Positions 1 to 64,000 of a stretch of DNA of 64,000 nucleotides are shown here, piece after piece. The stretch's first letter is position 1, and every line of letters begins with the position of its first letter. The notes below the pieces were generated by a model. It saw only the letters and a program-made list of their open reading frames with translations, was not told the origin of the DNA and did not search any database. Location of the stretch: positions 124,001-188,000 of the forward strand of contig NZ_CP107996.1 of assembly GCF_036088315.1 (NCBI RefSeq), given 5' to 3'. This DNA is from Streptomyces sp. NBC_00344 (GTDB taxonomy: Bacteria; Actinomycetota; Actinomycetes; Streptomycetales; Streptomycetaceae). The translations under genes were made by a program, and so were the position numbers.

Positions 1-10
1 GCGAGTGGTA

Positions 11-307
11 CTAGCGAGTGACCACGTTGAACACGGGGTAGATTCGCGGTTGTACGTCCGCGACACCGAGTTCTTGCAGCATCGGGACGATGGTCTCGCC
101 GAACTGCTGGAACGCCTCATCGGACTCCCAGACGTCCACGACGAGCCAACCATCGCCGGTGGGAGCGGCAGTGTGCGAGATAAGACCGGCCACCGGCCAG
201 TCGGCGAGGCTCTTGACCGGACCGGGCCGGCCGGCCACCTTCTCCGCGCTCTGCTCGTACTGGGCCTGAGTCATCCCCGGCATATCGAGAACCACCACGA
301 TTGCCAT
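11..307 (-). CDS. ABM-like small alpha/beta-barrel protein
   Basis: A 98-residue protein with the size and strand-helix pattern of the dimeric alpha/beta-barrel fold used by antibiotic-biosynthesis monooxygenases and related small proteins: a hydrophobic first strand (IVVVLDMPGM), a GRPGPVKSL segment, and a central strand GWLVVDVWES near residue 55. There is no signal peptide or membrane segment. The ATG at 307 is preceded by AAGGGA at good spacing. It lies downstream of the transketolase remnant and the NmrA-type gene on the same strand, but 326 bases separate it from the former, so a shared transcript is uncertain. Many proteins of this fold have no known reaction, and none is claimed here. 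Confidence 0.75.
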   Translation of the reverse strand: MAIVVVLDMPGMTQAQYEQSAEKVAGRPGPVKSLADWPVAGLISHTAAPTGDGWLVVDVWESDEAFQQFGETIVPMLQELGVADVQPRIYPVFNVVTR

Positions 308-633
308 GCTGAGTTCCCTTGCTAAGAGGTATGGAGCCGTCCACCCAGTTGACCCTCTCTACGAGCCGTCGGCGCGTTGGCCTGAGCCGGAAGGGGCACG
401 GACAGCACCTACCGGCCCTGCGGCCCGGCAGGCCCCACACTCATTCATGGTCTATCGCGAGCGACACGGATGAGTTCCGTCCGCGCCGGGTGGCGTGGAT
501 GCGGCCGTACCCCCCACGGCCACGGCTCAATACCAGTAAGCGCTCCCACGAGGCCAGGACGCGGCTCCCGGAGCCGCTGTTCAGGACGGTGGGGCACACA
601 CGGGTGTCCGGCGCGGCTCGGCAGCCGCCTCAC
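308..633. other. gap without recognised gene
   Basis: About 330 bases between the small ABM-like gene and the transketolase remnant. Open frames here have no family character or convincing ribosome binding site. I see no strong hairpin or clear promoter. Confidence 0.5.
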
Positions 634-1161
634 CTACCGGTTGAGAAAGCCGCCGATCCGCCGTCGCAGGCCTTCCGTATCCAGTCCGTGCGCAGTGACG
701 TGCTCGCGCCAGGTGCCGTAGCGGCGCAACTCCGCACGCGCCGTGCCCAGCGGGAGAATGCGGTGGGGCACGTTCTGCAGCGCTTCGTTGGCGGAAGTCA
801 CTGATGTGCCGGCCAGATATGGCTCGACCAGCACCACATGCGCCGCATCCGTGCCCGCTACTGCCGTCCGCGGTCCGGCCCCGTCGAAGGGCCGCACCGC
901 CGAGGCGTACAACACGGTCACGTCCATTCCTTTCACTGCGTCGAGCGTTGCATCGAGCAGCGGTCCCACCGCGACCACGACCCCGGAGCGGCCCTCGCGC
1001 AGCACCTTGAACCGGCCCGGGGGCACCGGGTGGGCGGTGCGGTTGGACTGTTCGCTGAGACGTACATACACCTGGTTGTCCGCGGCGGCCGCGTGCCTGA
1101 TCAGCGCTTCGGCCTCGTCGGGGTGGCCGGGCACGTGAACGCGTCTTGGCGTGCGCGCCAT
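634..1161 (-). pseudogene. transketolase C-terminal remnant
   Basis: About 175 residues that match only the end of a transketolase (subunit B type): HVPGHPDEAEALIRHAA followed by VYVRLSEQ corresponds to the end of the pyrimidine-binding domain, and GVVVAVGPLLDATLDAV to YASAVRPFD to VVLVEPYLAGT to the C-terminal domain. The thiamine-diphosphate-binding half and the catalytic glutamate region are absent, and the 100 bases upstream do not encode them. An ATG at 1161 with AAAGG upstream could still express the fragment. A normal transketolase is about 600-700 residues (or two subunits of about 300), so this is most likely a decayed gene. Confidence 0.65.
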
Positions 1162-1264
1162 GTGCGCCTTTCTGCCCGCCACCGAACGATGGCCGGACCC
1201 GGGCGCCCCGTGCAGGTCGTCGGGTGCGTCCGTAGTGGTCTCGTGGGCGTGCCGCGGTCTACCG

Positions 1265-2146
1265 TCAGCTGAACTCTGCCGCGTGGTCGATGGCCCACTT
1301 CGCGAAGGTGCCGGCGGGTCGGCCGGTGAGACGCTCAACATGATCGGTGGTGCGGTTGGAATCCGGTCGGCACACCGACGCTGCGATCAGCGCTTCCACC
1401 AGCCGCTCGGGACGACCGTCTGCGAGCATCCGTGATCGCGCGAGATCGGCGGGGAGCGCTCGGAAGCGCAGGCGGCGCCGGAGTGCGGCACCGATGAGAG
1501 CGACCTGGTCGGCGCGACTGAGCACCGCTGGTCCCGTCAACACTGATGGTTCGTCGTCCAGTTGGTCTTGGTGCGCGAGCAGTACGGCTACGGCCGCATC
1601 GGCCACATCGCGCTCGTCGACGACGGCTGTGCGCGCGACATCCGGGCCTGACACCACGTCGCCGGCCCGCAACTGTGCACTCCAGCCGCGGGCGTTGGAG
1701 GCCAATGTGTCACTGCGAAGCGTCCTGGGTCGCAGACCCGCATCATGGAGCAGGGCTTCCATGTCCGCGTGCACTTGAACGATGGGATCACTCTGGTGAG
1801 CGGCTTCGTCGTCTATGGCTGTCGACGACAGGTAGACGACGCGGGGTGCCGCTGCGGCGAGTTCCGCAACCAGGTCGTGGGCGGGGGCGGAATCCAGCAG
1901 GGGCCAGATCAGGAAGACGGCGTCGATGCCCACGAGCGCCGCGCGGACGGCACTGGGGTCGGTCAGGTCTCCGATCACCGGCTCGGCTCCGGGGCGCGGG
2001 CCGGCCTGATGGTGTAGAAGGCTACGTACGCGCGCACCCTGTGTCTGGAGGCGGTCAACGACCTCCCGGCCGAGATTGCCGGCCGCGCCGGTGACCAGAA
2101 TCGATGGACTGTGACGGGCGCCCGGGGGGCGAGTGATATCAGGCAT
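1265..2146 (-). CDS. NmrA-type NAD(P)-binding protein
   Basis: A 293-residue atypical short-chain dehydrogenase. The N-terminal dinucleotide motif VTGAAGNLGREVV (GxxGxxG) lies near residue 18, followed by the strand-turn GDLTDPSAVRAAL typical of the NmrA/YwnB group and VVYLSSTAI near residue 105. The usual YxxxK catalytic pair is not evident, as in other members that sense or reduce NAD(P) rather than act as classical SDRs. It starts at ATG 2146 with little Shine-Dalgarno sequence. It diverges from the MerR gene across a short intergenic region, an arrangement in which a MerR protein usually controls its neighbour. Its substrate is unknown. Confidence 0.85.
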   Translation of the reverse strand: MPDITRPPGARHSPSILVTGAAGNLGREVVDRLQTQGARVRSLLHHQAGPRPGAEPVIGDLTDPSAVRAALVGIDAVFLIWPLLDSAPAHDLVAELAAAAPRVVYLSSTAIDDEAAHQSDPIVQVHADMEALLHDAGLRPRTLRSDTLASNARGWSAQLRAGDVVSGPDVARTAVVDERDVADAAVAVLLAHQDQLDDEPSVLTGPAVLSRADQVALIGAALRRRLRFRALPADLARSRMLADGRPERLVEALIAASVCRPDSNRTTDHVERLTGRPAGTFAKWAIDHAAEFS

Positions 2147-2163
2147 GACCGAGACGCTAGGGG

Positions 2164-2179
2164 TTCAGGCCGACATGAA
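2164..2179. promoter_or_regulatory. candidate MerR operator
   Basis: A 16-bp imperfect dyad (TTCA, 8 bp, TGAA) in the 48-bp divergent region between the NmrA-type gene (start 2146) and the MerR gene (start 2195). MerR proteins bind such dyads within promoter spacers. This is an inference from position and symmetry. Confidence 0.4.
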
Positions 2180-2194
2180 GGCAAGGCGCGTGTG

Positions 2195-2566
2195 GTGAGG
2201 ACGATCGGAGAAGTAGCCGCAGAACTCGGAGTCGAATCCCATGTGCTTCGGCACTGGGAACAGGTGGGGGCGCTCACCGTGCGTCGCGATGGCAACGGCT
2301 ACCGCATCTACGACGACAACGCTCTGGAACAGGCACGCACCGTGCTGAGACTGCGACGTGTCGGGCTCTCGCTGCCCGAGGTGACCGCCGCCATGTCGCC
2401 GAGGAAGTCGGCGGCACAGGCAATCGTGAGGGCGAAGATCGCCGCCCTCGAAAGCGAAGTCGTCCACAGGCAGAGGGCAATTACCTTCCTGCAGCACACC
2501 CTTGACTGCCGGCATCGCTATCTCGACGAGTGTCCGGAGTGTGCGACGTTCGTCCGCGAAGCGTGA
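2195..2566 (+). CDS. MerR-family transcriptional regulator
   Basis: A 123-residue regulator with an N-terminal winged helix-turn-helix: RTIGEVAAELGVESHVLRHWE, then VGALTVRRDGNGYRIY, both hallmarks of MerR. After it comes a dimerisation helix (residues about 75-95) and a short C-terminal effector region with three cysteines (CRHRYLDECPEC), which might bind a metal or thiol ligand. I chose GTG 2195 because the conserved domain begins at the next residue and GCAAGG lies 8 bases upstream; GTG 2192 is equally possible. An in-frame ATG further upstream would add an arginine-rich tail with no family support. It probably controls the divergent NmrA-type gene. Confidence 0.85.
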   Translation: MRTIGEVAAELGVESHVLRHWEQVGALTVRRDGNGYRIYDDNALEQARTVLRLRRVGLSLPEVTAAMSPRKSAAQAIVRAKIAALESEVVHRQRAITFLQHTLDCRHRYLDECPECATFVREA

Positions 2567-2736
2567 ACCGTCATCCCGCTGGGAGGCTCGAGCGCCAGTG
2601 TCTCTTCGGTCCTCCCCCGTGGCACAGCGTCGGGGCCGGTCGCGACAGCGCGACGGCCGGAGGTGTTCCAGGCGCGAGGCCCGCCCCGTGATGAGGCGAG
2701 CCTTGCTGTCGACCCGACTAGGCAGCGGCGCACCGT

Positions 2737-2904
2737 TCAGTCGATGCCGCGCACGATGGAGGCGTCCTCGGGGTCCTCTTCGTATCCGGCCGGCCGGGCG
2801 GGAGCGCCAGGGGCTCGCGTGGTGAAAACGTTCGGCTGTTCGGTTCCGCAGAGCCGACTCACGGTTCGCTCCTCGCCTTCAGGCGATGGTTGTTGCGGCG
2901 TCAT
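2737..2904 (-). CDS. 55-residue peptide, unknown function
   Basis: A short reading frame starting at ATG 2904, directly behind a near-perfect Shine-Dalgarno (GGGGAGGA, 4 bases from the ATG). It begins about 40 bases after the stop of the SnoaL-like gene and is read the same way, so the two are probably co-transcribed. The peptide is hydrophilic, with an acidic C-terminal third (YEEDPEDASIVRGID), an Ala/Pro linker and a single cysteine at residue 19 (LCGTEQPN). It has no membrane segment or signal peptide. I do not recognise it. A small accessory protein of the polyketide cluster or a modified-peptide precursor are both possible, but no tailoring enzyme is adjacent. Confidence 0.55.
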   Translation of the reverse strand: MTPQQPSPEGEERTVSRLCGTEQPNVFTTRAPGAPARPAGYEEDPEDASIVRGID

Positions 2905-2944
2905 TCGTTCCTCCCCGATCGTCATGACGGTCCGGCGCGGGCGG

Positions 2945-3397
2945 TCACAGGTCGTCGCGGCTGACCTGGCGCCGGAGCACCTGCCAGCCGCCGTCCACCC
3001 GGATGAGAGTGTCCTCGCACAGCGTGCTGCAGTAGATGGTGGGTTTCTCCCCATGCCGGGTCTCGAGCACCATCACGTACGAGCGGGTGTCGACGCGTTC
3101 GCCGGCGCCGTCCGGCGCGTGGACGGCCGCCAGCATGGTCATGACGTGCCGGCGGACGATCCGGGCCCGGGCCTGGGCGGCAAAGGCGCGGTCGCAGTGC
3201 TCGGCGATCGCGGCCCGGCCCTTGATGGGTTCGTCGAAGGCGTTGGTGGCGAAGACCCCGTCCTGCGTGAAGGTGCCCGCCCAGGCCGGGACGTCGAGGT
3301 CGTCAGAAGACTGCATCTGCCGGGCATAGAAGTGCTGGAGGTCCTGATAGACCTCCGCGGTGACCGGGGTTGTCGCCACTGCTGCCGCCTGGACCAT
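2945..3397 (-). CDS. SnoaL-like / NTF2-fold protein
   Basis: A 150-residue protein with the cone-shaped NTF2-like fold shared by SnoaL-type polyketide cyclases, small hydroxylases and dioxygenase beta subunits. Seen are an N-terminal helix (YQDLQHFYARQMQ), a DVPAWAGTFTQDGVF segment (the usual WxxxFxxDG signature), GRAAIAEHCDRAF and terminal strands ending in WQVLRRQVSR. The ATG at 3397 is chosen because GAGGAG lies 9 bases upstream and the fold begins soon after; an upstream in-frame start at 3442 adds only a disordered stretch. It diverges from the acyl-AMP ligase gene across the mirror repeat at 3463-3542. In this cluster it could act on a polyketide intermediate, but cyclase and oxygenase roles cannot be told apart from sequence. 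Confidence 0.8.
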   Translation of the reverse strand: MVQAAAVATTPVTAEVYQDLQHFYARQMQSSDDLDVPAWAGTFTQDGVFATNAFDEPIKGRAAIAEHCDRAFAAQARARIVRRHVMTMLAAVHAPDGAGERVDTRSYVMVLETRHGEKPTIYCSTLCEDTLIRVDGGWQVLRRQVSRDDL

Positions 3398-3462
3398 AAC
3401 GGGGGTCTCCTCAAGGCTCGTTCGGGAACGGGTGGATTTCACAGGCAGGTTGGGTGTCCTGA

Positions 3463-3542
3463 CTCAAAGGCGGCTGTAGAGCGGGTCAAAGGGGGACGAT
3501 GCGCCTGGGCCCTTCTTGACCCGGTCTACAGCCGCCTTTGAG
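3463..3542. promoter_or_regulatory. mirror repeat with divergent promoter and SARP-like sites
   Basis: Two 32-base arms (3463-3494 and 3511-3542), complementary at 28 of 32 positions, flank a 16-base centre between the divergent SnoaL-like and acyl-AMP ligase genes. Read outward, each arm carries TTGACC and, 22 bp on, TTGAG. A 22-bp step (two helical turns) is one of the two spacings known for SARP direct repeats, and the core matches the repeats before the ketosynthase gene. TTGACC also resembles a -35 box. I read this as a two-faced promoter/operator for the SARP at 18955-19749. A terminator is unlikely because both neighbours start here. Confidence 0.6.
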
Positions 3543-3622
3543 CGCCGCTCACAAAGGTCGACGCTCGTGCGGCACGCCGGAGCGGGGCTGCCGTGAACAG
3601 GACTGCCGGAGATGAGGACGAG

Positions 3623-5170
3623 ATGACCAGAACCGAATCGGCTGCACTGACTGCCGAGACACCCCTGGAGGCCCCTGCGCTGCGGTGGGCCGATGGCCCT
3701 GTCGACCGGATGCTCGCCGATGCGGCGCGTGCCCATCCGGCGCGGGTGGCGATCCGCAGCGACGACACGGAGACCTCCTACGCCGAACTGGACGCCGCCG
3801 CGACGGACTGGGCCCGGACGCTGTACCGGGCGGAGGGCGGGCCGCCGGGGACGGTGGCCGTCGCCCAGGCCCTCGATCCCAGGTTTCCCGCCGTGTACTA
3901 CGGGATCCTGCGGGCGGGCGGGACGGCCGCTGTGGTCAACCCGTGGCTTCCGGCGCCTGTGCTGGCACATGTGCTGAAACTGTCGAAGGCTCGTGTGGCG
4001 ATCGTTCCGCGTGAGGTCCGGGAGCGGTTGCTGCCGCTCCTGGATACGCTGCCGGATTTGCGGCGCGTGCTCGTCCTGGGTGAGGACCTGGCGGACGGCG
4101 CCGGCGACGCGGGCCTGCGGACGGCGGCGGGGGGCGAGGAGGAACGGGCTGTGATGCTCTTCACCAGCGGCTCCACGGGTGTACCCAAGGCCGTTCAGCT
4201 GAGCCATCGCAATATCAAGGTGAACGCGGCCCAGATGGCGGCGGCACACCGTGTCAATGCCTCATCGACGGTCCTGCTGCATCTGCCGATATACCATCCG
4301 ATGCACATGAACACCGCCGTCTGCGTGGCGGCGACGCAGGTCCTGTGCACGAGTGGGCGTCCGGTCGAGGCGATCGAGCTGGCCAACCGCACCGGTGCGA
4401 CGCACTACTACACGTTCCCGGTGCGACTGCTGGAACTTGCGGCCGAACCTGCACTCTCCTCCCTGCAGTTGGACACCGTGAGGGTGATGGCGTCCGGCGG
4501 CACGGCCGTGCCGCCGCGCGTGGTGCGTGCCCTGGCGGACACCTTCGGTCTCCCGCTGCTCCAGGGATACGGGATGTGTGAGACCTCGTCGCTGGCGTCC
4601 TCCGACGATCCGGACGCGCCCCGGGAGGGGTCCGTGGGTCTGCCACTGGAGGGCAGTCGGATACGGATCGTCGATCCCGCGTCCGGGAGTGCCCTGCCGG
4701 CGTACGGCATCGGGGAGATCCGGATCCAGGGTCCGCATGTGATGCAGGGATACCACGGTCACACCGGTTCCTCGCCGGTGGACGAGAACGGCTGGCTCGC
4801 CACGGGGGACATGGGACATCTGGACGAGGACGGGTACCTTTTCCTGTTCGACCGGGTCAAGGACGCCTTCTCGTGCGGCGGCGAGCTGGTCTCGCCGACC
4901 GCCGTGGAGCGCAGGCTGGACGCTCATCCGGCGGTCGGGGACTGCGCTGTCGTCGGCGGCCCCGACCCTGTGCTCGGTATGTCCGCGGTGGCCTTCGTCG
5001 TACTGCAGGAGGGTAGTGGCGCGGGCATCGGAGCGGTCCTGGACGCGGTCAACAAGGAACTGACGAATGGTCAGCGCATCCGCCGGGTTGAAGTAGTGAC
5101 GGACATCCCGCGGCTGGCCACCGGCAAGGTGGCCCGGGACGAACTCAGGGGACGCCTTGCCGACGCCTGA
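3623..5170 (+). CDS. acyl-AMP ligase / acyl-CoA synthetase
   Basis: A 515-residue ANL-superfamily adenylating enzyme. It shows the phosphate-binding loop LFTSGSTGVPKAV (near residue 180), the A5 motif GYGMCETS, the adenosine-binding aspartate in ATGDMGHLDEDGYLF, the hinge FDRVKDAF, and the C-terminal catalytic lysine in ATGKVARDEL. It would activate a carboxylic acid with ATP and transfer it to CoA or a carrier protein. The size suits a short aryl or acyl ligase. ATG 3623 is chosen because GAGGACGAG lies just upstream; GTG 3593 is possible. The gene overlaps the next one by 14 bases. In a type II PKS locus it could supply an unusual starter or activate a released acid; its substrate is not evident. 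Confidence 0.9.
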   Translation: MTRTESAALTAETPLEAPALRWADGPVDRMLADAARAHPARVAIRSDDTETSYAELDAAATDWARTLYRAEGGPPGTVAVAQALDPRFPAVYYGILRAGGTAAVVNPWLPAPVLAHVLKLSKARVAIVPREVRERLLPLLDTLPDLRRVLVLGEDLADGAGDAGLRTAAGGEEERAVMLFTSGSTGVPKAVQLSHRNIKVNAAQMAAAHRVNASSTVLLHLPIYHPMHMNTAVCVAATQVLCTSGRPVEAIELANRTGATHYYTFPVRLLELAAEPALSSLQLDTVRVMASGGTAVPPRVVRALADTFGLPLLQGYGMCETSSLASSDDPDAPREGSVGLPLEGSRIRIVDPASGSALPAYGIGEIRIQGPHVMQGYHGHTGSSPVDENGWLATGDMGHLDEDGYLFLFDRVKDAFSCGGELVSPTAVERRLDAHPAVGDCAVVGGPDPVLGMSAVAFVVLQEGSGAGIGAVLDAVNKELTNGQRIRRVEVVTDIPRLATGKVARDELRGRLADA

Positions 5171-6047
5171 GCCGCAGGAGTGGCCGCGGCCCCTGTGGGA
5201 GATCAGTGAGGGCTGCATCAACTGCGATGTGGCGCGCCAGCTGGCGCCGGAGACGGTGATCGAGGCAGACGCCCGTTCGGTGCTGGTCCGCCAGCCGGCC
5301 GATGCGGAGGAACAGCTGGCGCTGGAGCGGGCGGCGGTCGCCTGTCCCGTGCGGGCGATCCGCCGCGGTCCAGGGCACGTCGCGGCAGCGCCCTTCCCCA
5401 TGCGTCTCGATCGTGAGGTCTATCTCTGCGGGCACAATTCCGCCCGGACCTTCGGAGCCAACGCCTACCTGGTGCGCCGCCCGGAGGGCAATCTGCTGGT
5501 GGACACGCCGCGCTGGACATCGGCGATCGCCGCCTCGTACGAGCGGCTGGGCGGCATCTCCCACATCCTGCTGACGCACCGCGACCACACCGCTCACGCC
5601 CGGCGGTTCGCGGAGCACTTCGGCGCCCGGGTGTGGATCCATGAGGGTGACGAGGACGCCGCACCCTACGCCGACATGGTGGTGCGGGGCACGGAGCCGG
5701 CCGAGGTACTGCCGGGGGTGATGCTGCGGCCCGTGCCCGGCCATACCCGGGGAAGCGTCGTGTACGTGGTGGACGAGCGGTACTGCTTCACCGGGGACAC
5801 GCTGTACTGGTCGCGGACCGCGCAGGACCTCGAGGTTTTCGAGACGGTGCTCTGGTACTCCCGCCCGGAGCTGGAGGACTCACTGCTGCGTCTGGCCGAG
5901 CAGGCACGCTTCAGCTGGGTGCTGCCCGGCCACGGCGACCGGTGTCACCGGCCGGCCGGGGAACTGCACGGGCGGCTGGTGCATCTGGTCGCGCGCATGC
6001 GGGAAAGGCCGCCGCAGCCGCTCGACATCGGTGCGGTCGAGTGGTGA
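5157..6047 (+). CDS. ferredoxin-metallo-beta-lactamase fusion
   Basis: A 296-residue protein with an N-terminal ferredoxin-like segment (residues about 15-70) fused to a metallo-beta-lactamase fold. The ferredoxin part has CINCDVARQ and ACPVRAIR: Cys20, Cys23 and Cys63 are present, but the third cysteine expected in CxxCxxC is alanine. The hydrolase part has THRDHTAH in place of the canonical HxHxDH, then PGHTRGSVVYV, TGDTLYW and LPGHGDR. The fused architecture is a recognised family whose reaction is poorly defined. The TTG start at 5157 overlaps the ligase and is preceded by AGGGGA at good spacing. Co-transcription with the ligase suggests a joint step. Incomplete cluster and zinc ligands make catalysis uncertain. 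Confidence 0.85.
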   Translation: MPTPEPQEWPRPLWEISEGCINCDVARQLAPETVIEADARSVLVRQPADAEEQLALERAAVACPVRAIRRGPGHVAAAPFPMRLDREVYLCGHNSARTFGANAYLVRRPEGNLLVDTPRWTSAIAASYERLGGISHILLTHRDHTAHARRFAEHFGARVWIHEGDEDAAPYADMVVRGTEPAEVLPGVMLRPVPGHTRGSVVYVVDERYCFTGDTLYWSRTAQDLEVFETVLWYSRPELEDSLLRLAEQARFSWVLPGHGDRCHRPAGELHGRLVHLVARMRERPPQPLDIGAVEW

Positions 6048-6068
6048 TCGGCCGGAGCCCTGCCGCGT

Positions 6069-6572
6069 TCAACCCTTGGTCCGCCACTGGGGGTTGAACC
6101 CGCGGATGACGTCGTCGAGCATCCCCTGCAGGCTCTCCAGCTCATTGCGGCCCAGGGCGGAAAGGGCTTGGCGGATGTTGTGGATCTGCAGCGGCAGCGC
6201 CTTGGCCAGAGCGGCGCTGCCGCGCGGTGTCAGTACGGCGTAGACGGCCCTCTTGTCCTCAAGAGGCGTCTGACGACTGACGAGTCCGGCGAGTTCCATA
6301 CGGTCGACGAGTTTGGTCACGCTGGCCTTGGAGACGACCAGGTCGCGGCTGAGCTGGAGCAGCCGCATGCGTGAGCCCTCGGCGCCGTTGAGCCGGGCCA
6401 GGACCTCGAACCAGGCGAGGGAGATGCCGTGTTCCTGGGTCAGGGAGCGGTCGAGGGCCTTGGAGACATGGCCGTAGGTGTGCGCCAAGGAGATCCACGC
6501 CCGGAATTCCGGGCCGTCGGTTCCGGTCGGGGCGTGGGTCTCGCCGGGGGTGACACCCGCTTCAGTTGACAT
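6069..6572 (-). CDS. MarR-family regulator
   Basis: A 167-residue winged-helix regulator. The DNA-binding core is LVVSKASVTKLVDRMELAGLVSR followed by the wing DKRAVYAVLTPRG (residues about 75-125), flanked by dimerisation helices. MarR proteins repress until an aromatic or phenolic ligand binds. The gene starts at ATG 6572 and diverges from the DHA2 exporter gene at 6750, the classic layout for a repressor of a drug-efflux pump. Palindromic candidates (6564-6579 and 6611-6620) lie at its start and in the gap. It converges with the ferredoxin/MBL gene, leaving 21 bases between stops. Confidence 0.9.
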   Translation of the reverse strand: MSTEAGVTPGETHAPTGTDGPEFRAWISLAHTYGHVSKALDRSLTQEHGISLAWFEVLARLNGAEGSRMRLLQLSRDLVVSKASVTKLVDRMELAGLVSRQTPLEDKRAVYAVLTPRGSAALAKALPLQIHNIRQALSALGRNELESLQGMLDDVIRGFNPQWRTKG

Positions 6573-6579
6573 GCTAACT
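6564..6579. promoter_or_regulatory. candidate MarR operator 1
   Basis: A 16-bp imperfect palindrome, AGTTgaCATGctAACT, covering the MarR start codon. With the TTAACT-containing sequence at 6611-6620 it gives two similar half-site sets in the MarR-MFS divergent region. Autoregulation is inferred from position. Confidence 0.45.
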
Positions 6580-6610
6580 CTGCCCTGCCTATCCTGGCGT
6601 TGCGGTTTCC

Positions 6611-6620
6611 AGGTTAACTA
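6611..6620. promoter_or_regulatory. candidate MarR operator 2
   Basis: AGGTTAACTA, centred on the palindrome GTTAAC and sharing TAACT with the site at 6564-6579. It lies in the AT-richer part of the MarR-MFS intergenic region, 130 bases before the exporter start. Confidence 0.4.
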
Positions 6621-6749
6621 TTTCACGACGAACCGCATTTGTCACGCCCGGTGCATCCCCGTTCTCGGGTGCGCAGGACCGCGAGACCGACCGGCTTCCA
6701 GGCACCTCACACCCATCCGTAGTCCATTCGAAATCCAAAGGAGTCGGAG

Positions 6750-8219
6750 ATGGACAGCACCACCTCTCCGGATACGTCCGATACCACCACCGGCCATTTC
6801 GGCCGCACCATGACCGTGACCGCCGTCGCCACCTTCATGGTGTCTCTGGACCAGTTGGTCGTCACCACTGCCCTGACGAAGATCCGGGAGCATCTGCACA
6901 CCGGTCTCGCGGGACTGGAGTGGACGGTCAACGCCTACACCCTCACCTTCGCGGTCTTCCTGCTCACGGCCTCCGCCCTGGCCGAGCGCTTCGGCAGGCG
7001 TCGGCTCTTCTTAGCCGGCCTCGCCCTGTTCACCGGGGCGTCGGCGATGGCCGCACTCGCGCCGGACATCGGCGTGCTCATCGCGGCCCGCGCGATCCAG
7101 GGGCTGGGGTCGGCCATCGTGCTGCCGCTCACCTTGACCCTGCTCTCCGCCGCGGTCCCGCCGAGTAAGCGCGGAGCCGCCCTCGGCATCTGGGGCGGAG
7201 TGGGCGGACTGGGCGTCGCCCTGGGCCCGGTGGTCGGCGGATTCATCACCGAGAGCGCTTCCTGGCAGTGGATCTTCTGGCTGAACGTCCCGATCGGCGT
7301 GGTACTGCTCGCGTTGTCCTCGACCTGGCTGACGGAGAGCTTCGGCCCGGCGGCCAGGCTCGACCTTGTGGGCACCGTACTGGCCTGCCTCGGACTGCTC
7401 GGCGTCGTGGTGTCGATCATCCGGGGCGACGCGGAGGGCTGGACCAGCGCGCAGACCCTGGGCACGGGCATCGGCGGCCTCGTGGCGCTGGTGGCGTTCG
7501 TCGCCTGGGAGTTGCGGACGCCCCACCCGATGCTGCCGATGCGGCTCTTCGCCGGGCGGGCCTTCACCACGGTGAACCTGTTGTCCCTGTTCATGTTCTT
7601 CGGAATGTTCGGCTCGATCTTCCTGATCACCCAGTACCTGCAGACCGCTCTCGGATACTCGCCGTTCGGCGCGGGGCTGCGCTTTTTGGCCTGGACCGGT
7701 GTGGTGCTCATCGCGGCCCCGCTGGGCGGCGGTCTGTCCGACAAGATCGGCGGCAAGCCGATCATCGTGGCCGGTCTGATGCTGCAGAGCGTGGGTCTGC
7801 TCTGGCTGGCCCTGTCCATCACAACAGGTAGCTCGTTCCTGTCCCTGGTGCCCGCGTTCGTCTGCAACGGCTTCGGCATGGGCCTGTACTTCGGTCCGGC
7901 GGGCAATGTCGTCATGGGCTCGGTGCGCCGCGATCAGGAGGGAATCGCCTCCGGCGCCAACAACGCGATCCGTGAACTGGGCGGCGTGTTCGGAGTGGCC
8001 GTGCTCGCAGCGGTCTTCGCCGGCCACGGCGGCTACGACAGCCGGGAGCACTACGTGCACGGCATGCACGTGGCCCTGTGGGTCGGCTTCGCGTTCGTCG
8101 CCCTCGGCGCAGTCACCGCGCTGCTGATGCCCCGTCAGCGCCCGGCGGTCGCACCGGTGGAGGCCGTACCGGCCGCCATTACGTACGAGGCGAGGTCCAC
8201 GGTCGCCGTCGGCGAGTAG
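6750..8219 (+). CDS. MFS exporter, DHA2 (14-TM) family
   Basis: A 489-residue integral membrane protein with the length and hydrophobic pattern of 14-helix drug:H+ antiporters. Motif A appears as LAERFGRRRLFLAG after the second helix (about residue 80), the antiporter motif C region as GGVGGLGVALGPVVGGF (about residue 150), and a helix-7 segment FFGMFGSIFLITQYLQ. It probably exports the polyketide and gives self-resistance, under control of the divergent MarR. The start at ATG 6750 has GTCGGAG upstream. Codon 88 is the rare TTA (7011-7013), so translation should depend on the bldA leucyl-tRNA. Confidence 0.92.
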   Translation: MDSTTSPDTSDTTTGHFGRTMTVTAVATFMVSLDQLVVTTALTKIREHLHTGLAGLEWTVNAYTLTFAVFLLTASALAERFGRRRLFLAGLALFTGASAMAALAPDIGVLIAARAIQGLGSAIVLPLTLTLLSAAVPPSKRGAALGIWGGVGGLGVALGPVVGGFITESASWQWIFWLNVPIGVVLLALSSTWLTESFGPAARLDLVGTVLACLGLLGVVVSIIRGDAEGWTSAQTLGTGIGGLVALVAFVAWELRTPHPMLPMRLFAGRAFTTVNLLSLFMFFGMFGSIFLITQYLQTALGYSPFGAGLRFLAWTGVVLIAAPLGGGLSDKIGGKPIIVAGLMLQSVGLLWLALSITTGSSFLSLVPAFVCNGFGMGLYFGPAGNVVMGSVRRDQEGIASGANNAIRELGGVFGVAVLAAVFAGHGGYDSREHYVHGMHVALWVGFAFVALGAVTALLMPRQRPAVAPVEAVPAAITYEARSTVAVGE

Positions 8220-8337
8220 CGCAGTCGCCCACCTACCGGCCCGGGTCCGACGCCTCCCCCGCCGTCGGCCCCGGGCCCCTCTGTGGGCACACGGTTTTCG
8301 GCGCACCCCCGTGAGCCCGGCGGAAACAGTCAAGTCC

Positions 8338-8679
8338 ATGCATAGTGAGCCCCAAGCCAAGGAAAAGGTATATCCGCGCGTGATTGTCCTCGTGAATGTC
8401 TTCCGGGTCCACGAATCACTCTCCGAATTTGAACGCATATTCACCCATGTTTCCGAATGCATGCGGGCGCAGCCCGGATTCCGGCACCACAGGTTGCTCG
8501 GCTCCCAGGACGCGGGCTCGACGTACGTGAACCTCGCGGAGTGGCAGGACGAGCAGTCGCTGCGCGACGCGCTGGCCCGGCCCGAGGTCATCGAACGCCT
8601 GCGTCCCCTGGCGGCGTTGGCGACCGGCGAAGCGACGGTCTACCGCCCGGTCCTCGAGCGTTCATCCCTGGAGGCATGA
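8338..8679 (+). CDS. ABM-domain monooxygenase, anthrone oxygenase-like
   Basis: A 113-residue antibiotic-biosynthesis monooxygenase-fold protein: an N-terminal strand RVIVLVNVFRV, a helix holding FERIFTHVSECM, then FRHHRLLGSQD, TYVNLAEWQDEQSLRDAL and a C-terminal YRPVL strand. This cofactor-free family includes ActVA-Orf6-type oxygenases that turn anthrones into quinones. The ATG at 8338 fits the domain start; GTG 8311 is an alternative, and neither has a strong Shine-Dalgarno. The stop is just before the start of the MBL-fold cyclase gene, so the two are co-translated. It is a good candidate for the quinone-forming step; a related DUF1772 protein is encoded 1.7 kb downstream. Confidence 0.8.
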   Translation: MHSEPQAKEKVYPRVIVLVNVFRVHESLSEFERIFTHVSECMRAQPGFRHHRLLGSQDAGSTYVNLAEWQDEQSLRDALARPEVIERLRPLAALATGEATVYRPVLERSSLEA

Positions 8680-8680
8680 C

Positions 8681-9661
8681 ATGCCACCCGCCCAGACCGG
8701 CCCGGCGGCCCCGGCGGCCCCGGCGGCCCCGGCGGCCCCGGCGGCCCCGGCGGCCCCGGCGGCCCCGGCGCACAAGGTGCAGGAGATCGAGGAGGGCGTC
8801 TACGCCTACCTCCAGCCGGACGGCGGCTGGTGCCTGAACAACGCGGGCATCATCGTGGCCGGTGCGGGGCCCGTACTCGTGGACACCGCGGCCACCGAGG
8901 CACGCGCCCGGCACCTGCGGAACGTGGTCGGCGATATCAGCCCGACTCCGGTGGACATCCTCGTGAACACCCACAGCCACGGCGACCACACTTTCGGCAA
9001 CCACCTCTTCGGGCACGCCACGGTGGTCGCACACCGAAGAGCCGCTGCCGAGATGGCCGAGCACGGCCTGGCCCTGACGGCACTGTGGCCCGATGTGCGG
9101 TGGGGGCACGTGGAGGCAGGCGCCCCCGAGGTCGTCTTCGATGACCGCATGACCCTGCCGGCGGCCGGATTCCGGATCGAGCTGCTCCACCTGGGTCCGG
9201 GGCACACGGCGGGTGACGCGGTCGTCTGGCTTCCCGGCCAGCGCGTGCTGTTCACCGGCGACCTGGTCTTCTCCGGCGCTACACCGTTCACGCTGATGGG
9301 CTCGGTGGCGGGAACCTTGCGGGTGCTCGACCGGCTACGGGCCCTGGAACCGATGGTGGTGGTGCCCGGGCACGGACCGGTCGGCGGCCCCGAACTGCTG
9401 GATGCCGACGCCGGCTACCTGCGATGGGTGCGCGAACTCGCGCGCCAGGGTATCGCCGAGAAACTGGCCCCCCTGCCCCTCGCCCGGGCGACGGACCTGG
9501 GGCACTACGCCCAACTCCTCGACAGCGAACGCCTGGTGGGCAATCTGTTCCGAGCGTACGCGGAGGAGCACGGCGCCGAGCCGGCCGCGCCCTTGGACGT
9601 CCCGGCCGTGTTCGGGGAGATCGTCGACTACTGCGGGGCCCCTCCACACTGTGCCGCATGA
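8681..9661 (+). CDS. metallo-beta-lactamase-fold cyclase/thioesterase (ActIV-like)
   Basis: A 326-residue metallo-beta-lactamase-fold enzyme with intact zinc motifs: NTHSHGDHTFGNHLF (HxHxDH, about residue 103), a GPGHTAGDAVVWLP histidine, FTGDLVFSG aspartate and VPGHGPVGG. In type II PKS clusters such proteins (actinorhodin ActIV) close the second ring and release the chain from the ACP, which fits a cluster that otherwise has only one aromatase/cyclase. The first 30 residues are an Ala-Ala-Pro repeat encoded by a 9-bp tandem repeat, preceding the conserved fold that starts at VQEIEEGVYAY. The ATG at 8681 follows GGAGG by 7 bases. Confidence 0.88.
   Translation: MPPAQTGPAAPAAPAAPAAPAAPAAPAAPAHKVQEIEEGVYAYLQPDGGWCLNNAGIIVAGAGPVLVDTAATEARARHLRNVVGDISPTPVDILVNTHSHGDHTFGNHLFGHATVVAHRRAAAEMAEHGLALTALWPDVRWGHVEAGAPEVVFDDRMTLPAAGFRIELLHLGPGHTAGDAVVWLPGQRVLFTGDLVFSGATPFTLMGSVAGTLRVLDRLRALEPMVVVPGHGPVGGPELLDADAGYLRWVRELARQGIAEKLAPLPLARATDLGHYAQLLDSERLVGNLFRAYAEEHGAEPAAPLDVPAVFGEIVDYCGAPPHCAA
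8701..8769 (+). repeat. 9-bp tandem repeat encoding Ala-Ala-Pro
   Basis: Seven or so nearly identical copies of a CCGGCGGCC-type 9-mer encode the N-terminal Pro-Ala-Ala linker of the ActIV-like enzyme. The repeat is in frame, so copy-number change alters linker length without breaking the gene. Confidence 0.85.
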
Positions 9662-9734
9662 CCGCGGTGCGCCCCACCCCATCACCCGCCCGCCCGCCCG
9701 CCGGCACTCGACGATGAGTGCAAGGAGCCGCCCA

Positions 9735-10430
9735 GTGCCCGCAACCCCTGCACCCGCCCCAGCCCCCCGCGGCCGCCGCCGGGAAGCCGAACGCAACGAC
9801 GAACGGCTGATCGCCGCCGCCCACGAGGCGCTCTCGGAGGTCGGCTGGAGCGTCTCGGTGACCGAGATCGCCAAACGTGCCGGCATCGGTATGGGCAGCT
9901 TTTACCGCCGTTACCGGGGAAAGGTGCCGCTGGCCCAGCACGTACGGGTCGTCAGCATGGAGCGCCTCGCCGACGCCGCCCGGGCGGCCGCCGAGGAGCC
10001 GGACGGCTGGGAGGCGCTGGTCCGTTTCATGCGCGACGCCGTGAGCGGACCGGCCGGCACGCTACTGCCGCTGATCGGCGGCATCCTGCCCGCCACCCGG
10101 GCGGTCGACCAGGCGTCGGCCCGGCTGTACGACGCCGTTGACGCCCTCCTGGAACGCCCCCGGGCGCAAGGAGTGCTGCGGCAGGGAGTCGGCGCGGCTG
10201 ATCTCGTACTGCTGGTGGTGCACCTCAGAACCCGGCTCCCCGGCCGGCCCGAACGCATCTGCCAACTGCGGCTGCGCTACCTGCACATGGCTTTGGAGGG
10301 AATGCGATCAGCGCCCGGCACACAGCGCATGACGCTGCCCCAGCCCTCCCCCGACTGGGAGGAGCTGCATCTGCTGTGGGACAAGCAGCCCGATCCGCGA
10401 GCGGGCCGGGACGAGGAGAACCAGGGATGA
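9735..10430 (+). CDS. TetR-family regulator
   Basis: A 231-residue regulator. After a Pro/Arg-rich leader, the TetR DNA-binding domain covers residues about 20-65: RLIAAAHEALSEVGW, then VTEIAKRAGIGMGSFYRRY with the typical recognition helix. The C-terminal domain is helical and ligand-binding. GTG 9735 is chosen because AAGGAG lies 7 bases upstream; ATG 9714 is in frame but weaker. Its stop overlaps the DUF1772 start as ATGA, so the regulator and the membrane oxygenase are translationally coupled. Embedded in the polyketide cluster, it is likely a pathway or resistance regulator sensing an intermediate. Confidence 0.9.
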   Translation: MPATPAPAPAPRGRRREAERNDERLIAAAHEALSEVGWSVSVTEIAKRAGIGMGSFYRRYRGKVPLAQHVRVVSMERLADAARAAAEEPDGWEALVRFMRDAVSGPAGTLLPLIGGILPATRAVDQASARLYDAVDALLERPRAQGVLRQGVGAADLVLLVVHLRTRLPGRPERICQLRLRYLHMALEGMRSAPGTQRMTLPQPSPDWEELHLLWDKQPDPRAGRDEENQG

Positions 10431-10891
10431 TCTGCCTCGCCGCCTCGCGCGGTGCCACCGCCGCCCTGGTGCTGGCCCAGACGCTGGCCGTGCTCTACAC
10501 CACCGGCTTCGTCTGGACGCTGCAGCTGATGGACTACCCCATGGTGGCCAGGCTCCGGCAAGGCGCGTCGGAGTCGTACATGGCCGCTCACAACCAGATG
10601 TTCTGGCGGGTCCTCGCCCCCGGCCTGCTGGTGGCCGGCCTGACGTCACTACTGCTCGTGGTGGCCAGGAGCGACGCGGTCCCGCTCTGGGCGGCGCTGC
10701 TGTCCGTGGCACTCCTGGTCCTGATCATGGTTCTCTCCGGCGCCGTTGCCACGCCCGACCGGGTCGCTCTCGCCGAGCGCTTCTCGGCGTCCGTCCATGC
10801 CCATCTGCTCGGTGTGAGCTGGGTGCGCACGACGGCCTTCACGACCTGGAGCGCCCTGGACACTTGGCTGGTCTGGAAGTTCATGCGCTGA
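10427..10891 (+). CDS. DUF1772 (anthrone oxygenase-type) membrane protein
   Basis: A 154-residue protein with four predicted membrane helices (residues about 8-28, 60-80, 88-108, 135-150) and the DUF1772 pattern: TTGFVWTLQLMDYP in the first helix region and HNQMFWRVLAPGLL in the second. DUF1772 includes the fungal HypC/EncC anthrone oxygenases, which need no cofactor. It overlaps the TetR stop as ATGA and has GAGGAG upstream. In this locus it probably oxidises an anthrone or similar polyketide ring. The separate ABM protein at 8338-8679 could do the same chemistry, so one may act at another position. Confidence 0.8.
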   Translation: MICLAASRGATAALVLAQTLAVLYTTGFVWTLQLMDYPMVARLRQGASESYMAAHNQMFWRVLAPGLLVAGLTSLLLVVARSDAVPLWAALLSVALLVLIMVLSGAVATPDRVALAERFSASVHAHLLGVSWVRTTAFTTWSALDTWLVWKFMR

Positions 10892-10920
10892 GCGCACCCA
10901 CCTGCCCCTACCTACCTACC

Positions 10921-10953
10921 CCTGTGGCCTGCGACTCTGTCGCAGGCCACAGG
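10921..10953 (+). terminator. strong hairpin terminator
   Basis: A perfect 15-bp stem (10921-10935 with 10939-10953) and a 3-base loop, 30 bases after the DUF1772 stop. There is no U-tract, as is common for Streptomyces terminators. It ends the MFS-to-DUF1772 unit and insulates the ketosynthase promoter. Confidence 0.75.
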
Positions 10954-10998
10954 CCTGCCCCCGGACGCTCGCGCACGTAGCGGTGGTGGATCGAAAGT

Positions 10999-11038
10999 CC
11001 TTGGCCCGTCCTTGAGCGGACCTTGAGGCCGCCTCGAG
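10999..11038 (+). promoter_or_regulatory. SARP-type operator: four heptamers at 11-bp steps
   Basis: Four direct heptamers start at exactly 11-bp intervals: CCTTGGC (10999), CCTTGAG (11010), CCTTGAG (11021) and CCTCGAG (11032). Direct heptamer repeats in helical register just upstream of a -10 element are the known binding layout of SARP activators such as ActII-ORF4 and DnrI (core TCGAG). The following sequence has a weak -10 candidate around 11043-11050, and the ketosynthase starts at 11165. The SARP encoded at 18955-19749 is the natural ligand. Confidence 0.8.
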
Positions 11039-11164
11039 AGCGTGTACTCAGCCGGTTCGGCCTTCCCGCCGACGGCAGCTCCACGATCTGTGTCCCTGTG
11101 CGCTCCGGCAGCCGGCAGTCCGGCCGTGATGCGAGGGGACCCCCTTTTACGAAAGGCAGCCGAC

Positions 11165-12493
11165 ATGTCAGCGACAGACCCTGGCGCATACCGCGCAGCG
11201 GAGCCGGGGCGCGAGCCCACAACCCCCCGCCGGGTGGTCATCACCGGCATCGGCGTGGTGGCACCCGGCGGCACGGGTACCAAAGCGTTCTGGGACCTCA
11301 TCACGTCGGGGCGCACAGCGACCGGACGCATCTCCTTCTTCGACCCCTCGCCGTTTCGCTCGCAGATCGCGGCCGAGTGCGACTTCGACCCGGCGCTCCA
11401 CGGACTGACGCCGCGTGAGATCCGCCGTATGGACCGGGCGACTCAGTTCGCGGTGGTCGCCGCCGGCGAGGCGGTGCAGGACAGCGGCCTCGACTTCCAG
11501 GGCCCCGATCCGGCCCGGATCGGGGTCACCATCGGCAGCGCGGTCGGCGCGACCATGGGGCTGGAGGAGGAGTACGTCGTCCTCAGCGACAGCGGGCGCA
11601 AGTGGGTCGTCGACGCCCAATACGGAGTGCCGCACCTGTACGGGCACTTCGTGCCCAGCAGCATCGCATCCGAGGTCGCCCGGTCCGTGGGCGCCGAGGG
11701 CCCCGCGGCCGTTGTCTCGGCCGGTTGCACCTCCGGCATCGACTCGGTCGGATACGCCCGCGAGCTGATCGCCGAGGGAAGCGCCGACATCGTCGTCACC
11801 GGTGCCACCGATGCCCCGATTTCGCCGATCGCGGTTGCCTGCTTCGACGCCATCAAGGCGACCTCGCCGCGCAACGACGACGCGCAGCACGCCTCCCGGC
11901 CGTTCGACAAGAGCCGCAACGGCTTTGTGCTCGGCGAGGGTGCGGCGGTCTTCGTCCTGGAGGAGTACGAGCACGCCCGGCGGCGCGGCGCACACATCTA
12001 CACCGAGATCGCGGGCTTCGCGTCCCGCTGCAACGCCTTTCACATGACCGGACTGCGACCTGACGGGCGGGAGATGGCCGTTGCCATCGAGGCCGCGTTG
12101 GCCGAGGCCCGGATGAACGCGCAGGAGGTGAACTACATCAACGCGCACGGCTCCGGCACCAAGCAGAACGACCGCCACGAGACAGCCGCGTTCAAGCGCA
12201 GCCTCGGCCGGCACGCGTACGACGTGCCGGTCAGTTCGATCAAGTCGATGATCGGCCACTCCCTCGGCGCGATCGGCTCCATCGAGATCGCCGCCTGCGC
12301 GCTGGCAATCGAGCACGCGGTGGTGCCGCCCACCGCGAACCTGAATACCCCCGATCCGGAGTGCGACCTCGACTACGTACCCCATACCGCCCGCGAACAG
12401 CGAGTGGACACCGCGCTCACCGTCGGCAGTGGATTCGGCGGATTCCAGAGCGCCATGGTGCTGACCCGGCCCTCGGAGAGGAAGACGGCATGA
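11165..12493 (+). CDS. type II PKS ketosynthase alpha (KSalpha)
   Basis: A 442-residue beta-ketoacyl synthase that extends the polyketide with malonyl units by Claisen condensation. The active-site cysteine is Cys188 in [10 protein letters not shown], followed by the histidines in [11 protein letters not shown] and [12 protein letters not shown], so the Cys-His-His triad is complete. The N-terminal [13 protein letters not shown] is typical. ATG 11165 has AAAGG upstream and directly precedes the fold; an upstream in-frame GTG is rejected because it would run through the promoter region. It overlaps the chain-length factor gene as ATGA, as in nearly all KSalpha-CLF pairs, and the two form a heterodimer. 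Confidence 0.97.
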
Positions 12494-13713
12494 GCGAGTC
12501 CGTAGCGGTGACAGGTATCGGCGTGATCGCGCCGAACGGCCTGGGCACCGATGAGTTCTGGACCGCGACGCAGAAGGGCATCAGCGGCATCGACCGGATC
12601 AGCCGCTATGACCCCAGCGCTTACCCGACCCGGCTCGCCGGAGAGGTGAAGGACTTCGAGGGGGGCGAACACCTCGCGAACCGGCTGCTGCCGCAGACCG
12701 ACCGGATGACCCAGATGGCCCTCGTGGCCTCGGACTGGGCGCTCGCCGACGCGGGCCTGGACCCGGCGACACTGCCGGAGTTCGGCATGGGCGTGGTGAC
12801 GGCCAGTGCCTCCGGCGGCTTCGAGTTCGCCCAGAAGGAACTGCAGAAGCTGTGGAGCAAGGGCCCCGGGTACGTCAGCGCCTACCAGTCGTTCGCGTGG
12901 TTCTACGCCGTCAACACCGGCCAGATCTCCATCCGGCACGGCATGCGCGGCCCGAGCGGTGTCCTGGTCACCGACCAGGCCGGCGGCCTGGACGCACTCG
13001 GCCACGCACGGCGGCACATCCGCAAGGGCACCGGCGTGGTGCTGTCCGACGGGATGGACGCCTCCCTGTCGCCGTGGGGCCTGGTCTCCCAGCTGACCAC
13101 CGGGCGTCTGAGTCCGACCGCCGATCCCGAGCGTGCCTACGCGCCGTTCGACACGTCCGCGGACGGCTACCTGCCCGGCGAGGGCGGCGCGATCCTGGTG
13201 CTGGAGCGTGAGTCCGGGGCTCGGGAGCGGGGCGCCCGGATCTACGGCACGATCACCGGCTACGGTGCCACGTTCGACCCCAGGCCCGGCTCCGGCCGCG
13301 AGCCGGGCCTGCGCCGGGCCATCGAAACGGCTCTGGCCGATGCCCAGGTGGCGCCGGCGGACATCGACGTCGTCTTCGCGGACGCTTCCGGAGTACGCGA
13401 GCTGGACCGGATCGAGGCCGCGGCCCTGAGCGCGGTGTTCGGGCCGCGAGCGGTGCCGGTCACCGCCCCCAAGACCATGACCGGCCGCCTCTACTCCGGC
13501 GCGGCATCCCTGGACGCGGCGACGGCCCTGCTCGCCATGCGGGACGGTGTGGTCCCGCCCACCCTACGCGTCACCGACCAGGCAGCGGACTGCGCGATCG
13601 ACCTGGTCCGGGGCGCCGCACGCGAGATGCCCGTGCACCACGCGCTGGTGGTCGCCCGCGGCCACGGCGGATTCAACGCCGCCCTGGTGCTGCGCGCCCC
13701 CGACGCCGGCTGA
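12490..13713 (+). CDS. type II PKS chain-length factor (KSbeta)
   Basis: A 407-residue ketosynthase homologue in which the catalytic cysteine is glutamine (Gln163 in [10 protein letters not shown]), the signature of the CLF/KSbeta subunit. It pairs with the upstream ketosynthase, helps prime by decarboxylating malonyl-ACP, and sets chain length by the size of the interface cavity. The second catalytic-histidine region is also degenerate ([15 protein letters not shown], and [13 protein letters not shown] instead of GHxxGAAG). The start overlaps the KSalpha stop (ATGA). Chain length cannot be assigned by reading alone. Confidence 0.96.
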
Positions 13714-13800
13714 CAACCAGCCTCCGCCCGTGTTCCGGCATCTCGCACCTGCCTGACGTATCTGCCCGACATATCCGCCAGCCGACATGAGGACACCACC

Positions 13801-14079
13801 ATGACCGCACGTGAACTGACCATCGCCGACCTGACCCGCATCCTGCGCGAGTGTGCCGGTGAGGATGAGGGCGTCGACCTCGACGGGAACATTCTGGACA
13901 CCCTGTTCGCCGACCTCGGCTACGACTCCCTGGCCCTGCTGGAGGCCTCCAGCAGCATCGAGCGCGAAGCCGGCGTCAAACTCTCCGACGACGCCGTGAG
14001 CGAGGCCCGGACGCCGCGTCTGCTGCTGGCCGCTGTCAACGCGGGGATACCGGCCACCGCTTCGGCTTCGGCCGCGTGA
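13801..14079 (+). CDS. type II PKS acyl carrier protein
   Basis: A 92-residue acyl carrier protein: four-helix fold with DLGYDSLALLEASSSIERE, in which Ser43 is the phosphopantetheine attachment site. It carries the growing poly-beta-ketone chain between KS-CLF, ketoreductase and cyclases. The ATG at 13801 follows GAGGACACC. It is third in the core operon, the usual KS-CLF-ACP order. Modification is probably by the PPTase encoded three genes downstream. Confidence 0.96.
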   Translation: MTARELTIADLTRILRECAGEDEGVDLDGNILDTLFADLGYDSLALLEASSSIEREAGVKLSDDAVSEARTPRLLLAAVNAGIPATASASAA

Positions 14080-14167
14080 GCCGCGGGCCTGCCGCACCCG
14101 ACGTGGCAGGCCCGCGCCACCGGCCCTTGCACACACCCTCATCGACACCAGACAGAGAGAGCAAGGC

Positions 14168-14953
14168 ATGGCATACGAAAGCGCCGCGACCGCCATCGTC
14201 ACCGGTGGCACCAGCGGAATCGGACACGCAGTCACCGAGAGCCTGGCCGCCACCGGCGCCAAGGTCTTCATCTGCGCCCGCAGCGCGCAGGACCTCGACG
14301 TCACCATCAAGGATCTGCGCGAACGCGGACTCGAGGTGGACGGCACAACCTGCGATGTCCGCTCACGGCAGGAGGTGCGTGCCTTCGTCGAGGCCGCCGT
14401 CGCGCGTTACGGCGCCATCGACATCCTCGTCAACAACGCGGGCCGCAGCGGCGGCGGCGTCACCGCCGACCTCGACGACGACACCTGGTACGACGTCATG
14501 GACACCAACCTCAACAGCGTGTTCCTGCTGACACGCGAGGTACTCACCACCGGCCGCATGCGGGAGACGACACGAGGCCGCATCATCAACATCGCCTCGA
14601 CGGGCGGCAAGCAGGGCGTCGTCCTCGGGGCGCCCTACTCGGCGTCCAAGCACGGCGTCATCGGATTCACCAAAGCGCTGGGTCTCGAACTCGCGAAGTC
14701 CAAGATCACCGTGAACGCGGTCTGCCCCGGTTACGTCGAGACACCCATGGCGCAGCAGGTGCGCGCCAACTACGCGCGGATCTGGGAAACCGGCGAACAG
14801 GCGGTCCTGGAACGCTTCGAGACCAAGATCCCGCTGGGCCGCTACTCCACCCCGCAGGAAGTGGCCGGCCTGGTCGGCTATCTCGTCACGGACCTCGCAG
14901 CCTCGATCACCGCCCAGGCGCTCAACGTCTGCGGCGGGCTCGGGAACTACTGA
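14168..14953 (+). CDS. polyketide C-9 ketoreductase (ActIII-like SDR)
   Basis: A 261-residue short-chain dehydrogenase closely resembling the actinorhodin ketoreductase: NADPH motif VTGGTSGIGHAV, LVNNAGRSGGG, catalytic Ser in NIASTGGKQGVV, YSASK with the catalytic Tyr and Lys, and the C-terminal AQALNVCGGLGNY that is highly conserved in C-9 ketoreductases. It reduces the C-9 ketone (counting from the acyl end), which directs the first ring to close as C7-C12. The start at ATG 14168 has AGAGAGCAAGG upstream. It lies between ACP and aromatase/cyclase. Confidence 0.95.
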   Translation: MAYESAATAIVTGGTSGIGHAVTESLAATGAKVFICARSAQDLDVTIKDLRERGLEVDGTTCDVRSRQEVRAFVEAAVARYGAIDILVNNAGRSGGGVTADLDDDTWYDVMDTNLNSVFLLTREVLTTGRMRETTRGRIINIASTGGKQGVVLGAPYSASKHGVIGFTKALGLELAKSKITVNAVCPGYVETPMAQQVRANYARIWETGEQAVLERFETKIPLGRYSTPQEVAGLVGYLVTDLAASITAQALNVCGGLGNY

Positions 14954-14999
14954 TGCCGACCGACACCTGCCACCACCCGACGACAAGGAGCCGAGTGCG

Positions 15000-15959
15000 A
15001 TGAACGAAGTACGGCACACCATCACCGTCGCGGCAGCGCCGGAGACCCTCTACACACTCCTCGCCGACGCCACCCGGTGGCCGGTCGACTTCCGTCCCAC
15101 CGTCCACGTGGAACAACTGGAGCGGCCGGAACAGGACGGCGGAAGCGAGCGCATACGGATCTGGGCACTGGCCGGCGACACGGTCAAGACGTGGACCTCC
15201 CACCGCGAACTGGACCCCCAGGGGCTGCGCATCACCTTCCGCCAGGAAGTCTCCCAGCCGCCTGTCGCGGCGATGTCGGGCGCATGGAGGCTCACCGCGC
15301 TCGCCGACGGCGGCACCGAGATCGCTCTCGACCACCGTTACCGGGCGATCGACGACGACCCTGCGACGCTGGCCTGGATCGCCGGCGTGACGGACCGCAA
15401 CAGCCGCGCCGAGCTGGCGAACCTGAAGGCGTCGGCCGAGCAGGCGGATACGCGGGCGGCGGGCCGGCTGACCTTCGAGGACACCATCATGGTGGAGGGC
15501 GGCCGGTCGGCGGACGCATACGCCTTCCTCTACGAGGCGTCACGGTGGCCCGACCGGCTGCCGCACGTCTCCCGGATGGACCTGACGGAGGACGAAGAGG
15601 GCGTCCAGACCATGGAGATGGACACCATCACCGCGGCAGGCGACCGGCACACGACCAAGTCCGTTCGGGTCTGCTTCGATGGCGAACGCATCGTCTACAA
15701 ACAGACGGTGCTACCGCCGCTGCTGAGCGCCCACACCGGTCAGTGGCGAGTGAGGGCCGTCGACGGCGGCGTCACCATCACCTCGGAGCACACCGTGGTG
15801 ATCGACCCTGCCGCCGTGACAAGCGTCCTGGGCGACGGGGCGAGTGTGGCCGGCGCCCTCGAGTTCGCACGCAACGCACTCACCGGCAACAGCCGGATCA
15901 CCCTGGAGCATGCCAAGGCGTTCGCCCAGGGCAACCTGGCCCCCGCGCCCGGCAGCTGA
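15000..15959 (+). CDS. two-domain polyketide aromatase/cyclase
   Basis: A 319-residue protein made of two START/SRPBCC-like halves (residues about 1-145 and 150-310), each beginning with the same helix-grip pattern: VRHTITVAAAPETLYTLLADATRWP and FEDTIMVEGGRSADAYAFLYEASRWP. This architecture is that of ActVII-type aromatase/cyclases, which aromatise the first ring of C-9-reduced polyketides. ATG 15000 follows AAGGAG by about 10 bases. It is the only classical cyclase in the cluster, so the next ring is probably closed by the ActIV-like enzyme at 8681. Confidence 0.93.
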   Translation: MNEVRHTITVAAAPETLYTLLADATRWPVDFRPTVHVEQLERPEQDGGSERIRIWALAGDTVKTWTSHRELDPQGLRITFRQEVSQPPVAAMSGAWRLTALADGGTEIALDHRYRAIDDDPATLAWIAGVTDRNSRAELANLKASAEQADTRAAGRLTFEDTIMVEGGRSADAYAFLYEASRWPDRLPHVSRMDLTEDEEGVQTMEMDTITAAGDRHTTKSVRVCFDGERIVYKQTVLPPLLSAHTGQWRVRAVDGGVTITSEHTVVIDPAAVTSVLGDGASVAGALEFARNALTGNSRITLEHAKAFAQGNLAPAPGS

Positions 15960-15968
15960 ACGCGGCTC

Positions 15969-16664
15969 ATGAAAAGCGCCGTCGCCGTCCGCTGGGCGTA
16001 CGCCGGGACCGACCCGCGCTCCCAGGCCCGGAACCTGCTGCGGACAACCGCCGCGAAAGCCTGCGCTGCCCGCCCGGCCGATGTGCGGATCGGGCGGGCG
16101 GTTTCGGGACGACCGGAGCTGCTGGGGGCCGCCGCCGGGCTGTGCGCCAGCGTCAGCCACACCCGCGGGGTCGTCGCGGTCGCGGTCACCGAGCCGCACG
16201 CGGAGCTCCTTGGCATCGGGGTCGACGTGGAGGCCATACGCCCGCTCGACGCGGTGACGCTCGCCGAGCGGTGGTTCACCTGCGGTGAGGCGTCGTGGCT
16301 CCTGGCCCTGCCGTCCGCCCTTCGCCACGTCGGCCTGCTGGACCTGTGGACACGCAAGGAGTCGGCGGGCAAGGCGGTCGGCCTGGGACTCGCCGGCGGC
16401 GGACTGCGCAGACCTGTGGGAAGCCCGCCACCGGGCACCGCCCCCGGCGCCTCCCGGCAGCTGACACCGCTGCCCGGCAACCGGGATCTGGCGGGCGCCG
16501 TCCTGCCCGGCCCGCCCGGCTACGTACTTGCCTGCGCCGTCCACGGCCCCGCTGCCGTGACCACGACCGCCCATGTCACGAAAGACCGGCCGGCGCCGCC
16601 CGTCGGCGATCCCCACCATCCATGCGATCCACGCAAAGAGAGTGAGCATGATGCCAACCGCTGA
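15969..16664 (+). CDS. 4'-phosphopantetheinyl transferase
   Basis: A 231-residue Sfp/AcpS-superfamily enzyme. It has SVSHTRGVVAVAV, the magnesium-binding GIGVDVEAIRPLD (near residue 80) and WTRKESAGKAVGLGL (W-KxExxxK, near residue 135), all in the right order. It transfers phosphopantetheine from CoA to the serine of the nearby ACP. The last 40 residues are proline-rich and overlap the carboxyltransferase start by 17 bases. A pathway-specific PPTase inside an aromatic PKS operon is uncommon, as most use a housekeeping enzyme. Confidence 0.9.
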   Translation: MKSAVAVRWAYAGTDPRSQARNLLRTTAAKACAARPADVRIGRAVSGRPELLGAAAGLCASVSHTRGVVAVAVTEPHAELLGIGVDVEAIRPLDAVTLAERWFTCGEASWLLALPSALRHVGLLDLWTRKESAGKAVGLGLAGGGLRRPVGSPPPGTAPGASRQLTPLPGNRDLAGAVLPGPPGYVLACAVHGPAAVTTTAHVTKDRPAPPVGDPHHPCDPRKESEHDANR

Positions 16665-18219
16665 GGACACCGCCGCCCATCACCAGCTGACCGAACTACG
16701 CGAGATCAAGGAAGCGGTGCGCCAGGGACCGGACCCGGAAGCCACCGAACGCCAGCACGCCAAGGGCAAACTCACCGCCTACGAGCGCATCGAACTGCTG
16801 CTGGACGACGGCTCGTTCACCGAGATCGAGGCACTGCGCAGGCACCGCGCCACCGGCTTCGGCCTGGAGCGACGGCGGCCTCGCACCGACGGAGTGGTGA
16901 CCGGCTGGGGCACGGTGCACGGCCGCACCGTCTTCGTGTACGCGCACGACTTCCGGATCTTCGGAGGCGCGCTGGGCGAGGCCCACGCCACGAAGATCCA
17001 CAAGATCATGGACATGGCCATCGCGGCCGGTGCGCCGCTGGTGTCCCTGAACGACGGCGCCGGCGCCCGTATCCAGGAGGGCGTCTCGGCGCTGGCCGGC
17101 TACGGCGGCATCTTCCAGCGCAACACCCGGGCCTCCGGTGTCATCCCGCAGATCAGCGTGATGCTCGGCCCGTGCGCGGGCGGCGCGGCCTACAGCCCCG
17201 CCCTCACCGACTTCGTCCTCATGGTCCGCGAGACCTCACAGATGTTCATCACGGGCCCGGACGTGGTCCGCGCGGTCACCGGTGAGGAGATCACCCAGAA
17301 CGCCCTGGGCGGCGCCGATGTGCACGCGGCCCTCTCCGGTGTGGCACACGCCGCCTACGACGACGAGGAGTCCTGCCTGGAGGACGTCCGCTTCCTCCTG
17401 TCACTCCTGCCCGCCAACAACCGTGAACTCGCGCCTGCCGAAACCGGTTCGGATCCTGCCGACCGACGCACCGACGCCCTGTACGACCTCGTGCCGCGCG
17501 ACCCCAACCGTGCCTACGACATGCGCACGGTGATCGAGGAGATCGTCGACGACGGTGAGTTCTTCGAAGTCCATTCCGCCTGGTCCACCAACATCCTGTG
17601 CGTGCTCGCCCGCCTCGACGGCCATGTGGTCGCCATCGTCGCCAACCAGCCCTCCTCGCTCGCGGGAGTACTGGACATCGGAGCGTCGGAGAAAGGCGCC
17701 CGCTTCATCCAGTGGTGCGACGCGTTCAGCATCCCCCTGGTCTCCCTCGTCGACGTACCCGGATTTCTGCCCGGCGTGAGCCAGGAGCACGGCGGCGTCA
17801 TCCGACACGGCGCGAAGTTGCTCTACGCGTACTGCAACGCCACTGTCCCGCGTATCCAGTTGATCCTGCGCAAGGCATACGGCGGGGCGTACATCGTCAT
17901 GGACTCCCGGTCCATCGGAGCGGACATCTCGTTGGCCTGGCCGTCGAACGAGATCGCGGTGATGGGCGCGGAAGGTGCGGCGAACGTGATCTTCCGGCGT
18001 GAGATCGAGGCCGCCTCCGACCCGCAAGCGGTACGGCAGCAGAAAATCAAGGAATACCAGACGGAACTCATGCACCCCTACTACGCAGCGGAGCGAGGGC
18101 TGGTGGACGACGTCATCGACCCGGGCGACACCAGATCCTGCCTCATCCGTTCCCTCACCATGCTGCGCAGCAAGCACGCCGATCTGCCGTCGCGCAAACA
18201 CGGCAATCCCCCGCTGTGA
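16648..18219 (+). CDS. acyl-CoA carboxylase beta subunit (carboxyltransferase)
   Basis: A 523-residue carboxyltransferase of the acetyl/propionyl-CoA carboxylase beta type: KLTAYERIELLLDDGSF at the N-terminus, VYAHDFRIFGGALGE, the oxyanion-hole glycine pair in LNDGAGARIQEGV and MLGPCAGGAAYSPAL, and in the second half VPGFLPG and RKAYGGAYIVM. It makes malonyl-CoA (or a branched analogue) from acyl-CoA and carboxybiotin, feeding the PKS. The start is ATG 16648 (16651 is an alternative). The biotin-carrying alpha subunit is not encoded here, so the housekeeping one must be used. It is coupled to the epsilon subunit by a GTGA overlap. Confidence 0.95.
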   Translation: MMPTAEDTAAHHQLTELREIKEAVRQGPDPEATERQHAKGKLTAYERIELLLDDGSFTEIEALRRHRATGFGLERRRPRTDGVVTGWGTVHGRTVFVYAHDFRIFGGALGEAHATKIHKIMDMAIAAGAPLVSLNDGAGARIQEGVSALAGYGGIFQRNTRASGVIPQISVMLGPCAGGAAYSPALTDFVLMVRETSQMFITGPDVVRAVTGEEITQNALGGADVHAALSGVAHAAYDDEESCLEDVRFLLSLLPANNRELAPAETGSDPADRRTDALYDLVPRDPNRAYDMRTVIEEIVDDGEFFEVHSAWSTNILCVLARLDGHVVAIVANQPSSLAGVLDIGASEKGARFIQWCDAFSIPLVSLVDVPGFLPGVSQEHGGVIRHGAKLLYAYCNATVPRIQLILRKAYGGAYIVMDSRSIGADISLAWPSNEIAVMGAEGAANVIFRREIEAASDPQAVRQQKIKEYQTELMHPYYAAERGLVDDVIDPGDTRSCLIRSLTMLRSKHADLPSRKHGNPPL

Positions 18220-18419
18220 CGCCGGACGGTCACGACCGCATCCGCGTACTGCACGGAAATCCCAGCAACGAGGACCTCGCCGTACTTCTGGTCGTACTGC
18301 ACGCCACCGCACAGCGCCCCACCGCGACCCCGGACCGCTCCCCCACCCCGAAGGCCGACTGGGCGGATCGTCGGCAGGGCCCGAACCCGCCGGCCGGTTC
18401 GTGGAGAACCGCACCATGA
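18216..18419 (+). CDS. accE: acyl-CoA carboxylase epsilon subunit
   Basis: A 67-residue protein starting at GTG 18216, which overlaps the beta-subunit stop (GTGA). It has the epsilon-subunit pattern of actinobacterial acyl-CoA carboxylases: IRVLHGNPSNEDLAVLLVVL at the start, a low-complexity middle, and a C-terminal KADWAD to SWRTAP segment with the usual W residues. Epsilon subunits bind and stimulate the alpha/beta complex. It is easy to miss because of its size. It completes a dedicated malonyl-CoA supply at the end of the PKS operon. Confidence 0.85.
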   Translation: MTPDGHDRIRVLHGNPSNEDLAVLLVVLHATAQRPTATPDRSPTPKADWADRRQGPNPPAGSWRTAP

Positions 18420-18954
18420 GGAACACACGCGGAAACCCGCGGGCCGGTGGCGGGGCCGGCCGCGGGCACCCCGGAAGTGTGTATCGCGCCCAGCAGGGGC
18501 GCCAGCTGACTGACATCGTGACGGATTCCGCTGGTCAGGGGCATCGCCAGGCAGGAATCGTGCGGGCCGGAGCATCCCGGCCCGCACCGCTCGTGCACGC
18601 CGGGATAGCCGCCTCACGAGTACGGCGGCGGACACGCGTCCGGATCGGGATACCTTCGCTGTCCACGCGGCTCACGAAGCCCATGTCCTGGACGCACTCA
18701 CCCCGGCAGCGACGCACCCGGCAGGGCGCGCGGCGAGGTGCTCATGGCAGCAACAGAACCGGGGCAGACGCGGTACAGCGGGAATTACGGCTTCCTGCCG
18801 CAGGACACGGACCTCGCTCGAACTTGCCGGACGCGGGCCTGAGGTCACCGGCCCGCCACCGCAGACAGTGCGGGACCAGGGGCACGGCCGCCGGGCGGCA
18901 AAGAACCGATCGCCCTCCAAGCCGACAGGACGCCGGCCCTTGGAGACTGCTCGC
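18420..18954. other. intergenic region, no recognised gene
   Basis: About 535 bases between the convergent ends of accE and the SARP gene. Open frames exist but lack family character and ribosome binding sites. The only clear element is the hairpin at 18560-18587. Confidence 0.6.
18560..18587 (+). terminator. hairpin terminator after PKS operon
   Basis: A perfect 11-bp GC-rich stem (18560-18570 with 18577-18587) and a 6-base loop, 140 bases after accE and in the convergent gap before the SARP gene. It could stop transcription from either side. Confidence 0.65.
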
Positions 18955-19749
18955 CTACGCCGCAGCCTTGCGCCGCAGCTGGGGGGCAGCACCGGAGAGA
19001 ATCTGCTGATGAATATTCTGAACGTTCGATGACGGCGCTATTCCCAGTTCCGCCCGCAGCGTCTTGTGCAGTTTCCGGAATGTTTCGAGCGCTTGCGCCG
19101 GACGCCCGGAACGACAGAGAGAAATCATGAGAAGAGAATGGATGTGCTCATGAAGAGGATCCTGAATCGCCAGGCCGGATAGTTCGCCAATCAACTGATG
19201 ATGATGACCCAGGTGCAAATCGGCTTCTATCCGCTGCTCGAGCACGACCGTACGGGCCTCTTCCAAGGCGGTGCGATGGGCCAGAAGCTGCGGCCCGACC
19301 TGGACGTCCGCCAGAGCAGGACCGCGCCACATCTGCAGGGCCCTCCCTAACGACACCCTCGCACTCCGATAGTCGCCCCCCGCCAGTTCATGGCGCCCCT
19401 GCTCCGAGTGCCGGGCGAACGAATCGGCGTCCTGAACCCCGTCCTGGCCCGGCGACAGCTGATAGCCCCACCCCGTGTACGGCAACACGTTCCGGGACAC
19501 TTCCTCGGTGCTGACCTGCAACGTCGCGGCGAGTGAACGTCTCAGCAGAACAATGTAGGTCTGCACCACGGTCAAGGCGCTGGCCGGCGGACCGTGCTCC
19601 CACAGATCGTCCACCAAGAGCCCCACCGGCACGATATGACCGGCACGCGCAGCGAGCAGAGCAAGCAACTGGCGAGGCTTCGGCGCGGACGGCGCCGCTT
19701 CACGCCCAGCCGATCCGACGGTGAGAGGCCCGAGAATCCCGATGTCCAT
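18955..19749 (-). CDS. SARP pathway activator
   Basis: A 264-residue Streptomyces antibiotic regulatory protein: an OmpR-like winged-helix domain (residues 1-95, MDIGILGPLTV to TYIVLLRRSL) followed by the bacterial transcriptional activator domain (residues about 100-250, with LGRALQMWRGPALADV and LCRSGRPAQALETF). SARPs bind direct heptamer repeats and recruit RNA polymerase to biosynthetic promoters. ATG 19749 is chosen because AGGGGGA lies 4-6 bases upstream and the domain starts at once. Codon 134 is TTA (19348-19350 on the plus strand), so synthesis should require bldA tRNA. Likely targets are the repeats at 10999-11038 and 3463-3542. Confidence 0.95.
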   Translation of the reverse strand: MDIGILGPLTVGSAGREAAPSAPKPRQLLALLAARAGHIVPVGLLVDDLWEHGPPASALTVVQTYIVLLRRSLAATLQVSTEEVSRNVLPYTGWGYQLSPGQDGVQDADSFARHSEQGRHELAGGDYRSARVSLGRALQMWRGPALADVQVGPQLLAHRTALEEARTVVLEQRIEADLHLGHHHQLIGELSGLAIQDPLHEHIHSLLMISLCRSGRPAQALETFRKLHKTLRAELGIAPSSNVQNIHQQILSGAAPQLRRKAAA

Positions 19750-19842
19750 GCTTCCCCCTGGTTCTGCGCCCATGACGCGACGCGTCGGCATCGAACCCCG
19801 GAGGAACCATCCGCACTGACCCTCCCCCGAGCGATCAATTGA

Positions 19843-19873
19843 ACAATACGATAGTTAACGTGTCACCTGTCAA
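19843..19873 (-). promoter_or_regulatory. candidate promoter of the SARP gene
   Basis: Read leftward: a consensus -35 TTGACA (19873-19868) and a -10-like TATTGT (19848-19843), 19 bp apart, in an AT-rich stretch unusual for this genome. It would give a leader of about 90 bases before the SARP start. Confidence 0.5.
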
Positions 19874-20290
19874 GGCGAATCGGTGTGTTATTACTCCGAT
19901 TGACTTCCGGTGGAGCCCATTCCGCATTACCTTCCTTTGCGCAATACATACCGGTAATCAGAAGCCCCGGCACCACAACCCCCACACCACACCACCGACC
20001 ACGAACACAACCCGGCGCGCGCGACACACCACCCCCAATCCACCCCGCAAACCAGGCAAAGAGCCCCCCCCCCCCCCCCCCACCCCCCCCCACCACCAGC
20101 ACCCGCCGTGACAGCCAACGGCCCAACGGGTTCGCATGCGGCCGGTGCTGGAGTCAGGATGTCCCGAAGGGCTGACGATCAGCACTGCCAGGGCAGTAGC
20201 CGATACAGACGGTGCCACGATCCGGGCGGGGCCAGCACTCGCAGCCACGGGAACCGCCGCGGCAGGGGCATGAGAAACGGCACCGCTGCG
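19874..20290. other. low-complexity gap with poly-C tract
   Basis: About 415 bases between the SARP promoter and the AraC stop. The left part is AT-rich. From about 19965 to 20105 the plus strand is almost only C and A (CCAC-type repeats), ending in C18-A-C9 at 20064-20091. No gene is supported. Confidence 0.65.
20064..20091. repeat. homopolymer C18-A-C9
   Basis: A run of 18 C, one A, then 9 C on the plus strand. Such runs slip during replication and sequencing, so the exact length is uncertain. Confidence 0.8.
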
Positions 20291-21217
20291 CTACCGGTCG
20301 TGAAGGGCGGCGCCGGGCTCGCCGACGTGGCTGCGGTCCCCGCGGAACGCCCCCGGCGTCTCGCCCGTGCGGAGACGGAAGAACTTCGTGAAGTCGCTCG
20401 CGTCGGCGAACCCGAGGCGTCCCGCGACGTCCTTCGCGGGCAGGCCGCTGTGCCACAGAAGACGCTTGGCCTCGAGCAGCACCCGGTCGTCGACATACTG
20501 CTTCGCCGTCCGGCCGGTGACGGTGAAGGCCGCACGGGTCAGCGTGCGCGGACTGTAGCCGAGCGCCGCCGCGTAGTCTTCGACTCGGCGGGTCAGCGCG
20601 TGGTCCCGCTCAACGGCCGCGTGGAAGCGGCGGAAGGTGTCCGACGCGGCGATCGGGCCCGGCGCCGCTTCGCGGACCGTCGCGAGACGCACCAGCAGCA
20701 CGGACAGCAGGGCACGCAGGACCTCGGTGTGGAACTCCAGCGGCAGGGACGCCATCTGCCCGTACTCGTAGGCGAGATGCTCCAGGGCCCTGCGCAGCCC
20801 CTCGGCCTGCGGGCCATCGGGGGTGAACGGCCGCTGCTCGTACGGCGGATCCATGTGCGCGGCTGACACGGTCGCGGGCGGCAGAAATCCCGGCTGGAAC
20901 AGAACGATCACCCCGTCCGCCTCGACGAGGTCCGCACCGAACCGCTGCACCTGGCCCGGCCGGATCCACAGCCACGAGCCGGGCCTCAGCTCGTGCTCGA
21001 TGAAGTCCACCCACACCCGAAGGGGCCGGGTGCGGGCGCCGATCACCTGGTGGAATGCGGGCCGCAGCGGCGTGTACGGGTCGTTGCCATGACTGCGGGA
21101 GCGTTGGTACAGGTCGGCGAGCTCCATCACCTCGACCCCGGCCGGCGCGCCCACGGTCGGTGTGTACGCCAGGTCCCTGACGTCGGCGTGTCCTGGAGAG
21201 TGTCCGTTTTTCCCCAT
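20291..21217 (-). CDS. AraC-family regulator with cupin-like sensor
   Basis: A 308-residue regulator. The N-terminal half is an AraC-binding (cupin) domain, with RPAFHQVIGARTRPLRVWVDF and PGSWLWIRPGQVQRFG. The C-terminal 100 residues are the double helix-turn-helix: YAAALGYSPRTLTRAAFTVTG, KQYVDDRVLLEAKRLL, then VAGRLGFADASDFTKFFRLRTGETPGAFR. ATG 21217 is the likely start; the frame stays open far upstream but runs into the divergent UbiX gene. It lies divergent from the ubiX/ubiD set across 84 bases and probably activates it in response to a phenolic acid. Confidence 0.88.
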   Translation of the reverse strand: MGKNGHSPGHADVRDLAYTPTVGAPAGVEVMELADLYQRSRSHGNDPYTPLRPAFHQVIGARTRPLRVWVDFIEHELRPGSWLWIRPGQVQRFGADLVEADGVIVLFQPGFLPPATVSAAHMDPPYEQRPFTPDGPQAEGLRRALEHLAYEYGQMASLPLEFHTEVLRALLSVLLVRLATVREAAPGPIAASDTFRRFHAAVERDHALTRRVEDYAAALGYSPRTLTRAAFTVTGRTAKQYVDDRVLLEAKRLLWHSGLPAKDVAGRLGFADASDFTKFFRLRTGETPGAFRGDRSHVGEPGAALHDR

Positions 21218-21301
21218 CGTGAGTCCCGAGGGTACCGCTGCCGCGCCCGAACCGCCTCCTAGCGTGAAAGCACAGGTCAGCAACATGCGAGGAGCGGTCC
21301 G
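21218..21301. promoter_or_regulatory. divergent AraC-decarboxylase promoter region
   Basis: The only space available for promoters of both the AraC gene and the decarboxylase operon. GAGGAG (21289-21294) serves as ribosome binding site for UbiX. No clear -35/-10 pair or operator could be picked by eye. Confidence 0.45.
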
Positions 21302-21895
21302 GTGCGGTTGGTCGTGGGAATGACAGGGGCGACGGGCGCCCCCTTCGGTGTCCGTCTTCTGGAGCATCTGCGGAAGCTGCCGGACGTGGAGACGCATCTG
21401 GTGCTCTCCCGCTGGGCCCGCACCACGATCGAATTGGAGACCGGACTGACCGTGGCCGAGGTGTCGGCCCTCGCCGATGTCACGCACCACCCCGACGACC
21501 AGGGCGCCGCCATCTCCTCCGGTTCGTTCCGGACCGACGGCATGGTGATCGTGCCGTGCTCCATGAAGACCCTCGCGGGGATCAGGACGGGATACGCGGA
21601 CGGGCTCGTGGCTCGCGCCGCCGACGTGATCCTCAAGGAGCGGCGCAAGCTCGTCCTTGTCCCGCGCGAGACACCGCTGAGTGAGATCCATCTGCAGAAC
21701 ATGCTCGAACTGTCCCGTATGGGAGTGCAGTTGGTGCCGCCGATGCCCGCCTTCTACAACAATCCGCGGACCGTCGACGACATTGTCGACCACGTCACCG
21801 CCCGCGTGCTCGACCAGTTCGACCTGCCCGCCCCCGCCGCCCGGCGCTGGGCAGGTATGCGTGCGGCCCGTGCCGGTCAACGTGACGTCGCCTGA
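21302..21895 (+). CDS. UbiX-type flavin prenyltransferase (subunit B)
   Basis: A 197-residue flavoprotein of the UbiX/Pad1 family: VVGMTGATGAPFGVRLLEHL for FMN binding, SSGSFRTDGMVIVPCSMKTLAGI for the prenyl-phosphate/FMN site, and the closing KLVLVPRETPLSEIHLQNM motif. It makes prenylated FMN for the partner UbiD decarboxylase. GTG 21302 follows GAGGAG by 8 bases. With the next two genes it forms the B-C-D layout of vanillate/4-hydroxybenzoate decarboxylases such as Streptomyces VdcBCD, and it probably works only for that partner. Confidence 0.93.
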   Translation: MRLVVGMTGATGAPFGVRLLEHLRKLPDVETHLVLSRWARTTIELETGLTVAEVSALADVTHHPDDQGAAISSGSFRTDGMVIVPCSMKTLAGIRTGYADGLVARAADVILKERRKLVLVPRETPLSEIHLQNMLELSRMGVQLVPPMPAFYNNPRTVDDIVDHVTARVLDQFDLPAPAARRWAGMRAARAGQRDVA

Positions 21896-21923
21896 ACTCC
21901 CCTGCCACGCAAAGGAATGACCC

Positions 21924-23351
21924 ATGCCCCACGACGATCTGCGCAGCTTCCTGGACACCCTGGAAAAGGAGGGACAGCTTCTGCGCATCACCGATGAGGT
22001 GCTGCCCGAGCCCGATCTCGCGGCTGCCGCCAACGCGACCGGACGCATCGGCGAGAACGCCCCCGCCCTCCACTTCGACAACGTCAAGGGCTTCACCAAC
22101 GCCCGTATCGCGATGAACGTGCACGGCTCCTGGGCCAACCACGCCCTGGCGCTCGGTCTGCCGAAGAACACCCCGGTCAAAGAGCAGGTGGAGGAGTTCG
22201 CCCGGCGCTGGGACGCCTTCCCCGTCGCGCCCGAGCGCCGGGTGGACGCGCCGTGGCGCGCGAACACCCAGGAGGGCGACGACGTCGACCTCTTCTCCGT
22301 GCTGCCGCTGTTCCGTCTCAACGACGGCGATGGCGGCTTCTACCTCGACAAGGCCGCCGTCGTCTCCCGTGACCCCGATGACCCCGACGACTTCGGCAAG
22401 CAGAACGTCGGCACCTACCGCATTGAGGTCATCGGCCCGAACCGGCTCGCGCTGCAGCCGGTCCCCATGCACGACGTCGCCCAGCACCTGCGTAAGGCCG
22501 AGGAAGTGAGCGAGGACCTGCCCATCGCCATCACCCTCGGCAACGACCCCGTGATGGCGATCGTCGCCGGGATGCCGATGGCTTACGACCAGAGCGAATA
22601 CGAGATGGCCGGCGCGCTGCGCGGGGCGCCCGCCCCGATCGCCACCGCGCCGCTCACCGGCTTCGACGTGCCATGGGGCAGCGAGGTCGTCATCGAGGGC
22701 GTCATCGAATCCCGGAAGCGGCAGATCGAGGGCCCGTTCGGGGAGTTCACCGGCCACTACTCGGGCGGCCGCCGGATGCCGGTCATCCGTGTCGACCGCG
22801 TCTCGTACCGCACCGACCCCGTCTTCGAGTCGCTCTACCTGGGCATGCCGTGGAGCGAGGTCGACTACCTCGTCGGGCCCAACACGTGCGTACCGCTGCT
22901 CAAGCAGCTGCGTGCCGAGTTCCCCGAGGTGAAGGCGGTCAACGCCATGTACACGCACGGCCTGATGGTGATCGTCTCCACGGCCAAGCGGTACGGCGGG
23001 TTCGCCAAGGCAGTCGGGATGCGGGCCATGACGACGGCGCACGGGCTCGGCTACGTATCCCAGGTGATCCTCGTCGACGAGGACGTCGACCCGTTCAACC
23101 TGCCGCAGGTCATGTGGGCGATGTCCGCCAAGGTCAACCCCAAGGACGACGTCGTCATCATTCCCAATCTGTCGGTCGTCGAACTCGCGCCCGCCGCCGA
23201 GCCTGCCGGCATCACCAGCAAGATGATCATCGATGCCACGACACCGGTCGCGCCCGACGTCCGTGGCAACTTCTCCACCCCGGCCAAGGACTTGCCGGAG
23301 ACCGCCGCGTGGGCGGCCCGGCTGCAGCGCCTGATCGCCGACCGCCACTGA
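21924..23351 (+). CDS. UbiD-family hydroxyarylic acid decarboxylase (subunit C)
   Basis: A 475-residue UbiD-family enzyme needing prenylated FMN, manganese and potassium for reversible non-oxidative decarboxylation. It begins with LRSFLDTLEKEGQLLRI, and has NVGTYRIEVIGPNRLALQ, the ITLGNDPVMAIVAGMP region, EGPFGEFTGHYSGG and the C-terminal KMIIDATTP, all typical of the family. The context (UbiX before, subunit D after) points to a phenolic acid such as vanillate or 4-hydroxybenzoate rather than a ubiquinone precursor. ATG 21924 has AAAGGA upstream. An unusually long antisense open frame opposite it is only a codon-bias shadow. Confidence 0.94.
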   Translation: MPHDDLRSFLDTLEKEGQLLRITDEVLPEPDLAAAANATGRIGENAPALHFDNVKGFTNARIAMNVHGSWANHALALGLPKNTPVKEQVEEFARRWDAFPVAPERRVDAPWRANTQEGDDVDLFSVLPLFRLNDGDGGFYLDKAAVVSRDPDDPDDFGKQNVGTYRIEVIGPNRLALQPVPMHDVAQHLRKAEEVSEDLPIAITLGNDPVMAIVAGMPMAYDQSEYEMAGALRGAPAPIATAPLTGFDVPWGSEVVIEGVIESRKRQIEGPFGEFTGHYSGGRRMPVIRVDRVSYRTDPVFESLYLGMPWSEVDYLVGPNTCVPLLKQLRAEFPEVKAVNAMYTHGLMVIVSTAKRYGGFAKAVGMRAMTTAHGLGYVSQVILVDEDVDPFNLPQVMWAMSAKVNPKDDVVIIPNLSVVELAPAAEPAGITSKMIIDATTPVAPDVRGNFSTPAKDLPETAAWAARLQRLIADRH

Positions 23352-23384
23352 CGCCCACCGTCATACGCCGAAAGGACTACTCCT

Positions 23385-23630
23385 GTGAATGACCTGCCCG
23401 CCGAGTGCCCCCGCTGTGCCTTTGCGGTGCTCACCCGCCTCGCCACATCGCCTGTCCCCGGGGTGTGGGACGTGCTCCAGTGCGGACGCTGCCTCTACAC
23501 CTGGCGCACCAGTGAACCCGCCCGCCGAACCCGTCGTGACGCCTACCCGGAGAGCTTCAAACTGACCGAGGCCGACATCGCGAACGCGATCGAGGTGCCC
23601 GCGGTCCCACCGCTGCGCAGCCACGGCTGA
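23385..23630 (+). CDS. decarboxylase subunit D (VdcD-like)
   Basis: An 81-residue protein with two CxxC pairs, CPRC (residues 8-11) and CGRC (33-36), separated by a PVPGVWDVLQ segment and followed by YTWRTSEP. This matches the small D subunit of non-oxidative hydroxyarylic acid decarboxylases, probably a zinc-binding structural subunit. GTG 23385 has AAAGGA upstream. Its position right after ubiD supports the assignment. Confidence 0.88.
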   Translation: MNDLPAECPRCAFAVLTRLATSPVPGVWDVLQCGRCLYTWRTSEPARRTRRDAYPESFKLTEADIANAIEVPAVPPLRSHG

Positions 23631-23946
23631 CCATTGCCGGAGCCGGCACCGAACGTCTTCACGTCGTCCCTCCAGAGCCGTCTCAACGCGGAAGTCCGGG
23701 ACAAGCCCGCCGGCTACCGCACGGTGTCACGCTGAGGGACCGCCCACCCGTCGTCCACGGGCCGCTCGGCCGAACCGGGGTCCCGACCGGATACGGTGCG
23801 AGTGCCGATCCGGTTGCCACCCAGCCTGCACCCGAACAGCGAAGGGCAGCCGGCGGCGCGGACGCGCGGACGATCGGGGAGTGCACGTCGCGCATGCCCG
23901 AGGGGCGGCGGGCGGTCGCTGCCCCGCATGCGGTACGAAGACCGGT
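23631..23946. other. gap without recognised gene
   Basis: About 315 bases between the decarboxylase operon and the 2'-5' RNA ligase-like gene. I see no convincing gene, hairpin or promoter. Confidence 0.5.
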
Positions 23947-24543
23947 GTGAACGAACAGACTCAGCCCGCGACGCTTCGCGTGTTCATTGCCCTCGCCCCA
24001 CCCGACCGAGCGAAAGACGAACTGGCCCGGGAGCTGGGCACCGCCTATGGCACACACCCGCACATGCGGTGGAACCGTATCGAGGACTGGCACATCACCC
24101 TGGCGTTCCTCGGGGAGCTACCGGCCGGCACCGTTCCCCTCCTGCGCCCGCCGCTCGCCGAGATCGCAGCATCCCACCGACCACCCCGCCTGGCGCTGCA
24201 CGGCAGCGGAACCTTCGACGAGCGGGTGCTGTGGAGCGGAATCGAGGGAGACCTCGACGAACTGCACATGCTGGCCGCCGACGTGCGAACCGCAGCCCAG
24301 AGCTGCGGCGTCGCCTTCGAGAACCGTCCCCTGCGCCCCCACCTGACGTTGGCCCGTGCCCGCCGAGGCGATCGGACCTCGGCAGTGGAGATCGCCGCAG
24401 GGTTCACCGCATTCACCGGTCACCGATGGTCTGCCGAACGGCTGCATCTGGTCGGCAGCAACGCCGGCCGCAGCAGTGGACCGATCCACTACCGCGACAT
24501 CGAGGCCTGGCCGCTCGGCAGCGGGAACCGCACAGGACCTTGA
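23947..24543 (+). CDS. 2'-5' RNA ligase / cyclic phosphodiesterase-like protein
   Basis: A 198-residue 2H phosphoesterase. The two catalytic HxTx motifs are HITL (in DWHITLAFLGE, near residue 48) and HLTL (in RPHLTLARAR, near residue 133), spaced as in bacterial ThpR/LigT. Members open 2',3'-cyclic phosphates or join 2'-5' RNA ends in vitro; the cellular role is unclear. GTG 23947 is chosen because the fold starts at LRVFIALAPP; an upstream ATG at 23881 would add a cysteine-containing leader without family support. Confidence 0.9.
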   Translation: MNEQTQPATLRVFIALAPPDRAKDELARELGTAYGTHPHMRWNRIEDWHITLAFLGELPAGTVPLLRPPLAEIAASHRPPRLALHGSGTFDERVLWSGIEGDLDELHMLAADVRTAAQSCGVAFENRPLRPHLTLARARRGDRTSAVEIAAGFTAFTGHRWSAERLHLVGSNAGRSSGPIHYRDIEAWPLGSGNRTGP

Positions 24544-24931
24544 ACGAACCGACCAGGGGGACCGACAAGCCGTACGGGGCCGACAAGCCGTACCCGACCG
24601 GCAGAAATCCCCCCGGCGTGGTCGTCGATCCCCTGCGCGACCCCATCGGCCAGAGGCTCCGCACAGGCGGTGCCTCTGGCGCGTACCGAGCGGCGCCGGC
24701 AACGACATGAGGGACGCCGATGGGCCGGGCCACATCGAGCTGCGTGACCTGGGAGCCTCCCGCATCGGGCTGGAGCGACAGGTCCCACGGCTGCACCGAC
24801 GCCTTCGCGGAGGACGACCTCCATGACGGCCACCCGCACGTCGCCGGCGAGGACGCTCGCTCATCTGCCGGCGACGCTCAGCCTTCCGTCCCGCCGGGGA
24901 ATCCCCCGGACCACAACCTGATACGGAGGTC
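24544..24931. other. gap with short direct repeat
   Basis: About 390 bases between convergent genes. It holds a 14-bp direct repeat (CCGACAAGCCGTAC at 24562 and 24580, period 18). No gene is supported. Confidence 0.55.
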
Positions 24932-26263
24932 TCAGATCAGTTCGGGCTGCGGTTTCGCGATGTGCGATTCCGGTTGCTGCGCCGGTGCGGCGTTCACGTC
25001 CCACAGCTTGGCGATCCGCACGTAGCCGTGGACCACGGAGGCCATCGCCAGTACAAGAAGTGGACCGGACACCCACGGATGGCCGGCCATCTCCTTCGGC
25101 AGATAGCGATACGACACCAGGAGCGCGGCGAAGATCGTCGTGCCGTAGGCGACCAGCCGGATGCGTGACCGGTCCCAGCCACGGTCGAGCGAGCGCATCG
25201 CCGCCTCGACCGTGAACGCGAACACGACGCCGGCAACGAGATCCACGCCGTAGTGGTAGCCGAATCCCAGCGTCGCGCCGAGCGTGGCAATCAGCCAGAA
25301 CGTGCCTGCGTGTCGCAGAAGGCGTGGGCCCTTGCGGGAGTGGATGAAGATCGTGGTCGCCCACGCCGTGTGCAGGCTGGGCATGCAGTTGCGAGGGGTG
25401 ATCTCGTCGAACGGTATCCGGTGCGGGGTATGGATCGGCGGAGGGGTGTTCGGCCACAGGTTGGTCACCGCCCAGTGCCCGCCGTCGGCGCCATAGGCGA
25501 ACACCGGCCCGACCACCGGGAAGATCATGTAGATGCCCGGCCCGAGCAGGCCAATGACCAGAAAGGTGCGCACCAGATGATGGCCCGGGAAGCGGCGTTC
25601 GACCGCAACGTTACGCAGCTGGTACAGCGCGACGATGGCCGCTGCCAGCGGGAGCTGACCGTAGACGCCTTGGAGCACATGGGCGCCGATCGGGCCGCTG
25701 GCCTCGACGATCCGGCCTGCCAGCCATGACGGGTTGCCCAGCGCGTGATCGGCGGTTGCCACGTACTGGTCGAGCACCGCCGGGCGGGTCTTCGACGTGA
25801 TCAGCAGCCAGGTGTCGCCGGTCTTGTGGCCGGCCACCAGCAGGAGGCCCAGCCCGACACCCTTCAGCAGCAGGACGCGTTCCCTGCCGGTGCGGCGTGT
25901 GATGGCGATGACCGCATAGCCCAGAATCACCCACAACGCGCCATTGCCGAAGCTCATCCTGGCGTCGGCCGCCCACCGCACCAGCCAGAAGGCGACGTCG
26001 ATGCCGATCGCGGCGCCGGCCGCGATGAACCGTTGCCGCCAGGTGAGCACCACCATCATCAACGCCAGGCCGGCGTACAGCAGGGGTCCCGAATGGGGGG
26101 CGAATATCACCTCACGCGCCTGGTTGGTGATCGGCCCCGGCAGGCCGTAGCGACGCGCGGCAATCTCCAGCGTGATGAGGAATCCGAGGACCGCCACACC
26201 CGCCGTGGCCCACAGCATCACCCGTGGTTGACGCCACGCGGCGAACGCAACTCTGCAGTTCAT
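24932..26263 (-). CDS. PAP2-superfamily membrane protein
   Basis: A 443-residue multi-pass membrane protein with the lipid phosphatase/inositolphosphotransferase pattern in its last third: PRNCMPSLHTAWATT (the PSxxH motif) and GYHYGVDLVAGVVF (the xxxHxxxD motif). The N-terminal 200 residues are hydrophobic, with at least five helices. It would remove phosphate from, or transfer it to, a membrane lipid or isoprenoid phosphate. ATG 26263 is used; a TTG at 26284 is possible. No strong Shine-Dalgarno is seen. It stands alone, convergent with the RNA ligase-like gene. Confidence 0.87.
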   Translation of the reverse strand: MNCRVAFAAWRQPRVMLWATAGVAVLGFLITLEIAARRYGLPGPITNQAREVIFAPHSGPLLYAGLALMMVVLTWRQRFIAAGAAIGIDVAFWLVRWAADARMSFGNGALWVILGYAVIAITRRTGRERVLLLKGVGLGLLLVAGHKTGDTWLLITSKTRPAVLDQYVATADHALGNPSWLAGRIVEASGPIGAHVLQGVYGQLPLAAAIVALYQLRNVAVERRFPGHHLVRTFLVIGLLGPGIYMIFPVVGPVFAYGADGGHWAVTNLWPNTPPPIHTPHRIPFDEITPRNCMPSLHTAWATTIFIHSRKGPRLLRHAGTFWLIATLGATLGFGYHYGVDLVAGVVFAFTVEAAMRSLDRGWDRSRIRLVAYGTTIFAALLVSYRYLPKEMAGHPWVSGPLLVLAMASVVHGYVRIAKLWDVNAAPAQQPESHIAKPQPELI

Positions 26264-26310
26264 TCGCGATATGAGAGATATCAACTGTTTGGTCGCCTTG
26301 TTGGATTTTT

Positions 26311-26327
26311 TGACTGACTGACTGACT
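26311..26327. repeat. (TGAC)4 microsatellite
   Basis: Four tandem TGAC units plus T, just upstream of the PAP2 gene start. It may be a slippery promoter-spacer element; nothing else is known. Confidence 0.6.
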
Positions 26328-26397
26328 CACCCCTCGCGCTAGACAGTTCCCTAGTGAAGGACGGGCGATTAGTACGATCGTCTTGAGTTCGGACATG

Positions 26398-26771
26398 TTA
26401 TCGGACCGTGCGGTGGGTTTCCCTGGTTTCCCCAGCGAGGGTGACCCCGGCGCGACAGGGCTCAGCTCCCCCACGTCCGCCTCGCCGGCACGGGGGCGGC
26501 GCGGGGTGCAGAGGTACAGCGCGGAGTGGCCCGCAGCAGTCGTTGATGGCGGACAGGACGGTCTCGAAGTCCTCGGAACGGCCGGAGAAGAACACGAGGC
26601 CCTTGTACTCGCAGGTCTTCTCGCCCACATCGCGCGCCCCTGGGGCGTGAGTTCGCCTATGGTCGTGATCGTTGCCCGGCGGCTCTGGTCGAGCCCGGTG
26701 ACACCTACGATGGTCGGGTCGCTGCGCATCGTGTTCTCGATCATGCCGACGATCTTCGGTCCGCAGCGCAT
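26398..26771 (-). pseudogene. frameshifted small gene, unrecognised
   Basis: Read leftward, one frame encodes MRCGPKIVGMIENTMRSDP to TTIGELTPQGR (26771 to about 26640), then coding character jumps to another frame that encodes DVGEKTCEYKGLVFFSGRS to INDCCGPLRAVPL. Both parts have clean GC-rich third positions and ordinary amino-acid composition, while the continuation of each frame past the junction is Arg/Pro/Ser-rich junk. Together they would make a protein of about 90-120 residues. The simplest reading is a single frameshift near 26640-26650. I do not recognise the family. Confidence 0.4.
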
Positions 26772-27317
26772 TCCCTGAACCCGCGCTTGCCGGTGGAACG
26801 GTTCCGACCGGCCCCCCTCGGGCCGTCTCGCGGCGACGGTGAACCCGGCAGCAAACCTCCCGCCGGTTGCTTCGGCCTCCCGGGCCCGTTGGCTCGGTCG
26901 GATCGCCGAGGACCGCCACGGGCCGTAGCCGGTGGGCGGCGATCACGCTGGATCACAATGCAACGCAATGCAACAACCGGCCGTACGGCGGCCGGCCTCG
27001 GATACGGCCGGCCCAGCGGTCGGACACGCTGCTTCGGCGCGTAGCGGTGATCGGCCCAGGGACCTCAGCCCGGGCGTTGCCTGTTCAGGCCCGTCCCGGC
27101 ATTGCATCCCGGCCGGCCTCCCGGCCCGACGGTGCGGAACGAAGCACGAAGGCCGTCACACCGTTCCCCGCCATGGCATCCGCAGTCGGCAACACCCGGT
27201 TCCGCCTCCCCCACTTCAGGCACGCCCCACCCCTTGTGCCGCAACTCAGCCCCCCTTACTGTTCGAAATCGCTTGAATCTGTTTGGTGTTGATCCCTCAA
27301 GCAGGGTGGAGGCCCCC
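26772..27317. other. gap upstream of the beta-galactosidase gene
   Basis: About 545 bases with no supported gene. A less GC-rich stretch at about 27250-27300 is the likely promoter region of the GH35 gene; no specific boxes are assigned. Confidence 0.5.
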
Positions 27318-30300
27318 GTGCACACTCATCGGAATCAGGACGGTTCCGGGGTCGCGAGACTCACCTACCGCCGAGGGTGGTGGGCGGTCCTCGCAGCGGC
27401 CGTGGCCATCGCCCTGTTCGCGGGGATGACGGCGCCCGCCGTGGCCAGAGTTGCCGGCAGGCCGGCGCCGACCGCCGTGTCCGCCGCTTCCGCCGTCAAC
27501 TCATCGGCGCACAAGGTGACGTTCGACGGTTACTCGTTCCTCGTCGACGGAAAACGCACCTACCTGTGGTCCGGGGAATTCCACTACTTCCGGCTGCCGA
27601 GCCCGGATCTGTGGCTCGACATCTTCCAGAAGATGAAAGCTGCCGGCTTCAACGCCACATCCCTGTACTTCGACTGGGGGTACCACTCACCGAAGCCGGG
27701 TGTGTACGACTTCAGCGGGGTACGTGACGTCGACAAGCTGCTCGACATGGCGGAGGAGGCCGGGCTCTACGTGATCGCGCGCCCGGCCCCGTACATCAAC
27801 GCGGAAGTCGACAGCGGCGGTCTGCCGGGGTGGATGACCAGCAAGGCCGGGCACAACCGCACGGACGATCCGCAGTTCCTCAAGTACTCCGACGAGTGGC
27901 TGAGCCAGATCGACCGGATCATCGCCCGGCACCAGATGACGAACGGCACCGGGTCGGTGATCGCCTATCAGGTCGAGAACGAGTACTACAACGGCTCGGC
28001 GACCGCCCGCGCCTATATGAAGCACCTCGAGGACAAGGCGCGTGCCGACGGCATCACCGTGCCGCTCACCGGCAACAACAACGGCACCTTCAACTCGGGT
28101 GAAGGCGCTCTGGACGTCGACGGCCCGGACTCCTACCCACAGGGCTTCAACTGCTCGAATCCCGCGAAATGGAACGGCGTCCCCGACCTGAGCTACGACC
28201 ACCCGGCCGGAAAGCCGTTGTACTCGCCGGAGTTCCAGGGCGGCGCCTTCGACCCGTGGGGAGGGCCGGGCTACGACAAATGCGCCCAGCTGATCAACGA
28301 CCAGTTCGCCAACGTCTTCTACAAGCAGAACATCGCCGTCGGTGTGACCGCGCAGAGCTTCTACATGACGTACGGCGGCACCAACTGGGGCTGGCTGGGC
28401 ATGCCGGAGAACTACACCTCCTACGACTACGGTGCGGCGATCCGGGAGAACCGCCAGCTGGACCCGAAGTACTACGAGGACAAGCTGATCGGCTACTTCA
28501 CGCAGTCGGTCGCTCCGCTGACGAAGACCGATTCGATCAGGACCACACCGCCGGACAACTCCGCGGTCGCCGACACCGCGCGGATGAACCCCGACACCAA
28601 GACGCAGTTCCACGTCCTTCGGCACGGCAACTCGACGTCCACTGCGGCAGACACGACCCACATCGCGCTGGACTTCAATGCCCAGGTGTCCACGGACACC
28701 AGTTACACCTGGGACGACACCGACTCCGCGCTGCACTACACCGGCTCGTGGTCGCACGTGGCCGACCAGAGCTACACCGGCAGCGACTACAAGAAGACCG
28801 AGTCGTTCTCCAAAGCCGCCGGCGACTCGGTCACCGTCCCCTTCAACGGCACGGCGGTCCGCTGGATCGGGTCGAAGACCAACAATCACGGCCGTGCCGA
28901 CGTCTACCTCGACGGCACCAAGGCGGCGACGGTCGACGACTCCGGCGACGACAGCCAGGCAGTGGTCTTCCAGCAGACCGGCCTGGCCCCCGGGGCGCAC
29001 ACGCTGAAGATCGTTGTCGCCGGCAACCACAGTTCCGGTTCGTCGGACGACTTCGTGTCCGTCGATGCCGTCGACGTGCCGACGGCCGCAGCATCGACGC
29101 CGACGTACCCGGTCGTGCCGCAGCAGCCGGGCACAGCTATCACGCTCGCCGGGCGCGACTCGCACGTCATCGTGGCGAACTACCGGCTCGGGGACTCACA
29201 GCTGCAGTACTCCACCTCCGAGATCATGACCCACGCGACCATCCGCGACCGGGACGTGGCGGTCCTCTACGGCGACCCGGGCAGTGACGGCGAAACCGTC
29301 CTGCGCTACTCCTCCAAGCCCACCGTGACCAGCAGCGGCAGGCCGGTCACGACCACCTGGGACGCCGCCACCGGTGACCTGCGTCTGAACTACACGCACA
29401 AGGGCCTGACCCGTATCAGCATCAGCGGCGGAGGAACGCGCCCGCTCCTGCTGCTCGTCGGCGACAAGGCGAACGCCGAGACGTTCTGGCGCCAGGACAC
29501 CGCGGCCGGCCCGGTGCTCGTACGTGGCTCCCACCTGCTGCGGACGGCGACCAGCCGGAACGACGGCAGCACCGTGGCCCTCACCGGTGACAACGCAGAT
29601 GACAAGAACATCGAAGTGTTCACCTCTGCCGACCGGGTCACATGGAACGGCAGCGCGCTTGACGACAGTGCCACCGAGAGCGGCAGCCGCACCGGCCGGA
29701 TACCGGTCGCGGCCCCGGTCCAGCTGCCGTCGCTGACGAACTGGAAGCACTCCGAGGAATCGCCGGAAGCTGCCCCTGGTTTCGACGATTCCCGCTGGCA
29801 GGTGGCCGACAAGACCACCACCAACAGCGTCTCCGGCATCAATTCACTGCCGGTGCTCTATGCGGACGACTATGGGTTCCACACCGGCAACACGTGGTAC
29901 CGCGGCCGCTTCCGCGCCACCGGCAAGGAGACAGGCATCCACCTGGTCTCCGACTCCGGCGGCACAGCGCAGGCGTTCTCCGCCTGGCTCAACGGCACCT
30001 TCCTCGGCAGTTCCACGACCGGCAGCGGCGACTTCACTTACCCGGCCGGTTCGGTGAAGCCGAACGGCGACAATGTCATCTCCGTACTCACCGTGAACAT
30101 GGGACACGAGGAGGACTACAACTCGACCAACGGAAACAAGACCGCCCGCGGCCTGACCAGCACCTCTCTCATCGGAGCACCGCTGACCCCCGTCACCTGG
30201 CGGCTGCAGGGCGTGCGCGGCGCCGAGAACCTGCTCGACACGGTGCGGGGGCCGCTCTCGACGGGCGGTCTGTACGGCGAGCGGGCCGGCTGGTCCCTTG

Positions 30301-31505
30301 CCGGCTTCCCGGACGACAACTGGAGCCACACGTCCCTGCCGACGACCGACACCCGGCCAGGTGTCTCGTGGTACCGCACGGACGCCAGCCTGAAACTGCC
30401 CCATGGCCAGGACACCTCTCTGGGGCTGACGTTGACCGACGATCCGTCGCGCAAGTACCGCGCCACGCTCTTCGTGAACGGCTGGCAGGTCGGCAACTAC
30501 GTCAACTACCTCGGCCCACAGCACACCTTCCCGGTGCCGAACGGGATCCTGAACCCGAACGGGCACAACACCATCGCCATCGCCGTGTGGAACCTGGACG
30601 GCAGCAGCGGCGGCCTCGGCAAGGTGTCGCTCACCAACTACGGGAGCTACGCTTCCTCCCTTCGAGTCGCGCAGAACAACAGCCCTGGCTACGACCGGCG
30701 GACCTATGCGATGCCCGAGAGGCCGGGAGTGGATGTCGCCCTGGACGTGCCGAACACCACGGAATCAGGGCACGCCTTCACTGCGAAGGCTACGGTGCAC
30801 GTACCCGGTGGCCGACCGCAGGCCAGCCGGCTGACGGCCTCACTCGGACTGCCCGACGGCTGGAGCGCCAGCGCCACCAGCCCCTCCTCGGTGAAGCACC
30901 TCCTTCCCGGCAGGTCGGCGGACTTCACCTGGAAGGTGCGGCCGCCGGCCGGAACCCTGTCATCGGCTTCCGCACTCACGGCCACGGTGCGGTACGTGCA
31001 GCACGGCCGGGAGGCCACCCGTGGTGACGAGCGCATCGTCGGCGGCATCCCGCCTGCTCCGCCCGCCGGCAAGGACGCCGTGAGCGATCTGCCGTTTCTC
31101 TCATCCACCAACGGGTGGGGCCCCGTTGAGCGCGACAGCAGTGTCGGGGACCAGGCGGCCGGGGACGGCGTCCCGATCAGCATGGCCGGGGTCGGCTACG
31201 CGAAGGGGCTGGGCACCAACTCGGTCAGCGACGTCGAAATCCATCTCGCCGGAAAGTGCTCGCGGCTGACCGCGGACGTCGGTGTCGACGACGAGACCGG
31301 TGGCGGTGGGACAGTGACCTTCTCCGTGATCGCCGACGGCAAAACCCTGGTCACCACCCAGAAGATCAAAGGCAAGCAGGCCGCGGTGCCCATCGACGTC
31401 GACGTCACGGACGTGCAGGTGGTCGACCTGAAGGTCGGCGATGCCGACGACGGCAACGGCAACGACCACGGCGACTGGGCGACACCGACGCTGACCTGCG
31501 AATAG
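27318..31505 (+). CDS. secreted GH35 beta-galactosidase, multidomain
   Basis: A 1395-residue exported enzyme. Residues 1-50 form a signal peptide with an arginine-rich start and hydrophobic core (WWAVLAAAVAIALFAGM). The GH35 TIM barrel follows, with WSGEFHYFRLPSPDLW, the acid/base glutamate in YQVENEYYNG and the nucleophile glutamate in LYSPEFQGGAFDPWGG. Beta-sandwich domains follow, including a CBM-like jelly-roll (about 510-610), galactose-binding-like segments with SWYRTDASLKL, an NEW3-type domain (DVALDVPNTTESGHAF) and a C-terminal NPCBM domain (GWGPVERDSSVGDQ to the end). It removes terminal beta-galactose from plant or microbial polysaccharide outside the cell. GTG 27318 is chosen for GGAGG 6 bases upstream. 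Confidence 0.95.
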   Translation: MHTHRNQDGSGVARLTYRRGWWAVLAAAVAIALFAGMTAPAVARVAGRPAPTAVSAASAVNSSAHKVTFDGYSFLVDGKRTYLWSGEFHYFRLPSPDLWLDIFQKMKAAGFNATSLYFDWGYHSPKPGVYDFSGVRDVDKLLDMAEEAGLYVIARPAPYINAEVDSGGLPGWMTSKAGHNRTDDPQFLKYSDEWLSQIDRIIARHQMTNGTGSVIAYQVENEYYNGSATARAYMKHLEDKARADGITVPLTGNNNGTFNSGEGALDVDGPDSYPQGFNCSNPAKWNGVPDLSYDHPAGKPLYSPEFQGGAFDPWGGPGYDKCAQLINDQFANVFYKQNIAVGVTAQSFYMTYGGTNWGWLGMPENYTSYDYGAAIRENRQLDPKYYEDKLIGYFTQSVAPLTKTDSIRTTPPDNSAVADTARMNPDTKTQFHVLRHGNSTSTAADTTHIALDFNAQVSTDTSYTWDDTDSALHYTGSWSHVADQSYTGSDYKKTESFSKAAGDSVTVPFNGTAVRWIGSKTNNHGRADVYLDGTKAATVDDSGDDSQAVVFQQTGLAPGAHTLKIVVAGNHSSGSSDDFVSVDAVDVPTAAASTPTYPVVPQQPGTAITLAGRDSHVIVANYRLGDSQLQYSTSEIMTHATIRDRDVAVLYGDPGSDGETVLRYSSKPTVTSSGRPVTTTWDAATGDLRLNYTHKGLTRISISGGGTRPLLLLVGDKANAETFWRQDTAAGPVLVRGSHLLRTATSRNDGSTVALTGDNADDKNIEVFTSADRVTWNGSALDDSATESGSRTGRIPVAAPVQLPSLTNWKHSEESPEAAPGFDDSRWQVADKTTTNSVSGINSLPVLYADDYGFHTGNTWYRGRFRATGKETGIHLVSDSGGTAQAFSAWLNGTFLGSSTTGSGDFTYPAGSVKPNGDNVISVLTVNMGHEEDYNSTNGNKTARGLTSTSLIGAPLTPVTWRLQGVRGAENLLDTVRGPLSTGGLYGERAGWSLAGFPDDNWSHTSLPTTDTRPGVSWYRTDASLKLPHGQDTSLGLTLTDDPSRKYRATLFVNGWQVGNYVNYLGPQHTFPVPNGILNPNGHNTIAIAVWNLDGSSGGLGKVSLTNYGSYASSLRVAQNNSPGYDRRTYAMPERPGVDVALDVPNTTESGHAFTAKATVHVPGGRPQASRLTASLGLPDGWSASATSPSSVKHLLPGRSADFTWKVRPPAGTLSSASALTATVRYVQHGREATRGDERIVGGIPPAPPAGKDAVSDLPFLSSTNGWGPVERDSSVGDQAAGDGVPISMAGVGYAKGLGTNSVSDVEIHLAGKCSRLTADVGVDDETGGGGTVTFSVIADGKTLVTTQKIKGKQAAVPIDVDVTDVQVVDLKVGDADDGNGNDHGDWATPTLTCE

Positions 31506-31806
31506 GCGTTTCGATCACGGGTGGTGTCGACACGTGCCGGAGCCTGAACATGAAGAAGACCTCCGTGTGGTCGGAGCTGTCCACGAACCCACCGCACGGA
31601 GGTCTTCGTGTCCCCACCGAAGGCCGCAATCGCGCCTCGACAACACTCCCGCCGCGTTCGACACCGTGCTCGCCCGCACCAAAACCGACGGCATCGGCAT
31701 CGGCCTGCTGGACGCGTTCGACAGCATCACGATCCACTAGCACCGCGCCCATGGAGCGTTCGGCCCGTCACGGCGGCGTATCCGCCTGCGACAGCAGCTC
31801 GACCGC
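31506..31806. other. gap with possible gene remnant and hairpin
   Basis: About 300 bases between the beta-galactosidase and the LysE gene stop. A plus-strand frame to 31740 ends in KTDGIGIGLLDAFDSITIH, with good codon usage only over its last 30 residues, suggesting the tail of a lost gene. It also carries the hairpin at 31555-31607. Confidence 0.45.
31555..31607 (+). terminator. hairpin with 13-bp arms and long loop
   Basis: A perfect inverted repeat: GAAGACCTCCGTG (31555-31567) and its complement (31595-31607) around a 27-base loop, 50 bases after the beta-galactosidase stop. It may end that transcript; the long loop also fits a mobile-element end. Confidence 0.5.
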
Positions 31807-32445
31807 CTAGTCCTGGCGGCCTGTTGCGGCGACGGTGACGCCGAGGCCGATCATCGTGAGGCCACCAACGCCGCCAACCAGGGCGAGGCGCTGCGGTGAG
31901 CGGGCGAACCAGTTCCGCGTGGTGGCCGCGACCAATCCCCACACGCTGTCGGAAGCCACCGCGATGAGATTGAAGACCAGGCCGAGCAACAGCATCTGAA
32001 CAGTTACGTGCCCCTGGCTGCGGTCGACGAACTGAGGCAGTACGGCGGCGAAGAAAACGATGGTCTTGGGGTTGGCCACGCCGACTGCGAACCCCTCCCA
32101 CAACGTACGCAGGCTGCCGTGTGCGGAGCCGGTACCGGTGAACGCGGCATGCAACGAACCGCGCTGCCGCACCGCCTTGACACCGAGGTACACCAGGTAC
32201 ACGGCGCCCGCGAGCTTCAACGCAGTGAAGACGAGGACCGAACGCTCCACGACGGCCCCGATCCCGAGCCCAACAGCTACGACGAGCACGTAGGCTCCGA
32301 GGGTGTTCCCCACGACCGTGGTCAGCGCGGCACGACGCCCCTGCGCCAGCGCCCGCCCGATCACGAACAGCACGCTGGGGCCGGGAATCACGATCAGCAG
32401 GAACGACATGGCCGCGAACGCCAGTAGCCGGTCGGTAGACATCAT
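31807..32445 (-). CDS. LysE/RhtB-family exporter
   Basis: A 212-residue membrane protein with about six helices and the LysE signature near its start: FLLIVIPGPSVLFVIGRALAQGRRAALTT, plus GVANPKTIVFFAAVLPQFV in the middle. The family exports amino acids and related small molecules. The start is uncertain: several ATGs lie between 32499 and 32442, none with a good Shine-Dalgarno, and I chose 32445 because the first helix follows closely. It stands alone between the beta-galactosidase and the M20 operon terminator. Confidence 0.88.
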   Translation of the reverse strand: MMSTDRLLAFAAMSFLLIVIPGPSVLFVIGRALAQGRRAALTTVVGNTLGAYVLVVAVGLGIGAVVERSVLVFTALKLAGAVYLVYLGVKAVRQRGSLHAAFTGTGSAHGSLRTLWEGFAVGVANPKTIVFFAAVLPQFVDRSQGHVTVQMLLLGLVFNLIAVASDSVWGLVAATTRNWFARSPQRLALVGGVGGLTMIGLGVTVAATGRQD

Positions 32446-32629
32446 GGAGCACATGTAAGCACGGGGGCCGTTCATGGCTGAAGCCCTTTTTCTCCGCATA
32501 CGGACCCGGTAACCAGGGACACGCAGCCACGCGCTTGCTCGCGCCGGTCACCCCAGTCGCTCAGCTCTCGCGTCCCGTTCCTGGCGGCGGCCGGGACGGT
32601 CCGCGCGACTGCTTCGGAGGGTGGAGGCG

Positions 32630-32673
32630 GCGCGGGCCCTCCCGAGGCAGGCCGGCCCCGGGAGGGCCCGCGC
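32630..32673 (-). terminator. strong terminator of the M20 operon
   Basis: A perfect 15-bp GC stem (32630-32644 with 32659-32673) and 14-base loop, starting two bases beyond the M20 peptidase stop. It ends the six-gene leftward operon that begins at 39106. Confidence 0.85.
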
Positions 32674-32674
32674 T

Positions 32675-33880
32675 TCAGGGCGACAGGCGGGGCTCACGCG
32701 GCGGGGCGAGGGCATTCAGGAGGGCGGCGGCCAGGCAGGTGCGTTCCAGCATGCCGTTCACGCTGGCGTATTCGTGGCGGGCGTGCGCGCCGTCGCCCAC
32801 GGCGCCCAGGCCGTCCAGGACCGGTACGCCGAGTTGCGCTGCGAAGTTGCCGTCGCTGGCACCGCCCACGGCGCATTCGCGCAGTTCCAGACCCAGCGGG
32901 GCGGCCAGGTCGCGGGCCAGGGCGTACAGCCCCGCGGTGCCCGCTCCGCGTTCCATGACGGGGCGGTTCCAGTCGCCGCTGACCGTCAGAGTCGCCCGGC
33001 TGTCGTGCGGGGCGAGGGCGGCGAGCTCTGCGTCGATGCGGTCGATTTCCGCACGGGTAGCCACCCGCACATCGATGTCGGCGCTGGCGTGTCCGGCGGT
33101 GACGTTGCTCCGGGTGCCGCCGCTGATCGTGCCCACGTTGACCGTGGTACCGGCACCGGGGTCGCTCAGGGCGTGCAGTGTCAGTACGGCGCGAGCCAGC
33201 TCGTCGACGGCGCTGACACCCGATGCCGGGTCGAGACCGGCGTGCGCCTCGACGCCGTGGGCCTCCACACGGAACAGGCCCACTCCTTTGCGCGCGGTCT
33301 TGACCGCGCCATCGGCGGAGGCTTCGAAGACAAGGGCGCAGCGAGTGCCTGCCGTCTCCGACTCGATGACGGGCCGGGACGCGAGGCTGCCGATCTCTTC
33401 GTCGCCGTTGAGCACCAGCCGCAGGGGCGGCCGGTCCGCGCCGGCGGCGTCCAGTGCGCGCAGGGCCCATACGGCCTGCACCAGACCTGCCTTCATGTCG
33501 AACACCCCGGGACCGGTGATCCGGTCGCCGTCGACCCGGAAGGGCCGGTCGGTGAGTGTTCCGATCGGCCAGACCGTGTCGTAATGGCACAGCATCACCA
33601 CCGGGTCGGCGGCTTCTCCGGATGCGCCCGGATAGTCGTGCACGATGGTGTCGCCGTACTCGCCGCCGTCGAACCTCCGCACCCGCAGAGGCGGGCCCAG
33701 ACGGTCGGCAAGCCAGCCTTCCAGCCACTGCAGCGTTGCGCGAAGGGCGGGTTTGTCGTCGCTGGGCGATTCGAGACCGACGTAGTCGCGCAGGTCCTCG
33801 GTCATCGTCGCGCGCTGCTCCCGGGTCCAATCGCGCAGGCGGAGAAGGTCGACGGTCGGCGTGCTGCTGCCCGTGGTCAC
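32675..33880 (-). CDS. M20-family metallopeptidase
   Basis: A 401-residue M20/ArgE-type zinc hydrolase resembling glutamate carboxypeptidases: LCHYDTVWP (zinc His and catalytic Asp), GVFDMKAGLVQAV (bridging Asp), NGDEEIGS (catalytic Glu pair) and GVEAHAGLDP at the dimer domain. It would cleave an amide or peptide bond next to a free carboxylate. The GTG start at 33880 overlaps the previous stop (GTGA). As last gene of the operon it probably handles the final amide intermediate of the pathway. No signal peptide is seen. Confidence 0.92.
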   Translation of the reverse strand: MTTGSSTPTVDLLRLRDWTREQRATMTEDLRDYVGLESPSDDKPALRATLQWLEGWLADRLGPPLRVRRFDGGEYGDTIVHDYPGASGEAADPVVMLCHYDTVWPIGTLTDRPFRVDGDRITGPGVFDMKAGLVQAVWALRALDAAGADRPPLRLVLNGDEEIGSLASRPVIESETAGTRCALVFEASADGAVKTARKGVGLFRVEAHGVEAHAGLDPASGVSAVDELARAVLTLHALSDPGAGTTVNVGTISGGTRSNVTAGHASADIDVRVATRAEIDRIDAELAALAPHDSRATLTVSGDWNRPVMERGAGTAGLYALARDLAAPLGLELRECAVGGASDGNFAAQLGVPVLDGLGAVGDGAHARHEYASVNGMLERTCLAAALLNALAPPREPRLSP

Positions 33881-34914
33881 GCGTTCACCTCCGGAGTGCC
33901 GGCCGCGAGCTGGTCGAGGTGTTTCTCCGTCATATTGCTTTCTCCGCTTTCGACATGTGCCAGTTGGTCGAGCATCGCCGCCAGGTGCGGCAGCGACAGG
34001 CCGTGTTCCAGGGCAGCGGCCAGCACCGGGCGGTAGTGGTGCGGCACTTCGGTCGGCCTGCGGCGGACCGTGATGTCACGCCAGATGCCGCTGCGGTCCT
34101 TCGGCTGGGTGCGCAGCCATGTCACCAGCCGGTCCGTCACCGCTTCCCGGTGGGCGGGAGCCGCCGTCGGCAGGTACCCGGACGGGTCGAACGCGTCGAA
34201 GGGCTCAAGCGCTACGCCCCGTGCGGTGGCCACGGCGAACACCTCACCGGCGAGTGTGTACATCAGTGGCCGGTGCGCGTCGATCAGGTCAGCCATGGGG
34301 GCATCGGCGAGGGCAGTGGCGGCCAGCATGGCCCCGAAGCCCAGTTTGGCCCACAAGTAGCCCGACACGTTCGTGGTGAGGCGCGCGGGGCCCCACGCCT
34401 GGAGGTCGGCCACCACCTGCCGGACACGTGTGCTGGGCCGGCCGTCCAGTTCTCCGACGACGAGTGCGCCGGCGCCCCCGTCGCGTATGGCGCCGGGCGC
34501 CACGACGTCCGCGAAGAGATTGACGAAGGCACCGACGGTGCGTTCCGCTCCCAGGTGCTGGGATATCACGTGTTCGTTCAAGCCGTTCTGGAGCGAGACC
34601 ACGAAGCCGTCCGAGGCGAGACGTGGGGTGATCCAGCGCGCCGTCGCCTCGGTGGCCTGTGCCTTCACGCAGAGCAGTACGCGCTCGAAGGGGCCGCGCG
34701 CCTGCTCCGGGGTTACCGCGTCGACGCGTACGGTGCTCTCCCCTGCCGGGCCGCGCAGGGTGAGTCCGTGAGCGTTGACTGCCGCCACGTGGTTCTCGTC
34801 GCTGTCGACGATCAGCACGGAGTGGCCTGCCCGCGTCAGGTGGAAGGCGAGAGTCCCTCCGATGGCTCCACCGCCCACGACGGTGTACGCGCGGCTGGTG
34901 TCCCTGGTCGTCAT
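33877..34914 (-). CDS. ketopantoate reductase-family oxidoreductase
   Basis: A 345-residue protein of the PanE/ApbA family: the NADP motif VVGGGAIGGTLAFHL at the N-terminus, LLCVKAQAT and SLQNGLNEH in the middle, and the helical C-terminal domain with KLGFGAMLAATAL, where the catalytic lysine belongs. Length is slightly above the usual 300. It reduces a 2-oxo acid or oxidises a 2-hydroxy acid. Operon context argues for a catabolic role rather than pantothenate synthesis. The ATG at 34914 overlaps the SDR stop (ATGA). Confidence 0.9.
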   Translation of the reverse strand: MTTRDTSRAYTVVGGGAIGGTLAFHLTRAGHSVLIVDSDENHVAAVNAHGLTLRGPAGESTVRVDAVTPEQARGPFERVLLCVKAQATEATARWITPRLASDGFVVSLQNGLNEHVISQHLGAERTVGAFVNLFADVVAPGAIRDGGAGALVVGELDGRPSTRVRQVVADLQAWGPARLTTNVSGYLWAKLGFGAMLAATALADAPMADLIDAHRPLMYTLAGEVFAVATARGVALEPFDAFDPSGYLPTAAPAHREAVTDRLVTWLRTQPKDRSGIWRDITVRRRPTEVPHHYRPVLAAALEHGLSLPHLAAMLDQLAHVESGESNMTEKHLDQLAAGTPEVNA

Positions 34915-35774
34915 GCGGTCCTGCCTTCTACGGGTACGTCGGTGAGCCCGTGCCGCTGGACATCGGTCAGGCCCGGCCAATGCAGCGGTAGGGCGGTTGT
35001 CCCTGCGGTGGAACCGCCGTCCACGCGCAGTACCGCCCCGGTGATCCAGTCCGACTGCCCGCCCGACAGCCAGAGCACCGCGCGGGCGATGTCGTCGGGC
35101 ATGCCGCGACGGCCGAGCGGGTTGACGGACACGGCGGCCGCATATTCCTCGGTGACCGGATTGGCCGCGCTGTCCACGGTCACGAAACCCGGGCTGACGG
35201 CGTTGACGCGCACACCGTGCGGGCCCAGCTCGACGGCGCAGGACTTGGTGAGCATCTCCAGGGCGGCTTTGGACGTGGAGTAGTGGGATGCTCCCGGGCG
35301 GGCCCGGACAGCGGCGCCGGAACTGATGTTGACGACGGCGCCGCCGTGTCCGCTCGCCACACACGCCCGGGCGAATGCCACGGTCGTCAGCATGGCCGCG
35401 CGGACATTGACGTCCATCACGCGGTCCCAGATCTCAGGCGTCATGTCCAGCAGCGGAACGGCCGGATAGATACCCGCGGCGTTCACCAGGACATCCACGT
35501 CACGGCCCGGCCCGGCAGCACGCTCGATGAGGGCGCCGGCCGCCTCCGTGTCGACGAGGTCGGTCACGATCTCGGTGACCACCGACCCGTAGCGCTCGCG
35601 CAGCTTCCGCGCTGCGCCGGCGAGCGTGTCGCCGCGCCGGTCCACGGCTGTGACGCGGGCACCTTCCCGGGCGAAGATTTCGCAGACCGCGGCGCCGATG
35701 CCGCTCGCCGCTCCCGTCACGACGACGTGTCGCGGTTTCTCCGGTCGAGACCCGGTGTGCAGCGGCGCGTTCAC
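34911..35774 (-). CDS. short-chain dehydrogenase/reductase
   Basis: A 287-residue classical SDR: VVVTGAASGIGAAVCEIF (cofactor), VLVNAAGIYPAVPL, NISSGAA with the catalytic serine, YSTSKAALEML (Tyr and Lys), and VNAVSPGFV. The extra 30 C-terminal residues past VLRVDGGSTAG are not part of the fold. It oxidises an alcohol or reduces a ketone with NAD(P)H. GTG 35774 overlaps the permease stop (GTGA). A longer in-frame opening upstream is rejected because it runs into the permease gene. Confidence 0.92.
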   Translation of the reverse strand: MNAPLHTGSRPEKPRHVVVTGAASGIGAAVCEIFAREGARVTAVDRRGDTLAGAARKLRERYGSVVTEIVTDLVDTEAAGALIERAAGPGRDVDVLVNAAGIYPAVPLLDMTPEIWDRVMDVNVRAAMLTTVAFARACVASGHGGAVVNISSGAAVRARPGASHYSTSKAALEMLTKSCAVELGPHGVRVNAVSPGFVTVDSAANPVTEEYAAAVSVNPLGRRGMPDDIARAVLWLSGGQSDWITGAVLRVDGGSTAGTTALPLHWPGLTDVQRHGLTDVPVEGRTA

Positions 35775-37099
35775 GAGATGTCCCTTCCCTTGGTCTCGGG
35801 CATGGTGAGGTAGACGGCCACGCCGATCAGCGCCGCTGTGGCGACGTACACCCACACCAGGTCGCGGTGGCCCGATGTGCTCAGCCAGGTGGTGACGTAC
35901 GGGGCTGTCCCGCCGAAGATCGCGACCGCGAGCGCGTAGGGCAGTCCGATGCCGGTGGTGCGTACTTCCGGAGGGAACTGTTCGGCCATCACGACCGCGC
36001 AGTTGGCGGAGTAGCCGACGATGAGGACCACCCCGACCAGCTCGACCGCCAGCAGGCTCCAGAAACCGCCGGACACCAGGTGGAACAGGGGCCAGGACAG
36101 CAGCAGGAAGCCCGCCGCGAAAGCGGTCATGGTCGGTTTCCGGCCGATGCGGTCGGACAGCAGGCCACCGAAAGGCAGCAGGAGCAGGAAGACGCCGAGA
36201 GCGATGGTGTTGGCCAGCAGGGCCCGGCTCAGCGGAATGCCCGTGGTGACATGTGCGTAGGAGGGCATGTAGCTCACCCACACGTAGTAGATGAGGGTGC
36301 CTGCGATGGTGATGCCGGCGACTCGCAGCGCGGCGCCGGGGTGTTCGACCAGCATGGCGCGCAGGGCGTTGGCCTTCTTGCGCCCTTCGGCCGAGACGCG
36401 CGTGAACGCCTCTGTCTCCTCGACGTTCATGCGCAGCCACAGGCCGACGAGGCCGAGCAGTCCACCGACCCCGAAAGCCACCCGCCAGCCCCAGGTGTGC
36501 AGGGCCTCGTCACCGAGCGTCGACGTGAGCAGGAAGCCCATGAGCGAGGCGATGAGTGTGCCCGCACCGACCGAGACCTGCTGCCAGGACCCGGCGAACG
36601 CCCGCCTGCCCGGTGCGGCGGACTCGATGAGGAACGCCGACGACGAACCGAACTCGCCTCCCGCGGAGAACCCCTGCACCAGCCGGGCGGCGACCAGTAC
36701 GACCGGTGCGCCGACGCCGATGACGCTGTATGCCGGGCACACGGCGATCACCAGGGAGGCGCCCGCCATCAGGGAGATGGTGAGGGACATGCCCTTCTTG
36801 CGGCCGTGGCGGTCGGCGAATGCGCCGAGCAGCGCTCCGCCGATGGGCCGCATCAGGAAGCCGACGGCGAACACCACCAGCGTCGAGAGAAGACTGGCGG
36901 TCTCGCTGTGGGAGGGGAAGAACTGTCCCGCGAAAATGGAGGAGAAGGTCGTGTAGACAGCCCAGTCCACCCACTCGACGGCGTTGCCGATGGAACCGGC
37001 CACCACCGCTCTGCGCTGAGCGGGTGTCATCCGATGTGTCACTCGGGGCGGTTCCGGTGCGGAGTCGCGCGACGGTGCCGTGGGGTAGGGGGCACTCAT
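35771..37099 (-). CDS. MHS-family (MFS) metabolite:H+ symporter
   Basis: A 442-residue 12-helix transporter of the metabolite:H+ symporter family: GSIGNAVEWVDWAVYTTFSSIFA in helix 1 (usually E/Y-F-D-W), MRPIGGALLGAFADRHGRKKGM as motif A, LVQGFSAGGEFGSSSAFL, and GLLSDRIGRKPT between helices 8 and 9. The family imports carboxylates and betaines (alpha-ketoglutarate, shikimate, proline betaine). It overlaps both neighbours by ATGA/GTGA and is likely the importer for the operon substrate. Confidence 0.93.
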   Translation of the reverse strand: MSAPYPTAPSRDSAPEPPRVTHRMTPAQRRAVVAGSIGNAVEWVDWAVYTTFSSIFAGQFFPSHSETASLLSTLVVFAVGFLMRPIGGALLGAFADRHGRKKGMSLTISLMAGASLVIAVCPAYSVIGVGAPVVLVAARLVQGFSAGGEFGSSSAFLIESAAPGRRAFAGSWQQVSVGAGTLIASLMGFLLTSTLGDEALHTWGWRVAFGVGGLLGLVGLWLRMNVEETEAFTRVSAEGRKKANALRAMLVEHPGAALRVAGITIAGTLIYYVWVSYMPSYAHVTTGIPLSRALLANTIALGVFLLLLPFGGLLSDRIGRKPTMTAFAAGFLLLSWPLFHLVSGGFWSLLAVELVGVVLIVGYSANCAVVMAEQFPPEVRTTGIGLPYALAVAIFGGTAPYVTTWLSTSGHRDLVWVYVATAALIGVAVYLTMPETKGRDIS

Positions 37100-38007
37100 G
37101 AGTCGCTCCCCTCGGCGGGGGCCGCGTCCTTGACGTATGCGGCGAGCTGGGCGTGGGTGGCGTACCAGACGTCGAAGCCGGCTATGTGGTCGAGGAGTTC
37201 CCGCAGCATGGTCATGCGGGAGCGGTGGCCGATGATGTGCGGGTGCAGAGTGAGCTGGAAGACGCCTCCTTCCTCGACCGCCTGATCGAACTCGTCACGC
37301 CAGATCGACAGCACGCCACGCGGAGGCGTGTAGGGGCGCAGGGAGGCATGGCGTTCCATCATGAAGTAGGGAGCGTCGTCCCTGATCCACTCCACTGGGA
37401 TCTCCACCATTGCGGTGGGCTGCCCTTCGGCGAGGATTTCGTAGGGGTCGTCGTCGGCCATCAGCGAGGAGTCGTACAGCAGGCCCAGTTCGCGGGAGAT
37501 CTCGAGGGTGTGGTCGGAGAAGTCCCATGACGGTGTCCTGATGCCCAATGGCCGTGTACCGGTGAGGCTTTCCAGCGTGTCGGCGGCCCGCAGGGCCAGG
37601 TCTCGTTCGTCGGCGGGAGCGAGCAGCATGTTGCGTTCGTGGATCCAGCCGTGCAGGGCAACTTCGTGACCGGCATCCACGTAGGCGCGTACTTCCCGCG
37701 GGTGCAGCAGGGCGGACACGGCGGGCATGAAGAACGTGGCCGGGAGATTCCGCTCGCGCAGCAGACGCAGGATGCGCGGGGCGGCGACCCGGGAGCCGTA
37801 CTCGCCCTGTGAGAGCTTGCCGGGGCGGGTCTCCCCCTCCCGCAGTGGAATCGTCTCGTGGTCGGAGTCGAAGGAGAGCGCGACGGCGGCACGCGCAGCG
37901 CCGGGCCACACGGCAGGCCGCAGGGAACGGCCTGCCCGGACGGCTCCGACGTGGCCACGCCACGTCGTCTCGTCCCACTGCCAGGGCTCTCGGGTGTCAG
38001 CGGTCAT
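37096..38007 (-). CDS. polysaccharide deacetylase-fold hydrolase
   Basis: A 303-residue NodB-fold enzyme with ALSFDSDHET (first motif, Asp), ATFFMPAVSAL (strand 2), HEVALHGWIHERN (HxxxH metal ligands), GIRTPSWDFS (motif 3) and LHPHIIGH (final His). No signal peptide is present, so it is cytoplasmic, like the PuuE allantoinases and cyclic-imide hydrolases of this superfamily rather than chitin or peptidoglycan deacetylases. It may open a cyclic imide or amide. The ATG at 38007 follows GAGGAG, and its start overlaps the Lrp gene by 11 bases. Confidence 0.88.
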   Translation of the reverse strand: MTADTREPWQWDETTWRGHVGAVRAGRSLRPAVWPGAARAAVALSFDSDHETIPLREGETRPGKLSQGEYGSRVAAPRILRLLRERNLPATFFMPAVSALLHPREVRAYVDAGHEVALHGWIHERNMLLAPADERDLALRAADTLESLTGTRPLGIRTPSWDFSDHTLEISRELGLLYDSSLMADDDPYEILAEGQPTAMVEIPVEWIRDDAPYFMMERHASLRPYTPPRGVLSIWRDEFDQAVEEGGVFQLTLHPHIIGHRSRMTMLRELLDHIAGFDVWYATHAQLAAYVKDAAPAEGSDS

Positions 38008-39106
38008 GGTGGTACTCCTCAGCGGGGACGGGCTGATCGGTGGGGGCGGCCGGCAGGTCCGCTGCCGACGGGGGGAGCGGGCCGTGCCGAGGCCTGGGAT
38101 CATCGGCGGTGGCGTGCTGGGTGGGGGTCCAGGCGCGTTTGAGGGTGCGCAGCTGAAGGGTCAGATCCGCGGCGTGGACGCCGGGCAGTGCGCCTACGAC
38201 GTCGGTGGTGTACGGGTACAGCTCGCCGTAGCGCCGGAGCACCATCTGGCCCACCAGGTTGTAGCGGCCGGCGGTGGCGGCCAGGTATTTCGTGGAGGGG
38301 TGTGCGGCCAGCGTGATTCCCGTCCGGTCGAGTTCGGCCGGGTCGACGGACAGCCAGAGCATGAACTCGACTTCGTAGTCGAGCACTTCCGGTTCCGCCA
38401 GGGTGCGGAACCGCAGGCATCCGGTGTTCACCAGCCGTTCCACCCGGCGCCCCGCGGTCCGTTCGCTGCAGTCGACACGCTCGGCGATGTCCCGGTAGGC
38501 CATCCGTCCGGACTCACCCAGCAGTCTCACGATCCGTACGTCGGTCTCGTCGAGCGCTGCGGATGTCTCTTCGTCCCGCAGCCCGCTCTCGAACGGCCGG
38601 GCTCCCGCCTCCCCGCGGAGCGCCTGTGCGGCGGCCTCGTCCAGCAGGCCGGGGTTCCAGTCGGGTGCCGAGGTGAACGTGTGCAGTACGGGCAGGCTCT
38701 CCGCGTCGACGACCTGGGGCAGCGCGCTCAGAGCCGACTCCAGGACCCTGTCCACGTCCTGGTAGCGCGGGACGACCATCTCGGCCACGCAGTCGGTGCT
38801 GCCCGCCACCGAGGCGACGAATCGCATCTGCGGGTGAGCCGCGAGCGCCGCGGCGGCACCGGACGCGGTGCCGGGGCGGCATTTGTAGCGCACCTGAACG
38901 GGAACGCCCAGACCGCACCGCAGGACGTCGACGAACCCCACGACACGCACGAGACCGGATTCCTCGAGCTTCGCGGCCCTGCGCATGACCGTCCGAGGTT
39001 CCGCACCTACGTGCCGGGCGATCTCGTTCCAGGGGGCCCTCCCGTTCAGCTGGAGGGCGGCGGCGATCGCACGGTCGAGAGGTGTGATGCGTTCGGTTGG
39101 CTGCAT
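37997..39106 (-). CDS. Lrp/AsnC regulator with two Lrp repeats
   Basis: A 369-residue regulator made of two AsnC-type units, each with a helix-turn-helix (LDRAIAAALQLNGRAPWNEIARHVG near residue 10, and LDETDVRIVRLLGESGRMAYRDIAERV near residue 185) followed by an RAM ligand domain. Ordinary Lrp proteins are about 150 residues, so this is a tandem fusion, a known actinobacterial variant. A 40-residue low-complexity tail overlaps the next gene. It is the first gene of the operon and probably senses the substrate or an amino acid product. Confidence 0.9.
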   Translation of the reverse strand: MQPTERITPLDRAIAAALQLNGRAPWNEIARHVGAEPRTVMRRAAKLEESGLVRVVGFVDVLRCGLGVPVQVRYKCRPGTASGAAAALAAHPQMRFVASVAGSTDCVAEMVVPRYQDVDRVLESALSALPQVVDAESLPVLHTFTSAPDWNPGLLDEAAAQALRGEAGARPFESGLRDEETSAALDETDVRIVRLLGESGRMAYRDIAERVDCSERTAGRRVERLVNTGCLRFRTLAEPEVLDYEVEFMLWLSVDPAELDRTGITLAAHPSTKYLAATAGRYNLVGQMVLRRYGELYPYTTDVVGALPGVHAADLTLQLRTLKRAWTPTQHATADDPRPRHGPLPPSAADLPAAPTDQPVPAEEYHHDR

Positions 39107-39495
39107 GCCCCACAGACTGATGGCCCGTTTCAGTCAAAGTCAAGAGTAAAAATGTCATTCACGGTCACTCAGAAATCGATACGGCCGTTTGCTGTCATCG
39201 AGCGGACGTTGGCCGTACGCTGCCCCGCATGCGGGGAGGCGCTTCCCGGCGGCCGGGGGCCGTGCGCCATGCCCCGCTCCGGCGCGTGGCCGATACCGGG
39301 CACGCGCCATGTCTTCAGCGGTCGGCGCGACGCCTTCCGTTCCACGGGGTACCTCGGGGAGACATACCGGTGCCGGCACTTCCGATCAGGCGACGGCCGC
39401 CGGGCAACCGACGCCGCCCCCGCTCCGGAGGCCACCGGCGGTGGCCGACCGCCGGTGGCCGACCGCCGGTGGCCGGTGGCCGGTGGCCGGGAAGA
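39107..39495. other. promoter gap with tandem repeat
   Basis: About 390 bases between the Lrp start and the CydB stop. The right side holds repeats (39430-39491). The left side (39130-39175) is AT-rich and should contain the operon promoter; read leftward it includes CTTGACTTTGACT. No gene is supported. Confidence 0.55.
39430..39491. repeat. GTGGCCG tandem repeat and small palindrome
   Basis: An 8-bp palindrome GGCCACCG/CGGTGGCC (39430-39446), then two copies of a 14-mer GTGGCCGACCGCCG (39441-39468) and three copies of GTGGCCG (39469-39489). It lies just past the cydB stop and may serve as its terminator. Confidence 0.7.
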
Positions 39496-40509
39496 TCATC
39501 GCGTCCTGTTTCCCACCGGTGACGGCTTTCGCTGAAAGGTCGCGTACAGGAGCCACAGCGAGGGGATGAGGATCAGGAAGCCGACGCCGAGTGCGATCAG
39601 GCACGCGGTCAGGACGCTGTCGACGGAGGCCGCATCGGAGACGGTGACGCCCGGTACGAGCATGGCGGGGTACTGGGCGGCGCCCCAGGCCCAGAGGATG
39701 GTGGCGACCGCGAGGGCCGCTGCCGCGCGGGCCGGAACGAAGCGCCTGGCGGCCAGCAGGACCAGTCCCAGCACGCCGGCGACACCGCTGACAACGACCA
39801 GGGCGAGCGCTCGATGGGTGAGGCCGTGGAAGAGGAGCGGCGCGTCGTGATCCAGGACGGCGATGCCGGCCAGCGCGACCAGACCGCTCAGCAGTCCGCT
39901 CAGCATCGCCCTGCGGCGAAAGCCCGACACGAGTGCCGCGTCCTCCTCGCGGGCCGCGTCGGCGCACAGGTAGACGGCTGCCAGATGAGCGCAGGTAAGA
40001 ACGGAGAGTGCGCCGCCGAGCAGGGACGTGGGATTCACCCAGCTGGTGAGCGTGTCACCGGCCGCGATCCCTGGCGGTACGCGGCCCGAAGCGACCCCGC
40101 CTGCGACGGTACCCAGGAAGAACGGGGTGACTACGGATGACAGGGCGAAGCAGGCACCGAACAAACGTTGCTGCCACAGTTCGGTACTGGCCTTGCGGAA
40201 GGCGAATGCCGCCCCGCGAGCGATGATGCCCAGGGCAGCCAGCGTCAGCGGAATGTACAAGGTGGACAGCACAGCTGCGAAGACGGGCGAAAAGCCGGCC
40301 CAGAGAAGCACGATGACGAAGATCAGCCAGACATGGTTGGCCTCCCACACCGGGCCGATGCTGTGCTCGATGAGCCGGCGTTGCGGGAGTCCGCGACGGT
40401 CCCGGCCGGCCAGCAGGTCCCAGAATCCCGCGCCGAAGTCGGCTCCGCCGAACAGCGCGTAGCAGGTGAGTCCCGCCCACATCACGGCCAGTGTCACGTC
40501 GGCGAGCAC
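39496..40509 (-). CDS. cydB: cytochrome bd ubiquinol oxidase subunit II
   Basis: A 337-residue membrane protein with about nine helices and the CydB signature near the start: CYALFGGADFGAGFWDLLAG, then GPVWEANHVWLIFVIVLLWAGF. With CydA it forms the high-affinity terminal oxidase that reduces oxygen with menaquinol under low oxygen. GTG 40509 follows GAGGAGG. It lies 48 bases after cydA. The CydCD heme/thiol exporter genes often found downstream are not in this window. Confidence 0.95.
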   Translation of the reverse strand: MLADVTLAVMWAGLTCYALFGGADFGAGFWDLLAGRDRRGLPQRRLIEHSIGPVWEANHVWLIFVIVLLWAGFSPVFAAVLSTLYIPLTLAALGIIARGAAFAFRKASTELWQQRLFGACFALSSVVTPFFLGTVAGGVASGRVPPGIAAGDTLTSWVNPTSLLGGALSVLTCAHLAAVYLCADAAREEDAALVSGFRRRAMLSGLLSGLVALAGIAVLDHDAPLLFHGLTHRALALVVVSGVAGVLGLVLLAARRFVPARAAAALAVATILWAWGAAQYPAMLVPGVTVSDAASVDSVLTACLIALGVGFLILIPSLWLLYATFQRKPSPVGNRTR

Positions 40510-40557
40510 GATTGCCTCCTCAGCTGCGGGCGGGGCACGACAGGACGGCGACAGTCG

Positions 40558-41982
40558 TCACACGACGGAGTAGTCCTCGACATCGCTCTCCTGAGGGGCG
40601 ATCGGTACGGGCCTGTCGCGGGTCATCCGGCGCAGTACGTACACCGTGGCCGTGGTCATCGCGGCGTAGACGACGAGCACCGTCCACAGCCCTGCCATCA
40701 GTCCTGGTGCGGGATTCACCGCATCGCTGACCCGCATCACGCCCCATACGATCCAGGGCTGGCGCCCGAGTTCGGTGACGCACCAGCCGCATTCCAGAGC
40801 GACGACGGCGGCCGGCCCGCTGACCGCGGCGAGCAGCAGGAAGACCCGGGAGCCACGCATCGTCAGCAGTTCTCCCCCGTTTCGCCGGCGCCACCACGCG
40901 CCAAGCAACAGCCACAGCCCCATGGCCAGCAGGAAACAGCCGACGCCGACCATCGTGTCGAAGGCCAGGTGCATTCCGGTCACCGGCGGCCACTGGTCCC
41001 GTGGCACTTCCCGCAGTCCCCGGACGACCGTGCCCGGCCGGTACCCCACCAGCAGGGACAACCCGCTGGGGACTTCGAGTCCGTACCGCAGCCGCTCGTC
41101 CTCCGCGAAGCCGAGGAGTGTCAGAGGCACGTGCGAACCAGTGCGGTAGACGCCTTCGATACCGGCCAGTTTCATCGGCTGGTAGTCGGCGAGGAACCGG
41201 GCCGCCCAGTCACCGACGACGAGCTGGAACGGCGTGACAACGGCCCCGGACACGAACGGGATCAAGAAGCCCACCCGGTGGTAGGTGTCGTTCCGTCCAC
41301 GCAGCAGGGCGACGGCGTACACCGAAGCCGTCAGGAAAGACGCCACCATCAGGGCGGCAAGGATCATGTGGACGGTCTCCGGAGGACCGGCCGGGTTGAG
41401 CATCGCTGCCCACGGATCAACGTCAACCACCTTTCCGCGGCGCAGGGTGTAGCCGCGGGGCTGATTCATCCAGGCGTTCGCGCACACCACGAAGAAAGCC
41501 GATGCGACTCCGGCCACGACGATCGGTACTCCCATCAGCAGATGCCGGCGCGGCGGCATGCGGTCCCACGCGTAGAGATAGATCCCGAGAAAGATCGCCT
41601 CGACGAAGAAGGCGATTCCTTCCAGAGCGAAGGGCAGTCCGATGACCTGGCCGAATCTGCCCATCAGGCCGGGCCACAACAGGCCCAGCTCGAAACTCAG
41701 AATGGTCCCGGACACGGCGCCGACGGCGAACAGCACCCCCATGGCCCGCGCCCAGTGACGGGCCAGCAGCCGATGGGCCGGGTTGCCGGTCCGGATGCCG
41801 TACCACTCAGCCATCAACGTGAGCAGCGGCAGCCCTACGCCGAGGCAGGCCACGACGATGTGCCAGGCGAGAGAGAAACCCATCTGGGCGCGCGCGGCCG
41901 ACAGCCCGCCCGGGGATGCACCTGCGGCGATCGACAGAGGCCGTACGGCTTCTTCGAAAGGAAGGCTGCCGGGCAGATACAC
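40558..41982 (-). CDS. cydA: cytochrome bd ubiquinol oxidase subunit I
   Basis: A 474-residue membrane protein with the CydA features: ARAQMGFSLAWHIVVACLGVGLP (helix 1, axial His), VTGMHLAFDTMVGVGC, the Q-loop region between helices VI and VII, GWCVTELGRQPWIVWGVMR (a very conserved block), and about nine helices. It carries the quinol site and hemes b558, b595 and d. GTG 41982 has GAGGAG upstream. It is first gene of a two-gene operon with cydB. Confidence 0.95.
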   Translation of the reverse strand: MYLPGSLPFEEAVRPLSIAAGASPGGLSAARAQMGFSLAWHIVVACLGVGLPLLTLMAEWYGIRTGNPAHRLLARHWARAMGVLFAVGAVSGTILSFELGLLWPGLMGRFGQVIGLPFALEGIAFFVEAIFLGIYLYAWDRMPPRRHLLMGVPIVVAGVASAFFVVCANAWMNQPRGYTLRRGKVVDVDPWAAMLNPAGPPETVHMILAALMVASFLTASVYAVALLRGRNDTYHRVGFLIPFVSGAVVTPFQLVVGDWAARFLADYQPMKLAGIEGVYRTGSHVPLTLLGFAEDERLRYGLEVPSGLSLLVGYRPGTVVRGLREVPRDQWPPVTGMHLAFDTMVGVGCFLLAMGLWLLLGAWWRRRNGGELLTMRGSRVFLLLAAVSGPAAVVALECGWCVTELGRQPWIVWGVMRVSDAVNPAPGLMAGLWTVLVVYAAMTTATVYVLRRMTRDRPVPIAPQESDVEDYSVV

Positions 41983-42332
41983 GAACGGCTCCTCAAGGCT
42001 GTCCCGTCATCCCAGGTCGAATTGCCTACGGCGTCAGTTGCGGTACATCGCACAGCGGAGGGACATCCGCGGACTGGATGTATTCGTGTGTTGCGACAAC
42101 GCGGCGAGGTGGCGTAGCTGTCGTCGTGCGCCCGCCGAAAATCACGGAACAGCCCTTACAGGGCGGGGACACGGCCGTGCGCACAGCGGACATCGGCTGC
42201 GGGCGTGCACGGATCATCATCGCCGAAAGCGGGTGAAATACAGGTGCGGCTCTTCCGGTGGCGCGTCGCATCGTGTCGGAGCGCCACCGCGGTGGGTCTC
42301 CGTCCCCGCCCGGCGTGCCCCGTGCCGGAGGG
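41983..42332. other. gap upstream of cydA
   Basis: About 350 bases between the PxpC stop and the cydA start, holding the cydA promoter region. I looked for a Rex-type TTGTGAAN(4)TTCACAA operator and found only weak resemblances (e.g. GTTGCGACAAC near 42091). No gene is supported. Confidence 0.5.
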
Positions 42333-43274
42333 TCAGCGGTCGCGGGGCGCCGGGCCTGCCGGGACGAAACGTACCGGGGTTCCCGGCACGGCCTGGGCGG
42401 CCGGAGCCAGATGTTCGGGTGGGACGACACCGATGACCGGGTAACCGCCGGTCACGGGGTGATCGGCGAGGAAGACGACCGGGCGGCCCTCCGGCGGGAC
42501 CTGGACCGCGCCGAGCGTCATCCCCTCGCTGGGCAGCTCGTCGTCACGTGCCCGTTCCAGCGCCGGGCCGTCGAGGCGCAGGCCGATCCGGTTTCCCTTC
42601 GGAGAGACGCGGTACGTACGCGTCATCAGCGTGCGCAGGGCATCCGCGGTGAACCAGTCGGTGCGCGGGCCGCACAGGACCGGCAGCACCAGTTCCCTCG
42701 GCGGCGCCTGCCAGCGCGCCGCTTCGACCGTTGCCCGTCCCGGCCCATCAGTCGGCCCCGGTGGGCCGACCGGCAGTCGGTCGCCATCGCGCAAGGGTGC
42801 GGGGCCGATGCCGGAGAGGAGGTCCGTGGCCCGGCTGCCCAGCTCGGCGGGCACCTGGATGCCTCCCGCGAATGCGAGGTAGCTGCGCAGTCCGTGCGTG
42901 GCGGGACCGGCGTCGATCACGGCGCCGGCCGGCAGCCGTACCGGTACTCCCCAGGGGGCCGGCCTGCCGTCGACCGTGACGGGACACGGCGCGCCGGTGA
43001 CCACCGCGACGGCGGGACCCGGCACGCGCACGGCGCAGCCGGAGAAGGTGGTCTCCAGGGTGGCGGCGCTCTCCGGGTTGCCGAGCAGCCGGTTGGCCAG
43101 CCGGTGCGCCGGTTCGTCGAGCGCCCCTGAGCGCGACACCCCGAGATGGGCGTAGCCGGGGCGGCCGAGGTCCTGGACGGTGGTCAGCGCGCCGGCCCGT
43201 ACGACGACCAGCGCCCCTCGGGCGGTGGAGTTCGGACTGTGGGCACTCGGGCCCGGGATACCGGTGCCGCTCAA
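42333..43274 (-). CDS. pxpC: 5-oxoprolinase subunit C
   Basis: A 313-residue protein of the biotin-dependent carboxyltransferase (KipA/AHS2) family: VVVRAGALTTVQDLGRPGYAHLGV at the start, LDEPAHRLANRLLGN, FAGGIQVP, RVSPKGNRIGLRLDG and HPVTGGYPVIGVV near the end. With PxpA and PxpB it hydrolyses 5-oxoproline (pyroglutamate) to glutamate using ATP. The start is TTG 43274, overlapping the PxpB stop (TTGA) with GAGGAG upstream; a longer upstream opening is a read-through of PxpB in another frame. Confidence 0.92.
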   Translation of the reverse strand: MSGTGIPGPSAHSPNSTARGALVVVRAGALTTVQDLGRPGYAHLGVSRSGALDEPAHRLANRLLGNPESAATLETTFSGCAVRVPGPAVAVVTGAPCPVTVDGRPAPWGVPVRLPAGAVIDAGPATHGLRSYLAFAGGIQVPAELGSRATDLLSGIGPAPLRDGDRLPVGPPGPTDGPGRATVEAARWQAPPRELVLPVLCGPRTDWFTADALRTLMTRTYRVSPKGNRIGLRLDGPALERARDDELPSEGMTLGAVQVPPEGRPVVFLADHPVTGGYPVIGVVPPEHLAPAAQAVPGTPVRFVPAGPAPRDR

Positions 43275-43903
43275 CGGCTCTCCTCGGGGACGAAGCGGAC
43301 CCGGGTGCCCGGGGCCAGCAGCGCGGCGGGCTTGCGGGCGCTGTCCCACAGCACGGTGCCGGGAGCAGTGCCGATCAGCTGCCACCCGCCGGGCGACGAA
43401 CGCGGGTAGACGCCGGTGTACGGGCCGGCCAGGGCGACGGCCCCGGCGGGAACACTGGTCCTCGGATCGGCACGGCGAGGCACGTGGTACTCCGGGTCGA
43501 GCCCGGTGAGGTAGGCGAAACCCGGTGCGAATCCGCAGAAAGCGACCCGGAACACGGTGCCCGCGTGGATGCGGGCCACCTCGGCGGTGTCCACCCCCCA
43601 CAGTCCGGCGACCTCGTCGAGGTCGGGACCGTCGTAACGGACCCGAATCTCCAGGGCGCTGCCTTCGTCCCGTCGCAGCGGGGGCACGTCCCAGGACGGT
43701 AGTTCCGCGGCAAGCCGCTGCGGCTCGGACAGGCCGTCGAGCAGGATCGTGCGGGCGCCGGGTACCACCTCGCGTACGGGCGGCAGAGTGCCGTCGACGC
43801 GGCGGCGCAGGATCTCGGCGTGCAGGGCCTCCGCGGCCTCGGCGTCCTCGAGCTCCACCAGTAGTCCGTTCCGGCCGACGCGGTGGACGAGCGGGGCGCT
43901 CAT
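43271..43903 (-). CDS. pxpB: 5-oxoprolinase subunit B
   Basis: A 210-residue AHS1/KipI-family protein: RVGRNGLLVELED at the start, IRVRYDGPDLDEVA, and the conserved block VFRVAFCGFAPGFAYLTGLDP with GPYTGVYPRSSPGGWQLIG. It forms the ATP-dependent 5-oxoprolinase core with PxpC. ATG 43903 overlaps the PxpA stop (ATGA). The three pxp genes overlap one another, so subunit ratios are probably fixed by translational coupling. Confidence 0.93.
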   Translation of the reverse strand: MSAPLVHRVGRNGLLVELEDAEAAEALHAEILRRRVDGTLPPVREVVPGARTILLDGLSEPQRLAAELPSWDVPPLRRDEGSALEIRVRYDGPDLDEVAGLWGVDTAEVARIHAGTVFRVAFCGFAPGFAYLTGLDPEYHVPRRADPRTSVPAGAVALAGPYTGVYPRSSPGGWQLIGTAPGTVLWDSARKPAALLAPGTRVRFVPEESR

Positions 43904-44658
43904 GCGAAGGCCCGGACATCGACCCCGGATCCGGCCAGCGCCCCACGGATCTCCGCGGCCAGCCGGGCGGCTCCGGGAGTGTCGCCGTGCACGCACAGCG
44001 AGCGTGCGGGCATCCGCAGCGTGCTGCCGTCGGCGGCGGTGACGGCGCCGTCGCGGGCGATACGCACGGAGCGGCGGATCACCAGGGCTGGGTCTTCGAG
44101 AACGGCGTCCTCCTCGGTCCGGGGTACGAGCGTGCCGTCGGGGCGGTAGGCGCGGTCGGCGAAAGCCTCCTGTACGGCGGGCAGGCCGGCGGCGGCTGCT
44201 GCCGCGAGCAGTTCCGATCCTGGCAGGCCGAGCACCGGGAGCGCGGTGACCGCGAGGCGGATTCCCTCGATGACCGCGGCGGCCTGCTCCCCGTCGCGGA
44301 CCGCGCGGTTGTAGAGGGCGCCGTGCGGTTTGACGTACGCGACGCGGCCGCCCGCAGCGCGGGCGAACACGTCCAGAGCGCCGATCTGGTAGGCCACCTC
44401 GGCGGCCAGCTCGGCGGCCGGCACATCCATCGCCCGTCGGCCGAAGCCGGCCAGGTCGCGATAGGAGACCTGAGCGCCGATGCGTACACCGTGGGCGACG
44501 GCCTGTTCGCAGACCCGGCGCATCGTCGAAGGGTCGCCCGCGTGGAATCCGCAGGCGACGTTGGCGCTGGTGACGGAGGCGAGCAGTGCCTCGTCGTCGG
44601 TCAGTTCCCAGCGGCCGAAGCCCTCGCCGAGGTCGGCGTTGAGGTCGATCGTGCTCAT
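43900..44658 (-). CDS. pxpA: 5-oxoprolinase subunit A (LamB/YcsF family)
   Basis: A 252-residue LamB/YcsF protein: IDLNADLGEGFGRW with the metal-binding Asn/Asp, VTSANVACGFHAGDP, IGAQVSYRDLAGFGRR, VAYVKPHGALYN and LCVHGDTPGA, the family's invariant set. It completes 5-oxoprolinase. ATG 44658 matches the family start; ATG 44682 would add eight residues. It is first in the pxpA-pxpB-pxpC unit and diverges from the GntR gene, sharing the palindrome at 44700-44712. Confidence 0.94.
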   Translation of the reverse strand: MSTIDLNADLGEGFGRWELTDDEALLASVTSANVACGFHAGDPSTMRRVCEQAVAHGVRIGAQVSYRDLAGFGRRAMDVPAAELAAEVAYQIGALDVFARAAGGRVAYVKPHGALYNRAVRDGEQAAAVIEGIRLAVTALPVLGLPGSELLAAAAAAGLPAVQEAFADRAYRPDGTLVPRTEEDAVLEDPALVIRRSVRIARDGAVTAADGSTLRMPARSLCVHGDTPGAARLAAEIRGALAGSGVDVRAFA

Positions 44659-44699
44659 GGGCGTGTCATTCCTGGTGGTCATCACCACCAAAGTAAGCG

Positions 44700-44712
44700 A
44701 TTGTTGAACAAT
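44700..44712. promoter_or_regulatory. GntR operator copy 1
   Basis: A 13-bp near-palindrome, ATTGTTGAACAAT, in the divergent region between pxpA and the GntR gene. The same motif with one change occurs at 45540-45552, before the DUF969 gene. Confidence 0.7.
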
Positions 44713-44786
44713 TCTACAAGAGCCTGTTGTTCGGCTCGTGTTTCTTCGCTTCACTGGAGACAGCACTCACCCTGGGGGAGACCTTC

Positions 44787-45494
44787 ATGCCGACCGATGC
44801 CGACCTCGCGTCCGAACTGAGCGCGGACCGCGCGCTGCTGGGACGCACCAGTACCGCGGAGCGGGTGGCGGACGTTCTGCGTGCTCGCATCACCCGGGGC
44901 ACACTGCGTCCGGGCGATCGGCTTACCGAGGGTGAGATCGGGGGCGCCCTCGGTGTATCCCGCAACACGCTGCGTGAGGCCTTCCGGCTGCTCACCCACG
45001 AACGACTACTGGTGCAGCACCTCAACAAGGGAACATTCGTTCGCCGCCTCAGCACGGCGGACATCGTGGACATCTACCGTGTCCGCCTGTTGGTGGAGTG
45101 TGCGGCCCTGCGGTCGCTGGCCGCTCCGCCTTACCTGCTGGCCGACGTGGAGAAAGCGGTCCTGACAGGCGAGGATGCCGCCGCCGACGGTCGCTGGCAG
45201 GACTGCTCCACCGCGAATATCCGCTTCCATCAGGCGGTGACCGGGCTGGCGGGCAGCGAGCGGACCGACGATCTGATGCGGGGGGTACTCGCCGAGCTGC
45301 GGCTGGCTTTCCACGTGATGAACGATCCACGCCGCTTCCATGAGCCCTACCTCACCCGCAACCGTGACATTCTCACCATGCTCCAGCAGGGCGATGCCCC
45401 GGCCGCGGAGCGGCTGCTGGGCTTCTACCTGGAGGACTCCCGGCGCCAGCTCACCGAGGCGTACCCAGAGGCGGCTGCGCCGAGCGCGCGCTGA
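44787..45494 (+). CDS. GntR-family (FadR-type) regulator
   Basis: A 235-residue regulator: an N-terminal winged helix (VADVLRARITRGTLRPGDRLTEGEIGGALGVSRNTLREAFRLLTHERLL, residues about 24-75) and an all-helical FCD ligand domain with the metal-binding pattern NIRFHQAVTGLAGS and LTRNRDILTML. It probably represses pxpABC and the transport/peptidase unit until 5-oxoproline or a related acid is present. ATG 44787 follows GGGGGAG; a start at 44727 adds a stretch without family support. Two palindromes flank the gene. Confidence 0.92.
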   Translation: MPTDADLASELSADRALLGRTSTAERVADVLRARITRGTLRPGDRLTEGEIGGALGVSRNTLREAFRLLTHERLLVQHLNKGTFVRRLSTADIVDIYRVRLLVECAALRSLAAPPYLLADVEKAVLTGEDAAADGRWQDCSTANIRFHQAVTGLAGSERTDDLMRGVLAELRLAFHVMNDPRRFHEPYLTRNRDILTMLQQGDAPAAERLLGFYLEDSRRQLTEAYPEAAAPSAR

Positions 45495-45539
45495 ACCCAG
45501 TCGTCCGCAGGGCACGAATGAGACGTACGTCATAGTCGA

Positions 45540-45552
45540 ATCGTTGAACAAT
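45540..45552. promoter_or_regulatory. GntR operator copy 2
   Basis: ATCGTTGAACAAT, matching the site at 44700-44712 at 12 of 13 positions, placed 104 bases before the DUF969 start. The two copies flank the GntR gene and suggest coordinated control. Confidence 0.7.
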
Positions 45553-45655
45553 CCCTTAGCCTCCTTGGCGACTGGCAGCAGAGATGGCTCCCAGCCTCCG
45601 CGACCGCATCCCGGGTCGCCGTCCCTGCCCCTCATGCCTGGAAGGCCGAGTCAGC

Positions 45656-46402
45656 ATGATCGTTCTGCTCGGCGTCCTCGTGGTGGTCCTCGGATTCGCC
45701 ACACGACGCAACCCTCTGCTGGTCGTTGGGGTCGCCGGTATCGCCACCGGCCTGCTCGGCGGCCTGTCCCCCGACGACATCCTCAGAACCTTCGGGGAGG
45801 GCTTCGCCTCCAGCCGCTCGGTGACGATTTTCGCCGTCACACTCCCGGTGATCGGCCTCCTGGAGCGCAATGGTCTGCAGCAGCAGGCCCGCACCCTGGT
45901 GACCAGACTCGGCAAGCTGACAACGGGGCGTTTCCTGGCCCTGTACCTCCTGCTGCGCCAGCTCACCGCCGCCGTCGGACTGCAGACCATCGGCGGCCCG
46001 GCGCAGAGCGTGCGTCCCATGGTCGCGCCCATGGCCGAAGCCGCCGCCGAACGCGCGAACGGTGGCCGCCCGCTTCCCGAACGGCTGCGGGAGAAGGTCC
46101 GCTCGCACTCGGCCGCGGCCGACACCGTCGGCGTCTTCTTCGGTGAGGACTGCTTCCTCGCCATCGGATCGATTCTTCTCATCACCGGCTTCGTCAATGC
46201 GACGTACCACACGCACCTCGAGCCGTTGAGCCTCGCCGTGTGGGCCATACCCAGCGCCGTGTGCGCCTTCGTGATCCACGGTGGCCGGCTGTTGTACCTG
46301 GACCGCGCGCTGGAGCGCGAGCTGATCACCGTCAACGCGGAGATCGCCGTACAGACGCCGGGTGACAACAGCCCCCGCCGCATCGCAGGAGGCACCGAAT
46401 GA
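45656..46402 (+). CDS. DUF969 membrane protein
   Basis: A 248-residue membrane protein with about six helices: MIVLLGVLVVVLGFATRRNP at the start, FAVTLPVIGLLERNGLQ, the highly conserved RQLTAAVGLQTIGGPAQSVRPMVAPM block and GVFFGEDCFLAIGSILLI. DUF969 and DUF979 are always paired and commonly sit with 5-oxoproline genes; a transport role for 5-oxoproline is widely proposed but not proved to my knowledge. ATG 45656 follows GGAAGG. It overlaps DUF979 as ATGA. Confidence 0.9.
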   Translation: MIVLLGVLVVVLGFATRRNPLLVVGVAGIATGLLGGLSPDDILRTFGEGFASSRSVTIFAVTLPVIGLLERNGLQQQARTLVTRLGKLTTGRFLALYLLLRQLTAAVGLQTIGGPAQSVRPMVAPMAEAAAERANGGRPLPERLREKVRSHSAAADTVGVFFGEDCFLAIGSILLITGFVNATYHTHLEPLSLAVWAIPSAVCAFVIHGGRLLYLDRALERELITVNAEIAVQTPGDNSPRRIAGGTE

Positions 46403-47367
46403 TCAAGTCCGAATGGTTCTTCTGGCTGGTCGGCGCGGTCTTCATCGTCATGGCCCTGCAGATGATGCGGGACACCAGCAATCCCAAGCGGTTCACATCG
46501 GCCGCCTTCTGGGGACTGCTGGGCGCGTGCTTCCTCTACAGCACGGGTGTCACGCAGAAGTCGGTGCCGGCCGAGCCGCTCGGGCTCGCCGTCCTCGCCC
46601 TCATCTGTCTGGGCGGCTTCAACCTGGTCGGCAGGGGCGAGCCGAAAACCACTTCCGAGAAGGAGCGATCGGCGCTCGCCGCTCGCTTCGGCAACAAGCT
46701 CTTCATCCCCGCCCTCACCATCCCGGTGGTGGCGATGGTGTGCGCCGTGCTGGTGAAGAAGGTGTCGATCGGCGGAAGGCCCGTTCTGGAGCCGGGATCC
46801 GAGACGATCCTCGGACTGGGTATCGGCGCGATCGTCGCGGTCGGCGTGGGCATGTGGGTCCTCCGCGAGCGCCGGGTGTCCGTTCCGGTGCATGCGGGAC
46901 GAGGGCTGCTGGAGGCCATGGGCTGGGCGCTTCTGCTGCCGCAGCTGCTGTCCGTGCTCGGCACGATCTTTCAGGCCGCGGGTGTCGGTACCCAGGTCCG
47001 CACGCTCACTGAGAGCGTCCTGCCCGACGGCCAGAAGTTCGCCGCCGTGGCGCTGTACTGCATCGGCATGGCCATGTTCACGGTGATCATGGGCAACGCC
47101 TTCGCTGCCTTCCCGGTGATGACCGCGGCGATAGGCTGGCCGGTCCTCATCTCACAGATGCATGGAAACCCGCCCGCCGTCCTCGCCATCGGCATGCTCG
47201 CCGGCTTCTGCGGGACGCTCGTCACGCCCATGGCAGCGAACTTCAACCTCGTTCCGGCCGCGCTGCTGGAGCTGAAGGACCAGTACGGGCCCATCAAGGC
47301 CCAAGCCCCCACCGCGGTGGCCCTTCTTGCCTGCAACGTCTGCATCCTCTACCTCTTCGCCTTCTGA
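46399..47367 (+). CDS. DUF979 membrane protein
   Basis: A 322-residue membrane protein with about nine helices, the partner of DUF969. Conserved-looking segments are [18 protein letters not shown] at the start, [34 protein letters not shown] and [24 protein letters not shown], reminiscent of dicarboxylate/gluconate-type permease re-entrant loops. The two probably form one two-part importer. ATGA overlap with DUF969 and only 10 bases before the pyroglutamyl peptidase tie it to that enzyme. Confidence 0.9.
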
Positions 47368-47377
47368 ACGGTCCCCC

Positions 47378-48034
47378 ATGAGTACTCTTCCGACACGGGT
47401 GCTGGTCACCGGTTTCGAGCCGTTCGACGGCGAACACGCCAATCCCTCCTGGGAGGCGGCCCGCCGCGTCGCCCAGCATCCCCCGCCCGGCACCAACGTC
47501 ACCGCCGTTCAGATCAGCTGTGTCTTCGGAGCGGCCATCGACGAACTGCGTGACGCCATCGAGGCGCAGTCCCCGGAACTCGTGCTCTGCATCGGACAGG
47601 CGGGCGGCCGGCCGGACCTCACCGTCGAGCGCGTCGCCATCAACGTGGACGACGCGCGTATCCCCGACAACGCCGGCAGGCAGCCCGTCGACGAGCCCGT
47701 CGTGCAGGCCGGTCCCGCGGCGTACTTCTCCTCGCTCCCGGTCAAGGCATGCGTGGCGGCCGCCCGCAAGGCCGGCGTGCCGGCCTCGGTGTCGCAGACC
47801 GCGGGCACCTTTGTGTGCAACCACCTCTTCTATGGGCTTGCACACCTCATCGCCACCCAGCATCCCGGTATACGCGGTGGGTTCGTACACGTGCCGTACG
47901 TCCCCGCTCAGGTCGCCCACCGGGCCGTCCCTTCCATGGCCGCCGACGACATCGCAACCGGCCTCCGGGCCATCCTGGTCGCGGCGCGCGACACCGTCAC
48001 CGACATCCGGGAAACCGGCGGAGCGACACATTGA
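47378..48034 (+). CDS. pcp: pyroglutamyl-peptidase I
   Basis: A 218-residue C15 cysteine peptidase: [21 protein letters not shown], the catalytic glutamate in [12 protein letters not shown], the catalytic cysteine in [14 protein letters not shown], and the histidine in [10 protein letters not shown]. It removes N-terminal pyroglutamate from peptides, giving 5-oxoproline that the divergent PxpABC converts to glutamate. ATG 47378 lies 10 bases after DUF979, and its stop overlaps the next gene's TTG (TTGA). Confidence 0.95.
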
Positions 48035-49074
48035 ACACAGCAGCACCGCATCCCTCGGAACTCCCCTGTGCGGCACTCGCCGGGCGAGCCGCCGCCTTCG
48101 CCCGTCTCGCACTGGAGAACGTGACCCGCGAATACCCCAACGCCCCGGCCCATCTGCTCGGCGGCCCTCAGGAGTTGGTGCCGCCACGCACGCACCACCC
48201 GGCTTTCTACGGCGCCTACGACTGGCATTCCTCCGTGCACATGCACTGGCTCATGGTGCGGCTGCTGCGCCGTTGCGGCGACCACATCGACGCCGCCGCG
48301 GTGACCGGAGCACTCGACGCCCATCTGACGGCCGACGCGCTGGCAACCGAGGCCGACTACCTGCTGACCCACCCCTCGTTCGAACGCCCCTACGGCTGGG
48401 CGTGGCTGCTGGCGCTCAGCGCCGAGTGCGCCGCGCTGGGAAACGCGCGCTGGTCCGCGGCGCTCGCGCCGGCCGTCCGTACGGTGTCGGGGCTCATCCT
48501 GGACTGGCTGCCGAAGGCGACGTACCCGGTTCGGCACGGCACGCATGTCAACAGCGCTTTCGGGCTCGGTCTCGTACTGGACAGCGCGGGCGGCGCGGGA
48601 GTCCCCGAGCTGGTGGAGCCGGTGACCGACCGCCTGCGCGACTGGTTCGGGGCCGATCACGGGGCCGCGCTGCGCTGGGAGCCGTCGGGGCAGGACTTCC
48701 TCTCCCCCGCCCTGGCCGAGGCGGAAGCAATGGCGCGGGTCCTCCCCCGCGTGGCGTTCGCCGACTGGCTGACGGCGTTCCTTCCGGAACTCACAGAGGC
48801 GACGATCAGCCGCTGGGCGGCAGTCTTCCTGGCGCTCCCGCATATCTCGGACAGCGCGGACCCGCAGATCGGGCACCTGCTGGGCCTGTGTCTCAGCCGG
48901 GCGGCCGCGCTGCGCAGGATCGCCCGCGCTCTGCCGGCCGGTGACGAACGCACGGATGTCCTCACGGCGGCGGCCGACGCACATCTGACCGCGGGCCTGC
49001 CGGCCACCACGTCCGGGGATTTCACCACGGATCACTGGCTGGCCACGTTCGCGGTACTGGCCCTGGAGAGTTGA
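48031..49074 (+). CDS. DUF2891 protein
   Basis: A 347-residue soluble helical-repeat protein of the DUF2891 family: [46 protein letters not shown] at the N-terminus (many histidines), [27 protein letters not shown] and [16 protein letters not shown]. The alpha/alpha-toroid look and clustered His, Trp and Asp residues suggest a glycosidase-like or lyase-like fold, but no reaction is known. It starts at TTG 48031, overlapping the Pcp stop (TTGA) with GGCGGAG upstream, so it is coupled to the pyroglutamyl peptidase. Confidence 0.88.
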
Positions 49075-49225
49075 GGGCGGGGCGGCCGGACGATCGTCCC
49101 GGAGATCATGAGCAAGGACGAGGGAGCCGAGCAGGTCGAGAGCCTGCCGTGTTTGAGTAGTAGCGTCCGCCCAGGACAGCCGGGACTTCTCACACACGGC
49201 CCAGGCTCTCCAACCCGGCCCATAC

Positions 49226-49837
49226 CTAGAGCTCAGGAAACTCCGGGGCGATGTCCAGCTCCCGGGCGGCGGCTCCCCAGACGGCGGACTGGGCGGCGGC
49301 CAGGTCGATCCGGGGGTCACCCAGCATCAGCCGGATGCCGAACCCGTCGCACAGGGCGAGCAGCAGCGTGCTGGTTGCATCGACGTCGCAGTCGGCGAAC
49401 TCGCCGGAGTCAATGCCACGCTGCAATGCCTGGCCCACCCAGGCGTGCAACTGATCGTAGAGGTCGACGGCCAGTTGCTGGGCCGTGTCGTCGCGCAGCG
49501 CCCTGACCCAGAGCTCCTGCCAGAGCCGCCAGTCCTGCCGGAGTTCCGGGTCGGTGGGCAGCATGCTGTGCAGAATGCGGGCCAGCACGACCGCGGCCGG
49601 GACCGTGTCGGCGTCCCGTTCGAGTTCCGTACCGGTATGGCCGAAGGAGTGGGTCATCGCCTCGGCGAAGAGCTTCTCGCGGTTCTCGAAGTGGTAGTGG
49701 AGCAGTGCCGTGGATACTCCGGCGTGTTCCGCGACCATGCGCATCCGGATCTTTTCGAAGCCGACCTCGGCGATCACTTCGCACGCCGCGGACAGGATCC
49801 GCTCACGCGTTTCGAGAGTGCGTTCGGCCTTGGCCAC
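49226..49837 (-). CDS. TetR-family regulator (BetI-like)
   Basis: A 203-residue TetR protein: helix-turn-helix in RILSAACEVIAEVGFEKIRMRMVAEHAGVSTALLHYHFENREKLF (residues about 14-58), then a helical ligand domain ending in GVGIRLML-like ALCDGFGIRLMLGDP, resembling the BetI C-terminal domain. GTG 49837 is chosen because GGGGAG lies 8 bases upstream; the in-frame extension to 49921 has no family support. It sits at the left end of the amine/acyl-CoA locus and may bind the twin palindromes at 57658-57734. Confidence 0.88.
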   Translation of the reverse strand: MAKAERTLETRERILSAACEVIAEVGFEKIRMRMVAEHAGVSTALLHYHFENREKLFAEAMTHSFGHTGTELERDADTVPAAVVLARILHSMLPTDPELRQDWRLWQELWVRALRDDTAQQLAVDLYDQLHAWVGQALQRGIDSGEFADCDVDATSTLLLALCDGFGIRLMLGDPRIDLAAAQSAVWGAAARELDIAPEFPEL

Positions 49838-49949
49838 GTGAGTGCTCCCCGGGTTGGTGTCAGTGTGCCGACGGGCCGTCGAACGGCCCGTTGTCTCGTT
49901 CCCTCCATCCTCTCGCATCACCTTCCGGGCGCACGGTGCGCCCGGTGCG

Positions 49950-50816
49950 TCATAGGTGGGTGTGGAAGCCCCGGCCGGACTTACGGCCGAGCAGGCCCGC
50001 TTCGACCATGCGGGCCAGCAGCGGCGGGGGCGCGTACTGCGATTCGCGGAACTCGTCGTACATCGATTCGGCGATGGCCTGGACGGTGTCCAGGCCGATC
50101 AGATCAGCGAGAGCGAGCGGGCCGAGTGGGTGGGCGCAGCCCAGTCGCATACCGCGGTCGACATCGTCCGCTGAAGCGGTGCCGGACTCCACCATCCGGA
50201 TGGCGGACAGCAGATAGGGCACGAGGAGCGCGTTCACGATGAAGCCTGCCCGGTCACCTGCGCGCACGACCTCCTTGCCCAGCACATCGGTCGCGAACGA
50301 CTGCGCACGCCGGGTGGTGTCCGGTGCGGTCAACAGGGAGGGAACGAGCTCGACCAGCGGCAGTACCGGCACGGGATTGAAGAAGTGCAGGCCGACCACC
50401 TGGTGCGGTCGGGTGGTGGCCGCGGCGAGGCGGATGACGGGCAGGGAAGAGGTATTGGTCGCCAGGATGGCGTCGGGCCGTCGCACGGTGGAGTCCAACC
50501 GGGCGAACACCGCCACCTTTGTGGCCTCGTCCTCGGCGACCGCTTCGACGACGAGATCGCGGTCGGTCAGCGCGTCCATGTCCGTGGTGGTCGTGATCCG
50601 TGCCAGAGCGGCGTCCCGGCCCTCGGCGGACAGTTTGCCGGCAGTGGTGGCCCGTTCGAGAGAAGCCGCGATCCGGCGGCGCCCGGAGGCCGCCAGGACC
50701 TGGTCCGTCTCGACGACGACCACGTCCTGCCCCGCCCGCGCGCAGATCTCCGCGATGCCGGCTCCCATCAGGCCGCAGCCCACGACGCCGGTCCGTGCGA
50801 TGTCGATAGCGGCCAT
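49950..50816 (-). CDS. 3-hydroxybutyryl-CoA dehydrogenase
   Basis: A 288-residue NAD-dependent 3-hydroxyacyl-CoA dehydrogenase: cofactor motif GVVGCGLMGAGIAEICARAG, TNTSSLPV with the substrate serine, catalytic HFFNPVPVLPLVELV (His-Glu pair), and a C-terminal domain with RAGFIVNALLVPYLLSAI and GCAHPLGPLALADLIGLDT. It oxidises (S)-3-hydroxyacyl-CoA to 3-oxoacyl-CoA, the third beta-oxidation step. ATG 50816 has GAAGGAG upstream. L-carnitine dehydrogenase is a close homologue, so a betaine substrate is conceivable. Confidence 0.93.
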   Translation of the reverse strand: MAAIDIARTGVVGCGLMGAGIAEICARAGQDVVVVETDQVLAASGRRRIAASLERATTAGKLSAEGRDAALARITTTTDMDALTDRDLVVEAVAEDEATKVAVFARLDSTVRRPDAILATNTSSLPVIRLAAATTRPHQVVGLHFFNPVPVLPLVELVPSLLTAPDTTRRAQSFATDVLGKEVVRAGDRAGFIVNALLVPYLLSAIRMVESGTASADDVDRGMRLGCAHPLGPLALADLIGLDTVQAIAESMYDEFRESQYAPPPLLARMVEAGLLGRKSGRGFHTHL

Positions 50817-50879
50817 CGTGCTCCTTCGTGAACATCCGGGTGCGGGCGGAGCGCCCGTGCCGAGGTGAGCTGTTCTCAC

Positions 50880-51010
50880 CTGCGCCTGTATGTGTCTGTG
50901 GGTGGCTGTGTCCGTACGTGCGCTGTGTCCGGGTATGGCTCTGTCCGGGTCCGTGCGGGCGGGCGTATCCGTGTGCATCCGTGTCCGGGAGACGGCGTGC
51001 CGCGGCGGAG
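50880..51010. repeat. degenerate GTGTCCG-type repeat
   Basis: About 130 bases between the hydroxyacyl-CoA and acyl-CoA dehydrogenase genes are made of imperfect GTGTCTG/GTGTCCG/GTGCG words on the plus strand, with strongly biased composition. No gene is supported. Confidence 0.6.
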
Positions 51011-51032
51011 GGCCGTGGCACGCCGCGGGGTG

Positions 51033-52205
51033 TCAGCCGGCGGTGGGCATCTGCAGAACTCCCGTGCCCCGTTTGATCAGTTCGCCGGCGACGATGAGGC
51101 GCTGGATCTCGGATGTGCCTTCCCAGATACGGTCCACCCTCAGTTCGCGGTACAGCCGCTCCACCGGGTACGACCGGTCGTAGCCCCGCCCGCCGAAGAT
51201 CTGCACACACCGGTCGATGACCCGCCCGGAAGCTTCGCTGGCGGAGAGTTTGGCGATGGCGGCCTTGGCGTGCAGGGTCTTGCGGTCCGCGGTTCCGTTG
51301 TCCACCTCCCAGGCCACCTGATGCGCGTAGGCGCGGTTGACGGCGATGTCCACGGCGCAGTCCGCGAGCATGCCCTGCACGAGCTGGAAGTCCGAGATCG
51401 GTACACCGAACTGCTTCCGCTCCACAGCCCAGTCACGTGCGAGCCCCAGCGCCCGCTCGGCCGCGCCCGTCGTCCGCGCCGCGATCATCAGCCGTTCCTC
51501 GGTGAACCAGGACCGGGTGATGTCGTAACCGTTGCCGATGCCGCCCAGAACGGCGTCCTCGGCGACCCGAACGTCGGTGAAGGTGAACTCGGGGTGTTCG
51601 TAGACGAAGGTGTGCATGAAGCGCGGCACCCGGGTCATCTCGATGCCCGGGGTGTCCTTGTCGACGAGGAACAAGGTGGGGGCCCGGTCGTCGCCCGCTG
51701 CGGCGAGGACGATGAGGAAGTCGGCGTGGTCCCCGACGGTGACAAACCACTTCTCGCCGTTCAGCGCCCAGCCGTCCGCGGTGCGGGTCGCGGTGGTCGC
51801 CAGGTTCTGCGGGTCGGAGCCCGCGCCTGGCTCGGTCACGGCGTAGCAGTCGCGGCGCTCACCGCGGATGACCGGCTCGAGGTACCGTTCGCGCTGCTGC
51901 GGGGTGCAGAAACGCAGGGCGTTGGCCGGGCGCCAGACGGTGTCCCACAGGGCCCCGGTCAGCCGGCCCAGTTCCTCCTGGACGATGGCCTGCTCCAGGA
52001 TGGTGAGACCCGCGCCGCCCCATTCCCGCGGCATGTTGACCGCTTGCAGTCCGCTGTCGAGGACAGCAGTTCGGATGTCGGCGTGAGCCTGCGGCGGCAG
52101 GCCGTTGTTCTCCTCGCAGTCGACCTCGTAGGCGGTGAGGATTGCGGTGAGTTCGCGTGCGGTGCTCTTGAGCTCCGCCTGGCGGGCGGTGAGACGGAAG
52201 TCCAT
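51033..52205 (-). CDS. acyl-CoA dehydrogenase 1
   Basis: A 390-residue FAD-dependent acyl-CoA dehydrogenase: CYAVTEPGAGSDPQNLATTA and WALNGEKWFVTVGDHADFL for FAD and substrate, RAYAHQVAWEVD, QIFGGRGYDRSYPVERLYRELRVDRIWEGTSEIQRLI with the catalytic glutamate of WEGTSE. It introduces a 2,3-double bond into an acyl-CoA. ATG 52205 follows GAGGA. It and the next upstream gene are 390-residue paralogues whose 3' ends are almost identical in DNA, while their 5' halves differ. Confidence 0.94.
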   Translation of the reverse strand: MDFRLTARQAELKSTARELTAILTAYEVDCEENNGLPPQAHADIRTAVLDSGLQAVNMPREWGGAGLTILEQAIVQEELGRLTGALWDTVWRPANALRFCTPQQRERYLEPVIRGERRDCYAVTEPGAGSDPQNLATTATRTADGWALNGEKWFVTVGDHADFLIVLAAAGDDRAPTLFLVDKDTPGIEMTRVPRFMHTFVYEHPEFTFTDVRVAEDAVLGGIGNGYDITRSWFTEERLMIAARTTGAAERALGLARDWAVERKQFGVPISDFQLVQGMLADCAVDIAVNRAYAHQVAWEVDNGTADRKTLHAKAAIAKLSASEASGRVIDRCVQIFGGRGYDRSYPVERLYRELRVDRIWEGTSEIQRLIVAGELIKRGTGVLQMPTAG

Positions 52206-52261
52206 GTCATTCCTCGGAGTTCGGTGGCAGACAGACCGTTGGACGGGTGGGGGCAGGGGGG

Positions 52262-53434
52262 TCAGGTCAGGGGGAGGTCGAGGGCGCGGGTGCCGCGCTT
52301 GATGAGCTCGTTGGCGATGATCAGTCGCTGGATCTCGGATGTGCCTTCCCAGATCCGGTCCACCCGCAGTTCGCGGTACAGCCGCTCCACCGGGTACGAC
52401 CGGTCGTAGCCCCGCCCGCCGAAGATCTGCACACACCGGTCGATGACCCGCCCGGCAGCCTCGCTCGCGGCGAGTTTCGCGGTCGACGCCTTCGCATGCA
52501 GCGTCTTGCGGTCGGTGTGCGGCTGATCGGCTTCCCAGGCGACCTGATGGGTGTAGGCGCGGTTGACGGCGATGTCCACGGCGCAGTCCGCGAGCATGCC
52601 CTGGACCAGCTGGAAGTCCGCGATCGGCGCTCCGAACTGCCGCCGCTCCACGGCCCAGTCACGTGCCAGCCCCAGCGCCCGCTCGGCCGCACCCGTCGTC
52701 CGCGCCGCGATCATCAGCCGCTCGTCGGTGAACCATTCCTTGGTCAGTTCGTAGCCGTTGCCGACGCCGCCGAGCACGTCTTCGTCAGGGACGAAGACGT
52801 CGGTGAAGGTGAACTCGGGGTGTCCGTTCACGGCGGAGTGCATGAAGCGTGGCACCCGGGTCATGTCGACGCCCGGTGCCTGCTTGTCGACGAAGAAGAG
52901 AGTGGCCGCCCGCTCGGGGCCGGCGTCCGCCTGGACGAGCAGGAAGTCGGCGATGTCGCCGCAGGTGACGAACCACTTCTCGCCGTTCAGCAGCCAGCCG
53001 CCGTCGGCGCGGGTGGCCGTGCTGGTGCCGGAGCCGGGGTCGGAGCCCGCGCCGGGTTCGGTGACCGCGAAGGCGTCGAAGCGCTCCCCCCGGATGACGG
53101 GCAGCAGGTACTTCTCCCGCTGGGCTTCGGTGCCGTACGCCAGGACGTTGGCGGGGCGCCAGGGGATGTCCCACAGGCAGTTGGTGACCTTGCCGAACTC
53201 CTCCTCGACGATGACCTGGTCGAGCAGGGACAGGCCGGGACCGCCCCACTTCTCGGGCATGTTGATGGCGTAGACGCCTGCGTCGATCGCGGCCCGGGTG
53301 AGCTCGCGGACGGTGTCGGCGGGCAGTGGTCCGCCCGCTTCCTCGGACTGGTTCTCGTAGCGCATGAGGAGTTCGGTGTATGCGGCGGCCCTGGCCTTCA
53401 GGCCGGCCTGGTGCGGGGTGTAGCGGAAGTCCAT
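52262..53434 (-). CDS. acyl-CoA dehydrogenase 2
   Basis: A 390-residue paralogue of the neighbouring acyl-CoA dehydrogenase: FAVTEPGAGSDPGSGTSTATR, WLLNGEKWFVTCGDIADFL, RAYTHQVAWEADQ, and the same QIFGGRGYDRSYPVERLYREL block with the catalytic glutamate of WEGTSE. N-terminal halves of the two differ clearly, so they may act on different chain shapes or form a hetero-oligomer, as some alpha/beta acyl-CoA dehydrogenases do. ATG 53434; 56 bases separate the two genes. Confidence 0.94.
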   Translation of the reverse strand: MDFRYTPHQAGLKARAAAYTELLMRYENQSEEAGGPLPADTVRELTRAAIDAGVYAINMPEKWGGPGLSLLDQVIVEEEFGKVTNCLWDIPWRPANVLAYGTEAQREKYLLPVIRGERFDAFAVTEPGAGSDPGSGTSTATRADGGWLLNGEKWFVTCGDIADFLLVQADAGPERAATLFFVDKQAPGVDMTRVPRFMHSAVNGHPEFTFTDVFVPDEDVLGGVGNGYELTKEWFTDERLMIAARTTGAAERALGLARDWAVERRQFGAPIADFQLVQGMLADCAVDIAVNRAYTHQVAWEADQPHTDRKTLHAKASTAKLAASEAAGRVIDRCVQIFGGRGYDRSYPVERLYRELRVDRIWEGTSEIQRLIIANELIKRGTRALDLPLT

Positions 53435-53490
53435 GGTGTCCTCCGGGGACGGGGCGCGGTGGCGGAGAGGGTGGTTGCGGGGAGCTGGAT

Positions 53491-55578
53491 TCAGGCGAGT
53501 ACGGCGCGGGCGTCGAGCGCGAGGACACCGTCCGGGCGGACGAGCAGTGGATTGACCTCGAGTTCCGCGATCTCGGGGTGGGCGGCGGCCACTTCGGTGA
53601 TGCGCTCGATGGCCGCCGCCGCTGCCGCCACGTCGACCGCGGGCCTGCCGCGTACTCCTCTCAGCAGTGCGGAGGTCCGCAAGCCGGTCAGCAGTCGTTC
53701 GCCCCGGGCTGCCGGTACGGGCGCCAGGGAGAACGCGACATCGTGCAGGGCCTCGGTGAGCACACCCCCCAGGCCTGCCATGGCGACCGGCCCGAACCGG
53801 GGGTCGCGGTTGACACCCACGATGAGTTCTACGCCGTCTGTGGGATCGGCCATCGCCTCGACGGAGTAGGAGGCGGCTCCGAGCCGGCCGGCCATCTCCC
53901 GGTAGGCGGCCACCAGGGCCTCCCGGTCGGGCAGCCCGAGCGCCACCCCGCCGGCGTCGGACTTGTGCAGCAGGTGCAGCGCCTTGAGGACGTACGGCCC
54001 GGGGAACTCGTCCGCCGCGGCGCGCAGTCCGGCCTCGTCGGTGATCTCCCGGGCTGCGGGGAAGGGCACTCCCGCCGCGCTGAGCAGCGCCCGGATGCCG
54101 TGGTATCCGCTGTCCCGCAGGGGTGGCGCCGCGGGCGGCAGCGGGCACACGCCGGCGGGTCCCGCGGTCCGGGCCGCGGTCATGGCTGTCAGCGCACGCG
54201 CCGCGTCCTCGGTGGCGGCAAACACCGGGATGCCCCCGTCGACCAGTGTCCGGCAGCTCGGCGCTTCGGGGAACATCGACTGCACCACCAGGGGCTTGGC
54301 CGTCGCCGTCGCGTGGCTGACCATCTGCCGGGCGGTCTCCAGCTCGCCGGCCGCGAGTGCGTTGCCGCCGCCCATCGTTCCGCTGTCGGATGCCGGGCCG
54401 CCCAGCCCACCCTTGGCGGCCGAGTAGCCGCCGAAGTAACCGGTCAGCAGGACGGAATCGATGTCGTCGGAGGCGAGCAGCGCACCGACGGTGTCACCGT
54501 ACGAGTGCGGGTTCTGCTCGCCCATCCCGGCGAGATCGACGGGGTTGCCGACGGCGGACTGGGCCCACAGCAGGGTCCGGAGCCGGTCCTGGTCGGCGGG
54601 GCCGAGTTCGGGAACGCAAAGTCCCGCGGATTCCGCGGCGTCCGCTGCGATGGCTCCGTGACCGCCGCCGTCGGTGCACACCGCTGTCCGGTGCCCGGTG
54701 GCGCGTCGTCCGCCGTCGAGCGCGGCGAGCACAACGGCCATTTCGCGTGGTGTGGCGACCAGTTCCACACCCGCGTCGCGGCAGGCCGCGGCCACGACGT
54801 CGGCGGAGGTGGTCAGGGCGCCGGTGTGCGATTGTGCGCTGCGGGCGGATGCGGAGCCGCGACCCGCGGTGAGCAGCACGACCGGTTTACCCGCGGCGGC
54901 GGCTGCCTCGGCGAAGGCACGGCCGTCCCCGAAGTCCTCCGCGTACACGGCAATGGCGCGGGTGGGCTGGTGCCGGGCGGCGTCCTCTACGAGGTCGACC
55001 AGGGTGACGTCGGCCTGGTTGCCGAGGGAGACGAAGCGGGAGAATCCCAACCCGTGTGGAGCACAGCGGAGTTGGAGTTCGAGGGCGAGGTTGCCGCTCT
55101 GGCTGAGCAGCGCGATGCCGCCGGGCGCGAACCGGTCCGATGCGAGATAGAGCTCGGTTGTGTTGTCGGTGATGCCGAGGCAGTTGGGGCCGACGAGGAC
55201 GGCGCCGGCCTCGCGCACCCGTGCGGCGATGGCCTGTTGGCGCGCCAGTCCCGCGGGACCCGTTTCGGCGAAGCCGGCGGTGATACCGACGATGGCACGG
55301 GCGCCGCAGGCCAGTGCGTCGTCGACGGCGGTCTCGAACCCGGCACCCGGTACGGCGATCACCACGAGATCGACGGGTTCGCCGATGTCGGCGAGGCCGG
55401 TGGCGGCGGCGCGTCCCAGGACCGTTCCGCCGCGGCGGTTCACGAGGTGGACGGGCCGGCGGCCGGGAGCCCTCAGGGCCTGGGAGGCGACCGCGTGGCC
55501 GTACTTCGCCGGGTCGTCACTGGCACCGACCACCGCTACCGACGTGGGGTCGAACAGGGCCGACAGGTCACGTCCCAT
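53491..55578 (-). CDS. ADP-forming acyl-CoA synthetase (acetate-CoA ligase family)
   Basis: A 695-residue fusion of the alpha and beta parts of NDP-forming acyl-CoA synthetases: CoA-binding Rossmann domain (LFDPTSVAVVGASDDPAKYG), the succinyl-CoA-synthetase-like flavodoxin domain with the phospho-histidine in SQSHTGALTTS, and a C-terminal ATP-grasp domain (GYHGIRALLSAAGVPFPAAR to LKALHLLHKSDAGGV to ELEVNPLLV). It makes an acyl-CoA from acid, CoA and ATP, giving ADP, or works in reverse. ATG 55578 with GGGAGAGG; GTG 55584 would overlap the ferredoxin stop. Confidence 0.93.
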   Translation of the reverse strand: MGRDLSALFDPTSVAVVGASDDPAKYGHAVASQALRAPGRRPVHLVNRRGGTVLGRAAATGLADIGEPVDLVVIAVPGAGFETAVDDALACGARAIVGITAGFAETGPAGLARQQAIAARVREAGAVLVGPNCLGITDNTTELYLASDRFAPGGIALLSQSGNLALELQLRCAPHGLGFSRFVSLGNQADVTLVDLVEDAARHQPTRAIAVYAEDFGDGRAFAEAAAAAGKPVVLLTAGRGSASARSAQSHTGALTTSADVVAAACRDAGVELVATPREMAVVLAALDGGRRATGHRTAVCTDGGGHGAIAADAAESAGLCVPELGPADQDRLRTLLWAQSAVGNPVDLAGMGEQNPHSYGDTVGALLASDDIDSVLLTGYFGGYSAAKGGLGGPASDSGTMGGGNALAAGELETARQMVSHATATAKPLVVQSMFPEAPSCRTLVDGGIPVFAATEDAARALTAMTAARTAGPAGVCPLPPAAPPLRDSGYHGIRALLSAAGVPFPAAREITDEAGLRAAADEFPGPYVLKALHLLHKSDAGGVALGLPDREALVAAYREMAGRLGAASYSVEAMADPTDGVELIVGVNRDPRFGPVAMAGLGGVLTEALHDVAFSLAPVPAARGERLLTGLRTSALLRGVRGRPAVDVAAAAAAIERITEVAAAHPEIAELEVNPLLVRPDGVLALDARAVLA

Positions 55579-55580
55579 GG

Positions 55581-55769
55581 TCACCTCTCCCACTTGAGGG
55601 CGGAGTTGGGGCAGGCCGCGGCGGCGCTGGCGGCGGCTTCGGCGGCGCCGGAGCCGGGCTGGGCGACGACGGTGGCATAGCCCCATTCATCGAGGTCGAT
55701 GAGATCGGGAGCCGGTTCATGGCAGAGGCCGTAGCCCTGGCAGCGGGTGGCGTCGAGGAGAAGCTTCAC
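55581..55769 (-). CDS. 3Fe-4S-type ferredoxin
   Basis: A 62-residue ferredoxin with cysteines at 10 and 16 (CQGYGLC) and at 53 (ACPNSAL), and a hydrophilic residue at the position where a fourth cysteine would sit, as in the one-cluster 3Fe-4S ferredoxins of Streptomyces. It is acidic and would carry single electrons. It lies between a NuoF-like flavoprotein and the acyl-CoA synthetase, and the divergent Rieske oxygenase needs such an electron donor. Confidence 0.92.
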   Translation of the reverse strand: MKLLLDATRCQGYGLCHEPAPDLIDLDEWGYATVVAQPGSGAAEAAASAAAACPNSALKWER

Positions 55770-55781
55770 GGGGGATTCCTT

Positions 55782-57065
55782 TCAGCGAGGGCAGGGTGCG
55801 GAGTCCGGGAGGGTTTCGGCCCGGTCGGTCACCTTCGGTACGGCCACGGTCAGTTGCCGTGCCGCGCGGGCATCGCGTTCACAGGTCGGGCAGGGGCCGT
55901 CCAGATGGGAGCTGACGAGGTGCGGGAAAGCCCGCAGCAGGCTGCCGGCCGTACCCGCCGCGGCGTCGAGCAGCCCGCAGGCGCCGCGACCGGGCAGGGC
56001 GGTGGACCAGCGGTGGAGGTTGGTGTGCACGCCGGCCTCAGCGGTGCCGGAGGCGAGTGCGGTCAGCGCATCGTGGATCGATCCGGTACCCGCGACGCAG
56101 ACGCCGCACTGGCGTGTGCTCTGTGCCGCGAGGTGGCGGGCGGCGAGGGCGGCGACGGAGACCGGGCACTCGTCAGGGGCGAGGAAGCGGATCGCTGCGC
56201 ATCCCAGGGCGGTGCCGGCGGCGCTCAGGGTGTCGGGGTCGAGGGCGAGGTCCAGGGACCGGGGTCCGATGAGTCCGCCGAACAGTCCGCCCATCAGGGC
56301 GCCGACCGGCTCCGGAGTGCCCTGGGTCCGCGCCAGGGTGCGCAGCGTGGTGCCGTACGGCACCTCGGCGAGCAGCGGTCCGGCGCTCCCGCCGGAGAGC
56401 GTCACCAGGGTGGCGCGGGCCGTGCGGCGCCGCTCCTCCGGCCGTGCGGCGAGGAGCGCGATCCGGGCCAGGGTCTCGACGTTGGCGATGAGTGTCGGTG
56501 CACCACCGACGCCCTGTTCGTAAGGGCGGGGCGGCTTGGCGGTCGGCAGGGCGGGGCCGCCGTTGATCCGGCGGACCACGGCGGTCTCCTCGCCGGCGAC
56601 GTAGGTGTGCGGGGTCTCGATGACCTCCACCGGCAGCTCCGTTTCCCGCTCGGTGAGCGCCCGGCGGATCCGTTCGCCCGCGACCGGGTCGGCCAGATAG
56701 ACGTAGCCGCGGCGCGCACCGGTGATCGCGGCGGCGCGGGCGAGCCCGTCGAGGACGAGGTGCGGCCTGGCCCGCAGCAGCCAGCGGTCCTTGACGGAAC
56801 CGGGTTCCCCCTCTTCACCGTTGGCGACTACGACGGGAGGGGCTCCGGCGTCGCGGACCGCGCGGAGTTTCACGGCGACGGGGAACCCCGCCCCGCCGCG
56901 GCCGCGCAGGCCCGCGGCGGCGATGTGACCGAGCAGTTCGCCGGGGCCTGTCGCGTCGCGGTAGCCCCCGGTCGCGGCGTACTCGTCGGCCGCCTCGGTC
57001 CGCTCCGGCGTCATGCCGAGCACGGCGGGGGCTCCTCGTGACAGCAGGGAGTCGGTCCCGGTCAT
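55782..57065 (-). CDS. NuoF-like NADH:ferredoxin flavoprotein
   Basis: A 427-residue protein of the complex I 51-kDa (NuoF/HoxF) family: glycine-rich FMN/NADH loop GLRGRGGAGFPVAVKL, VVANGEEGEPGSVKDR, TYVAGEETAVVRRINGG, and the C-terminal cysteine set CGVCVAGTG, GRGACGLLDA and CPTCERD. Stand-alone NuoF-like proteins feed electrons from NADH into small carriers. Next to a ferredoxin and opposite a Rieske oxygenase, it is the best candidate for the reductase. ATG 57065 overlaps the stop of the 134-residue protein (ATGA). Confidence 0.87.
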   Translation of the reverse strand: MTGTDSLLSRGAPAVLGMTPERTEAADEYAATGGYRDATGPGELLGHIAAAGLRGRGGAGFPVAVKLRAVRDAGAPPVVVANGEEGEPGSVKDRWLLRARPHLVLDGLARAAAITGARRGYVYLADPVAGERIRRALTERETELPVEVIETPHTYVAGEETAVVRRINGGPALPTAKPPRPYEQGVGGAPTLIANVETLARIALLAARPEERRRTARATLVTLSGGSAGPLLAEVPYGTTLRTLARTQGTPEPVGALMGGLFGGLIGPRSLDLALDPDTLSAAGTALGCAAIRFLAPDECPVSVAALAARHLAAQSTRQCGVCVAGTGSIHDALTALASGTAEAGVHTNLHRWSTALPGRGACGLLDAAAGTAGSLLRAFPHLVSSHLDGPCPTCERDARAARQLTVAVPKVTDRAETLPDSAPCPR

Positions 57066-57466
57066 CGTCGGTCTCCGTCCGGTGGGGCGGCGCGCAGCGT
57101 GCGCACCGCGCTTTCCAGGGCTCTGCGGTCCGCCGCCGTCCGGCCGTATCCGGTTCCCGGGAGGCCGATGAGCATGCGGTGGTGGTCAAGGACGACCTCT
57201 GCTGCGAGGAGCGCTTCCCGCGGGTCGCCGCGGGCGGTGCCCTCGGCGACGGCAGTCACCAGGGAGGTCACTTCGGCGAGATACCGGAGCCAGCCGCGCT
57301 GTGTGCCGTGCAGGATCAGGGCCTCGACGCGGCGGCGCTCGGCCGCCACTCCTTGCGGCGCCGGCATGGCGCCCTGTCCGGTCCGGAGGGACGCGACGGC
57401 GGGTGGCAGCTCCCGCTCCGGTTCGGGGGTGAGCCCGAGCCAGATCAGACTCCGACGACCGCTCAT
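57062..57466 (-). CDS. 134-residue protein, unknown
   Basis: A hydrophilic helical protein with a leucine-rich middle (LILHGTQRGWLRYLAEVTSLVTAV) and no cysteines, signal peptide or membrane helix. It starts at ATG 57466 behind GGAGG and overlaps the NuoF-like gene as ATGA, so it is the first gene of the leftward unit and probably a partner of that flavoprotein. I do not recognise the family. Confidence 0.75.
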   Translation of the reverse strand: MSGRRSLIWLGLTPEPERELPPAVASLRTGQGAMPAPQGVAAERRRVEALILHGTQRGWLRYLAEVTSLVTAVAEGTARGDPREALLAAEVVLDHHRMLIGLPGTGYGRTAADRRALESAVRTLRAAPPDGDRR

Positions 57467-57657
57467 ACGTGCCTCCGGGAGAGGGTGGGGAACGGTGCAC
57501 GGCCTGGGCGCCGGGCTGCGGGCTTCGAGTGAGGTCCGCAGCGAGGCGGCACTGCGGTGCCGTGGGATGGGTTCGGCGAGGGGAAGAAGGGCGCGGGACG
57601 CCCGCTCGCTGCCGGTGTCCGCTGCGACGGAACGCCGGGAGCAGCGATACGACTAAG

Positions 57658-57677
57658 CTAACTAATCAATTAGTCAG
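57658..57677. promoter_or_regulatory. twin palindrome, copy 1
   Basis: A 20-bp imperfect palindrome, CTAACTAATCAATTAGTCAG, whose core ACTAAT-CA-ATTAGT is perfectly symmetric. Copy 2 is at 57715-57734, about 57 bp away centre to centre. Typical size and symmetry for a TetR-family site. Confidence 0.7.
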
Positions 57678-57687
57678 TCCACAAGTC

Positions 57688-57716
57688 TTGACTTCGCGGA
57701 AACACCTCAGCAGTCT
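57688..57716 (+). promoter_or_regulatory. candidate promoter of the Rieske-ABC operon
   Basis: TTGACT (57688-57693) with CAGTCT (57711-57716) 17 bp downstream. The -10 region runs into operator copy 2, so binding there would block the promoter. Confidence 0.5.
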
Positions 57717-57734
57717 GACTGACCAATTAGTCAG
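57715..57734. promoter_or_regulatory. twin palindrome, copy 2
   Basis: CTGACTGACCAATTAGTCAG, sharing the right half CAATTAGTCAG with copy 1 (57658-57677). It overlaps the -10 of the candidate rightward promoter. Confidence 0.65.
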
Positions 57735-57824
57735 CACAGGATTCCGGTACGCCGGTCCGGCTCGCCCAGCGTCTCCGGGCCCGCCGCGACATCCTTCGTC
57801 ACCGTGCGGCACTAGGAGATACCG

Positions 57825-58979
57825 ATGCAGTCCGAAGCCGTCGAGACATCACCGCCGACGCAGCAGTCCCCCGGGCAGGCACTGCCCGCTCGCTACTACA
57901 CCGACCCCTCGACGGCCGCCGCCGAGACCCGGCACATCTTCGCCCGTTCCTGGCAGCTGGTGTGCCACGAATCGGATCTGCCGGGGCCCGGAGCCCGGCT
58001 GGCCGCGACCGTCGCGGACCGTGAGGTGCTGGTCGTCCGTACCGAGGACGGCACGCTGGCCGGGCACCTCAACGTATGCCGGCACCGCGGCACCCGTCTG
58101 GTCACCACCCCTGAACCGGCCGGCAAGGCCATCCGCTGCCCCTATCACGGCTGGACGTACAAGCTCGACGGACGGCTGGTCGGCGCACCCGAGGCGCGGC
58201 AGATCCCCTGTCTGGACAAACCGGCGCTCGGCCTCTTCCCGGTCCGGGTGGAGTCCTTCCTCGGTTTCGTCTTCGCCAACCTCGACGCGGACGCCGTGCC
58301 GCTGGCCGAGCAGTGCGCCGGACTTGCGGAGGCAGTGGGGCACTACGCCGGGCCCGACCTGGTCCCGGTCGGCCGCAGCCGGATCCACGATGTGGCAGGG
58401 GCCGAGGAACAGCAGGCCAACTGGAAGGTGGCCGTCGACAACTACCTGGAGGGCTATCACGTCCCGGTCGCCCACCCAGGGCTGATGCGACTGCTCGACT
58501 ACCAGGGCTACACCTGCGAGATCGACGAGTCCTACGCACTGTTCGCCTCGCCGCTGCGCGACAAGCCGTCCTCGAACTGGGCGGAACGCCTGTACCAGCG
58601 CATCACCTCCCCCATGCCGGGGCTGACCGATGCGGACCGGCGGATCTGGCGCTACGCGGTGATCTATCCCAACACACTCATCGACTTCTACCCCGACCAT
58701 GTGCTTGCCTGGACCGCCATACCGACGGCAGTCGACCGCGTGGCCGTACCGGGCGCGTTCTACACCCGCCGCGGGACGAGTCCGCGGACCCGGCTCGCCC
58801 GGCGGCTCAACATCCACATCGGCTGGATCACCAATGACGAGGACGCCGAATTGGTGGCCCGCGTACAAAGCGGCCTCACCACTCCCGGCTTCGAGCCCGG
58901 CCCGCTGTCCCGGCGCGAGGCGGCTGTCGGCTGGTTCGCCGGCCGTGTGCGCGCGGACCTCGACGGCACCGACCGCTGA
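57825..58979 (+). CDS. Rieske non-heme iron oxygenase, alpha subunit
   Basis: A 384-residue ring-hydroxylating-type oxygenase. The Rieske 2Fe-2S motif is CRHRGTR with Cys85 and His87, then CPYHGW with Cys105 and His108 (CxH-X17-CxxH). The mononuclear iron site is in NWKVAVDNYLEGYHVPVAHP, with the Asp bridge and two His. Family members hydroxylate or demethylate quaternary amines (glycine betaine, carnitine, stachydrine) or aromatic rings. Linked polyamine-type importer and amine oxidase genes favour an amine. ATG 57825 follows TAGGAGA. A small beta subunit is not encoded, which fits the homotrimeric type. Confidence 0.93.
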   Translation: MQSEAVETSPPTQQSPGQALPARYYTDPSTAAAETRHIFARSWQLVCHESDLPGPGARLAATVADREVLVVRTEDGTLAGHLNVCRHRGTRLVTTPEPAGKAIRCPYHGWTYKLDGRLVGAPEARQIPCLDKPALGLFPVRVESFLGFVFANLDADAVPLAEQCAGLAEAVGHYAGPDLVPVGRSRIHDVAGAEEQQANWKVAVDNYLEGYHVPVAHPGLMRLLDYQGYTCEIDESYALFASPLRDKPSSNWAERLYQRITSPMPGLTDADRRIWRYAVIYPNTLIDFYPDHVLAWTAIPTAVDRVAVPGAFYTRRGTSPRTRLARRLNIHIGWITNDEDAELVARVQSGLTTPGFEPGPLSRREAAVGWFAGRVRADLDGTDR

Positions 58980-59151
58980 GCCGGACGCCGGCGAAGCAGC
59001 CTTACGCACCGTCCCCCTCCGCTTTATCAGCCAGCTCCCGGCGCACGCCGCACCGCGCCACGGCTGACGGGTCCCGCACGGAAACCAGGGCTTCCGTGCA
59101 CTCACGACCGCGCCCTGAAGCAGCGCTCGCCCCCTACGGAGAGGACCACCG

Positions 59152-60282
59152 ATGTCCCCCGAGGCACCCCCGCCACCCACTCGACGCGCCGTCCTCGCCG
59201 GCGCCGCCGCCACCCTCGGCCTCACTCTCGCGGGCTGCGGTTTCCTGCCGGAGGACCGTAACGCCTTCGGCGACCCGGACAAACCGATCGACGTCAAGGC
59301 CGATGGCGATCTGGTGTATTTCAACTGGGCCGACTTCGTGTCCCCGGCGGTCTTCGACGGATTCGAGAAGGAATACCGCGTCAAGGTCATCCAGTCGAAC
59401 TTCGACTCCATGGAAGGCATGGCCGCCAAGCTCAACGCCGGAAACCGCTACGACATCATCTTCCCCACCGCGAAGTGGGCGCAGCGGCTGGCCGCGGGCC
59501 GCCGGCTGCGCCGGATCGACCACTCACGGCTCACCCACGCCGATGCCGTCTTCGGCCGGTACCACTACTTCGCCGACCCCTGGTACGACCGGCACTCCGC
59601 GCACACCGTGCCGTTCACCATGTACAAGACGGGCATCGGGTGGCGCAAGGACAGGATCGGGGACGACCTGGCCGGTTCCTGGAACGACCTGTGGAACGAC
59701 CGCGCCCGCGGCAAGGTCTTCGTGCTCGACGACCGCGACGAGGTGCTCGCCATGGCGGCGCTCAAGCTCGGCCTCGGCATCGGGACATCCGAGCGGCACG
59801 ATCTCGACCGCATCACCGCCACACTGCAGGATCTGCGGCCCCGGCTGCGCGGTTTCTCCAGCGACAGCTACAACAACCTGCTCAACGGCAACGCGGTCAT
59901 GACGCAGGCGTGGAGCGGCGACATGGCCGCCATGCTCGGACAGGCCAAGGACCCCTCGGTCCTCGGCTTCGAGGTGGCCCGCGAGGGCGCCCCGATCAAC
60001 TCCGACTGTTACGCGATCCCCGCCAACGCCCGGCACCCGGGCACCGCGATGCTCTTCATCGACTACATGCTCCGTCCCGCGAACGTACGGAAGAACATCG
60101 AGTACATCGGCTACCCCATGCCGGTCGGCGGAAGCGAAGACGTCTACGCCTCGATCGTTAAGCCCTTTCCCCAGTGCCTGGTCACCCCCGACGACCTCAA
60201 GGCCGACCTCTTCTTCCGCAACACCTCGCCCAAGGGCGAGCAAGCCCGGGATACCGCCTGGACCCACGTGAAAGCCGGCTGA
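59152..60282 (+). CDS. ABC transporter polyamine-type substrate-binding lipoprotein
   Basis: A 376-residue PotD/PotF-like binding protein: twin-arginine-like TRRAVLAGAAATLGLTLAGC with a lipobox (LAGC, Cys near residue 29), then VYFNWADFVSPAVFDGFEKEYRVKV, the opening strand of spermidine/putrescine binders, YDIIFPTAKWAQRL, and a C-terminal domain with NSDCYAIPANARHPGTAMLFIDYML. It captures a cationic amine outside the membrane. ATG 59152 follows GGAGAGGA. It starts a four-gene transporter set. Confidence 0.93.
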   Translation: MSPEAPPPPTRRAVLAGAAATLGLTLAGCGFLPEDRNAFGDPDKPIDVKADGDLVYFNWADFVSPAVFDGFEKEYRVKVIQSNFDSMEGMAAKLNAGNRYDIIFPTAKWAQRLAAGRRLRRIDHSRLTHADAVFGRYHYFADPWYDRHSAHTVPFTMYKTGIGWRKDRIGDDLAGSWNDLWNDRARGKVFVLDDRDEVLAMAALKLGLGIGTSERHDLDRITATLQDLRPRLRGFSSDSYNNLLNGNAVMTQAWSGDMAAMLGQAKDPSVLGFEVAREGAPINSDCYAIPANARHPGTAMLFIDYMLRPANVRKNIEYIGYPMPVGGSEDVYASIVKPFPQCLVTPDDLKADLFFRNTSPKGEQARDTAWTHVKAG

Positions 60283-60283
60283 C

Positions 60284-61186
60284 ATGGCACAACGCACCCC
60301 ATCGGCACCGTCCCGGCCACAGCGTGGCTCCTCCGCCTCGGGCGCCCGGTTGTGGACCTGGCTCATGCTGCCCGGCACGCTCTGGATGACCGGGTTCCTC
60401 ATCGCCTCCCTTGTGTTGGTGGCCACCCTGGCCCTCGGCACCACCGACCCCCTCGGCAACCCGCGTTTCGGGCTCAACTTCTCCAACATCACGGCACTGG
60501 CCGACCCCGCTTACCGGATCGTGCTGCTGCGGTCGCTCGGCTATGCGCTGATCGCCTGCGTCATCTGTCTGCTCGTGGCATATCCGGTCTCCTATGCGAT
60601 CGCGCTGCACGGCGGACGCTTCAAGAATCTCCTGATCGCCGCGATCGTCGTCCCGTTCTTCGCCAACTACCTGGTCCGGATGTACGGCTGGTCCGTCGTA
60701 CTCTCCGACGGCGGGCCGCTGCTCAGAACGCTGCGCGCCGTCGGACTCGCCGACGGCAACACCAAGATCCTTCAGAGCGGTGTCGGAGTGGTCGCCGGGC
60801 TCGTCTACGGCTTCGTCGTCTTCATGATCATTCCGTTGTACGCGGCGCTGGAACGCATGGACCTTTCGCTCATCGAAGCGGGCCGCGACCTCTACGGCGG
60901 TCCGCTGCGGACCTTCCTTTTCGTCACCCTGCCCGCCACCCGGCAGGGCGCGGCCGCGGGCGCCGTCCTCGTCTTCCTGCCCGCCATGGGGGACTTCGTG
61001 AGTGCTCAGCTGATGGGAGGCCCGGACCAGATCATGATCGGCAACCTGATCCAGGACAAGTTCTTCGAGGGCCAGAACTGGCCGCTCGGCTCCGCCCTCA
61101 CGATGCTGATGATGGCGGTGCTCTTCATCGGAATGCTCGGCTACCTGCGGCGCACCCGCAAGGACGAAGCGGAGGCGACCCAATGA
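60284..61186 (+). CDS. ABC transporter permease (PotB-like)
   Basis: A 300-residue permease with six helices: LWTWLMLPGTLWMTGFLIAS first, then the conserved AYPVSYAIALHG segment, and the EAA loop SLIEAGRDLYGGPLRTFLFVTLPATRQGA. It pairs with the next permease to form the channel. The start lies just after the binding protein stop, and the stop overlaps the second permease (ATGA). Confidence 0.93.
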   Translation: MAQRTPSAPSRPQRGSSASGARLWTWLMLPGTLWMTGFLIASLVLVATLALGTTDPLGNPRFGLNFSNITALADPAYRIVLLRSLGYALIACVICLLVAYPVSYAIALHGGRFKNLLIAAIVVPFFANYLVRMYGWSVVLSDGGPLLRTLRAVGLADGNTKILQSGVGVVAGLVYGFVVFMIIPLYAALERMDLSLIEAGRDLYGGPLRTFLFVTLPATRQGAAAGAVLVFLPAMGDFVSAQLMGGPDQIMIGNLIQDKFFEGQNWPLGSALTMLMMAVLFIGMLGYLRRTRKDEAEATQ

Positions 61187-62022
61187 CCTTCCGCCCCCTC
61201 CGGCGGCGACGCGGAACCGATCGCCGGCCGCGCGCAGCGCTCGCTATCACGGCAGTCTTCTTCCTCCTCCTCTACCTCCCCATCGCCGTCGTCGTCCTCT
61301 TCTCGTTCAACGCCCAGAAGTCCCTCACCGTCTTCAAGGGCTTCAGCCTCCGCTGGTACTCGGCGTTCTTCCACGACCACGTGCTGATCGACTCCCTCGG
61401 TATGAGCCTCAAGGTGTCCCTGGTCGCCATGGCGGGGTCGGTGATCCTCGGTGTGGCACTGGCGCTGGGCCTGGTCCGCTCCCGCACCCGGCTCGGCTCC
61501 CTGGCCGGCCTGATCATGCTCGTCCCGCTCGTCACTCCGGAGATCGTCACCGGCGTCGCGGCGATGCTGCTCTTCAAGGGCATGGGCATCACCCTCTCCT
61601 CCGGCACCGTGATGCTCGCGGAGATCACCTTCTCCATCTCCTATGTGACGGTGATTCTCCGCTCCCGCATCGCGGCCCTCAATCCGGAGGTCGAGGAAGC
61701 GGCGATGGACCTCGGCGCCACTCGCTGGCAGGCGCTGCGCCTGGTCACCCTGCCGGCCCTGCTGCCCAGCATCCTCGCCGCCGCGGTGCTGGTCTTCGCC
61801 CTCGTCTTCGACGACTTCGTACTCGCGTACTTCACGACCGGCGTCGACCCGCAGCCGATTTCCGTCCGCATCTACTCGGCCATCCGTTTCGGCGTGCAGC
61901 CCACCATCAACGCCGTCGGGACGCTGATGCTGGCCGGATCCATCGGCCTCATCGGCCTCGCGCTGGCCATCCCGCGGCTGTTCGGCCGCCGCGGTGGCCT
62001 CGACCTGCTCTCCGGGGAGTGA
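61183..62022 (+). CDS. ABC transporter permease (PotC-like)
   Basis: A 279-residue second permease: FFLLLYLPIAVVVLFSFNAQKS, typical of PotC, the NxxxVSLVAMAGSVILGV helix, and the EAA loop EEAAMDLGATRWQALRLVTLPALLPS, followed by FALVFDDFVLAYFTTG. ATG 61183 overlaps the previous stop. A much longer opening in the same frame upstream is a read-through of the first permease and is not real. Confidence 0.93.
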   Translation: MTFRPLRRRRGTDRRPRAALAITAVFFLLLYLPIAVVVLFSFNAQKSLTVFKGFSLRWYSAFFHDHVLIDSLGMSLKVSLVAMAGSVILGVALALGLVRSRTRLGSLAGLIMLVPLVTPEIVTGVAAMLLFKGMGITLSSGTVMLAEITFSISYVTVILRSRIAALNPEVEEAAMDLGATRWQALRLVTLPALLPSILAAAVLVFALVFDDFVLAYFTTGVDPQPISVRIYSAIRFGVQPTINAVGTLMLAGSIGLIGLALAIPRLFGRRGGLDLLSGE

Positions 62023-62027
62023 CACAC

Positions 62028-63131
62028 ATGACGTCCCACGACACCACCGCCACCGCGGCATCCGTCCCGCAGCCCGCCGTCCGGCTCGACGCGGTCAGCA
62101 AGAGCTACGGCGGCGGGTACGCCGTCCAGGACCTCTCCCTGGACATCGCGCCCGGCGAGTTCTTCTCCCTGCTCGGCCCCTCCGGCTGCGGCAAGACCAC
62201 CTCCCTGCGGATGATCGGCGGCTTCACCGATCCCACCGCCGGCACGATCCTGCTCAGCGGCGAGGACGTGACCGCGCTCCCGCCGGACAAACGCAATGTC
62301 AACACCGTCTTCCAGAGCTACGCGCTTTTCGACCATCTCTCGGTGGCGGACAACGTCGCCTTCGGCCTCAAGCGGAAAGGAGTACCCCGCGCGGAGATCC
62401 GCGAACGTGTCGCCACCATGCTCGAACGGGTACAGCTCGCGGACCTCGCGGACCGCAAGCCCCGCACCCTTTCCGGCGGCCAGCGCCAGCGCGTAGCCCT
62501 GGCCCGCGCCCTGGTGAACCGCCCCCAGGTGCTCCTGCTCGACGAGCCGCTGGCCGCGCTCGACCTGAAGCTGCGCCGCCGGATGCAGGTCGAACTCAAA
62601 CAGATCCAGCGCGAGGTCGGCATCACCTTCGTCTTCGTCACACATGACCAGGACGAGGCGCTGACCATGTCGGACCGGGTGGCGGTGATGAACGCGGGCC
62701 ACGTCGAACAGTGCGGCCCGCCCGAGGACGTCTACGAACGCCCGTCGAGCCGCTTCGTGGCGTCCTTCATGGGCACCTCCAACCTCGTGCCCGGCACCTA
62801 CCGCTCCGGCGAGATCGTCCTCGACTGCGGCCCCGCGCTGCCGGTGGGCCGCCGCCCCGGGCTCACCGACGGCAGCAGCGTCAGCCTGTCGATACGGCCC
62901 GAGAAGATCTGGCTCTCCGACTTCGAACCGGGCATGGCGGTGGTGAGCGGGGTGGTCCGGGAGACCGTCTACTCCGGCCCCACCACCACGTATCTCATCG
63001 AACTCGCCCCCGACGTCTCCCTGTCCGTACTGGAGCAGAACACCGACCGCTCACGCATGGAGGACCGCTGGAGCGGCGGCGAAAGCGTGCAGATCGGCTG
63101 GCGGCCCGAACACTGCCTGGTCCTCGACTGA
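62028..63131 (+). CDS. ABC transporter ATP-binding protein (PotA-like)
   Basis: A 367-residue ATPase: Walker A GPSGCGKTTS (near residue 55), Q-loop FQSYALFDHL, signature LSGGQRQRVALARAL, Walker B LLLDEPLAALD, switch histidine in VTHDQDEAL, and a C-terminal TOBE-type domain as in spermidine/putrescine importers. ATG 62028 is chosen for GGGGAG 8 bases upstream; GTG 62019 overlaps the permease stop. Confidence 0.94.
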   Translation: MTSHDTTATAASVPQPAVRLDAVSKSYGGGYAVQDLSLDIAPGEFFSLLGPSGCGKTTSLRMIGGFTDPTAGTILLSGEDVTALPPDKRNVNTVFQSYALFDHLSVADNVAFGLKRKGVPRAEIRERVATMLERVQLADLADRKPRTLSGGQRQRVALARALVNRPQVLLLDEPLAALDLKLRRRMQVELKQIQREVGITFVFVTHDQDEALTMSDRVAVMNAGHVEQCGPPEDVYERPSSRFVASFMGTSNLVPGTYRSGEIVLDCGPALPVGRRPGLTDGSSVSLSIRPEKIWLSDFEPGMAVVSGVVRETVYSGPTTTYLIELAPDVSLSVLEQNTDRSRMEDRWSGGESVQIGWRPEHCLVLD

Positions 63132-63174
63132 GCCCCGTCCGCCCCCTCCACGCAAGAAGAGGAACACACGTCCC

Positions 63175-64000
63175 ATGAACCACGATGTCATTGTGCTCGG
63201 GGCCGGCCTCGCCGGTCTCGCCGCGGCCCGGGACCTGAGCGCGGGCGGCGCCGACGTCCTCGTCCTCGAAGCCCGCGAGCGGGTCGGCGGTCGCGTCGAG
63301 CAGTCCGTCCTGCCCGACGGACGGCTGGTCCAGCTCGGCGGCGAGGTGGTCGGCCGGGCCCACACCGCCTACCTCGCACTCGCTGCGGAACTCGGGCTGA
63401 CACTCGTCCCCAGTTACGTCGGCGAGCCCGGCCGGATGGCCCGTGCCACACCCGAGGGGCTGTCGACCGGGGAACCCCCGCACTGGTTCGGCCCCGGCGA
63501 CGAGGCGGACCATCAGCAGGTCACCGCGGAGTTCGTCGCGCTGGCCCGGACCGTCGACCCGCACGACCCCTGGTCACACGCCGACGCCACCGCCCTCGAC
63601 AACCTCTCGGTCGGCGCCTGGCTGCGCTCCCGGGGCGCGAGCGCCGCCGTCGTCCGCCTCTGGGAAATAGGCCAGCTCGCTCTCGCCTCCGGCTCCTACG
63701 AACGCACCTCGCTGCTCGCCGCACTGCGCAAACACGCCGCAGTCCCCGGGGACGGCCCCTACGACTACGAGGACTGGGAAGGGCTGCGGGTGGCCGAGGG
63801 CTCCGCCACGGTGGCGCTCCGGATGGCCGGCGAGCTGGATGGCCGGATACGGCTCGGCGCACCCGTCGAAGAGCTCACGATCCGCCCCGGGCACTGCGCC
63901 GTGCGTATGGCCGGCGGAGAGTCCCTGTCGGCCGATGCCGTTGTCAGCGCCCTTCCGGTCGGGCCACTGCGCTCGGTCACCGTGGACGGCGTATCCGACG
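63175..64000 (+). CDS. FAD-dependent amine oxidase (cut by window edge)
   Basis: An open frame with no stop before the window end (275 residues visible). The N-terminus has the FAD dinucleotide motif VIVLGAGLAGLAAARDLS and LEARERVGGRVEQ, the signature of monoamine/polyamine oxidases; LGGEVVG follows as the usual substrate-side loop. It would oxidise an amine to an imine with FAD and oxygen. It follows the importer genes, 43 bases after PotA, and probably acts on the imported amine. C-terminal domain and true length cannot be judged. Confidence 0.9.
   Translation, partial: MNHDVIVLGAGLAGLAAARDLSAGGADVLVLEARERVGGRVEQSVLPDGRLVQLGGEVVGRAHTAYLALAAELGLTLVPSYVGEPGRMARATPEGLSTGEPPHWFGPGDEADHQQVTAEFVALARTVDPHDPWSHADATALDNLSVGAWLRSRGASAAVVRLWEIGQLALASGSYERTSLLAALRKHAAVPGDGPYDYEDWEGLRVAEGSATVALRMAGELDGRIRLGAPVEELTIRPGHCAVRMAGGESLSADAVVSALPVGPLRSVTVDGVSD

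Follow-up and report, generated by a model that had tools for sequence, protein, structure and literature searches.

Ligase-dependent ring closure in related systems

The nearest described relative of the cluster considered here is the huanglongmycin (hlm) cluster of Streptomyces sp. CB09001, a nonaketide cluster whose product huanglongmycin A is a decarboxylated tricycle (PMC6036704). For the tricyclic nonaketides of tetracycline-type clusters, an origin by spontaneous decarboxylation has been proposed. MtmL, OxyH and SsfL2 (from the mithramycin, oxytetracycline and SF2575 systems, respectively) are published ligases that activate a tricyclic acid for closure of the fourth ring, SsfL2 through an ATP-dependent C1-C18 Claisen reaction. 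Loss of mtmL halts the pathway at the tricyclic acid, and the SnoaL-like protein MtmX assists. In chelocardin, ligase and ABM mono-oxygenase are fused (ChdL-ChdOIII), and oxyG and oxyH are coupled. The published ligases of the MtmL/SsfL2 type act on decaketide-derived substrates.

Organization of the cluster

The window, a stretch of 64,000 nucleotides from Streptomyces sp. NBC_00344, harbors a cryptic type II polyketide synthase cluster, predicted to make an aromatic, antibiotic-like product, that can now be linked to hlm. Its span, approximately 2945-19749, is set by conservation in Streptomyces sp. CBMA152 and S. populi. The original prediction placed it at 2737..18587; no gene is supported at 2737-2944, and the first cluster gene is that of the SnoaL_4 protein at 2945. 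The KS, CLF, ACP, KR, ARO/CYC, MBL cyclase, ligase, ferredoxin-metallo-beta-lactamase fusion (FdMBL), PPTase, carboxyltransferase and epsilon genes all lie where they had been predicted, and the ABM, MFS, MarR, TetR, hydrophobic protein and SARP genes join them as members. The features are as follows (window positions, strand):

2945..3397, minus: SnoaL_4-family protein (PF13577, 1.2e-18; 86% in CBMA152, 82% in S. populi)
3463..3542, no strand: palindrome of two 40-nt arms (83% complementary) within the divergent SnoaL/ligase promoter
3623..5170, plus: class I adenylate-forming ligase, MtmL/OxyH/SsfL2-type by context (PF00501, 3.2e-65; PF13193)
5157..6047, plus: FdMBL, a ferredoxin (Fer4_13)-MBL (Lactamase_B) fusion (14 bp overlap with the ligase gene)
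6069..6572, minus: MarR regulator, divergent from the MFS gene (81-83% in S. populi and CBMA152; 53% in hlm)
6750..8219, plus: predicted MFS exporter (PF07690, 1e-65; 92% and 87% in the clade; 70% in hlm)
8338..8679, plus: ABM mono-oxygenase, SnoaB-like (PF03992; SnoaB 3kg0, 4.9e-15)
8681..9661, plus: MBL-type cyclase, HlmJ relative (67%; HSHGDH and GHTAG kept)
9714..10430, plus: TetR regulator, probable HlmI relative (61%)
10427..10891, plus: conserved protein, hydrophobic by eye, no Pfam match (74% in hlm)
10999..11038, plus: SARP-type box upstream of KS (four CCTTGAG-like direct repeats, 11-bp spacing)
11165..12493, plus: KS-alpha (Cys188)
12490..13713, plus: KS-beta/CLF (Gln163; 1tqy_B, 2e-148)
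13801..14079, plus: ACP (Ser43; PF00550, 8.9e-10)
14168..14953, plus: C9 ketoreductase, KR (best PDB relatives HedA 3sju, 4e-107, and act KR 1x7g, 7e-100)
15000..15959, plus: di-domain aromatase/cyclase, BexL type (BexL 4xrw, 1e-83; StfQ 4xrt, 9e-59)
15969..16664, plus: 4'-phosphopantetheinyl transferase, ACPS-type (PF01648, 1e-10)
16648..18219, plus: acyl-CoA carboxylase carboxyltransferase (PF01039, Carboxyl_trans, 3.9e-194; 90% in CBMA152 and S. populi)
18216..18419, plus: acyl-CoA carboxylase epsilon subunit, ACC_epsilon (PF13822, 1e-10)
18955..19749, minus: SARP activator (BTAD, 3.6e-42; Trans_reg_C, 2e-6; 62% in hlm)

A UbiD/VdcC candidate at 21924-23351 was rejected as a member, having no match in the CBMA152 or S. 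populi locus; the stretches examined past the S. populi cluster contain no NmrA, MerR or UbiD match. The carboxyltransferase scores 742 bits against NCBIfam mmdA, under the family cut-off of 999. The hydrophobic protein is matched in only 1 of 394 family genomes, the source genome itself, in a sample that does not include every genome known to carry it.

The order SnoaL_4-ligase-FdMBL-MarR-MFS-ABM-MBL cyclase-TetR-hydrophobic protein-KS-CLF-ACP-KR-ARO/CYC is common to the source cluster and hlm. Only the place of the SARP gene differs: it lies between ABM and MFS in hlm and beyond the epsilon gene here. The hlm SnoaL_4 gene, at 11068-11598 of the hlm locus, is also beside the ligase, and HlmJ (308 aa) was assigned in that locus by length match. 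The hlm stretches examined contain no PPTase, carboxyltransferase or epsilon gene. Unlike the source cluster, hlm includes a thioesterase, HlmB, relatives of which are absent from the whole source and S. populi genomes at E<=1e-5; in the sister cluster of CBMA152, an HlmB-type hydrolase (56%) is encoded beside the SnoaL_4 gene. Because HlmB is missing from the source genome, a sister of the hlm cluster is claimed rather than that cluster itself.

The original prediction took actinorhodin as its reference, and the nearest comparison found is huanglongmycin instead. A benzoisochromanequinone or actinorhodin-like product was rejected, since the tailoring genes correspond to those of hlm. In Pfam scans, no cluster gene matched what we take to be the pyran-ring enzymes of the actinorhodin type. 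The explanation that we prefer, and hold with roughly even confidence, is a SARP-controlled, huanglongmycin-type polyketide synthase in which the ligase would activate the C1 acid of a C18 (possibly C20) polyketide so that a ring can close.

Core polyketide synthase and chain length

By its KS Cys188, CLF Gln163 and ACP Ser43 the cluster is a member of the type II polyketide synthase clusters, and the minimal set is complete, as predicted. The predicted ActIII-type KR and two-domain aromatase/cyclase are both borne out by their nearest structures, HedA and act KR for the former, BexL and StfQ for the latter. From a HedA/ActIII-type KR combined with a BexL-type ARO/CYC, C9 reduction and aromatization of the first ring (C7-C12) would be expected, in agreement with the earlier proposal.

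Chain length is less straightforward. The CLF residues at the positions of act F109/T112/F116 reportedly act as a gate, a role said to have been described by Tang in 2003. They read F-A-L in the source CLF, so that position 112 is Ala here and Ser in hlmF. Gly occupies this position in the FGLF motif carried by 97 of the 119 CLFs compared, and in our own reading Gly112 is a mark of decaketide makers. Some FGLF-type CLFs reach 70% identity with the source CLF, compared with 62% for hlmF. In the CLF tree, which contains few labelled references, hlmF falls outside the source-CLF clade, and a tree grouping them is not rejected (p-AU 0.306). The original prediction named as its refutation a KS/CLF in a known characterized clade with the same gene set, and half of this is borne out: the upstream gene set and order match hlm, but the KS/CLF do not group with hlmF in the tree.

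These identities, together with the decaketide-derived substrates of the published ligases, would speak for the same ligase chemistry acting on a C20 decaketide. Here C1-C18 closure would leave an acetyl side chain and give a premithramycinone- or tetracycline-like aglycone (C20H12O7 if a quinone). We regard this as possible but rather doubtful: the common tailoring genes indicate a relation to hlm, which is a nonaketide cluster, and Ala112 is intermediate between Gly and Ser, the residue of hlmF.

The private PPTase and carboxyltransferase had been listed as unusual. A carboxyltransferase at least 60% identical is found near 39 of the 80 nearest CLF loci, and a PPTase, rarer, near seven. The grecocycline cluster (PMC4943663), likewise a type II system, also includes a PPTase together with an acyl-CoA carboxylase beta subunit, with angucycline tailoring unlike that of the source cluster. 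The pair was therefore dropped as a novelty. The PPTase is variable even among close relatives, being kept in CBMA152 with no match in the S. populi locus.

The ligase and its family

The ligase carries the adenylation motifs of an AMP-binding domain (TSGSTGVPK, TGD and PRLATGK). Its family adjoins type II polyketide synthase core genes in 36 of the 38 Streptomyces loci examined, in agreement with the setting described for MtmL, OxyH and SsfL2, so the ligase is not unusual as had been thought. An ABM gene lies within 600 bp of the family gene in 28 of these loci and a SnoaL_4 gene within 6 kb in 27; a fused ABM domain occurs in 8 of 120 ligase relatives, among the matches listed. In the tree, the hlm ligase is the sister of the source-clade ligases (SH-aLRT 99, long branch). 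The two share only 43% identity and may therefore differ in substrate.

Likened by gene context, the source cluster and the MtmL, SsfL2 and OxyH systems have in common an AMP-binding ligase, a type II polyketide synthase, an ABM, a SnoaL-like protein, a KR and an ARO/CYC. An MtmX/OxyI-like role is proposed for the SnoaL_4 protein. In contrast to the mithramycin, SF2575 and oxytetracycline clusters, the ligase here has an FdMBL partner, the ABM gene is non-adjacent (approximately 3 kb downstream) and the chain is probably C18. The "extra acid-activation step" of the original prediction was a fair guess.

Adenylating enzymes can also serve other acids, as does the anthranilate-CoA ligase of aurachin. 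The ligase might load or activate such an acid, either an unusual starter or one destined for an amide or ester, and FdMBL would then proof-read as a thioesterase. This appears improbable: ligase relatives accompany ABM and SnoaL_4 genes, and Pfam scans of the 18 cluster genes found neither a KSIII for priming nor an acyltransferase, an amide synthetase or a glycosyltransferase.

The ferredoxin-MBL partner

FdMBL beside the ligase is the sole item of the supposedly unusual features that still stands out, occurring, among the loci examined, only in the source clade and the hlm cluster. The protein lacks the full HxHxDH motif (H141-R-D143-H144, Leu139 taking the place of the expected first His); its other metal-ligand positions are invariant across 53 aligned sequences. 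Fold comparison leads to general MBL folds, with 2p97 (function unknown) ranked first. A literature search found no paper joining ligase, metallo-beta-lactamase, ferredoxin and type II polyketide. The main text of the hlm paper does not discuss such a module, and the word "ligase" is absent from it (PMC6036704).

Elsewhere, FdMBL relatives are solitary: KS, CLF or ligase (at least 38%) is nearby in none of 16 loci, and no neighbor family recurs in more than three of the 16. This would fit a ligase-FdMBL pair that is a neighbor unconnected to the polyketide product, a reading that we consider very improbable: two close clusters and hlm preserve the gene order, and SARP-type boxes stand at the ligase and KS promoters alike.

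SARP-type promoter boxes

The box upstream of KS scores 19/21 and 20/21, the only sites of at least 17 within the window, against a SARP consensus picked after inspecting it. A box occurs at the equivalent promoter in CBMA152, S. populi and hlm. Each arm of the SnoaL/ligase palindrome can be read as a set of three SARP-type repeats at 11-bp spacing (15/21 per strand); the palindrome is retained in CBMA152 and S. populi, with changes in both arms. SARP-type 11-bp direct repeats thus mark the same two promoters in the source cluster and hlm, which account for all sites scoring at least 15 (four of four in the window, four of four in hlm). The strict pattern has no other site anywhere in the three genomes holding the cluster. 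Across 392 genus genomes it gives 10 sites in 8 genomes, compared with 10 sites in 9 for the reversed control. Genus-wide detection is therefore at chance level, and the weight of the pattern is its placement in the three cluster-holding genomes. Because the boxes are common to both promoters, the ligase module is tied to the polyketide synthase, which suggests that the two are switched on together.

Proposed pathway

The complete core, the ligase family, the synteny with hlm and the shared boxes are seen in the sequence. In the preferred, C1-activating reading, the steps that we infer begin with a C18 chain (C20 being less likely) made by KS/CLF/ACP. The KR would reduce C9, and the BexL-type ARO/CYC would close and aromatize the first ring; the MBL cyclase would close the next, and the ABM would oxidize the anthrone. 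Once free, the carboxylate at C1 of the tricyclic acid would be adenylated by the MtmL/SsfL2-type ligase, and the chain end (C18) would attack the activated C1, helped by the SnoaL_4 protein, to form the fourth ring. From a C18 chain the product would be a tetrahydroxytetracenequinone, C18H10O6. FdMBL is most likely a hydrolase, releasing the acid or removing adenylate or thioester, but this role is a guess. MFS/MarR would handle export, the PPTase carrier activation and the carboxyltransferase malonyl-CoA supply. Weighing against this scheme are the closer identity of the source CLF to some FGLF-type CLFs than to hlmF, the missing HlmB relative in the source and S. populi genomes and, by our own reasoning, the terminal methyl at C18, which is less nucleophilic than a 1,3-diketone.

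If the ligase did not act, decarboxylation of the acid would give an anthraquinone of the huanglongmycin A type. Huanglongmycin A may then be a shunt product, because a ligase-activated C1 acid would close a further ring. Each of the two clusters has an acid-activating enzyme like those responsible for the last ring of tetracyclines. This suggests that the huanglongmycin pathway, as it is known, may lack a final step of ring closure. The full version, a side-chain-free tetracenequinone made from an hlm-type nonaketide by an SsfL2/MtmL-type ligase with FdMBL as fixed partner, huanglongmycins A-C being shunts and the published pathway incomplete, is put forward only tentatively. If true, it would extend ligase-driven fourth-ring closure from decaketides to a nonaketide and add a new FeS-MBL partner enzyme to aromatic polyketide biosynthesis.

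Uncharacterized sister clusters of S. albiflavescens, S. coacervatus, Streptomyces sp. ISL-98 and genome G040 share the KR, ARO/CYC and carboxyltransferase, with CLFs 81-82% identical to the source CLF and likewise Ala112. The stretches examined contain no ligase-FdMBL module; they differ further in having second KR-like and ARO/CYC-like genes and two SARPs.

Cluster Composition and Distribution

The window (bases 124001–188000 of contig C1, in a Streptomyces genome of 7.06 Mb and 2 contigs) carries one 18-gene cluster. Its PKS core is ordinary type II, and attached to it is a distinctive, rare module that ties the cluster to huanglongmycin (hlm) and offers a sharp test of the huanglongmycin pathway. 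The active-site residues named in the original prediction, Cys188 (KS), Gln163 (CLF) and Ser43 (ACP), are correct.

Features of the window
634–1341, minus strand: ORF resembling, by eye, the C-terminal part of transketolase, at the low end of the window
2945–19749: the cluster, in the order SnoaL_4 (minus), ligase, ferredoxin (Fer4_13)-MBL fusion (FdMBL), MarR (minus), MFS, ABM, MBL cyclase, TetR, hydrophobic protein (so called by eye), KS, CLF, ACP, KR, di-domain ARO/CYC, PPTase, carboxyltransferase, epsilon, SARP (minus)
3463–3542: palindrome in the gap between the divergently transcribed genes for SnoaL_4 and the ligase
6566–6645: MarR/MFS gap with two opposed sigma-70-like promoter matches, the sole two in 1–20000 against 1.1 expected
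10921–10953: perfect 15-bp inverted repeat with a 3-nt loop directly after the hydrophobic-protein gene, terminator-like without a T run, similar in both sister clusters (L009, L010)
10999–11038: four CCTTGAG-like repeat units upstream of KS, at 11-bp spacing
21924–23630: UbiD-family protein over the NCBIfam VdcC cut-off (non-oxidative hydroxyarylic acid decarboxylase subunit C), a region without match in the sister-cluster stretches compared; a small ORF behind it, with nothing over cut-off in Pfam, might be VdcD

Among solved structures, the CLF matches the actinorhodin CLF (1tqy_B, 2e-148), the KR matches HedA and act KR, the ARO/CYC matches BexL first and StfQ second, and the ABM protein matches SnoaB; SnoaL_4 gives weak matches only, including Aln2. 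BexL-type ARO/CYCs are the type that partners a KR for C7–C12 closure (PMC11476836).

A CLF-profile scan found at least 580 stretches encoding a relative, of which the analysis retained the 80 best loci. The full gene set occurs in the same order in two of these 80, the sister clusters of Streptomyces sp. CBMA152 (L009) and S. populi (L010), whose proteins are 69–92% identical to those of the window, except epsilon (48–55%) and the PPTase, for which L010 has no match. The ligase (at least 38%), FdMBL and ABM are each found in 2 of the 80 best loci, the PPTase (at least 25%) in 7 and the carboxyltransferase (at least 60%) in 39; both full 10-kb flanks are present in 45 of the 80, and neighbour counts for the remainder are lower bounds. 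NPDC001410 and NPDC001393, in each of which CLF and ligase are listed for equal-length contigs, suggest further cluster members, as does a 40,604-base contig listing CLF (81%) and FdMBL (61%).

The ligase is of a type already known. Searching 392 genomes of the genus gave a list of 65 matches from 58 genomes, and the surroundings of 38, picked among the better-scoring ones, were examined. Type II PKS genes (KS/CLF, ARO/CYC or KR) lie within the stretch at 36 of the 38, the two exceptions being short contigs (L196, 13.5 kb; L217, 5.1 kb). ABM lies at most 600 bp from the ligase in 28 of these loci and SnoaL_4 at most 6 kb away in 27; FdMBL is present at one, the hlm cluster (L204). Eight of 120 listed ligase relatives (P0249, P0250, P0252, P0254, P0255, P0262, P0268, P0294) carry a fused ABM domain, the same fusion as the one known for chelocardin (ChdL-ChdOIII); oxyG and oxyH are likewise described as coupled (PMC7749508). 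MtmL closes the fourth ring with the SnoaL-like MtmX, and its loss leads to 2-hydroxy-nogalonic acid (PMC7247220). Elsewhere in the window genome, a further type II PKS cluster (L160, G000:C1:4742000-4761900) encodes a ligase of this type (47%) along with ABM, ARO/CYC, KR and SnoaL_4; its gene order resembles that reported for mithramycin, and it contains no FdMBL in the stretch examined. A cluster in genome G362 (L214/L225) encodes two MtmL-type ligases together with relatives of the window MBL cyclase (62%) and MFS protein (47%).

Relationship to the Huanglongmycin Cluster

Stretches L204/L222 of Streptomyces sp. CB09001 are identified as hlm because their proteins of 318, 262, 88 and 308 aa equal HlmC, HlmD, HlmE and HlmJ in length. 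Upstream of the hlm KS lie, in order (identity to the window), the hydrophobic protein (74%), TetR (61%), MBL cyclase (67%), ABM (54%), SARP (62%), MFS (70%), MarR (53%), FdMBL (60%), ligase (43%), SnoaL_4 (44%) and another SnoaL_4. Among the loci compared, and at thresholds set for that comparison, matches to MarR, TetR and the hydrophobic protein are confined to the window clade and hlm; across 394 family genomes the hydrophobic protein matches the window's own genome alone.

In a quick tree of 44 rows, the window-clade ligases have that of hlm as their sister (SH-aLRT 99; long branch). For the CLF, a quick tree was built on 47 rows selected out of 119. It firmly recovers the window clade with its 7 members (99) and places Streptoalloteichus L072 nearest to it (96); the hlm CLF, hlmF, is placed outside the clade, but a constraint joining it was not rejected (p-AU 0.306). 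The tailoring module is thus common to both clusters, whereas their PKS cores may differ in history.

The hlm cluster has HlmB, an alpha/beta hydrolase, and the hlm stretches examined contain no PPTase, carboxyltransferase or epsilon. At a threshold of E ≤ 1e-5, neither S. populi nor the window genome has an HlmB relative. CBMA152 encodes two HlmB-type hydrolases (56%; G758:C29:118283-119173, L242; G758:C24:249614-250471, L241), one adjoining the SnoaL_4 gene of the sister cluster at the edge of L009 and the other on another contig. The thioesterase thus comes and goes within the group.

Chain length was considered at the CLF gate, taken as positions 109/112/116/133 of the actinorhodin CLF (numbered by inference from the comparison with 1tqy_B), to which Tang, Tsai and Khosla reportedly gave a gate role in 2003. 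The actinorhodin CLF has FTFF; among 119 CLFs, 97 have FGLF, hlmF alone FSLF, and eight FALF (the window, L009–L013, L140 and L072). Alanine is intermediate in size (Gly < Ala < Ser). From these residues the chain is read as C18 or C20, and C18 is preferred because the tailoring module is shared with hlm. L072 (Streptoalloteichus tenebrarius) is the sole CLF of the 119 with Ala112 outside the window clade.

Promoter Boxes

Direct heptamer repeats with 11-bp spacing characterise SARP binding sites, and the window cluster and hlm encode related SARPs (62%). The KS-upstream box is kept in L009 and L010. Each arm of the SnoaL_4/ligase palindrome can be read as three units spaced by 11 bp, and both arms differ in sequence between the three clusters. 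On a three-unit score (maximum 21), four sites of at least 15 occur in the 64-kb window and four in hlm locus L204, all eight at the KS and SnoaL_4/ligase promoters. Simulated sequence gave 1.5 sites of at least 15 and 0.017 of at least 17 per 64 kb (60 runs), 60 earlier runs gave none of at least 17, and 75 other CLF loci (1.36 Mb) contain none. The KS boxes (18–20) are far beyond chance; the case for the window palindrome arms (15 each) rests on place, pairing and conservation. In the genomes of the window strain, CB09001 and S. populi, a strict form of the pattern picks out the KS promoter and no other place. Two points weigh against this: the consensus was fixed after the window had been seen, and over 392 genomes the strict pattern is no commoner than a reversed control (10 sites each). 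The hlm KS site played no part in fixing the consensus.

Proposed Pathway

The chemistry proposed goes beyond the genes, relationships, gene order and promoter boxes observed, and draws on published relatives. By analogy with these, the chain would undergo C9 reduction and C7–C12 closure, followed by acid activation and C1–C18 closure. More speculatively, FdMBL might be a hydrolase, ABM an anthrone oxygenase and huanglongmycin A (HLM A) a shunt product. The main text of the huanglongmycin paper does not contain the word "ligase", and other work may exist; its authors propose that HLM A (C17H12O5) originates from a SEK26-type acid by decarboxylation (PMC6036704). Spontaneous decarboxylation has also been proposed for tricyclic nonaketides of tetracycline-type clusters (PMC12386333).
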